A DNA stretch of 33,232 nt. Origin: Acidobacteriota bacterium. Lineage in GTDB: Bacteria > Actinomycetota > Acidimicrobiia > Spongiisociales > UBA5794. Numbering within the stretch: the first letter of the stretch is position 1; each line of letters opens with the position of its first letter. The translations under genes were made by a program, and so were the position numbers. The stretch covers positions 1 through 33,232 of the forward strand of contig JADFIY010000007.1 of assembly GCA_022566415.1 (NCBI GenBank), in the 5' to 3' direction. The notes under the pieces were generated by a model. That model worked only from the letters and a program-made list of their open reading frames with translations, did no database searches and had not been told where the DNA came from. Of the stretch, positions 1-33,232 are shown one piece after another.

Positions 1-131
1 TGCCTGGTGATAACACCGAGATGACGGTGACGTTGGGTAAGGCGATTGCTATGGATCAGGGTCTCCGGTTCGCTATCCGTGAGGGTGGCCGTACCGTCGG
101 CGCCGGCCGGGTAGTAGAGATCATCGAGTAG
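1..131 (+). CDS. tuf: Elongation factor Tu, 3' end only (first tuf copy)
   Basis: This is the C-terminal end of EF-Tu, the GTPase that carries aminoacyl-tRNA to the ribosomal A site. The reading frame begins at base 3 and ends at TAG 129-131. Bases 1-127 are identical to 19355-19481 in the complete tuf further on; the copies differ only in the last codon (GAG against GAA) and the stop (TAG against TGA). Such identity between duplicate tuf genes is usually kept by gene conversion. The upstream part, including the G domain, lies outside the window. The stop codon is already part of the first heptamer of a repeat array. Confidence 0.97.
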
Positions 132-194
132 TCACGAGTCACGAGTCACGAGCAGGAACGTATTGGAGCTCACGACTCGCGACTCGCGACTCAG
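130..194 (+). repeat. Heptamer repeat element, inverted arms (tuf-rpmG gap)
   Basis: Three AGTCACG units run head to tail from 130 to 150. After a spacer, three GACTCGC-type units run from 174 to 194. The second arm is roughly the reverse complement of the first, so the RNA could fold as a hairpin. The first unit begins inside the tuf stop codon. The element fills most of the tuf-rpmG gap. Confidence 0.85.
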
Positions 195-215
195 CGAGCG
201 AAGCGAGCGACATAA

Positions 216-377
216 ATGGCTAGCGCCAAACGACCGCCGATCACACTTGCCTGCGAGGTGTGCAAGCGGCGGAACTACGTAACCACGAAAAGCAAGGCCA
301 ACACCAGGGAACGCCTGGAGTTACGCAAGTACTGCCGCTGGTGCCGAGAGCACACGTTGCATAAGGAGACTCGCTGA
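216..377 (+). CDS. rpmG: Large ribosomal subunit protein bL33, zinc-binding form
   Basis: A 53-residue protein with the bL33 pattern of basic residues and two CxxC pairs (CEVC at residues 13-16, CRWC at 40-43). This is the zinc-containing C+ form of L33, a component of the 50S subunit near the E site. The length is normal for the family. The start is ATG 216; no strong Shine-Dalgarno sequence precedes it, only GC-rich GAGCGA repeats. In mycobacteria rpmG2 also lies just before the had genes and tRNA-Trp, so the context supports the call. Its last 12 coding bases (365-376) are repeated at 381-392 in the downstream hairpin. Confidence 0.95.
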
Positions 378-409
378 TACGGAGACTCGCTGGCGCTCGT
401 CTCCCGTAT
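377..409 (+). terminator. Imperfect hairpin after rpmG
   Basis: ATACGGAGAC (377-386) can pair with GTCTCCCGTAT (399-409) with one bulged base, forming a GC-rich hairpin directly after the rpmG stop codon. There is no T-run behind it, so it may be a processing or stabilising structure, or part of the neighbouring repeat element, instead of a true terminator. Confidence 0.4.
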
Positions 410-434
410 TACGTATCCCGTATCACGTATCACG
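406..434 (+). repeat. Heptamer repeat array, GTATYAC type
   Basis: Four tandem heptamers, GTATTAC, GTATCCC, GTATCAC and GTATCAC, occupy 406-433. This is the second sequence class of the heptamer family, also seen after rplK, before rplJ, after rpoC and after the complete tuf. Confidence 0.8.
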
Positions 435-458
435 CCGGGAACCGGTACTAGATACCTG

Positions 459-518
459 ATGGCAACCACGAACCACCCGTGGCTGCGACCGGGGCAACCG
501 GTACGCTGGCCCCCATGA
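459..518 (+). other. Possible 19-codon upstream ORF overlapping the dehydratase start
   Basis: An ATG at 459 opens a 19-codon frame that stops at TGA 516-518, overlapping the dehydratase ATG at 515 as ATGA. Neither start has a clear Shine-Dalgarno sequence. The overlap would allow translational coupling, but a frame this short could be chance. Confidence 0.25.
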
Positions 519-1378
519 CCCCAGCGGACATGGACGGGCTCGTCATTGGGCCCATCAGTCACGTCGTCGACAGGGAACGGATCGCTGCCTTCGTGGAGGC
601 GACGGGAGATGTACCGGAGCGCTGGCTCGAAAGCGCACCTCCCGGGTATGCCGCAGCCCTCCTGTTCCATGTGGCAGGCGAGTTCCTTTGGGATCCTCGC
701 ATCGCCGAGTACGTCAAGACGCTCATCCACGTCGACCAATCTTTCGCCTACCCGTCGCCGATCCGCCCCGGTGATGTCGTGGAGATCACGGGCACCGTCG
801 ATCGAGTGAGAGAACGATCCGGTACCTACTTCCTCATCTTTTCGGCGAACGCAGCCGTCGGCGATCGCCTGGTACTCGAGTCCCGCTCCAGCTTCCTCAT
901 GTCCAACCAGCCAGCAGGGGAGCCGTCGGCGGACCGGGGCGAACCTCCGGCCGACGCCAGGGCGACGAGCGACGTGCCGGGGAAGCGATCGCTCCCAGCA
1001 AACGGCGAAGTCGACGTCGTCGCCAGATCGGCGAGTCGGGCCGACCTGGTCAGGTACGGGGCGGCGACTGTGGACTTCAACCCGCTGCATTGGGACCACG
1101 AGGCGGCGCGGGCCGCCGGTCTCGACGGTGTGGTGGTGCATGGGCTGCTGCTCAACGCCTGGCTCACCCAGCATGCGGCGTCTTTCGCGGAGGGTGAGGC
1201 TCCCGTCGTCTCGATCAAGGCCAGGTTCCGCAACGCCCTCCGCCCCAATGTCGCTGCTGCCACCACAGCTGCGGTCGACTCCCGATCCGGGGACGAGGCG
1301 AAGCTGTCGTTGCAATTGACCGCAGGAGACGCCACGATCGTCACCGCAGACGCAACCATCCGTGGGGTAACGCCATGA
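515..1378 (+). CDS. Double-hotdog (3R)-hydroxyacyl dehydratase, HadA-HadB fusion-like (MaoC family)
   Basis: Counted from ATG 515 the protein has 287 residues; an in-frame GTG at 479 would add 12. Residues about 5-130 resemble the N-terminal hotdog domain of the FAS1-type dehydratase family, as in mycobacterial HadA. Residues about 165-287 resemble the MaoC/HadB domain and keep the hydratase-2 motif, with Tyr181, Asp187, Asn189-Pro190 and His192 followed by GVVVHG. A proline- and alanine-rich linker (131-165) joins them. The expected reaction is dehydration of (3R)-hydroxyacyl thioesters in fatty-acid elongation. In mycobacteria hadA, hadB and hadC are separate genes at this same locus between rpmG2 and tRNA-Trp. 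Here A and B appear fused, and no hadC is present. The stop overlaps the next start (ATGA at 1375). The substrate is inferred from synteny only. Confidence 0.8.
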   Translation: MTPADMDGLVIGPISHVVDRERIAAFVEATGDVPERWLESAPPGYAAALLFHVAGEFLWDPRIAEYVKTLIHVDQSFAYPSPIRPGDVVEITGTVDRVRERSGTYFLIFSANAAVGDRLVLESRSSFLMSNQPAGEPSADRGEPPADARATSDVPGKRSLPANGEVDVVARSASRADLVRYGAATVDFNPLHWDHEAARAAGLDGVVVHGLLLNAWLTQHAASFAEGEAPVVSIKARFRNALRPNVAAATTAAVDSRSGDEAKLSLQLTAGDATIVTADATIRGVTP

Positions 1379-1950
1379 GCGGGCGCGAGGTCGGACGATT
1401 CGACGAACAAGACCTGGTGAGGTTGGCGGTATTGGGTGACGATGCGGCGTTCGGTGAGCTCGTCAGGATCCACCAGCATGAGGTGTACACGGTGGCCCTA
1501 CGAATGGTCTCGGACCGGGAACTCGCTTACGACGTTTCCCAAGAGGCGTTTGTGCGAGCCTGGCGCGCCATCCCCCGATTCCGGGGCGATGCGAAGTTCT
1601 CCACCTGGATGCATCGGATCACGGTGAACACGGCGCTCACTCATCTCGAGCGCAGGAAGCGCACCAATACCGATGCGCTGGACGCCATGCACGTGGACCC
1701 AGAAGCCGACGGGCTGACCCCGGAACGTGCCGGTGAGAGCGCGGCAATGCGCCCCCACCTCGAAACCGCCCTTGGCGATCTCGCCGTCCCTTTGCGCACG
1801 GTCGTCGTCCTCAAGGACGTTTACGGCTGGAGCCACGCCGAGATCTCAGAGCATCTCGAGATCTCGATCACTGCGGCCAAGGTCAGATTGCATCGCGGGC
1901 GCAAGGTGCTGCGCTCCGCACTATGGGAACACAAGGGGGATCGCTCGTGA
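1375..1950 (+). CDS. ECF-type RNA polymerase sigma factor
   Basis: This 191-residue protein has the two-domain ECF layout. Sigma-2 spans about residues 26-96, with the DVSQEAFVRAW segment and a FSTWMHRITVN stretch. Sigma-4 spans about 128-183, with a helix-turn-helix (GWSHAEISEHLEISITAAKVRLHRG) ending in the usual basic helix. It should direct core RNA polymerase to a small regulon, probably in response to the anti-sigma factor encoded next. Its ATG overlaps the dehydratase stop (ATGA) and its own TGA overlaps the anti-sigma GTG (GTGA), so all three genes look translationally coupled. An ECF pair inside the rpmG to tRNA-Trp interval is unusual. The regulon cannot be told from this sequence. 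Confidence 0.92.
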   Translation: MSGREVGRFDEQDLVRLAVLGDDAAFGELVRIHQHEVYTVALRMVSDRELAYDVSQEAFVRAWRAIPRFRGDAKFSTWMHRITVNTALTHLERRKRTNTDALDAMHVDPEADGLTPERAGESAAMRPHLETALGDLAVPLRTVVVLKDVYGWSHAEISEHLEISITAAKVRLHRGRKVLRSALWEHKGDRS

Positions 1951-2303
1951 GTGCGACCTGCCGGATCGTTGCCATGCGGCTCCCCGACATCGGGGATCCA
2001 AGCGAATTGGGAACTCGCCTGGCCAAGCACACGGCGACCTGTTTGCGCTGCCAGGCCGAGGCCGCTCGCTACCGTTCGCTGCGGCGCCATCTCGCCGAGC
2101 TCTCCACGGTTACCTACCCGGCGCCGCAGGGATTCGTCTCATCGGTGATGGGGCGGCTGACCGATCCGGTCATCGAGGTAGCGAGGCACACCCGACAGAC
2201 GGTGAGGTCACGGGTCGTCGCCGTCGCCGCAGCCAGTGCCGCCGTCGTGGCCACCGCAGGCACCGTGGCTCTGATTCTCCGCCGTCTGCAGGCGCCGGTC
2301 TGA
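1947..2303 (+). CDS. Zinc-binding anti-sigma factor, membrane-anchored
   Basis: The gene starts at GTG 1947, overlapping the sigma-factor stop by GTGA, and encodes 118 residues. The N-terminal part contains HTATCLRC, the HxxxCxxC signature of zinc-binding anti-sigma (ZAS) domains, which hold an ECF sigma factor inactive at the membrane or until oxidised. Near the C-terminus is one hydrophobic stretch rich in Ala and Val followed by two arginines, consistent with a single transmembrane helix and a very short tail outside. With no extracytoplasmic sensor domain, a redox or zinc signal, or control by proteolysis, are reasonable guesses. Whether the M50 protease at 14337 acts on it is pure speculation. 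Confidence 0.82.
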   Translation: MSATCRIVAMRLPDIGDPSELGTRLAKHTATCLRCQAEAARYRSLRRHLAELSTVTYPAPQGFVSSVMGRLTDPVIEVARHTRQTVRSRVVAVAAASAAVVATAGTVALILRRLQAPV

Positions 2304-2362
2304 GCCGGGCTCGTCGTCGCCGACCTGGGCGGATCGTCGTACGATGGGGGCGCCACCGTGCG

Positions 2363-2392
2363 TTGTGCTTTGCAAGAAACGCTCCATATACT
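2363..2392 (+). promoter_or_regulatory. Promoter for tRNA-Trp-secE-nusG
   Basis: TTGTGC (2363-2368) and TATACT (2387-2392) are separated by 18 bp and resemble a housekeeping sigma promoter. Transcription would start near 2399, about 18 bases before the tRNA. Confidence 0.65.
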
Positions 2393-2416
2393 CGTGTCCG
2401 GGCCTGAACCGGCCGG

Positions 2417-2490
2417 AGGGGTGTAGCTCCAATCGGTAGAGCGCCGGTCTCCAAAACCGGATGTTGTGGGTTCGAGTCCCGCCACCCCTG
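2417..2490 (+). tRNA. trpT: tRNA-Trp (anticodon CCA)
   Basis: The acceptor arms AGGGGTG (2417-2423) and CACCCCT (2483-2489) pair fully and are followed by discriminator G 2490. The D stem pairs GCTC with GAGC, the anticodon stem pairs CCGGT with ACCGG around loop CTCCAAA (anticodon CCA), and the T arm contains TTCGAGT. The 3' CCA is not encoded. tRNA-Trp directly before secE is the standard actinobacterial arrangement and it is probably processed from a common transcript. Confidence 0.97.
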
Positions 2491-2509
2491 CCCCTAGGAG
2501 GACCGCAGG

Positions 2510-2782
2510 ATGAACCGCCAGATGCGACGGCTGCAGGCCAAGGAAGAGGCGCGCGCCAAGAAGCAGCAGCAGCCGACCAAGCGCAAAGAGCGAACCGGTG
2601 TCGTGCAGTTCCTCCAAGAGGTGCGCGCCGAGCTCAGGAAGGTCACCTGGCCGTCTCGCGAGGAACTGGCGACCTACACCATCGTCGTGTTTGCGGTGAG
2701 CACGGCACTGACCTTCTACATCGCCGGACTCGACTACGTGTTCAACAGCAGCATTCTGTCCGTGTTGAGGAACCTGGGCTGA
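2510..2782 (+). CDS. secE: Preprotein translocase subunit SecE
   Basis: A 90-residue SecE, the small clamp subunit of the SecYEG channel. A basic, glutamine-rich N-terminus leads into the conserved amphipathic segment (FLQEVRAELRKVTWPSREEL, about residues 34-53), followed by one transmembrane helix around residues 56-72. AGGAGG at 2496-2501 lies eight bases before ATG 2510. The stop overlaps the nusG start as TGATG (2780-2784). Single-span SecE is normal outside enterobacteria. Confidence 0.97.
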   Translation: MNRQMRRLQAKEEARAKKQQQPTKRKERTGVVQFLQEVRAELRKVTWPSREELATYTIVVFAVSTALTFYIAGLDYVFNSSILSVLRNLG

Positions 2783-3402
2783 TGAGTGAAACCATCGAAG
2801 AAGTCCTCGAAGAAACCGAGGAAGATGTAGTTGTCGAGGAACAGCCGCTCAGCCCCTACGACCTCCCTGGTGGCTGGTTCGTCATCCACTCCTACTCGGG
2901 TTACGAGAACAAGGTGAAGGCAAACCTGGAGAGCCGCGTCAAGTCGATGCACCTGGAGGACAAGGTTTTCGATGTCGTCATCCCGATGGAGGATGTCGTC
3001 GAGTACAAGGGCGGCAAGAAGGTCACCGTCCAGCGCAAGAAATTCCCCGGCTACGTTCTCGTTCGCATGTACCTGGAAGACGACACGTGGTACGCGGTGC
3101 GCAACACGCCGAGCGTGACCGGGTTCGTCGGATCCTCCACCCAGCCGTCTCCCCTGTCGCGCCGTGAGGTTGAGCGCATCCTCGGAGTTGAGAAAGAAGA
3201 CGGCGCCAAAAAGGAGAAGCCGACGTTCAAACCGGCGTGGGAGGTCTCCGAGACCGTCAGGGTGATCGAGGGCCCGTTTGCCGACTTCAACGGCGTCATC
3301 GAAGACATCAACGTCGACCAGTCGAAGGTGCGGGTGCTCGTGGACATCTTCGGCCGCGAGACGCCGGTCGAGCTCAACTTCGATCAGATCGTCAAGTACT
3401 AA
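2782..3402 (+). CDS. nusG: Transcription termination/antitermination factor NusG
   Basis: NusG, 206 residues from ATG 2782. An acidic N-terminal extension of about 30 residues (many Glu and Val) precedes the NGN domain, which begins near GGWFVIHSYSGYENKVK and contains the FPGYVLVRM segment. The C-terminal KOW domain carries VRVIEGPFADFNGVI. It binds RNA polymerase and couples it to Rho or the ribosome. An acidic N-terminal extension is common in actinobacterial NusG. Co-transcribed with secE. Confidence 0.97.
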   Translation: MSETIEEVLEETEEDVVVEEQPLSPYDLPGGWFVIHSYSGYENKVKANLESRVKSMHLEDKVFDVVIPMEDVVEYKGGKKVTVQRKKFPGYVLVRMYLEDDTWYAVRNTPSVTGFVGSSTQPSPLSRREVERILGVEKEDGAKKEKPTFKPAWEVSETVRVIEGPFADFNGVIEDINVDQSKVRVLVDIFGRETPVELNFDQIVKY

Positions 3403-3514
3403 AAAAGGGTGGTAGCCAATGACGAGTGCCATGTGCCGCCGCCCGGACCATTTCAGGGTTGAATGGAGTTTCTGATGAGCGGCGGCCCGCTCAGAATTTG
3501 CCGACCACCCTTTT
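3403..3514 (+). promoter_or_regulatory. Structured leader between nusG and rplK (possible L1/L11 control site)
   Basis: Two perfect 11-base arms, AAAAGGGTGGT (3403-3413) and ACCACCCTTTT (3504-3514), enclose a second pairing, GCCGCCGC (3435-3442) with GCGGCGGC (3479-3486). An alternative local hairpin is GAGCGG/CCGCTC (3477-3492). A small frame (ATG 3419 to TGA 3473-3475, 18 codons) sits inside, with a Shine-Dalgarno-like AAAGGG in the left arm. L1 commonly represses rplK-rplA by binding this leader region in other bacteria. I cannot confirm the L1 recognition motif here. Confidence 0.45.
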
Positions 3515-3532
3515 ACCGATTGAGGTTTCCTG

Positions 3533-3961
3533 ATGGGTCGTAAAAGGCTGATGACCGTGCTCAAGCTGCAGATTCCGGCCGGGCAGGCAAGCCCTGCCCC
3601 GCCGGTGGGCCAGGCGCTCGGCCAGCACGGGGTCAACATCATGGAGTTCGTCCAGGCGTACAACGCAGAGACGGCGCAACACGCGGGAACGATCATCCCG
3701 GCCGAGATCTCGATCTACGAGGACAGGAGCTTCACGTTCATCACCAAGACGCCTCCGGCGGCGGTGCTGCTGCGGCAGGCGGCGCGCGTGGAGAAGGGAT
3801 CGCCGGAGCCACACCGGGAGAAAGTTGGCAACGTTTCCAGATCCCAGATTCGCCAGATCGCCGAGAGAAAGATGCCCGACCTGAACGCCAACGACATCGA
3901 GGCGGCGATGAAGATCGTCGAGGGAACGGCCCGGTCGATGGGGATTACGGTCAGCGGCTAG
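3533..3961 (+). CDS. rplK: Large ribosomal subunit protein uL11
   Basis: L11, 142 residues, normal length. It binds the GTPase-associated centre of 23S rRNA. The N-terminal domain has [30 protein letters not shown] with the conserved proline-rich helix, and the C-terminal RNA-binding domain contains [21 protein letters not shown] and the closing [11 protein letters not shown] 3533 follows TGAGG (3521-3525). A second ATG seven residues downstream (MTVLKLQ) is possible, but the upstream start matches the family N-terminus and its Shine-Dalgarno spacing. Confidence 0.96.
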
Positions 3962-3966
3962 CGAGC

Positions 3967-3997
3967 ACGTAATACGTAATACGTGATACGTAATACG
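3967..3997 (+). repeat. Heptamer repeat array, ACGTAAT type (rplK-rplA gap)
   Basis: Tandem heptamers ACGTAAT, ACGTAAT, ACGTGAT, ACGTAAT plus a trailing ACG begin six bases after the rplK stop codon. The unit is nearly its own reverse complement, so the array can self-pair. Confidence 0.85.
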
Positions 3998-4047
3998 CAG
4001 AAGTGGGAGAGGCGCGAGCCTCGTGAGAACCACGTCAGGAGACCAAA

Positions 4048-4767
4048 ATGACCACCAAGTCCAAGAACCGATCGGCCATCGAGGCTGAGTTCGATACCAC
4101 AGGGAGCTACGGGCCCAAAGAGGCGGTCGAGCTCGTCAAACAGATGGCTTTCGCCAAGTTCGACGAGAGCGTGGACATGGCGTTCAAGCTCGGAATCGAC
4201 GCCAGGCAGGCCGACCAGCTCGTTCGCAGCACCGTCAGCCTCCCCCACGGCACCGGCAAGGACGTCCGCGTCGTTGTATTTGCGGAGAGCGACCTGGCCC
4301 GCGCCGCAGAGGAGGCCGGTGCCGACCTGGTCGGGGGCAAGGAGCTTGCCGATGCCATCCAGGCCGGCTCCCAGTCGCTCGACTTCGATGTGACGATCGC
4401 CTCCCCGGACATGATGTCGGTCGTCGGCAAGCTCGGTCCGGTCCTTGGCCCTCGCGGTTTGATGCCGAACCCGAAGAGCGGGACGGTCACCCAGGATATC
4501 GGCAAGACCGTAGAGGCGTTCAAGGCCGGAAGGGTCGAGTACCGCAACGACCGGTACGGGAACGTCCATGTGCCCATCGGTCGCGTCTCGTTCGACGCCG
4601 ACAAGCTGGTGGAGAACCTGGTCGCCATCGGCGACGAGATCTATCGCGCCCGGCCGGCGGCGACGAAAGGCCGCTTCGTCGAGAGCGTGACGATCGCCTC
4701 CACCATGGGCCCCGGAGTAAAGATCGATTTAGGTGATCTGGAAGATCTGATCAAAGAGAGCCGGTAG
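4048..4767 (+). CDS. rplA: Large ribosomal subunit protein uL1
   Basis: L1, 239 residues, the mobile stalk protein that helps release deacylated tRNA and often represses its own operon. The sequence contains the family signature around [20 protein letters not shown] and the closing [26 protein letters not shown] at 4038-4042 precedes ATG 4048. It is co-transcribed with rplK across an 86-base gap carrying a heptamer array. Its stop codon runs straight into another heptamer array. Confidence 0.97.
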
Positions 4768-4835
4768 TCACAAGTCACAAGTCGCAAGCAAACCGCCTCG
4801 TCCAATGGCTTGCGTCTTGTGTTCGCGTCTTGAGA
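4768..4835 (+). repeat. Heptamer repeat element, inverted arms (after rplA)
   Basis: Three heptamers TCACAAG, TCACAAG and TCGCAAG (4768-4788) follow the rplA stop. An inverted arm of CTTGCGT, CTTGTGT, one six-base unit and CTTGAGA spans 4809-4835. Together they could form a hairpin that acts as a boundary after rplA. No T-run follows. Confidence 0.8.
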
Positions 4836-4848
4836 CCAAATAAACCTG

Positions 4849-4878
4849 TTGGCAGGTACTGGGCCACCCTGCAATACT
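4849..4878 (+). promoter_or_regulatory. Promoter for the rplJL leader transcript
   Basis: TTGGCA (4849-4854) and AATACT (4873-4878) with an 18-bp spacer. The predicted start is about 4885, giving an unusually long leader of roughly 530 bases before rplJ, or an independent small RNA ending at the hairpin at 5098-5123. Confidence 0.55.
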
Positions 4879-4884
4879 CTGGGG

Positions 4885-5123
4885 TACATAGCGGGGGGCC
4901 TTGGAGACCAGGCTCAAGGGACGATCCACCACCGTTCCAGGCGGGAAACCCAGCCACCCCGGACCACCCGAGGGTCAGCCCCTACCCTGGCCCTCAATCC
5001 GAGGTGGAGACGAGTAGATGGCTTCCTGGCCCGCCGTCTGCCCGAATCCTCGGAAGTGGGACCCGCGTGCGGGTCGCCACGGTCTCACCGCTGTGACAGG
5101 CGCCCGGCTACCGCCGGGCGCCT
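4885..5123 (+). ncRNA. GC-rich structured RNA region of unknown type, upstream of rplJ
   Basis: This stretch has no convincing coding frame; the open frames in it are proline- and arginine-rich with no family resemblance and no Shine-Dalgarno. It lies between a promoter and a strong hairpin and contains several local stems: GACCCG/CGGGTC (5060-5075), CGGT/ACCG (5080-5090) and the end hairpin. I checked it by eye against tmRNA, RNase P RNA, SRP RNA, T-box and cobalamin riboswitch signatures and found none. It may be a separate RNA or the 5' half of the rplJ leader. Confidence 0.4.
5098..5123 (+). terminator. Perfect 11-bp hairpin without T-run
   Basis: AGGCGCCCGGC (5098-5108) pairs perfectly with GCCGGGCGCCT (5113-5123) around the loop TACC. 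The sequence after it is GCGCGTAATG, so there is no U-tract. A second perfect small hairpin, GAGCAC-TTC-GTGCTC, follows at 5133-5147. GC-rich hairpins lacking U-tracts are often proposed as terminators in actinobacteria. Confidence 0.6.
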
Positions 5124-5150
5124 GCGCGTAATGAGCACTTCGTGCTCGGT

Positions 5151-5220
5151 ATTACGTACTACGTATTACGTACCACGTATTACGAAAACTCCGGTCGTGA
5201 TACGTAATACGTAATACGTT
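5151..5220 (+). repeat. Heptamer repeat element, ATTACGT / ATACGTA arms
   Basis: Five heptamers ATTACGT, ACTACGT, ATTACGT, ACCACGT and ATTACGA (5151-5185) are followed after 14 bases by an opposite arm of three ATACGTA-type heptamers (5200-5220). The arms are complementary, so this inserts a large hairpin into the rplJ leader. Confidence 0.85.
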
Positions 5221-5229
5221 GTACGCCCT

Positions 5230-5377
5230 GGCGTTAGATCACGCCGAGCCCTACGATCTCCCGAACAACCTCAAATGCCTGAGACCGCAGGTGCTTTTGC
5301 ATGAGACCGCTTCGGCGGCGCCGGCGTAGGTCGTCCTCCAAAGAGGGCTCCTCGTCTCACGGCGGGAGCCCGTTTTT
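5230..5377 (+). promoter_or_regulatory. L10-type ribosomal protein leader with attenuator, upstream of rplJ
   Basis: A hairpin GGCGT/ACGCC (5230-5245) is followed by CCTG-AGACCG-CAGG (5278-5291), a repeated GAGACCGC at 5281 and 5303, and CCGC-TTCG-GCGG just after. Then GGGCTCC (5345-5351) pairs with GGAGCCC (5365-5371), followed by G and five Ts (5373-5377). That last element looks like an intrinsic terminator. In other bacteria the L10(L12)4 complex binds the leader at such GAGACC-containing folds and controls termination. The attenuation model here is inferred from that family knowledge. Confidence 0.62.
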
Positions 5378-5416
5378 CGTATCGCCGGACCAGAAGCAAC
5401 CACAGGAGGACGACGA

Positions 5417-6223
5417 ATGCCACGACCGGAGAAGGTCCAGGCCGTCGTTGACATCAAGCAGCGCCTCGACGGAGCGCAGGCCGTGTTTGTGACCGAGTAC
5501 GCAGGGCTTTCTGTCAAAGAGCAGCAGGTGTTGCGTCGCCAGCTCAAGGCGAGCGGTGCCGAGATGAAGGTCGTCAAGATGACCCTGGCCCGGCTCGCCG
5601 CCGCTCATATGACCGACGAGCTGAGCGATCTCTTGTTTGGTCCGACGGCGCTCACCTTTGCCGACGGCGACCCAGCGGCCGCGGCCAAAGCCCTGAAGGC
5701 ATTCGCCAAGGAACACGACGCCTTGATCATCAAGGGTGGGGTCCTCGGCGAAGAGTTCCTGAGCCCGGAACGCGTCTCGCAACTCGCCGATCTCGATCCT
5801 CGCGAGGTTCTGTTGGCCAAGATCGCCGGCGCCTTTGCTGCACCCATGGCCCAGATGGCCGGTCTGCTCGCCGCCCTGCCGCGCAACGCGGCCACCGTGT
5901 TCCAGCAGCTACTGGAGAAGAAAGAGGAAGAAAGTCCGGGGTCTTCAGTCGTCATTCCTCAGCCCGAGGAAGAAAGCACGGAGTCTTCAGTCGACAGTCC
6001 TCAGCCCGAGGAAGAAAGCACGGAGTCTTCAGTCGACAGTCCTCGGCCCGAGGAAGAAAGCACGGAGTCTTCAGTCGACAGTCCTCGGCCCGAGGAAGAA
6101 ACCGCGGCTGAGACTGAGGACGCCGCGGCTGAGACTGAGGACGCCGCGGCTGAGACTGAGGACGCCGCGGCTGAGACTGAGGGCGCCGCGGCTGAGACTG
6201 AGGACGCCGCGGCTGACGACTGA
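5417..6223 (+). CDS. rplJ: Large ribosomal subunit protein uL10 with repetitive acidic C-terminal tail
   Basis: L10 anchors the L7/L12 stalk dimers on the ribosome. Residues 1-169 form a complete family core (MPRPEKVQAVVDIKQRL at the start; helix AAPMAQMAGLLAALPRNAATVFQQLLE near the end, where L7/L12 dimers bind). Residues 170-268 are an added tail. Four 14-residue repeats (EEESTESSVDSPQP type, from 42-bp repeats at 5924-6091) are followed by five 7-residue AAETEDA repeats (21-bp repeats at 6102-6206). The tail is strongly acidic, probably disordered, and placed just after the L12-binding helix. AGGAGGA (5404-5410) precedes ATG 5417. L10 is usually about 170-180 residues. Confidence 0.95.
   Translation: MPRPEKVQAVVDIKQRLDGAQAVFVTEYAGLSVKEQQVLRRQLKASGAEMKVVKMTLARLAAAHMTDELSDLLFGPTALTFADGDPAAAAKALKAFAKEHDALIIKGGVLGEEFLSPERVSQLADLDPREVLLAKIAGAFAAPMAQMAGLLAALPRNAATVFQQLLEKKEEESPGSSVVIPQPEEESTESSVDSPQPEEESTESSVDSPRPEEESTESSVDSPRPEEETAAETEDAAAETEDAAAETEDAAAETEGAAAETEDAAADD
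5924..6219 (+). repeat. In-frame tandem repeats (42 bp x 4, then 21 bp x 5) in the rplJ tail
   Basis: Units of 42 bp lie at 5924-5965, 5966-6007, 6008-6049 and 6050-6091, the first being the most diverged. Units of 21 bp start at 6102, 6123, 6144, 6165 and 6186, with a partial sixth. Both lengths are multiples of 7 and of 3. Each later 42-bp unit contains AGTCTTC, AGTCGAC, AGTCCTC in heptamer register. Just after the stop region, ACTGATG, ACTGACG and ACTGAAA (6219-6239) again repeat every 7 bases. Confidence 0.92.
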
Positions 6224-6248
6224 TGACTGACGACTGAAAGGAGAACCC

Positions 6249-6638
6249 ATGGCAACCAAGGTGAAGAGTAAAGAGCTGCTCGAGGCGTTTGAGGAGATGA
6301 GCGTCCTCGAACTGTCCGAGTTCCTCAAGGCCTTCGAGGAGAAATTCGATGTGACGGCGGCCGCACCCGTCGCCGTAGTCGCAGCCCCCGCTGGCGGTGG
6401 CGATGGCGAAGCCGCCGCCGAAGAGAAGGACGACTACGACGTCATGCTCACCGAAGTCGGCCAGAAGAAGGTGCAAGTGATCAAGGAGGTCCGCAACCTC
6501 ACCAGCCTCGGCCTGAAGGAGGCCAAGACGCTCGTGGACGGTGCGCCCGCGTCGGTCCTCGAGGGTGTGGACAAGGAAGCTGCCGAAAAGGCGAAGGAGG
6601 CCCTGGAGGTAGCCGGCGCCACGGTCGAGTTGAGGTAA
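6249..6638 (+). CDS. rplL: Large ribosomal subunit protein bL12 (L7/L12)
   Basis: L7/L12, 129 residues, the multicopy stalk protein that recruits translational GTPases. The N-terminal dimerisation domain ([24 protein letters not shown]) is followed by an Ala/Val/Gly hinge and the C-terminal factor-binding domain with [35 protein letters not shown] at 6237-6243 serves ATG 6249. It follows rplJ by 25 bases, the standard rplJL pair. A terminator-like hairpin and heptamers follow, which would reduce read-through into rpoBC. Confidence 0.97.
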
Positions 6639-6643
6639 CGAAG

Positions 6644-6753
6644 ACGCAAGTCGCAAGTCGCAAGTCAAAACGGGAGACGGATCGGTCGAGAGCGAGCCCG
6701 CTTTTTGTTGATGTGGGTGCTGGGGGTTCCTGCTTGTGACCTGTGACTTGGGA
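6644..6753 (+). repeat. Heptamer repeat element, inverted arms (after rplL)
   Basis: ACGCAAG, TCGCAAG, TCGCAAG (6644-6664) begin six bases after the rplL stop codon. CTTGTGA, CCTGTGA, CTTGGGA (6733-6753) form the opposite arm. The terminator-like hairpin lies between the arms. Confidence 0.75.
6667..6705 (+). terminator. Possible intrinsic terminator between rplL and rpoB
   Basis: AAAACGGG (6667-6674) can pair with CCCGCTTTT (6697-6705) with one bulge, and five Ts run from 6702. The long loop makes it weaker than a classic terminator. It would allow partial separation of rplJL from rpoBC expression. Confidence 0.4.
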
Positions 6754-6772
6754 CTCATTGGTCGGATGACCC

Positions 6773-6802
6773 TTGACTCCTGGTCACGGTTCGCGGTATC
6801 GT
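6773..6802 (+). promoter_or_regulatory. Upstream promoter candidate for rpoBC
   Basis: TTGACT (6773-6778) and TATCGT (6797-6802), 18-bp spacer, in the 302-base rplL-rpoB gap. Confidence 0.45.
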
Positions 6803-6856
6803 CTGAGGGCAAGTTGAGTGTGTTTTCGCGACTCTCCATAGGAAGAGCCGGAATAG

Positions 6857-6886
6857 TTGTGCGCTATCCCGGTTTACTGCTATGCT
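6857..6886 (+). promoter_or_regulatory. Proximal promoter candidate for rpoBC
   Basis: TTGTGC (6857-6862) and TATGCT (6881-6886), 18-bp spacer. Its -35 hexamer is the same as that of the tRNA-Trp promoter. The start would be near 6892, leaving a leader of about 50 bases before rpoB. Confidence 0.6.
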
Positions 6887-6940
6887 CGGACGCTCGCCCT
6901 CGCCCGGTGGTCGTCGATTCTTATTTAGGAGGCCCCTCCT

Positions 6941-9900
6941 TTGGCACGTGCGCGCTCGACCCGATTGTCCTTTGCCAAACTGCCCGAAATCCAGCCACTA
7001 CCCGATCTTCTCGGTGTTCAACGCGAGTCATTCAAGATCTTCCTCGAGAGCGGCCTTCGCCAGATGTTCGAGGAAGTCTCCCCGATCGAAGACTTCACAG
7101 GAAACCTCGCGCTCGAGCTCACCGACCATCGATTCGGTGACCCGACCGAGACCATCGAAGAGGCCAAGGACCGCGACAGCAACTATTCGAACCCGCTATT
7201 CGTAACCGCCCGATTCCTCAACCGCGAGACCGGTGAGATCAAAGAGCAGCAGGTCTTTCTCGGCGACTTCCCGATGATGACCGACAACGGCACCTTCATC
7301 ATCAACGGAACCGAGCGCGTTGTCGTGAGCCAGCTCGTTCGCAGCCCCGGGGTGTACTACGACGTCAGCATCGACAAGACGACCGACCGCGATCTGTACT
7401 CGGGCAAGATCATCCCCGGCCGCGGTGCCTGGCTCGAGTTCGACGTCGACAAGAAGGAAACTGTCGGGATCAGGGTTGATCGCAAGCGTCGCCAGTTCGT
7501 GACGACGTTCATCCGCGCCCTCGGCATCGCAGAGACCGACGAGGAGATTCTCGCCCTGTTCGACGGCTCGCAGCTCATCGCCAACACCCTGGCGAAGGAC
7601 CCGACCGACAACAAGGACGAGGCATTGCTCGACCTGTACCGCAAGCTGCGGCCGGGAGAGCTGACCACAGTCGAGTCGGCCCGCGGGTTGATCAACACCC
7701 TGTTCAGCAACCCGAAGCGCTACGACCTCACCCGGGTCGGCCGCTACAAGCTGAACCAAAAACTCGGTCTTCCCCAAGTCGACCTCGACAAATACAGCAT
7801 CGCCGAGGACGGGTTGCTCACCGACGAGGACATCCTCAGCGCGATTCGCTACCTCATCGCCCTCCACGATGGCAAGGACGGGTTCCGCGTCGACGACATC
7901 GACAACTTCCAGAACCGGCGCGTCCGTACCGTCGGCGAGCTGATCCAAAACCAGATCCGGGTTGGGCTGAGCCGGCTGGAGCGTGTGGTCCGGGAGCGGA
8001 TGACAACCCAGGACCCGGAGGCGATCACGCCGCAAACGCTGATCAACATCCGGCCGGTCGTCGCTTCGATCAAGGAGTTTTTCGGCACCAGTCAGCTGAG
8101 CCAGTTCATGGACCAACCCAATCCGCTTGCCGGGCTCACCCATCGCCGTCGGTTGTCCGCCCTCGGTCCGGGTGGCCTTTCCAGGGAACGGGCCGGCTTC
8201 GAGGTCCGCGACGTGCACCCGTCCCACTACGGAAGGATGTGCCCGATCGAGACGCCGGAGGGTCCGAACATCGGCCTCATCGGGTCGCTGGCCTGCTACG
8301 CCAAGGTCAACCGCTTCGGTTTCATCGAGACCCCGTACCGCCGGGTCGTAAAAGGCAAGGTCACCCGCAAGATCGACTATCTGACGGCGTCCCTCGAAGA
8401 AGGGCACGTTATCGCCCAGGCGAATGCGCCGTTGAAGGAGGACGGATCGTTCGTCAACGACCGCGTCCTCGTCCGTAAGACCGGCGGTGAGGTCGACTCG
8501 GTCCCTCCCAAGGAAGTGGACTACATGGACGTGTCACCGAAGCAGCTCGTCTCGGTGTCGACGGCCCTGATCCCGTTCCTGGAGCACGATGACGCCAACC
8601 GCGCCCTCATGGGATCCAACATGCAGCGCCAGGCGGTACCGCTGATCACCACAGACGCCCCGCTGGTCGGTACCGGTATGGAAGAACGCGCCGCCACGGA
8701 CAGCGGCGACGTGATCCTCAGCCCCGTCTCCGGTGAGGTTGTGACCGTGACCGGCACCGAGATCGTGGTGAAGGAGGCCGACAGCAACAAGCGGCACACC
8801 TTCAAGTTGCAGAAGTTCGAGCGCTCCAACCAGGGCACCAATATCAACCAGAAGCCCGTCGTCAAGGAAGGCGACAAGGTCAGGCAGGGGACCGTGCTTG
8901 CCGATGGCCCTTCCACTGAGAATGGCGAGCTGGCGCTCGGACGCAACCTGCTGGTGGCGTTCATGCCGTGGAACGGGCACAACTTCGAGGATGCGATCGT
9001 CCTGTCGGAGCGGCTGGTCAAGGAAGATGTGCTCACCTCGATCCACATCGAAGAGCACGAGATCGAGGCCCGCGACACCAAGCTCGGCGCCGAGGAGATT
9101 ACGCGGGACATCCCGAACGTCGCCGAAGAGGTGCTCTCCGACCTCGACGACAGGGGCATCATCCGCATCGGAGCCGAGGTCGACCCAGGCGACTACCTCG
9201 TCGGCAAGATCACCCCCAAGGGTGAGACGGAGCTGACGCCGGAAGAGCGGCTGCTCCGTGCCATCTTCGGTGAGAAGGCGCGTGAGGTCCGCGACGTGTC
9301 CCTGAAGGTCCCGCACGGCGAGACCGGTAAGGCGATCGCGGTCAAGGAGTTCAGAAGGGACGAAGGTTACGACCTGCCTCCAGGTATGAACGAGCTCGTC
9401 CGCGTCTACGTTGCCAAGCAACGCAAGATCTCGGAAGGCGACAAGCTGGCCGGACGACACGGCAACAAGGGCGTGATCGCCAAGATCCTCCCCGAGGAGG
9501 ACATGCCGTTCCTTCCGGATGGCACCCCGGTCGACATCATCCTGTCGCCGCTTGGCGTTCCTTCCCGTATGAACCTCGGCCAGGTGCTCGAAACCCATCT
9601 CGGGTGGGGAGCGGCGCAGGGCTGGGAGCCGTTTGACGGCCTGGACAGCCCGGCGGCAAAGGGTGCGCCTGAGTGGACCAAGGTGGCAACTCCCGTGTTC
9701 GACGGCGCTCACGAGGACGAGATCCTCAAGGTACTCGAACACGCCAAACCCAACCGCGATGGTGACACCATGGTCAATGCCGTGGGCAAGGCCACGCTGT
9801 ACGACGGAAGGACCGGTGAGCCATTCGACTCGCCGATCACCGTCGGGTACATGTACATCATGAAGCTGGTCCACCTCGTGGACGACAAGATCCACGCCCG

Positions 9901-10294
9901 TTCCACCGGCCCGTACTCGATGATTACCCAGCAGCCGCTTGGCGGCAAGGCCCAGTTCGGCGGGCAGCGATTTGGAGAGATGGAGGTGTGGGCGCTCGAG
10001 GCATACGGCGCCGCTTACGCCCTCCAGGAGCTGCTGACGATCAAGTCCGACGATGTCCGTGGCCGGGTCAAGGTGTACGAGGCGATCGTCAAGGGCGAGA
10101 ACATCCCGGAACCCGGGATCCCTGAGTCATTCAAGGTACTGGTAAAGGAGATGCAGAGCCTCGGCCTCAACGTCGAGATGCTCTCCGCTGGTGAGGAAGT
10201 CGAGCTCGAGGACATCGAGGAGGACGTGTTCCGCACCGCGGCATCGCTTGGGATCGATATCTCTCGGCCGGAGAAGGCCGAAATCAACATCTAG
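6941..10294 (+). CDS. rpoB: DNA-directed RNA polymerase subunit beta
   Basis: RpoB, 1117 residues, forms one side of the polymerase active cleft. I chose TTG 6941 because a perfect AGGAGG (6927-6932) lies eight bases before it and the protein then begins at the family N-terminus ([18 protein letters not shown]). The rifampicin-binding region reads [22 protein letters not shown]: relative to E. coli, position 518 is Pro and 522 is Ala, while Asp516, His526 and Ser531 are kept. The catalytic-site segments [20 protein letters not shown] and [15 protein letters not shown] are intact, as is the C-terminal [20 protein letters not shown]. It is followed by rpoC with 11 bases between stop and start. 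Confidence 0.98.
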
Positions 10295-10305
10295 GGGTAG
10301 GCATA

Positions 10306-14232
<3,927 letters not shown>

Positions 14233-14236
14233 GCAG

Positions 14237-14267
14237 ATCGGTTCCCCCGCGCAGCGGGGGAACCGAT
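14237..14267 (+). terminator. Strong terminator hairpin after rpoC
   Basis: ATCGGTTCCCCCGC (14237-14250) pairs perfectly over 14 bp with GCGGGGGAACCGAT (14254-14267) around a GCA loop, four bases after the rpoC stop. There is no T-run behind it. Confidence 0.75.
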
Positions 14268-14295
14268 GTAGTCCGTATTACGTAGTCCGTATTAC
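14268..14295 (+). repeat. Heptamer repeat array, GTAGTCC/GTATTAC
   Basis: Alternating heptamers GTAGTCC, GTATTAC, GTAGTCC, GTATTAC directly abut the rpoC terminator hairpin. Confidence 0.8.
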
Positions 14296-14336
14296 GTAGC
14301 GCCTACCTGTCCTCATAACCCTCCTACCCTTCACGC

Positions 14337-15071
14337 ATGCTGAAGTTCCCACTACTCGGCGTTCCGGTGACCGTCCATTGGTCGTTTCTGATCGTCGCCT
14401 TCTTCGGCATCAGGAGGTACGACACTGCTCTTGAGATTGCGGCTTGGACCGGAGCCGTGTTCCTCGCCGTTCTCCTCCACGAGTCGGGGCATGCCTTCAC
14501 TGCCAGGGGCTACGGCGCCACAGGTGTGACGATCACCCTTTTCGCCCTCGGTGGCTATACCCAGTGGGTGCCGAGAACGACGATGAGCCCTGGGAAGCGC
14601 CTTGTCGTGTCCGCGGCAGGATCCGCCGTCGGGATAGCGGCCGGATTGTTGATTCTCGGATTCGGTCGTGGTGGTGGCTATCAGAGTTTCCCCCTATGGG
14701 GAGTCGCCTTCCTCGATACGTTTGTTCTCGTCGGGTTGTTCTGGGGCGTACTCAACTGGATCCCTCTGCTCCCGCTCGACGGCGGGCATATGCTCAACCA
14801 CGCGCTGGCGATCATCTGGCCGAAGAGGGCGGACACTATCGCCACCGCGGTATCGACCGTCGTCGGCGTTGGGCTCATCGCCACCGCTTTCTATTTCCAG
14901 CAAACCTTTATCGCCATCTTCCTGGTGTTCATCCTGCTCAGCGGGTTGAGGTCCCGCCCCCGCCCCAGTCGGCAGGTGCCCTCGAACGAGCAGCCCACGA
15001 TCGCACCCCACCCGCCGGCGGAACCGACGCCGAAGGAGCCCGAACAGGAACCGCCGGCGTTTCCGATCTGA
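14337..15071 (+). CDS. M50-family site-2 protease, integral membrane metalloprotease
   Basis: A 244-residue membrane protein of the zinc metalloprotease family that cuts substrates within the membrane. The HExxH motif is HESGH at residues 48-52 in a hydrophobic segment. The third zinc ligand is Asp148 in NWIPLLPLDGG. The N-terminus (FPLLGVPVTVHWSF) is typical of the SpoIVFB-like/Rip3-like group. About five to six hydrophobic segments are visible. The C-terminal ~45 residues are proline- and glutamate-rich and probably cytosolic and disordered; I see no PDZ or CBS domain. No Shine-Dalgarno precedes ATG 14337, but TACCCT ends six bases before it, so a leaderless mRNA is possible. Its substrate is unknown; anti-sigma factors are common substrates of the family. 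Confidence 0.9.
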   Translation: MLKFPLLGVPVTVHWSFLIVAFFGIRRYDTALEIAAWTGAVFLAVLLHESGHAFTARGYGATGVTITLFALGGYTQWVPRTTMSPGKRLVVSAAGSAVGIAAGLLILGFGRGGGYQSFPLWGVAFLDTFVLVGLFWGVLNWIPLLPLDGGHMLNHALAIIWPKRADTIATAVSTVVGVGLIATAFYFQQTFIAIFLVFILLSGLRSRPRPSRQVPSNEQPTIAPHPPAEPTPKEPEQEPPAFPI

Positions 15072-15116
15072 GCACGTCTACTGATCTACTTTCTTGCTAC
15101 TGATCTCCTGAGGGAT

Positions 15117-15146
15117 TGCGTACTAGTCCGTGGCACCGATATACTC
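15117..15146 (+). promoter_or_regulatory. Promoter for the str operon (rpsL-rpsG-fusA-tuf)
   Basis: TTGCGT (15117-15122) and TATACT (15141-15146) with an 18-bp spacer. The predicted start near 15153 gives a leader of about 180 bases, which holds small hairpins TTGAG/CTCAA (15181-15194) and GTGAGC/GCTCAC (15204-15221), possibly a ribosomal-protein control site. Confidence 0.6.
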
Positions 15147-15334
15147 TCGTTCCGGTATCCCGCCGGAGCCTGCGCTTACTTTGAGGTGCCTCAAGGTGCG
15201 GTCGTGAGCGGAGAGGCTCACCGAGGGGATCGGCGAAGCTAGGTGGCGACGCCGATTTTCGTTCGTAAGAACCCCGGTTCCGAACATGGGTCGAGGTGTG
15301 TCGCCAAGACAGGCGAGAAAGGGGCGGTACTCAC

Positions 15335-15706
15335 GTGCCGACCGTGCAGCAGCTGGTCCGTAAGGGCCGGAAGCCAAAATCGAAGAAGTCCAAGACCGTC
15401 GGTCTTGCCGGCTCCCCGCAGCGAAGGGGAGTCTGCACCCGCGTCTACACGGTGACGCCGAAGAAGCCGAATTCGGCGCTGCGTAAGGTTGCCCGCATTC
15501 GTCTCACCTCTGGTGCAGAGATCACCGCGTACATCCCCGGCGAAGGCCACAACTTGCAGGAGCACTCGATTGTGCTGGTCAGAGGCGGCCGGGTGAAGGA
15601 TCTCCCCGGTGTTCGCTACAAGGTCATTCGTGGCGCCCTGGACGCTTCCGGCGTCGACGGGCGCAAGCAAGCTCGATCTCGCTACGGCACGAAGAAAGGG
15701 TCGTAA
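15335..15706 (+). CDS. rpsL: Small ribosomal subunit protein uS12
   Basis: S12, 123 residues, at the decoding centre. GTG 15335 gives the family N-terminus [12 protein letters not shown], and GAAAGGGG (15317-15324) lies about ten bases before it. Conserved segments [22 protein letters not shown] and the [19 protein letters not shown] region are present. The lysines linked to streptomycin resistance in other bacteria (in TPKKPNS and in GGRVKDLPG) are the sensitive wild-type residues. First gene of the str operon. Confidence 0.97.
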
Positions 15707-15708
15707 GC

Positions 15709-16176
15709 ATGCGTCGTGCCCCTGCAGAGGTCCGCAAACTCGAACCGGATCCGGTCCACCGCTCTGTCCTCGTCACCCAGCTCATCAACAACGTGCTGGG
15801 GCGGGGCAAAAAGGGCGTGGCCCGGCGCATCGTCTATGGGGCGTTGGACACCGTCGAGCAGCGCACAGGCGACGATCCGCTGAAGACACTGCAACGCGCC
15901 ATGGACAACGTCAAACCGTCCGTCGAGGTGCGCTCCCGTCGTGTCGGTGGCTCCTCCTATCAGGTCCCCGTCGAGGTCCGGCCCCGTCGCTCCCAAACGC
16001 TCGCCGTTCGCTGGCTGGTCGAGTTCGCCCGCAAACGCAAGGAGCCCACTATGGCCGTACGCCTGGCCAACGAGATCCTCGACGCAGCCAATCGCACCGG
16101 CGCCGCGGTCAAACGCCGCGAGGACATCCACAAGATGGCCGAGTCCAACAAGGCCTTCGCCCACTACCGCTGGTAG
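15709..16176 (+). CDS. rpsG: Small ribosomal subunit protein uS7
   Basis: S7, 155 residues, organises the head of the 30S subunit. The N-terminus [28 protein letters not shown] and the central [23 protein letters not shown] segment are characteristic. The stop of rpsL is two bases before ATG 15709. Length is typical. S7 often represses the str operon through the rpsL-rpsG junction, but here the gap is too short for an E. coli-like site. Confidence 0.97.
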
Positions 16177-16196
16177 AGCACGAGAAGAACACGACC

Positions 16197-18281
16197 ATGG
16201 CACGCACCGTCCCCCTAGAGAAAATCCGCAACATCGGGATCATGGCCCACATCGACGCGGGCAAAACCACGACGACCGAGCGGATCCTCTATTACACCGG
16301 GCGCACCTACAAGATGGGTGAGGTCCATGACGGCGCGGCCGTAATGGATTGGATGGAGCAGGAGCGGGAGCGCGGTATCACCATCACCGCCGCCGCAACC
16401 ACTGCAGAGTGGAATGACCACACGATCAACATCATCGACACACCCGGACACGTCGACTTCACGGTCGAGGTCGAGCGATCGCTTCGCATCCTCGACGGGG
16501 CGGTTGCAGTCTTCGACGCGGTCTCCGGTGTCGAGCCCCAGTCGGAGACGGTATGGCGCCAGGCAGACAAGTACGGCGTTCCCAGGATCAGTTTCATCAA
16601 CAAGATGGACCGCGTTGGGGCCGACTTCTTCGCCTCGATGCAGTCGATCGTGGACCGCCTCGGCGGTAACCCGGTTGCGATTCAGGTCCCGATGGGCGCA
16701 GAAGCCGACTTCGGTGGTGTCATCGACCTTGTCGAGATGAAGGCCATCGTGTGGCACGACGAGCAAGGCAAGGAGCGCGAGGTCATCGACATCCCGAAAG
16801 AGTACGCGGAGCTCGCCGAGGAGTGGCACCACAAGATGCTCGACGTCGTCGCCGCTGAGGACGAGTCCCTGCTCGAGAAGTACCTCGAGGACCACGAGCT
16901 CGATCCGAGCGAGATCCGACGCGTGATTCGCAAGGGAACGATCAACCGCGACTTCGTGCCGGTACTGTGTGGAGCTGCCTTCAAGAACAAAGGTATCCAG
17001 CCGCTCCTGGACGCCGTCGTCGCCTATCTCCCCGCTCCCACCGATCTTCCACCGGTACAAGGCTTCAAGCCCGGCCACGAGGAAGAACGCCTGGAACGTC
17101 CCCCTTCGGATGACGCTCCTTTCTCTGCGCTGGCCTTCAAGATCATGACCGACCCCTACGTCGGCAAGCTGACCTATCTGCGCGTCTACTCGGGCACGGT
17201 GAAAAAGGGCGATTCGGTCCTCAACTCTGTCGACGGCAAGAAGGAGCGATTCGGGCGCCTGCTCCACATGCATGCCGCCAGTCAGGAAGATGTCGACGAG
17301 ATTCGCACCGGCGACATCGTGGCTGCCGTCGGGCTCAAGCACACCAGCACCGGCGACACACTCACCGCCATCAACGACGGGATTCAGCTCGAGTCGATGA
17401 CCTTCCCCGACCCGGTGATCTCGGTCGCCATCGAGCCCAAGACCAGGAGCGACCAGGAAAAGCTTGGAGAGGCGTTGACCAAGCTCTCTGAGGAGGACCC
17501 CACGTTCCAGGTGCACGGGGATGAGGAGACCGGCCAGACGATCATCGCCGGGATGGGCGAGCTGCACCTCGAGGTGATCGTGGACCGCCTGGTACGTGAG
17601 TTCAGCGTCGAGGCCAACGTCGGACGCCCCCAGGTTGCCTACCGAGAGACCATCAAGCGGGCGGTGCACAAGATCGATGCCAAGTTCAAGCGACAGACCG
17701 GTGGCCACGGCATGTTCGGGCACGTCGTCGTCGACCTCGAGCCCCTCCCACCCGGGAGCGGGTTCCTGTTCGAGGACCGGGTCAAGGGCGGCAACGTCCC
17801 CCGCGAGTACATCCCCGCCGTGGAAAAGGGCATGCGCCAGGCGCTCGACGCAGGGATCCTCGCCGGGTACCCGCTCGTCGACGTGAAAGCTTCGCTCGTC
17901 GACGGCTCGAGCCACGCCGTGGACTCGAGTGAGATGGCGTTTCGTATCGCAGGTTCGATGGCCCTCAAGAATGCTGCTTCGGCGGCCGGCGTCAAATTGC
18001 TGGAGCCGATCATGGAGGTCGAGGTCGTCACCCCCGAGGACTATATGGGTGACGTCATCGGCGACCTCTCTGCCCGCAGAGGCAAGGTCGAAGCGATGGA
18101 ACAGCGAGATCAGGCCAGGGTCGTCAAGGCGATGGTGCCGCTCGCGGAGATGTTCGGCTACGCCACTGATCTTCGGTCCCGTACCCAGGGTCGTGCCAAC
18201 TACACGATGCAATTCCACTCATATCAAGAAGTCCCTACGGCCGCCGCGCGGGAAATCGTGGCCAAGGTCAGAGGCGAATAG
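16197..18281 (+). CDS. fusA: Elongation factor G
   Basis: EF-G, 694 residues, the GTPase that drives translocation. The G domain has [19 protein letters not shown] (P loop near residues 18-30), the RGITI switch, DTPGHVDFT and NKMD motifs. Domains II to V follow, including the domain [12 protein letters not shown] loop and the C-terminal [14 protein letters not shown]. The ATG is 20 bases after the rpsG stop. Codons end mostly in C or G, in strong contrast to the following tuf. A long open frame on the opposite strand is a by-product of this bias. Confidence 0.98.
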
Positions 18282-18294
18282 GAGGAGAGCGCTG

Positions 18295-19485
18295 ATGGCG
18301 AAGGAGAAGTTTGTGCGGTCGAAGCCGCATGTGAATGTGGGGACGATTGGTCATATTGATCATGGGAAGACGACGTTGACGGCGGCGATTACGAAGGTGT
18401 TGGCTGAGGCGGGTGTGGGGGCTACGAAGTTTACGGCGTTTGATGAGATTGATAAGGCTCCTGAGGAGCGGGAGCGGGGGATCACGATTGCGATTTCGCA
18501 TGTGGAGTATGAGACGCCGAATCGTCATTATGCGCATGTAGATATGCCGGGGCATGCGGATTATGTCAAGAACATGATTACGGGTGCTGCGCAGGTGGAT
18601 GGTGCGATTTTGGTGGTGTCGGCTGCGGATGGTCCGATGCCGCAGACTCGTGAGCATGTGTTGTTGGCGCGTCAGGTTGGGGTGCCGTACATCGTGGTGT
18701 TTATGAACAAGACGGATCAGGTTGATGATGATGAGCTTTTGGATCTTGTCGAGCTCGAGGTTCGTGAGTTGTTGTCTGAGTATGAGTTTCCTGGTGATGA
18801 CGTTCCGGTGGTGCGGGGTTCGGCTTTGAAGGCGTTGGAGGGGGATGTGGGTGAGGCTGCGCATGTCACTGAGTTGATGGAGGCGGTGGATTCGTATGTT
18901 CCTGAGCCGGTTCGGGAGATGGATAAGCCGTTTTTGATGCCGGTTGAGGATGTGTTTTCGATTACTGGTCGTGGGACGGTGGTGACGGGTCGTGTTGAGC
19001 AGGGGATGTTGAATGTTGGTGATGCGGTGGAGATTGTCGGGTTGCGTGAGTTGCAGAAGACGACGGTGACTGGTGTGGAGATGTTCCGTAAGTTGTTGGA
19101 TGAGGCTCAGGCTGGCGACAATGTTGGGTTGTTGTTGCGTGGGATTGGTAAGGAGGATGTGGAGCGGGGTCAGGTGGTGGCTGATCCGGGTTCGATTACT
19201 CCCCATATGGTGTTCGAGGCTCAGGTGTATGTGTTGACCAAGGAGGAGGGTGGTCGCCATAACCCGTTTTTTGATGGGTATCGGCCGCAGTTCTATTTCC
19301 GGACGACTGATGTGACTGGTTCGGTGAAGTTGCCGGAGGGGACCGAGATGGTGATGCCTGGTGATAACACCGAGATGACGGTGACGTTGGGTAAGGCGAT
19401 TGCTATGGATCAGGGTCTCCGGTTCGCTATCCGTGAGGGTGGCCGTACCGTCGGCGCCGGCCGGGTAGTAGAGATCATCGAATGA
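18295..19485 (+). CDS. tuf: Elongation factor Tu (second, complete tuf copy)
   Basis: EF-Tu, 396 residues. [15 protein letters not shown] (P loop), the RGITI switch, [15 protein letters not shown] and the NKTD base-recognition motif are all present, followed by the two beta-barrel domains. GGAGGAG (18281-18287) overlaps the fusA stop and serves ATG 18295. The codons are very unlike the neighbours: none of the first 61 codons after ATG ends in C, whereas most fusA codons do. From about 19414 to the end the codons return to the local GC-rich style. The last 131 bases match the truncated copy at the window start except for the final codon and stop. Confidence 0.98.
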
Positions 19486-19486
19486 G

Positions 19487-19521
19487 ACGTATCACGGACT
19501 ACGTAATACGTAATACGTAAT
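19487..19521 (+). repeat. Heptamer repeat array, ACGTAAT type (tuf-rpsJ gap)
   Basis: ACGTATC, ACGGACT, ACGTAAT, ACGTAAT, ACGTAAT start one base after the tuf stop codon and fill half of the gap to rpsJ. I see no promoter in this gap, so rpsJ is probably read from the str promoter. Confidence 0.85.
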
Positions 19522-19550
19522 ACGGCGAGCGAGGAACGAGCGAGCACAAA

Positions 19551-19865
19551 ATGGCTGAAACCGAACATCGGATCAGGATCAAGCTCAAGGCCTACGACCA
19601 CTCGGTGGTTGATGAGTCCGCGCGCAAGATCGCAGAGACGGTGATCCGTACCCAGGCGAAGATCAAAGGTCCGATACCGCTGCCGACGCGGATCCACCGC
19701 TACACGGTCATTCGCGGCCCGCATGTGCACAAGACGAGTCGCGAGCACTTCGAGATCCGCATCCACAAGCGCCTCATCGACATTCTGGAGCCCACGCCGA
19801 AGACGGTCGACGCGCTGATGCGGCTCGACCTCCCTGCCGGCGTTGTAGTGGAGATCAAGACGTGA
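19551..19865 (+). CDS. rpsJ: Small ribosomal subunit protein uS10
   Basis: S10 (NusE), 104 residues, part of the 30S head and of the NusB-NusE antitermination complex. Conserved [20 protein letters not shown] and [19 protein letters not shown] segments are clear. ATG 19551 has only a distant GAGGA upstream. The stop overlaps the rplC GTG (GTGA). First gene of the merged S10-spc block. Confidence 0.97.
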
Positions 19866-20494
19866 ACATGATCATTGGTGAGAAGCTGGGCATGACCCAG
19901 GTCTTCGATGACGAGAACCGGGCAATCCCGGTGACCGTGATCAAGGCCGGTCCTGTTCGCGTCACCCAGATCAAGCGACCTGAAACCGACGGCTACGCCG
20001 CCGTCCAGATCGCATATAAGGAGATGGCAGCCGCCAACCGAGCGCAGTCCGGCCACTTCGCCAAAGCCGGCGTGGCTCCGCACCGTCACGTCGTTGAGGT
20101 CAGGGTCGACGACGTCGACGAATACGAGCTCGGCCAGGAGATCACGATCGGCGAGGTGCTGGAAGCCGGGCAACGCGCAGACGCCGCCGGAATATCCAAA
20201 GGCAAAGGGTTTGCCGGTGTCATGAAGCGCCACGGATTCAAGGGCGCGAGCTCCAGCCACGGCGTGCACAAGGTGCACCGCTCCCCCGGATCCATCGGAG
20301 CCTGCGCCACGCCTGCCAGGGTATTCAAGGGCAAGCGGATGCCGGGCCGTATGGGCGGTGATCAGACCACGATCCTGAACCTCGAGGTGATACAGGTCGA
20401 CGCCGACCGGAACGTCCTCCTGCTCAAGGGTGCGGTTCCCGGGCCCAAGGGCGCAATCGTGCTGATTCGAGAGGCGGTGAAGCAGCGTGCCTGA
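19862..20494 (+). CDS. rplC: Large ribosomal subunit protein uL3
   Basis: L3, 210 residues from GTG 19862, overlapping the rpsJ stop. An ATG at 19868 (protein starting [13 protein letters not shown]) is an equally plausible start. The family signature [24 protein letters not shown] and [24 protein letters not shown] loop near the peptidyl-transferase centre are intact. The end overlaps rplD by eight bases. Confidence 0.97.
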
Positions 20495-21323
20495 TCTCAG
20501 CGCAGAGCTGTATACCGCAGCCGGCGAGCGGGCCGGTGATGTCGAGCTGAATCCCGACATCTTCGGCATCGAGCCGAACATGGACGTGATGCACCAGGTA
20601 GTGACCGCCCAGCTGGCGGCGGCCCGTGCCGGCACTCACTCCACCAAGACCCGCGCCGAGGTGCGTGGCGGTGGGCGAAAGCCCTGGCGTCAGAAGGGCT
20701 TGGGCAGAGCACGCCACGGATCGATCCGTTCTCCGCAATGGACCGGTGGCGGTGTCGCCCACGGACCGAAGCCCCGTGACTATTCACAGCGGACACCGCG
20801 GAAGATGAAGCGGCTGGCGCTGCGATCCGCGTTGTCGGCGCGGGCGTCCGACGGCCAGATCAAGGTCGTGGAGACCTTTGACGTGTGGGACAGGCCGAGG
20901 ACCAAGAACGCGGTCGCCCTGCTCGAGGCGATGGGTGTTTCGGGGAAGGTGCTGCTCCTCGCCGAGGATCATGAACGTGTAGCCATCAAGTCGTTCCGCA
21001 ATATCGACGGTGTGATCGCCTCCAACCTCGGTCAGGCCAACACCTACGACGTACTGTGGGCGGAGACCGTGATCATGTCGAAAGGGACATTGGAGCTTGG
21101 CCAATCGGTACCCCGCGGGACTGAAGAACACGCGGAACAAAGTCAAGAGTCAAGAGTCGAGAGTCGAGAGCCAGAAGATGTTCTGGCTGAGGACTCGGGG
21201 CTCGAGACTCCGGACTCTGGACTCGCGACTCCGGACTCTGGACTCTCGACTCCGGACTCCGGACTCGAGACTCCGGACTCTGGACTCGCGACTGACCACT
21301 CCGAGCGAAGCGAGGACTCATGA
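20487..21323 (+). CDS. rplD: Large ribosomal subunit protein uL4 with repetitive C-terminal tail
   Basis: L4, 278 residues from GTG 20487. Residues 1-210 are a full L4 core, including the exit-tunnel loop ([25 protein letters not shown]) and the C-terminal [15 protein letters not shown] segment. Residues 211-278 are an extra tail encoded by heptamer arrays. It contains QESRVESRE, then five 7-residue repeats of SGLxTPD type, then SERSEDS. Bacterial L4 is usually near 205-215 residues. In some bacteria L4 also represses the S10 operon; no such site is evident here. The stop overlaps the rplW ATG (ATGA). Confidence 0.95.
21141..21295 (+). repeat. Translated heptamer repeat element with inverted arms in the rplD 3' end
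   Basis: The left arm has five heptamers (AGTCAAG, AGTCAAG, AGTCGAG, AGTCGAG, AGCCAGA; 21141-21175). The right arm has fifteen uninterrupted heptamers of GGACTCN/CGACTCC type (21191-21295). Because 21 is three heptamers, the right arm is translated as five 7-residue repeats. The two arms are reverse complements in pattern, matching the intergenic elements. Confidence 0.93.
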
Positions 21324-21613
21324 AACGCACGCTACGCGATCCTCGCGACGTCGTCATCGAACCCGTGGTCTCCGAGAAGTCGTACGACCTGATCGAGGAT
21401 CACAACATCTACACCTTTGTCGTTGACCGCGGCGCCAACAAGACACAGATCAAGCAGGCGGTGTCGAAGATCTTCGACGTCACCGTGGTCTCTGTGAACA
21501 CGCTGAACCGCAAGGGCAAGGTCAAGCGCACCGGCTATGTGGTTGGGAAGCGCAAGAACACCAAGCGTGCGCTGGTCAAGCTCGCCGTCGGCGACTCGAT
21601 CGAGATTCTCTGA
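21320..21613 (+). CDS. rplW: Large ribosomal subunit protein uL23
   Basis: L23, 97 residues, at the tunnel exit where SRP and trigger factor dock. [25 protein letters not shown] and the [30 protein letters not shown] segment are characteristic. ATG 21320 overlaps the rplD stop. Its ribosome-binding site lies within the end of the repetitive rplD tail (AGG at 21313-21315). Confidence 0.97.
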
Positions 21614-21620
21614 GGTAACC

Positions 21621-22454
21621 ATGGGTGTGAAGAAACTCAAACCAACGTCGCCCGGGCGCCGGTTCCAAACCGTCTCGGACTTCGAGTCGGTCACGAAGTC
21701 GAAACCGGAGAAGAGCCTGCTGGCGAAGAAGACGCGGTCATCGGGACGAAACGTTCACGGGCGCATCACCTCGCGCCACCGCGGAGGCGGCCACAAGCGC
21801 CGGTACCGGATCGTCGACTTCCGCAGGACAAAGGACGGCGTACCCGCCAAGGTGGCCGCCATCGAGTACGACCCGAACCGGAATGCACGGATCGCACTAC
21901 TCCACTATGTAGATGGTGAGAAGCGCTACATCCTGGCGCCGGTGGGTGTCGAGGTTGGCGACATGCTCGCATCTGGCTCCGGTGCCGATATCCGGCCGGG
22001 CAACGCGCTCCCGCTGCGCAACATCCCGACCGGCACGATTATCCACGCCGTCGAGATGCGTCCCGGGGGTGGGGCCAAAATCGGCCGCTCCGCGGGAACG
22101 GCCGTCCAGTTGATGTCAAAGGAAGGCAAGCTCGCCCTGCTGCGCCTGCCTTCCGGAGAGATGCGACAGGTTCCGCTCGACTGTCGGGCCACGATCGGCC
22201 AGGTAGGCAACACCGAGGCCGAGTTGGTCAAGATCGGCAAGGCGGGCAGGAACCGGTGGAAGGGCAAGCGGCCCCAATCCCGCGGCGTCGCGATGAACCC
22301 CGTCGATCACCCGCTCGGCGGCGGCGAGGGCAAGAGCTCAGGCGGCCGCCATCCGACAAGCCCGTGGGGCAAGCAGGAGGGCAGGACCCGGAAGAAGAAC
22401 AAGGCAAGCGACAAGTACATCGTGCGCCGCCGATCGAAGAAAGGGCGTCGCTAG
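21621..22454 (+). CDS. rplB: Large ribosomal subunit protein uL2
   Basis: L2, 277 residues, close to the peptidyl-transferase centre. ATG 21621 follows GAGGT (21612-21616) and gives [21 protein letters not shown]. The [10 protein letters not shown] segment, and near the C-terminus the signature [29 protein letters not shown] with the conserved His in VDHPLGGG, are present. The rpsS ATG follows its stop codon immediately. Confidence 0.97.
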
Positions 22455-22736
22455 ATGGCCAGGAGCCTGAAGAAGGGGCCGTTTGTCGACGAGCACCTGC
22501 TGGTGAAGATCGAGGCGGCAAACGAAAGCGGAGACAAACGCGTCATCCGCACCTGGAGCCGCCGCTCGGATATCACCCCCGAGATGGTCGGACACACGAT
22601 CGCGGTCCACGACGGCCGCAAACACGTGCCGGTCTACATCAGCGAATCGATGGTCGGCCACAAGCTCGGCGAGTTCGCCCCGACGCGGACATTCCGCGGA
22701 CACAACCTTGGCGAACGGGCTGCGAGGAACCTATGA
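22455..22736 (+). CDS. rpsS: Small ribosomal subunit protein uS19
   Basis: S19, 93 residues, in the head of the 30S subunit. [16 protein letters not shown], the [30 protein letters not shown] core and the [12 protein letters not shown] signature are present. The start abuts the rplB stop with no gap; the stop overlaps the rplV ATG (ATGA). Confidence 0.97.
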
Positions 22737-23077
22737 AGGCGTACGCAAGGATGAATCACGTCCGGCAGTCGCCGTACAAGGTGCGTCGTGTCCTCGACCT
22801 GGTGCGTGGTATGCCGGTCGAAGACGCCGAGGACGTGCTTACGCACACACAGAGGCGCGCCTCGAACGTCATCCTGAAATGCCTTCGATCCGCCATCGCC
22901 AACGCCGAGCACAACATGGCGCTGGATCGCGAGGAGCTGTTCATCGCCGAGGCCTACGCCGACGAAGGTCCCACGCTCAAGCGGTGGCGTCCGCGGGCAC
23001 GTGGTCGGGCGACCCGTATCCGCAAACGGACCAGCCACATCACGATCGTCGTCGCCGACGAGATGGAGAAAGCCTGA
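22733..23077 (+). CDS. rplV: Large ribosomal subunit protein uL22
   Basis: L22, 114 residues, lining the exit tunnel. Starts [26 protein letters not shown] at ATG 22733, within the rpsS stop. The tunnel hairpin segment [30 protein letters not shown] is complete. TGATG links it to rpsC. Confidence 0.97.
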
Positions 23078-24672
23078 TGGGCCAGAAGATCCACCCATAC
23101 GGGCTGCGGCTCGGGATCATCACAGACTGGAAGTCGCGCTGGTACAGCGAGAAGGACTACGCGTTGCTGGTCAACGAGGACAACCGAATCCGCAAGTACC
23201 TACTCGGCGAGCTCAAGCGCGGCGCCGTTTCCCGGATCGACATCGAGCGACTCGGTGACAAGAAGGTGCAGATCGATATCCACACCGGGCGACCCGGTGT
23301 GGTGATCGGGCGCGGCGGATCCGAAGCGGACCGGCTGCGCGCCGGGCTCGAGAAGCTCAGCGGGCGTCAGGTCAAATTCAACGTCATCGAAGTCGCCAAC
23401 CCTGAGCTTGACGCCACCCTGCTGGCTCGCAGCGTCGCCGACCAACTCGAGGGTCGTGTTGCCTTCCGGCGGGCCATGAAGCGTGCGGTATCCACTGCGC
23501 TCAAGGCCGGAGCCGAGGGTGTTCGAATTCAGGCAAGTGGCCGGCTCGGCGGATCCGACATGGGTCGACGCGAGTGGTACCTCGAAGGCAGGGTCCCGCT
23601 GCACACCTTGCGAGCCGACGTCGACTACGGCACCGCGGTGGCGCGCACCTCCGTCGGCGCCGTCGGCATCAAGTGCTGGGTGTACAAGGGCGACATAGTC
23701 ATCAGCGGCGCCCTCCGCAGCGACAAGATCTCCGCCGAGGCTCGCCTCGCCGCCGGCGGTCCCGCGCCACGTCGTCGATCGGCTCGTTCCCGCGCAGAAA
23801 CGGCAGCGGGCGACAAGGTAGGCGGCAAGCGCCTCATCGAGGCGGGCGGCGGCAAGCGAACCGTCGAGGCGGGTGGCAAGCGGCTCATCGAGGCCGGCGG
23901 AGGCAAGAGGAAGGCGACGGCTGCCGACGCAGCCGCCGAGTTCGCAGCCGCCCGGGAGGAAGCGGAAGAAGTCGTCGAGGACACTCCCGTCGGAGAGACC
24001 GAAGTTCCCAGTGACCAGTTGCCAGTTCCCAGTCCCGAGGCAGAAGGAGTGGTCGCCACCGAATCGCTGCCCGAAAAGGCCCAACGTGAAGACGCAGTCA
24101 CTTCCGAGGCGTCAGCCGAGGAAGCAGCAAGCATCGCCGCTGAGGAGGTGGTCGCCACCGAATCAGTCGAGAGTCCTGAGTCGAGAGTCGAGAGTTCCGA
24201 CCCCGAGGAGGTGGTCGCCACCGAATCAGTCGAGAGTCCTGAGTCGAGAGTCGAAAGTTCCGGCCCCGAGGAGGTGGTCGCCACCGAATCGCTGCCCGAA
24301 GAGGCCAAGCGCGAAGACGCAGTCACTGCCGAGGGCTTGCCCGAGGCAGCAGAAAGCATGGCAGTAGAAGAAACTGCCCCAGAGCAAGGCTCCTGGAGAG
24401 GTGAGGGAGAACCACCTGCAGGATTCTCCATCAAGGGCAAAGAGAGTTCGATGCTCTTCCATCGTCCCGACAGCAGCATGTACAACCGGACCAAGGCCGA
24501 GGTCTGGTTCAACACTGAGGAGGCGGCGCAGGCAGCGGGTTTCACGGCGGCGAAGACGCACCCGAACAGTCGAGAGTCAACAGTCGAGAGTCGGGAGCAA
24601 GACGACACACCGGACTCTGGACTCTCGACTCAAGACTCATCAGACAGCGACTCCGAAGGAGGCGCCGACTGA
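23077..24672 (+). CDS. rpsC: Small ribosomal subunit protein uS3 with ~300-residue C-terminal extension
   Basis: S3, 531 residues against a usual 210-280. Residues 1-225 are a normal core, with the KH domain loop GRGG at 78-81 and the [22 protein letters not shown] signature. Residues 226-282 are basic and repetitive ([13 protein letters not shown]). Residues 283-447 are acidic, low-complexity linker with a 21-residue repeat ([21 protein letters not shown] type) encoded by 63-bp repeats. Residues about 448-495 form a compact, non-repetitive stretch ([34 protein letters not shown]) resembling the small actinobacterial 'sunset' domain. A last heptamer-encoded tail ends at 531. S3 forms the mRNA entry site with S4 and S5. 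The rplP Shine-Dalgarno AAGGAGG (24656-24662) lies within the tail. Confidence 0.95.
24003..24262 (+). repeat. Translated heptamer arrays and 63-bp duplication in the rpsC tail
   Basis: Five heptamers AGTTCCC, AGTGACC, AGTTGCC, AGTTCCC, AGTCCCG lie at 24003-24037. A 63-bp unit (nine heptamers long) at 24145-24207 is repeated at 24208-24270, each copy holding five AGTCGAG-type heptamers (24165-24199 and 24228-24262). Confidence 0.9.
24568..24639 (+). repeat. Translated heptamer element with inverted arms at the rpsC 3' end
   Basis: AGTCGAG, AGTCAAC, AGTCGAG, AGTCGGG and AGCAAGA (24568-24602) are followed by GGACTCT, GGACTCT, CGACTCA and AGACTCA (24612-24639). It has the same two-arm layout as the intergenic element at 130-194 but is open in frame. 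Confidence 0.9.
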
Positions 24673-25085
24673 TGTTGATGCCCAAGCGCACCAAGTATCG
24701 GAAGGTCCACACGGGCCGGATGAAAGGGAAGGCGAAAGGCGGCACCAAGGTGTCGTTCGGCGACTATGGCCTCCAGTCTCAGGAGCCCGGCTGGATCACC
24801 GCTCGCCAGATCGAAGCTGCCCGTATCGCGATGACCCGCAAGATCAAGCGCGGTGGGAAGGTCTGGATCACCATTTTTCCGGACAAGCCGATCACGGAGA
24901 AGCCGGCGGAGACCCGGATGGGATCGGGTAAGGGCAATCCCGAATATTGGGTTTCGGTGGTGAAGCCGGGGCGCGTGATGTTCGAGATGGCCGGTGTGGA
25001 TGAGGACCTCGCCCGTGAGGCGATGCGCCTGGCTGCGCACAAGCTCCCGGTGAAGACGAGGTTTGTCAGGCGGGAGGACACATGA
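24672..25085 (+). CDS. rplP: Large ribosomal subunit protein uL16
   Basis: L16, 137 residues, near the A-site tRNA elbow. The N-terminus [24 protein letters not shown] and the [38 protein letters not shown] signature region are complete. AAGGAGG at 24656-24662 is nine bases before ATG 24672, which overlaps the rpsC stop (TGATG). Confidence 0.97.
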
Positions 25086-25300
25086 ACGCGGCCGACCTCC
25101 GGGCAATGACGTACAAGGAACTCGAAGAGAAGCTTGAAGAGTCCAAAGAGGAGCTGTTCAACCTTCGGTTCCAGATGGTCAGCAACCAGCTCGACAACAC
25201 CGAGCGCTTGGGTGAGGTGAAGCGCGACATCGCACGGGTCAAGACGCTGATGCGCGAGCAAGAGATCGAAGCCTGGCACACACAGCAGGAGGAGGCGTAG
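25082..25300 (+). CDS. rpmC: Large ribosomal subunit protein uL29
   Basis: L29, 72 residues, two-helix protein at the tunnel exit. [31 protein letters not shown] and the second helix [16 protein letters not shown] fit the family. Starts inside the rplP stop (ATGA); the rpsQ ATG follows its stop directly. Confidence 0.96.
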
Positions 25301-25555
25301 ATGGAACGCACGCGTCGCAAGGTACGCGTCGGAGTCGTCGTTTCCGACGCCAGAGACAAGACCGTGACCGTTGAGGTGCGGGACTCCAAACGGCACCCAA
25401 AGTACGGCAAGACCGTGCCGGTGCGCAGGCGCTTTCACGTCCACGACGCGGGCAACGAGGCCAACGTCGGTGACACCGTCCGCATCGCAGAGACCCGTCC
25501 ACTCTCTAAGACAAAGCGGTGGCGCCTCGACGAGATCGTGGAGCGGGCGAGATGA
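25301..25555 (+). CDS. rpsQ: Small ribosomal subunit protein uS17
   Basis: S17, 84 residues, an early 16S rRNA-binding OB-fold protein. [22 protein letters not shown], the KHPKYGK-like [19 protein letters not shown] and [15 protein letters not shown] segments are typical. Its stop overlaps the rplN ATG. Confidence 0.96.
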
Positions 25556-25920
25556 TCCAGCAGGAATCGCGCCTCAAGGTTGCTGACAACTCCGGCGCCA
25601 GGGAAGTACTGGTCATCCGCGTCCTCGGCGGTTCCGGCAGGCGATACGGGAGCCTCGGCGATACCGTTGTCGCCACCGTCAAAGACGCGATACCCGGCGG
25701 ATCCGTCAAGAAGGGTGAGATCGTAAAAGCGGTCGTCGTGCGGACCAAGAAGGAGAACCGACGTAAGGACGGCACGTACATCCGCTTCGATGACAACGCG
25801 TGTGTGCTCATCACCGACCAGCAGCAGCCGCGTGGAACCCGGATCTTTGGTCCGGTCGGACGCGAACTGCGCGACAAGAAGTTCATGCGCATCGTTTCGC
25901 TGGCACCGGAGGTGTTGTGA
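25552..25920 (+). CDS. rplN: Large ribosomal subunit protein uL14
   Basis: L14, 122 residues, on the subunit interface. [28 protein letters not shown] and the [35 protein letters not shown] signature region are intact, ending with [19 protein letters not shown]. Starts in the rpsQ stop and overlaps rplX by one base (TGATG). Confidence 0.97.
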
Positions 25921-26231
25921 TGAAACTGAAGACCGGTGACACCGTGATGGTCATCGCGGGCAAGGATGTCGGCACTCAGGCAAAGATCGCCAAGGTGTTC
26001 CCGAGCGAGAACCGCATCATCGTTGAAGGGGTGGCCACCGCGAAACGGCATCAGCGGCCCACCGGCCAGACGATGCAGGGCGGGGTCATCGACAAAGACA
26101 TGCCGATAAACGCCTCCAACGTGATGATCATGTGCCCCAGCTGCGGGCTGCCGACCAAGATCGGGTTCCGGTTCGACGACGACGGCAATAAGTACCGCGT
26201 CTGCCGCAAATGCGAAGGTGAGCTCGAATGA
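25920..26231 (+). CDS. rplX: Large ribosomal subunit protein uL24
   Basis: L24, 103 residues, an assembly initiator. The KOW motif is at the N-terminus ([25 protein letters not shown]). The C-terminal part carries two CxxC pairs (CPSC and CRKC), a zinc-ribbon-like feature found in many L24 proteins. Linked to neighbours by TGATG and ATGA overlaps. Confidence 0.97.
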
Positions 26232-26785
26232 CCCCGCGCCTCAAGGAGAAATATGACAGCGAGATCGCCGCTGCGCTTGCGACCGAGCTCGAGCTGGACA
26301 ACGTCATGCGTATCCCACGCCTGGAGAAGATCGTGGTGAACATGGGCGTCGGCGACGCTGCCCAGGACGCCAAGCAGATCGACTTTGCGGTGGACGAGCT
26401 GAGCACGATCACCGGACAGCGGCCGAAGGTGGCCTACGCGACAAAGTCGATCTCGAACTTCAAGTTGCGCGAAGGAGTCCCGGTCGGAGCCTCGGTCACG
26501 ATGCGGGGCGACCGCATGTGGGAGTTCTTCGACCGCCTCATCGCCTTGGCCATCCCCAGGATCAGGGACTTTCGGGGGCTGAACCCCAAGGGATTTGACG
26601 GCCGCGGCAATTACAGCTTCGGCGTTACCGAACAGCTGATCTTCCCTGAGATCGATTACGACAAGGTGGGCACGGTGCGTGGCATGGATATCACCTTCGT
26701 AACGACCGCGGAGAATGACGAACAGGGGATGGCGTTACTCGAGGCTTTCGGGTTCCCCTTCCGCCGGCAGCAGGCGGGTGTGTGA
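26228..26785 (+). CDS. rplE: Large ribosomal subunit protein uL5
   Basis: L5, 185 residues, binds 5S rRNA and contacts S13. [50 protein letters not shown] and [34 protein letters not shown] are typical. The stop overlaps the rpsN ATG by one base. Confidence 0.97.
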
Positions 26786-27090
26786 TGGCGAAGACCTCAA
26801 AAATCGTGAAGAACAATCGCCGCAAAGAGATCGTAGAGCGCTATGCCGATCAGCGTGCCGAGCTGGTCAAGGTCATCAAGGACCCTGAGGCACCTTATGC
26901 GGACAAGCGTGAGGCGTATCAGGCGATTGCCAAGATGCCGCGTGACGCCAGCGCCACGCGCTACCGGAATCGCTGCGGCGTAACCGGTCGTCCTCGCGGA
27001 TACTTCCGAAAGTTCGGGATGTCGAGGATTGTGCTTCGAGAGCTCGCTCACAACGGTGAGCTTCCCGGGGTGAGAAAGGCGTCGTGGTAG
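26785..27090 (+). CDS. rpsN: Small ribosomal subunit protein uS14, long zinc-independent form
   Basis: S14, 101 residues from ATG 26785. It has the C-terminal [41 protein letters not shown] segment, but only one cysteine instead of the two CxxC pairs of the 61-residue zinc type. This is the E. coli-like long form. In many actinobacteria the spc-operon copy is the short zinc form and the long form sits in a zinc-responsive operon elsewhere, so finding the long form here is notable. Confidence 0.96.
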
Positions 27091-27488
27091 CCGTGCACTC
27101 CGATCCAATCGCCGATATGCTCACTCGCATCCGGAATGCGCTGCTGGTCCTGCAGCCGGAGACCTCGATGCCCTCCTCCAAGCTCAAGGAAGAGGTGGCG
27201 CGCATCCTCACCGAGGAGGGTTATATCGACGGGTACGCGGTCGCCGACGCCCGCGTCGGCAAGGAGCTCGCCATCCGCCTCCGCTACAACGAGGATCGCG
27301 TCTCTGCCTTGACCGGCCTGACCCGCGTGTCCAAACCGGGGCGCCGGGTGTACAAGGGAGCGTCGGATGTACCCAGGGTCCGAGGTGGTATCGGTGTTGC
27401 CATCATCTCCACCTCGGATGGGGTGATGACCGACCGCGAAGCACGCCGGCGTAACGTCGGCGGCGAGATCCTGTGTGAGGTGTGGTGA
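27084..27488 (+). CDS. rpsH: Small ribosomal subunit protein uS8
   Basis: S8, 134 residues from GTG 27084, or 131 from GTG 27093 (starting at [15 protein letters not shown]). GGGGTGAG (27067-27074) is better placed for the first. S8 binds the 16S central domain and represses the spc operon in E. coli. The C-terminal signature [26 protein letters not shown] is complete. Overlaps rpsN by seven bases and rplF by one. Confidence 0.96.
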
Positions 27489-28030
27489 TGAGCCGTGTCG
27501 GCAGCGCGCCGATCACCGTGCCCTCCGGGGTCGAGGTCACCGCCACCGATGGCGTGGTCGAGGTGAAGGGCCCCAGAGGAGCCCTGAGCCAGACGATCGA
27601 TCCGCGAATCACAACCAGCGTCGATGATGGCGTGGTCACGCTGACGCGTTCCGACGACGAGCGCCAGAGCCGGGCCCTTCACGGCCTGTACCGGGCCCTG
27701 ATCAACAACATGGTCATCGGGGTCTCCCAGGGTTACGTGAAGGAGTTGCAGGCGGTCGGTGTCGGGTACCGCGCCGCGCTGCGCGGATCGACGCTCGAGC
27801 TCCAGGTCGGTTTTTCGCATCCGGTGACGGTAGAGGCGCCGGACGGCATCGAGTTTGAGGTGCCGGAGCCGACAAAGATTTTCGTCAGAGGAATTGATAA
27901 ACAACTGGTCGGCCAAATCGCGGCCGAAGTCCGCGCGGTGCGGCCCCCGGAACCGTACAAGGGCAAGGGGATACGCTATGTCGGCGAATACGTTCGCCGC
28001 AAGGCTGGAAAAGCGGGAGTCGCGGTATGA
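27488..28030 (+). CDS. rplF: Large ribosomal subunit protein uL6
   Basis: L6, 180 residues, at the base of the L7/L12 stalk. [27 protein letters not shown] and the C-terminal [23 protein letters not shown] signature are present. ATG 27488 overlaps the rpsH stop (TGATG). Confidence 0.97.
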
Positions 28031-28380
28031 GGGGTTCACGCACCGATGCTCGACGCCGCCGTCACTTCCGGGTCAGGAAAAAGGTCTACGGAACGTCGGT
28101 ACGTCCGCGCCTTGCGGTGTTTCGATCCAACCGGCATATCTACGCTCAGGTCATCGACGACGATGCCGGCGTCACCATCGCAGCAGCGTCTTCGCGGGAG
28201 GGCGCCTTGGGCGGCAAGAGTGTCACCGTTGACACGGCGACTGAGGTGGGCAAGCTGCTCGGGTCGCGGGCCAAGGATGTAGGGATCGATACCATCGTCT
28301 TCGACCGGGGTGGGTTCGCCTACCACGGGCGGGTGAAGGCGCTCGCCGAAGGAGCTCGGGAAGCGGGGTTGGAGTTCTGA
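28027..28380 (+). CDS. rplR: Large ribosomal subunit protein uL18
   Basis: L18, 117 residues, binds 5S r[46 protein letters not shown] and [26 protein letters not shown] are diagnostic. Linked by ATGA to rplF and TGATG to rpsE. Confidence 0.97.
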
Positions 28381-28958
28381 TGACAGATCGCGGAGGCCGC
28401 AGAGATCGCAGGGATCGTCGCGAGTCAGAGTTCGATGAGCGGGTCATCGCCATTAATCGGGTGGCCAAGGTGGTCAAGGGCGGGCGCCGTTTCTCATTCA
28501 CCGCGCTCGTCACCGTCGGCGACGGCAAGGGTCGGGTCGGTATCGGGTACGGGAAGGCCAAGGAAGTTCCGATGGCGATCCAGAAAGGCATGGACATTGC
28601 CCGCAAGAGCATGTTCTCGGTGCCGATGGCCGGGCAGACCACCATCCATACGGTGATCGGTCGGTATGGGGCTGCCAGCGTGCTGTTGAAGCCGGCCTCC
28701 CCTGGTACCGGTGTCATCGCAGGAGGCGCGGTGCGCCAGATCATCGAGGCAGCCGGGATCAAGGATGTGCTCGCCAAGTCGCTTGGATCCGCCACTCATG
28801 TCAACGTCGCCAAGGCGACCGTCCGGGCCCTGCAAAGCCAGCAGCGCCCAGACGAGGTCGCCAAGGCCAGGGGCAAGCAGCCAGAAGAGCTGTTCCCGCC
28901 GGCGCTTCTGGCCGCCTACCGCTCGGCCGAGCTCATGAAGAGCGAGGTGGCCAAGTGA
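28380..28958 (+). CDS. rpsE: Small ribosomal subunit protein uS5
   Basis: S5, 192 residues, important for decoding accuracy. The N-terminus is rich in Arg/Asp ([51 protein letters not shown]), and the second domain has [37 protein letters not shown]. Overlaps rpmD by one base (TGATG). Confidence 0.97.
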
Positions 28959-29152
28959 TGGCGACCAAGACCAAAAACCTGAAGATCACTCTGGTGAAGA
29001 GCACGATCGGGGAGAAGCCGAAGGTGCGAGCTACCGTCGAGAGCCTTGGCCTGCGCAAGATCAGGCAAAGCGTTGAACGCCCTGACACCCCGGATGTACG
29101 CGGCATGGTGTTCCGCGCCCAGCATTTGCTCGATGTGGAGGAAGTGGGATGA
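28958..29152 (+). CDS. rpmD: Large ribosomal subunit protein uL30
   Basis: L30, 64 residues from ATG 28958. [50 protein letters not shown] fits the family throughout. An in-frame GTG one codon earlier overlaps the rpsE stop and is a less likely start. The stop overlaps the rplO ATG. Confidence 0.96.
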
Positions 29153-29592
29153 GGCTGCAACTCCATCACCTTCGGCCGGCTGAGGGATCGAAGAAACGAA
29201 AGATTCGCGTTGGCAGGGGTGAAGCCGGCCGACGCGGCAAGACCGCCGGGCGGGGGACCAAGGGACTGAAGGCGAGGAGCAAGGTGCGTCGCGGCTTCGA
29301 AGGCGGACAGATGCCCCTGCAGAGGCGCATGCCCAAACTTCCCGGCTTCACCAACCCGAATCGTGTCGAGTACACCGTTCTCAACGTGGGACGCCTGGCG
29401 GAATTCGAGGATGGCAGTACTGTGACCGTCGACGATTTGCGCGCCAGAGGGCTCGTCAAGCACCGCGGGTTGGTCAAGGTGCTTGGTGAGGGCGATATCG
29501 ATCGGGCGCTCACGGTGAAGGCACATGCCTTCTCGCTCGGAGCGGTTGAGAAGATCCAAGCCGCCGGTGGCGCGGTAGAGGTGGTCGAGTGA
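29149..29592 (+). CDS. rplO: Large ribosomal subunit protein uL15
   Basis: L15, 147 residues, a late 50S assembly protein. The N-terminus [39 protein letters not shown] and [18 protein letters not shown] are typical, as is the C-terminal [25 protein letters not shown]. The stop codon is followed at once by a heptamer element, unlike the tight coupling of upstream genes. Confidence 0.97.
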
Positions 29593-29594
29593 TG

Positions 29595-29716
29595 AGTCGA
29601 GAGCCCGGAGCCTTGAGTCACACGTCTCAAGTCTCAAGCAGAGAGGTAACCGCGTCTGGCGTTCTGCAACCACCGGTTCCTCTTGCGACTTGCATCTTGC
29701 GTCTTGCGTCTTCCGT
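29595..29716 (+). repeat. Heptamer repeat element, inverted arms (rplO-secY gap)
   Basis: Seven heptamers (AGTCGAG, AGCCCGG, AGCCTTG, AGTCACA, CGTCTCA, AGTCTCA, AGCAGAG; 29595-29643) begin two bases after the rplO stop. Five CTTGCGT-type heptamers (29682-29716) form the opposite arm. The 180-base gap is the only sizeable break in the S10-spc block; I see no convincing promoter in it. Confidence 0.85.
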
Positions 29717-29772
29717 ACACGTTGTCGTAAAGCAGGACCTGTGTCTCGGGTAACGTCTACGAGGTACTTCCT

Positions 29773-31089
29773 ATGACCGCCATGCTCACCGCCACCAGGA
29801 ATGCGTTCCGGATCCGCGATCTGCGGAACAAGATCCTGTTCACCCTTTTCATCTTCATCCTGTATCGGTTCGGGGCCGCGGTGCCGGTGCCGGGCGTCGA
29901 CCTGGATGCGATAGCGGTATTTTCCGAGCAGGCGGCGAACCAGGGCTTCATCGGGGTGCTCAACCTGTTCTCCGGGGGGGCGCTGACCCGGTTGTCGGTG
30001 TTCGCCCTCGGAATCATGCCCTACATCACGGCGTCGATCATTCTCCAGCTGCTGGCGGTCGTTATTCCCCGTCTGCAGGCGTTGCAGGAGGAGGGTGAAA
30101 CCGGGCGCAAGGTCATCACCCAGTGGACCCGTTACCTGACGGTGATCATCGCCCTGTTGCAGGCAACCGGGTTCTCCTTCTTGTTCCATTCCGGCCAGCT
30201 GACCGGCGGTATCGACCTGATCCCCGACTACACCATTCGCAACGTTGTGATCATCGTGATCACGATGACCGCAGGGACGGCTCTGCTGATGTGGTTCGGT
30301 GAGCTGATCACCCAGCGCGGGATCGGCAATGGCATGTCGCTGCTGATCTTCATCTCGATCGTCTCGCAGATCCCCTCCCAGCTGGGGATTCTGCTCAACA
30401 GCTCACCGACCGGAGTGTTCATCCTCATTGTGGGGACGATGGTTCTGTTGACGGTTGGGATTCTGTTCATCGAGCAAGGCCAGCGGCGGATTCCAGTCCA
30501 GTTCTCCAAACGCGTCCGCGGCCGCAAGGTGATGGGCGGCAATACCACCTACATCCCGATGAAGGTGAACATGGCCGGCGTCATCCCGGTGATTTTCGCA
30601 ACCTCGATCATGTACTTCCCTGCCCTGCTGGCCTCGGTGCTGCCTCCGACCGGGTGGGGCAACGCGGTGAGGAATTGGATCAACGACAACCTGCTGTCGA
30701 CGACGGGCGGAGGGTTCTCGCCGAGCCTGTGGTACATCGCCTTGCTCGCCCTGTTGGTCGTGTTCTTCACCTACTTCTACACCGCGATCCAGTTCGATCC
30801 GGCGAAACAAGCCGACATGATCCAACGCCAGGGCGGGTACATCCCCGGTATCCGGCCGGGCCGGGCGACCGAGGAATATCTGGCCTACATATTGAGCAGG
30901 ATCACCTTCCCCGGTGCGTTGTATCTGGCGATTGTGACCGTGCTCCCTTCGATCATGGGATGGTACTTCGGGGTCCCGGTCGGGCTCTCCGGTGTGTCGA
31001 TCATCATTGTGGCCGGTGTCGCTCTCGAGACGATGAAACAGGTCGAATCGCAGCTCATGATGAGGAACTACGAGGGGTTCTTGAGTTGA
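29773..31089 (+). CDS. secY: Preprotein translocase channel subunit SecY
   Basis: SecY, 438 residues, the pore of the Sec translocon. About ten hydrophobic segments are visible. The N-terminal RIRDLRNKILFTLFIFILYRFGAAVPVPGVD, the plug region following it, YIPMKVNMAGVIPVIFATSI and YNPADQADMIQ-like FDPAKQADMIQRQGGYIPGIRPG in the ribosome-binding loop are typical. GAGG (29761-29764) precedes ATG 29773. Followed by a heptamer array and adk in the standard secY-adk-map order. Confidence 0.97.
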   Translation: MTAMLTATRNAFRIRDLRNKILFTLFIFILYRFGAAVPVPGVDLDAIAVFSEQAANQGFIGVLNLFSGGALTRLSVFALGIMPYITASIILQLLAVVIPRLQALQEEGETGRKVITQWTRYLTVIIALLQATGFSFLFHSGQLTGGIDLIPDYTIRNVVIIVITMTAGTALLMWFGELITQRGIGNGMSLLIFISIVSQIPSQLGILLNSSPTGVFILIVGTMVLLTVGILFIEQGQRRIPVQFSKRVRGRKVMGGNTTYIPMKVNMAGVIPVIFATSIMYFPALLASVLPPTGWGNAVRNWINDNLLSTTGGGFSPSLWYIALLALLVVFFTYFYTAIQFDPAKQADMIQRQGGYIPGIRPGRATEEYLAYILSRITFPGALYLAIVTVLPSIMGWYFGVPVGLSGVSIIIVAGVALETMKQVESQLMMRNYEGFLS

Positions 31090-31123
31090 GTCGCGAGGCG
31101 AGAGTCGCGAGTCGCGAGTGATG
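31089..31123 (+). repeat. Heptamer repeat array spanning the secY stop to the adk start
   Basis: AGTCGCG, AGGCGAG, AGTCGCG, AGTCGCG and AGTGATG run from the last base of the secY stop to the adk ATG, so the array fills the whole gap and leaves adk without a recognisable Shine-Dalgarno sequence. Confidence 0.85.
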
Positions 31124-31672
31124 GGGCGGCGCATCTTGTTCTTGGGGCCTCCCGGGGCGGGAAAGGGCACCCAGGCGGCGATGCTCGCCACAGCCCTTGG
31201 CATCCCCCACGTATCGACGGGTGTCATGCTGCGCGAAGCCGTGGCCGCCGGGACCGAGCTGGGCAAACAGGCGAAGGCGATCATGGCCGGAGGCGATCTG
31301 GTGCCCGATGACCTCGTCGTCGCCATCGTCGAGGAACGCCTGGCCCGCGACGACGCCGCCTGCGGCTACCTGCTCGACGGGTTCCCACGCAACGTCGCCC
31401 AGGCTCGAGCCCTGACCGCGGCACTGGGTGACGACTCCGTTGAGGTGGCGCTGCTGCTCGAAGTCGACGAGGACGAGATCGTGGACCGGCTCATGAAACG
31501 GGCGGCCGAGGGCAGGGCGGACGACAACGAAGGCACGATTCGGCGCCGCCTCGAGGTTTATCGCCAGGAAACCGAGCCGATGGTCGCCGCCTACGGCGAC
31601 AAGGTGGTCGCGGTCGATGGGATGGGCGCTGTCGATGATGTGTTCGCCGGCGTTGTGAGGGCGCTGGTCTGA
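31121..31672 (+). CDS. adk: Adenylate kinase
   Basis: Adenylate kinase, 183 residues, converts AMP + ATP to two ADP. P loop GPPGAGKGTQ at about residues 8-17, the AMP-site segment HVSTGVMLREAV, DGFPRN and the short LID form (RADDNEGTIRRRLEVYRQET) without a zinc-binding insert, as usual for actinobacteria. ATG 31121 was chosen; GTG 31118 is directly before it. Overlaps map by one base (TGATG). Confidence 0.96.
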   Translation: MGRRILFLGPPGAGKGTQAAMLATALGIPHVSTGVMLREAVAAGTELGKQAKAIMAGGDLVPDDLVVAIVEERLARDDAACGYLLDGFPRNVAQARALTAALGDDSVEVALLLEVDEDEIVDRLMKRAAEGRADDNEGTIRRRLEVYRQETEPMVAAYGDKVVAVDGMGAVDDVFAGVVRALV

Positions 31673-32448
31673 TGGCCGGCGCCAAGGTCCTGACCAAGAA
31701 GACCCCGGAAGACTTCGCCAAGATGGAAATCGCGGGACGCTGCGTCGCTGCGGTGCACGATGCGGTCCGGGCGGCCATCGCTCCTGGGGTGACTACCGCG
31801 GCCCTGGAAGCGATCGGTGCCGAAGTAGTGAGGGACCACGGCTGCCGGCCGTCGTTTCTCGGCTACCACGGGTTCCCTGCAACGATCTGCACCTCTCCGA
31901 ATAGAGCGATCGTGCACGGCATCCCCGGCGACTATGTGTTGCAAGACGGAGACATCATCTCGATCGACGCCGGGGCGATCTATGAAGGGTGGCACGGTGA
32001 CGCGGCCTTCACCGCTGCGGTCGGCGACGTCGCCGACGAGGTGCAGAAGCTGATCGACGTCACCGAAGAGGCCTTGTGGAATGGGCTGCGCCAGGCGCGG
32101 GTGGGCAAGCGCCTCGGCGACATCGGTTACGCCGTCGAGGCAACCGCGGAACCGCATGGGTTCGGCGTCGTGCGCGAGTACGTCGGGCATGGGATCGGCC
32201 AGCAGATGCACGAATCCCCGAGCATCCCCAACTACGGCACACCGGGCCGTGGGCTCAAGATCAAGACCGGGATGGCGCTGGCGCTCGAGCCGATGTTCAA
32301 CCTCGGCGGAGCGGAGACGACCATGCTCGCCGACGATTGGACGGTGGTCACCGCCGACGGGTCGTTTTCGGCTCATTTCGAGCACACGGTGCTGATCACC
32401 AAGGACGGCCCGCTGGTGTCGACCCTGCAGGAGCCGCTGCGACTCTGA
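31672..32448 (+). CDS. map: Methionine aminopeptidase, type I
   Basis: Removes the initiator methionine from nascent proteins. The 258-residue protein has all five metal ligands: Asp99, Asp110, His173, Glu206 and Glu237, plus His82 at the substrate site. It lacks the N-terminal SH3-binding or zinc-finger extension of longer forms. In most bacteria map is followed by infA, rpmJ, rpsM, but here a lipoprotein gene and a repeat-like edge follow. Confidence 0.97.
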   Translation: MAGAKVLTKKTPEDFAKMEIAGRCVAAVHDAVRAAIAPGVTTAALEAIGAEVVRDHGCRPSFLGYHGFPATICTSPNRAIVHGIPGDYVLQDGDIISIDAGAIYEGWHGDAAFTAAVGDVADEVQKLIDVTEEALWNGLRQARVGKRLGDIGYAVEATAEPHGFGVVREYVGHGIGQQMHESPSIPNYGTPGRGLKIKTGMALALEPMFNLGGAETTMLADDWTVVTADGSFSAHFEHTVLITKDGPLVSTLQEPLRL

Positions 32449-32558
32449 GCATCCACAAGCCCGCGCTCCTGTTCCCAATACATATACGTAATAGCCATTT
32501 AGGTGGGATCACCTCGATGGGCTTAGAGTCCGCTTTCAAAACTCCAATGGGGGAATTC

Positions 32559-33074
32559 ATGAAACGTCTTACGTTGGTCTTCGTCTTGGCACTGTTGGCG
32601 GCGTCGTGTGGAGGAGAGGAGATCTCTGAGCGGATCGCGGAGCAAGCGATCGGCGGCAACGCCGACGTCGAGATATCCGGTGACGGCGACGACATCACCA
32701 TCAACATCGAATCCGACGAGGGCTCCCTCTCGTTTGGCTTGGGGGCAGAGTTGCCGGACGAGCTGAACGTCCCGGTGCCGGATGGCGGCAACGTGATGGC
32801 GGCGGGCACGCAGAGCGACTCCGTGTTTGTCTCCGCCATTTTTCCCGCGGACCGCTACGACGAGATCGTCGCTTTCTACGATTCGTGGACCGGAGGAACC
32901 GGGGACGAGTGGCAGACCCAGACGGCCTCTATCGAGTTTGGCGGGCAAACCCAGCGCAGTGCGGTGTGGACCAGTACCGGCAACGTCATCTTTATCTCGG
33001 TTACCGACTGCATCGACGCGGCCGCGGGTGGCACCGACTTCGATTCGATCTGCCTGACGATCACCCAGGATTGA
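32559..33074 (+). CDS. Small predicted lipoprotein of unknown function
   Basis: A 171-residue protein that I do not recognise. The signal peptide MKRLTLVFVLALLAASC ends in the lipobox LAASC with the lipidated Cys17. The mature part is acidic and begins GGEEISERIAEQAIGGNADVEI, followed by beta-prone segments (DDITINIESDEGSLSFGLG). Two cysteines near the C-terminus (TDCIDAAAGGTDFDSIC) could form a disulfide. GGGGGA at 32549-32554 precedes ATG 32559. It lies 110 bases after map with a small hairpin AGGTG/CACCT (32501-32514) between, and is probably its own unit. Role: envelope protein, otherwise unknown. Confidence 0.85.
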   Translation: MKRLTLVFVLALLAASCGGEEISERIAEQAIGGNADVEISGDGDDITINIESDEGSLSFGLGAELPDELNVPVPDGGNVMAAGTQSDSVFVSAIFPADRYDEIVAFYDSWTGGTGDEWQTQTASIEFGGQTQRSAVWTSTGNVIFISVTDCIDAAAGGTDFDSICLTITQD

Positions 33075-33183
33075 TCACCAGCTGCCTGTGTAACCCCAAA
33101 GGACCCTAGGCAGCCGCACCATGGAACGAATACCCAATTCCGACGAACCCAGGGTTCCCAGGTAGATATATCGCCCTGTAGTG

Positions 33184-33229
33184 GCGCGGGACATCCCGTA
33201 CAGGTGTCGCGGGTCTTCCCTGACAGGTG
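33184..33229 (+). repeat. Imperfect 23-bp tandem repeats at the window edge (possible mobile-element end)
   Basis: Bases 33184-33206 and 33207-33229 match at 18 of 23 positions and share CGCGGG, CCC and ACAGGTG blocks. A more degenerate third copy (CCCTGTAGTG) precedes them. Multiple short terminal repeats of this style occur at the ends of some insertion sequences, but no transposase lies within the window. Bases 33075-33183 hold nothing I can identify. Confidence 0.35.
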
Positions 33230-33232
33230 GTG

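What the first reader, a model, noticed from the sequence alone, without database searches (positions are those of the whole stretch)
130..31123. A dispersed family of degenerate tandem heptanucleotide elements at gene 3' ends
At 130, 406, 3967, 4768, 5151, 6644, 14268, 19487, 29595 and 31089, and inside rplJ, rplD and rpsC, the sequence repeats with a strict 7-base period. Two classes appear: AGTCNNG with its complement GACTCNG, and ACGTAAT/GTATTAC. Many copies consist of two opposed arms around a short spacer, so they would fold as hairpins in RNA. Most begin within a few bases of a stop codon, and several include it. Heptamer STRR repeats of cyanobacteria and the Rickettsia palindromic elements are known loose parallels; I know of no named family matching these. 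A role in 3'-end protection, transcript boundaries or protein binding, or spread as a selfish element, is inference.
Basis: partly seen in the sequence, partly recalled or inferred. Interest (0 to 1): 0.85.

Follow-up and report, generated by a model that had tools for sequence, protein, structure and literature searches.

The report
Seven-base repeat hairpins after bacterial genes
In one lineage of uncultured Acidimicrobiia, short tandem repeats with a seven-base unit and a shared core (roughly AGTYNYV) sit just after stop codons, often as two mirrored arms that can fold into a hairpin, and their exact unit differs between lineages while the layout stays the same; this resembles little-studied seven-base repeats of Xanthomonas and cyanobacteria and shows how such repeats turn over together across a genome.

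Summary
Window: 20 period-7 arrays against 0.35 expected. Genome (744 kb read): 173 arrays, 92% with midpoints outside genes, mostly 3-5 units. Layout is fixed: the AGT arm begins at the upstream stop codon (median 5 nt) and the mirrored ACT arm about 64 nt downstream; neighbouring opposed arms come AGT-then-ACT 32 times and never reversed. Arms match their own partner better than others'. Between two same-genus genomes most array loci are shared, and array indels are often multiples of 7, so slippage acts. In other lineages the same gaps can hold arrays of different heptamers, while arrays within one genome share units: concerted turnover. No RAYT transposase or reverse transcriptase was found, and no T-run follows the arms. 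The closest described relatives are the Xanthomonas GGGAATC repeats (intergenic, just behind genes, inverted pairs). Verdict: a new variant of a known kind, heptanucleotide repeats. A function (3' transcript boundary) is unproven.

The parts
127..197 (+). Two-arm element after tuf copy 1 (stop TAG 127-129 overlaps the first AGTC): AGTCACG x3, spacer, CGCGACT x3; folds as a hairpin
405..435 (+). Single-arm CGTATTA/CGTATCA array about 28 nt after the likely rpmG stop (rpmG about 216-377)
3964..3999 (+). ACGTAAT array in the rplK-rplA gap, upstream of the GTGGGAG stretch that recurs before rplA; the same gap holds arrays with other heptamers in several relatives
4765..4837 (+). Two-arm element at the rplA stop (TAG 4765-4767): AGTCACA/AGTCGCA arm and opposed CTTGCGT/CTTGTGT arm
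5149..5226 (+). Two-arm GTATTAC / GTAATAC element in the rplA-rplJ gap, not next to a stop; strongest hairpin tested (z -7.1, with the adjacent small hairpin)
5924..6238 (+). Heptamers in the 3' end of rplJ (L10 acidic tail): 42-nt unit x4 (AGTCTTC AGTCGAC AGTCCTC AGCCC...) and 21-nt unit x6 (GGCTGAG ACTGAGG ACGCCGC); the first is AGT-type, the second ACT-type
6640..6760 (+). Two-arm element in the rplL-rpoB gap: AGTCGCA arm 6640-6670, spacer with a GC-rich stretch and T-run, opposed arm 6735-6760
14268..14299 (+). GTAGTCCGTATTAC x2 array after rpoC, directly behind a strong hairpin at about 14237-14268
19487..19526 (+). TACGTAA array at the stop of tuf copy 2 (TGA 19483-19485)
21138..21294 (+). 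In-frame two-arm element in the 3' end of rplD: AGTCAAG/AGTCGAG arm, spacer, GACTCNN arm
24003..24036 (+). AGTTCCC-type array inside rpsC
24142..24290 (+). 63-nt repeat x2.4 inside rpsC containing AGTCGAG arrays (24165-24195, 24228-24258)
24565..24632 (+). AGTCGAG array and opposed GGACTCT array at the 3' end of rpsC
29590..29717 (+). AGTC array at the stop of rplO (29590-29638) and opposed TCTTGCG array (29681-29717)
31086..31121 (+). AGTCGCG array overlapping the secY stop (TGA 31087-31089) and running up to the adk start at 31118

Best explanation
These are degenerate heptanucleotide repeat elements of a clade of Acidimicrobiia. The typical element is: stop codon, three to five AGTYNYV units, a spacer of about 15-60 nt (sometimes holding a GC-rich hairpin), then three to five units of the reverse complement. 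Shown: the 7-base period, the core, the AGT-first order, the 3'-end address, unit-wise length change, and sharing of unit sequences across loci of one genome. Inferred: units gain and lose copies by replication slippage, and both the two arms of an element and dispersed elements overwrite one another by template switching or gene conversion. Such copying keeps period and polarity (pairing needs them) but lets the variable bases drift in concert, so each lineage ends with its own heptamers. The elements persist in gene 3' flanks because sequence is little constrained there, the AGT sense in this genome is nearly stop-free (harmless if a stop is lost, hence the coding tails in L10, L4 and S3), and a stem without a T-run may help mark or shield transcript ends.
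For: Period 7: 173 arrays in 744 kb. 14 of 173 array midpoints in CDS although 84% of the DNA is coding. AGT arm median 5 nt from the upstream stop, ACT arm 64 nt. Order +- 32, -+ 0 in G000; 6:0 in G001, 6:0 in G019, 4:1 in G022. Own-arm complementarity 12.5 vs 8.2 for swapped arms, no permutation of 5000 as high. Unseeded, strand-free EM gives the core in G000 and G019 and a similar AG-YYNY core in G022. Array loci shared with same-genus G001: 11 gaps with arrays in both, 4 in one only; indels touching arrays are multiples of 7 in 10/24 vs 8/139 elsewhere, p = 1.5e-5. Unit sharing between loci within a genome 0.19 vs 0.014 between genomes, p = 2e-4. Some whole elements share spacers. AGT sense 12 stop triplets/kb vs 55 on the other strand and 38 expected. 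Folding z at array-bearing 3' ends -2.2 vs -0.8 without arrays, p = 2.5e-4.
Against: Neither slippage nor conversion was observed directly; unit sharing could also come from selection by a binding protein. About a third of arm pairs belong to different families and pair poorly, so a hairpin is not always maintained. Array lengths cluster at 3-5 units with few long arrays, which free slippage alone would not predict. The orientation labels rest on AGT-like motifs, so the stop-poor result is partly tied to the definition. Other lineages have AGTCNNT units whose sense is not stop-free. Absolute folding energy does not differ between array and array-free 3' ends.
Confidence: 0.5

Rival explanations
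1. Selected RNA elements: the paired arms form a 3'-terminal stem that stops exonucleases or assists termination in both directions, and the repeats are kept because of it.
For: Position at stop codons; convergent gaps densest (36 arrays in 11.3 kb vs 24 in 22.4 kb of divergent gaps); better folding than shuffles; own-arm complementarity; arms flanking a GC-rich hairpin in the rplL-rpoB gap of several lineages.
Against: No T-run after the second arm (1 of 160 with TTTT); none of the elements is called as a terminator in window 1-20000; a third of arm pairs are from different families; MFE equal in array-free ends; several window arrays are single-armed.
Confidence: 0.25
2. A mobile or formerly mobile palindromic element (REP/BIME-like or MITE-like) that inserts near stop codons, its arms later eroded and expanded by slippage.
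For: Fixed inverted-arm polarity, 3'-end address, dispersed copies sharing spacer sequence (L156 about 8164-8217 vs L188 near 542, 54 nt at 91%; recurring CAGCAAGRCAAGA spacer).
Against: No Y1 transposase (PF01797) in G000 and one hit in 60 genomes; no clean insertion in 48 orthologous gaps, and the best presence/absence case leaves a TACGTA behind, as a deletion would; most spacers look unrelated.
Confidence: 0.15
3. Binding arrays for a DNA- or RNA-binding protein (iteron-like, or for chromosome organisation), with unit and protein co-evolving in each lineage.
For: Strict 7-bp spacing, preferred 3-5 units, one shared core across genera, genome-specific unit sets.
Against: Several different unit families coexist in one genome; no candidate protein was identified; many genomes of the same family have few or none of the two patterns searched.
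Confidence: 0.09
4. Chance or assembly artefact.
For: The genome is a fragmented metagenome draft (272 contigs).
Against: 20 observed vs 0.35 expected; independent assemblies carry arrays at the same gaps; arrays lie inside contigs and are short.
Confidence: 0.01

Closest known systems
GGGAATC heptamer repeats of Xanthomonas and GGGGA(C/T)T repeats of Nostoc (PMC4692102)
   Same: Heterogeneous 7-base units, mostly four in Xanthomonas, dispersed, 89-93% intergenic, mean 28 nt from the upstream ORF against 160 nt to the next, 70-75 inverted pairs per Xanthomonas genome.
   Different: G-quadruplex-forming GGG tracts define them; most units here lack GGG (the AGTTCCC family and some GGYC units have it). 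Here several families coexist with a common AGTYNYV core.
TAACTGA direct repeats of Beggiatoaceae, some cyanobacteria and Bacteroidetes (PMC4679880)
   Same: Intergenic heptamer arrays; indels in 7-nt steps between close strains; different heptamers mixed in some genomes. TAACTGA arrays read AGTTATC on the other strand, which fits AGTYNYV.
   Different: One fixed unit, mostly just upstream of start codons in the Guaymas Beggiatoaceae genome, only one inverted set there.
Long simple sequence repeats of 5-11 bases, heptanucleotides most abundant (Mrazek 2007, as summarised in PMC4679880)
   Same: A genome-wide excess of 7-base tandem units, with slippage proposed.
   Different: A general category; no polarity, core or concerted turnover in the summary read. 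The original paper is not held.
Heptanucleotide elements of Geobacter metallireducens (PMC2700814)
   Same: 49 elements with four tandem heptamers (GGACCGG), and another class of sites with five heptamers (MTYCTGA).
   Different: Fixed consensus per class; described as predicted regulatory elements.
STRR repeats of heterocystous cyanobacteria (from memory, Mazel 1990)
   Same: Tandem heptamers; from memory the units CCCCAGT and CAACAGT rotate to AGTCCCC and AGTCAAC, matching the AGT core.
   Different: Unit sequences not verified here; different phylum; a match to such a short core is not rare by chance.
REP/BIME palindromes with RAYT transposases
   Same: Inverted pairs in 3' extragenic space.
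   Different: No conserved 20-40 nt REP unit; no Y1 transposase found.
SARP operator heptamers of Streptomyces (PMC8780764)
   Same: Seven-base repeats in Actinomycetota.
   Different: Heptamers spaced by 4 or 15 nt at promoters; here contiguous and at 3' ends.

Membership tests
Heptanucleotide long simple sequence repeats | Excess of 7-base tandem units over other unit lengths | tested here: met
   173 at lag 7 vs 3-13 at lags 4, 5, 8, 10, 11, 13
Heptanucleotide long simple sequence repeats | Copy number changes by whole units between relatives | tested here: met
   10/24 array indels are multiples of 7 vs 8/139 elsewhere
G4-forming heptamer repeats (Xanthomonas/Nostoc) | GGG or GGGG tract in each unit | tested here: not met
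   consensus AGTYNYV; only the AGTTCCC family and some rarer units contain GGG on one strand
G4-forming heptamer repeats (Xanthomonas/Nostoc) | Intergenic, close to the upstream ORF, with inverted pairs | tested here: met
TAACTGA repeats | TAACTGA unit just upstream of start codons | tested here: not met
   other units; the AGT arm follows stop codons, the ACT arm is a median 55 nt before the next start
REP/BIME with RAYT | Y1 (RAYT) transposase in the genome | tested here: not met
   none in G000 (draft 92% complete)
REP/BIME with RAYT | Conserved palindromic unit of 20-40 nt | tested here: not met
   only the heptamer core is common; one spacer subfamily recurs
REP/BIME with RAYT | 3' extragenic position, inverted pairs | tested here: met
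Intrinsic terminators | GC-rich stem followed by T-run | tested here: not met
   1 of 160 flanks has TTTT
Rickettsia palindromic elements | In-frame insertion into protein genes | tested here: inconclusive
   rplJ, rplD and rpsC tails contain heptamers in frame, but as 3'-end tails; only 14/173 arrays have midpoints in CDS
Cyanobacterial STRR | Specific heptamers in heterocystous cyanobacteria | not tested
   unit sequences recalled only; no cyanobacterial genome was read
RNA element with a 3'-end function | Transcripts end at or near the element | not testable with these tools
   needs RNA-seq

The most novel reading that the evidence does not exclude
A clade-wide dispersed repeat system with a fixed heptamer core and AGT-first polarity, in which the variable bases of all copies in a genome change together while elements stay at gene 3' ends. 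This would imply either an undescribed homogenising copy mechanism acting on 7-base arrays or a co-evolving recognition factor, and would join the scattered bacterial heptamer repeats (Acidimicrobiia, Beggiatoaceae, cyanobacteria) into one phenomenon.
Probability: 0.2. Interest if true: 0.75.

Novelty: new variant of a known kind. Interest (0 to 1): 0.52.

Why it matters
Why bacteria favour 7-base tandem units is still open. This clade offers array-rich and array-poor species side by side, a shared core, a strict polarity rule and concerted unit turnover, so slippage, conversion, mobility and protein-binding models make different, testable predictions. It also shows repeats becoming protein sequence in ribosomal proteins L10, L4 and S3.

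Tried and rejected
Palindrome-plus-one-base unit (TACGTA+A, TCGCGA+C): fits some families but not AGTTCCC or AGTCGCA, so dropped as a general rule. RAYT mobilisation: no PF01797 in G000. Reverse-transcriptase origin: no PF00078 in G000 and no obvious link with array-rich genomes. Missing mismatch repair as the cause: MutS_V absent from 57 of 60 genomes, array-rich and array-poor alike. Conserved position as evidence of function: a first comparison gave OR 8, p = 0.001, but restricting to gaps of at least 50 nt in array-bearing contigs removed it (OR 2.7, p = 0.41), so arrays may simply occupy the available gaps. Stop codon in register with the heptamer: only weak (p = 0.046). Direct ortholog comparison of the window's own gaps in G001 failed because the region was not found in that 60%-complete draft. 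Rfam gave only a tRNA. The G006, G014 and G052 samples were too small to serve as controls.
Full report
Where it is. The window is the whole of contig C51 of a 2.57-Mb metagenome draft (272 contigs, 92% complete). Its ribosomal protein L1 is closest (71-74% identity) to uncultured Acidimicrobiia; the contig carries a tuf-rpmG-secE-nusG-rplKAJL-rpoBC block and ribosomal protein operons.

The observation. Period 7 stands out: 20 arrays in the window at 12/14 matches against 0.35 expected from order-5 Markov simulations, and 173 arrays in the 744 kb of this genome that I read, against 3-13 for lags 4, 5, 8, 10, 11 and 13. Pattern counts over the whole draft agree: 260 sites of TACGTAATACGTAATACG with up to 3 mismatches and none for the reversed control; 319 sites of GAGTCNNGAGTCNNGAGTC with up to 2 mismatches against 61 for the control. 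That second control is not neutral, because AGTC-type arrays can also contain CTGA at lag 7.

Anatomy. Fourteen of 173 array midpoints are in coding sequence although 84% of the DNA is coding (genes called with a simple codon-usage script). An expectation-maximisation alignment without seed and without strand information gives A(0.66) G(0.97) T(0.79) C(0.64) N Y and a last base that is almost never T; G019, another genus of the family, gives nearly the same, and G022 a similar AG-YYNY pattern from few arrays. The families AGTCGCA, CGTATTA, AGTTCCC, AGTCNNG and AGTCNTC are variants of this core. Most arrays have 3-5 units. In co-directional gaps the AGT arm lies a median 5 nt from the upstream stop and the ACT arm 64 nt from it; in convergent gaps the arms next to the right-hand gene's stop are of the opposite sense, that is AGT-type in that gene's own sense. 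Neighbouring opposed arms come as AGT-then-ACT 32 times and never the other way; in G001 6:0, in G019 6:0, in G022 4:1. Arms resemble the reverse complement of their own partner more than that of other elements (12.5 vs 8.2; none of 5000 permutations as high), yet roughly a third of pairs have arms of different families, so polarity is not just a by-product of pairing.

RNA structure. The elements at 127, 4765 and 5149 fold as hairpins better than shuffles; others in the window do not. Gene ends with arrays have lower folding z-scores than ends without (-2.2 vs -0.8), but the same absolute energy. There is no T-run after the second arm, so these are not canonical intrinsic terminators.

Evolution. 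The same-genus genome G001 (95% protein identity) shares most array loci: 11 orthologous gaps have arrays in both, 4 in one only, 33 in neither. Indels that touch arrays are multiples of 7 in 10 of 24 cases, against 8 of 139 elsewhere (p = 1.5e-5). Further away, gaps such as tuf-rpmG, rplK-rplA and rplL-rpoB hold arrays with quite different heptamers (rplK-rplA: ACGTAAT here, GTACTTC in L080, GTACCTG in L081, GTACCAA in L083, AGTACGT in L064 and L076). Arrays of one genome share 7-mers at different loci (0.19) far more than arrays of different genomes do (0.014; p = 2e-4). That is concerted turnover. The positional agreement itself is not evidence of selection: once gap length is controlled it is no longer significant. 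Distribution is patchy: 33 of 296 genomes sampled in the class have AGTC four times at 7-base spacing, most of them in the window's order, and sister species can differ strongly (G005 vs G022, G004 vs G021).

A natural comparison sits in the window: the two tuf copies are identical over about the last 120 coding bases and diverge at the last codon, where two different array families begin.

Coding capture. The tails of L10 (rplJ), L4 (rplD) and S3 (rpsC) contain heptamer arms in frame. An acidic L10 tail is common in the clade; in L066 it also contains heptamers of another family. The AGT sense has 12 stop triplets per kb, against 55 on the other strand and 38 expected, so it can mostly be read through in any frame; this does not hold in all lineages (AGTCGCT in G062).

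Mechanism. Slippage is supported by the whole-unit indels. Exchange between arms and between loci is inferred from own-arm similarity and genome-wide unit sharing. Copying of larger pieces has also happened: one spacer family (CAGCAAGRCAAGA) recurs at several loci and two compound elements share 54 nt at 91%. No Y1 transposase or reverse transcriptase was found in this genome, and MutS_V is absent from nearly all relatives whether or not they have arrays.

Known parallels. Xanthomonas GGGAATC repeats share the habit closely: heptamer, mostly four units, intergenic, 28 nt behind the upstream ORF, inverted pairs (PMC4692102). They differ in unit and in G-quadruplex potential. Beggiatoaceae TAACTGA repeats (PMC4679880) read AGTTATC on the other strand; Geobacter metallireducens has its own heptamer elements (PMC2700814). 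Whether the AGT core is truly shared across phyla was not tested.

Conclusion. A real and well-organised repeat family, best filed as a new variant of the known heptanucleotide repeats. How it arises and spreads is partly shown; what it does for the cell is not.

Noticed in passing
window 1-129 and 19357-19485: Two tuf genes whose 3' coding ends are identical up to the last codon but carry different array families after the stop; consistent with gene conversion limited to the coding part.
   Followed up: partly
window 192-210, 19527-19545, 21302-21313; L153:7602, L156:13727 and others: A companion motif (AGCGAGCGMAGCGAGCG and variants) often borders the arrays on the outside: 10 of 17 sites lie within 30 bp of an array.
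   Followed up: partly
L151:9826-10193, L156:8127-8260, L188:488-1301: Long compound elements that mix AGTCNTC and GGYC heptamers with a recurring CAGCAAGRCAAGA spacer.
   Followed up: partly
window 23821-23907 and 24142-24290: The rpsC product has a long C-terminal extension (531 aa in all) with 24-27-nt and 63-nt coding repeats.
   Followed up: no
G007:C188, G024:C14, G052:C57: Only three of 60 genomes carry MutS_V genes, each as two neighbouring open frames.
   Followed up: no
window 14237-14268; L154 about 18700, L168 about 2810: Strong hairpins without a T-run directly after stop codons, followed by a TACGTAA-type array.
   Followed up: no

Follow-up and report, generated by a model that had tools for sequence, protein, structure and literature searches.

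A candidate gene for a conserved structured RNA between rplA and rplJ in the actinobacterial order UBA5794 (Ca. Spongiisociales)

What occupies the long untranslated stretch between the ribosomal-protein genes rplA and rplJ of an uncultured actinobacterium? In the DNA analysed here (33,232 nucleotides of contig JADFIY010000007.1, hereafter the window), ~530 untranslated bases separate a promoter at 4849-4878 from the rplJ ATG at 5417, as an earlier note on this DNA had observed in offering two readings of the interval, a very long rplJL leader or a hidden small RNA. The small RNA holds up, having a conserved fold and a promoter of its own, and the very long leader does not, since relatives may carry the block inverted, have a gene between it and rplJ, or lack it altogether, and still keep the rplJ leader. 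Positions 4885-5095 (to ~5125 with a terminator hairpin) very probably constitute an independent gene for a structured non-coding RNA, located between rplA and rplJ, and this RNA is the first member to be described of a family that belongs to the order UBA5794 (Ca. Spongiisociales, class Acidimicrobiia).

The promoter of the small RNA lies where the earlier note had placed it (4849-4878, forward strand) and is of the sigma-70 type, with a -35 element TTGGCA at 4849-4854, an 18-nt spacer and a -10 element AATACT at 4873-4878. Corresponding sequences (TTGACA/TGGACA, mostly a 17-nt spacer, xAxxxT) occur directly 5′ of the RNA in most of 43 relatives, and they are present whichever way the RNA faces relative to rplA. 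Judged from these sequences, the small RNA is probably transcribed, and its 5′ end would fall ~7-9 nt downstream of the -10 element. The body of the RNA (4885-5095, forward strand), supported by homologues, covariation and folding z-scores, is ~210 nt long, or ~210-240 nt when the terminator-like hairpin at 5097-5124 (forward strand) is included. This hairpin is a perfect stem of 12 bp with a UACC loop and without a U-run; the earlier note had described a perfect hairpin closing the block, correct as to perfection and one base pair short in extent (11 bp, 5098-5123). About half of 24 relatives have a GC-rich hairpin (9 bp or more) after the RNA, and in several of the others the RNA terminates with its closing stem and a U-rich tract.

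The block, previously described as GC-rich and structured, folds at -135 kcal/mol (z = -4.1), with 0/200 dinucleotide shuffles equally good, and the folding z-score is at or below -2 in 41/43 homologues. Independent foldings agree on a branched structure comprising a ~20-bp closing stem (P1), hairpin A, an inner stem (P3), a stem P4 with hairpin B, and hairpin C, all on the forward strand. In the outer part of P1, the 5′ arm CAUAGCGG (4887-4894) pairs with the 3′ arm CCGCUGUG (5088-5095), as supported by folding and by a swapped-arm test. Hairpin A (4918-4938) consists of GGGACG, loop AUCCACCAC and CGUUCC and has covarying pairs (AU:17/GC:8 and others). Hairpin B (4970-4995) carries loop CCCCUACC at 4979-4986 and covarying columns (GC:14/AU:11, GC:18/AU:5 and CG:18/UA:5); it is the motif retained farthest across the order, being seen in families f1-f5 and f8. 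Hairpin C (5011-5044) carries loop UUCCUGGCCC at 5023-5032, with ~97% loop identity within the family of the window, and in family f8 its stem is swapped for a different complementary stem with most of the loop retained.

Covariation among orthologues, which the earlier note had proposed as a check, is evident in hairpins A, B and C, where 95.7% of cells are paired versus just 26-43% in slid controls, and 39 cells are double-changed versus 12.5 in shuffles, a value reached in 0/500. The swapped-arm test, which is alignment-free and compares 5′ and 3′ arms from the same genome with swapped arms over 5000 permutations, gives -33.5 kcal/mol for cognate P1 arms versus -21.3 kcal/mol for swapped ones, and -15.4 versus -10.0 for P4. 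Swapped arms did as well in 0/5000 permutations for each of P1, A, P3, P4 and B, and in 5/5000 for hairpin C, the stem of which is nearly invariant. Sequence identity is 93% in the loops, 67% in paired columns and 56% in the remaining unpaired columns, and all three conserved loops are C-rich. Total folding energy prefers no strand (23/43 homologues), so the strand assignment rests on the promoters and on G-U pairs, by which 95.7% of cells are paired on the strand as given versus 83.6% on its complement.

How widely the RNA occurs was assessed at several taxonomic depths. In an initial nucleotide search of 60 relatives, the block turned up throughout the family of the window, and the interval 4885-5123, on whose conservation the earlier note had staked its proposal, is conserved there. 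A covariance model (R1), searched against 395 genomes of the class, mostly fragmentary metagenome-assembled genomes (MAGs) that sample the group, detected the RNA in 35 of the 50 included genomes of that family, which is the family of UBA5794. Strong matches in the family always fall in the rplA-rplJ spacer, and nearly all matches represent one copy per genome; a second partial copy in G022 lies in a duplicated stretch at a contig end and is probably an assembly artefact. Most of the 15/50 family genomes without a match are incomplete. In G034 the RNA is truly missing from the locus, which indicates that it is not universally needed.

Beyond the family, diverged homologues extend over much of the order: in families f8, f4 and f2 they are recovered from the rplA-rplJ spacer by a full-length model (R2), at E-values, which are rough, of 1e-8 to 1.5e-3 (211 kb searched). 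Families f3 and f5 score weakly (E ~0.5), and position, hairpin B, closing stem and promoter, as judged by eye, suggest homology there. Among 47 loci sampled from other orders and classes, R2 gave no match below E 0.5, and most rplA-rplJ spacers of these groups are merely 165-330 nt long; a phylum-wide scan of 297 genomes yielded outside the order just three weak matches (E ~0.003-0.005), without the motifs. Weak model matches outside the rplA-rplJ spacer (L072-L074, L077 and L225-L227) do not combine all three motifs and seem to be chance matches. An exact three-motif pattern run over 84,980 species genomes matched mostly Acidimicrobiia or other actinobacterial MAGs, among them UBA5794 itself, which NCBI places in Ca. 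Spongiisociales. A few pattern matches under other MAG labels share the rplA-rplJ context; those in proteobacteria, some Acidobacteria and Solihabitans have no such context, appear chance-like and were set aside.

Comparison with known RNA families returned no identity for the block. Rfam searches of 4849-5130 at E up to 10 gave implausible matches only, in keeping with the earlier impression that this first block is unlike any known family, and 16 loci including relatives gave no Rfam match above gathering. Canonical RNase P RNA and SRP RNA are located elsewhere in the source genome, and identity as a diverged RNase P, SRP, 6S or 6C RNA is unsupported by family-model searches. The 6S model (RF00013) has no match in the window at E up to 10, none above gathering in the 16 loci and none in 60 relatives at E up to 1; the same search detects 6S in E. 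coli, B. subtilis and others, which served as the positive control. The new RNA resembles 6S in its ~200-nt length, long closing stem and independent gene, but 6S and Ms1 have been portrayed as a single long hairpin interrupted by a central bubble (PMC4191392), large in 6S, whereas the new RNA is branched with three hairpin loops. Ms1 of mycobacteria and Streptomyces is similarly actinobacterial, 200-300 nt long and closed by a long stem; this bubble hairpin lies beside HAD-hydrolase and oxidoreductase genes (PMC9130861), whereas the branched RNA lacks these conserved neighbours and always lies between rplA and rplJ. For 6C (RF01066) there is no match in the window and none above cut-off in 13 relatives. 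Like 6C, the new RNA is small and structured with C-rich hairpin loops, but the 6C model spans 75 nt and the new RNA ~210 nt with three branched hairpins. CoRP of Corynebacterium is likewise a lineage-restricted structured RNA of an actinobacterium, but it is 516 nt long, flanked by tRNA genes and found only in Corynebacterium (PMC11077062), in contrast to an RNA of ~210 nt between rplA and rplJ. The L10 leader (RF00557) shares the intergenic region with the new RNA and has no match in 4849-5130; the L10-type leader here is a separate element at 5264-5377 that stays in place where the RNA is inverted or missing. A literature search covering few subscription journals found no description of the RNA.

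Downstream of the RNA, rplJ (ribosomal protein L10; 5417-6223, forward strand; PF00466, E 1.5e-24) has a separate predicted promoter at 5228-5257 on the same strand, with -35 CTGGCG at 5228-5233 and -10 TACGAT at 5252-5257. This -10 element is kept at the same place in relatives (for example TTGACG-18-TACGAT in L022). Transcription starting 3′ of 5123, raised in the earlier note as an objection to its proposal, is most likely for rplJ by this conserved promoter sequence, and it counts against the leader reading only. The L10-type leader with an attenuator, previously put at 5230-5377, is indeed present (5264-5377, forward strand; paired core 5281-5332, attenuator 5345-5377), and its core GAGACCG...GCGCAGGUC and terminator are conserved in relatives, though the Rfam L10 leader model (RF00557) has no match in the true leader region, 5220-5440. 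This leader and its homologues may represent an L10 leader specific to the lineage, for which a separate model would be worthwhile. The rplJ product has an acidic C-terminal tail of ~95 residues (5935-6220) derived from near-identical DNA repeats (units STESSVDSP.PEEE and AAETEDA), and rplJ of G034 has a similarly long acidic tail of different sequence.

Between the two transcription units lies a dispersed palindromic repeat of ACGTAATACG units (5149-5225, not assigned to a strand) that has dozens of further genomic matches, is not conserved in relatives and belongs to neither the small RNA nor the rplJ unit. The heptamer hairpin described earlier at 5151-5220 is real (arms 5155-5185/5195-5225, 87%) and is this repeat rather than a component of either unit. 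Rfam microRNA matches on 5149-5225 reflect a simple palindrome and are meaningless. Palindromic repeats of the ACGTAATACG type also lie between genes at window positions 3968-3998 and 19500-19530. A second intergenic inverted repeat, of ACAAGTCGCAAG units, follows rplA at 4771-4832, and similar units lie 3′ of rplL at ~6642-6667.

Could the RNA nevertheless be the 5′ part of a ~530-nt rplJL leader, for example a second L10 or L1 binding site? It does lie upstream of rplJ on the same strand in the window and in 33/35 family genomes with a match, but in G018 and G026 of the same family it is on the strand opposite rplA and rplJ (each inversion resting on one MAG contig, where rplA and rplJ flank the RNA), as it is in most members of other families, two f2 genomes (L161 and L164) having it on the same strand. 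A protein gene of 280, 396 or 353 codons separates the RNA from rplJ in G011, G010 and G021; G034 lacks the RNA yet retains the leader; and the RNA is followed by its terminator-like hairpin, with a separate conserved promoter serving rplJ. Since G034 belongs to the same genus as the carriers G009 and G026, one genus shows the RNA present, inverted and absent. Such inversion and loss in relatives indicate that the RNA acts on its own and not as the front end of a neighbouring mRNA; on comparative grounds it is not part of the rplJ mRNA, and a leader role is highly improbable. Of the inserted genes (at loci L019, L030 and L031), the 280-codon one encodes an APH/choline-kinase-like protein, the 396-codon one a protein that begins with a signal-like sequence, and the 353-codon one a methyltransferase that carries an Rv2258c-like winged HTH. 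Open reading frames at 4830-5096 and 4849-5214 exist mechanically, but a small protein encoded by either is barely credible, as inter-motif distances range over 42-56 and 24-37 nt, not in threes, and loops and complementary stems are conserved rather than codons. Variable orientation and occasional absence would suit a mobile or selfish RNA-coding element at a preferred site, an explanation made very unlikely by the single copy per genome in nearly all matches and by the use of the same site across the order. Sequence comparison shows a conserved gene with a defined fold, promoter sequence and strand, independent of rplJ.

The best overall explanation, and a likely one, is an independent gene for a trans-acting non-coding RNA that uses its C-rich loops as contacts and has G-rich RNA or protein partners. 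Its own sigma-70-type promoter would give rise to a ~210-240-nt RNA in which a long closing stem encloses hairpin A and an inner stem that bears hairpins B and C, and this RNA would work in trans, not as an rplJ leader. That the C-rich loops are near-invariant while their stems covary points to the loops as contact surfaces; these may pair with G-rich stretches of other RNAs, or the RNA may bind a protein of the gene-expression machinery. Loop-mediated pairing with G-rich RNA is our tentative first choice, preferred because mycobacterial 6C is reported, in the title of Mai et al. 2019 as cited in PMC9569102, to bind mRNAs via C-rich loops without a chaperone. Complementarity between loop B, CCCCUACC, and GGTAGGGG in 23S rRNA of L214, L215 and L219 is treated as coincidence, since the GGTAGGGG stretch was not found in 23S of L216 and L217, whose small RNAs retain at least CCCUACC. 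We note that the 23S genes L214-L217 (G039, G006, G008 and G009) match a 2,925-position model over 3.6-4.6 kb and contain large insertions, at least one directly 3′ of GGTCCTAAGGTAG; the insert at L216:3744-4286 encodes a LAGLIDADG endonuclease (PF00961, E 5.6e-20), so these insertions look like introns. The main rival to pairing with G-rich RNA, which we regard as possible but unlikely, is a housekeeping role in which the RNA would bind RNA polymerase (or the ribosome) and stand in for 6S, which binds the holoenzyme, or Ms1, which binds the core enzyme. We retain it because of the 6S gap (no 6S detected in 60 relatives, control genomes being positive) and because Ms1 and CoRP are lineage-specific actinobacterial RNAs with such a role (PMC9130861, PMC11077062). 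Size and long closing stem resembling 6S/Ms1, single copy, own promoter and location in the rplKA-rplJL-rpoBC cluster also fit polymerase or ribosome binding, but the branched fold with three conserved loops departs from the 6S/Ms1 bubble hairpin and the RNA is missing in at least one relative. More doubtful still is its extension to an order-wide global regulator in Acidimicrobiia that would bind RNA polymerase or the ribosome and fill the 6S/Ms1 role with an unrelated three-loop fold, encoded in the ribosomal-protein/RNA-polymerase cluster.

This RNA adds an Rfam-absent family for an order of uncultured bacteria that has no detectable 6S, and its fixed locus, promoter, fold and three loop sequences are precise enough for testing. 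It also illustrates that a small RNA gene can mimic a long leader, and that orientation compared across relatives tells the two apart.
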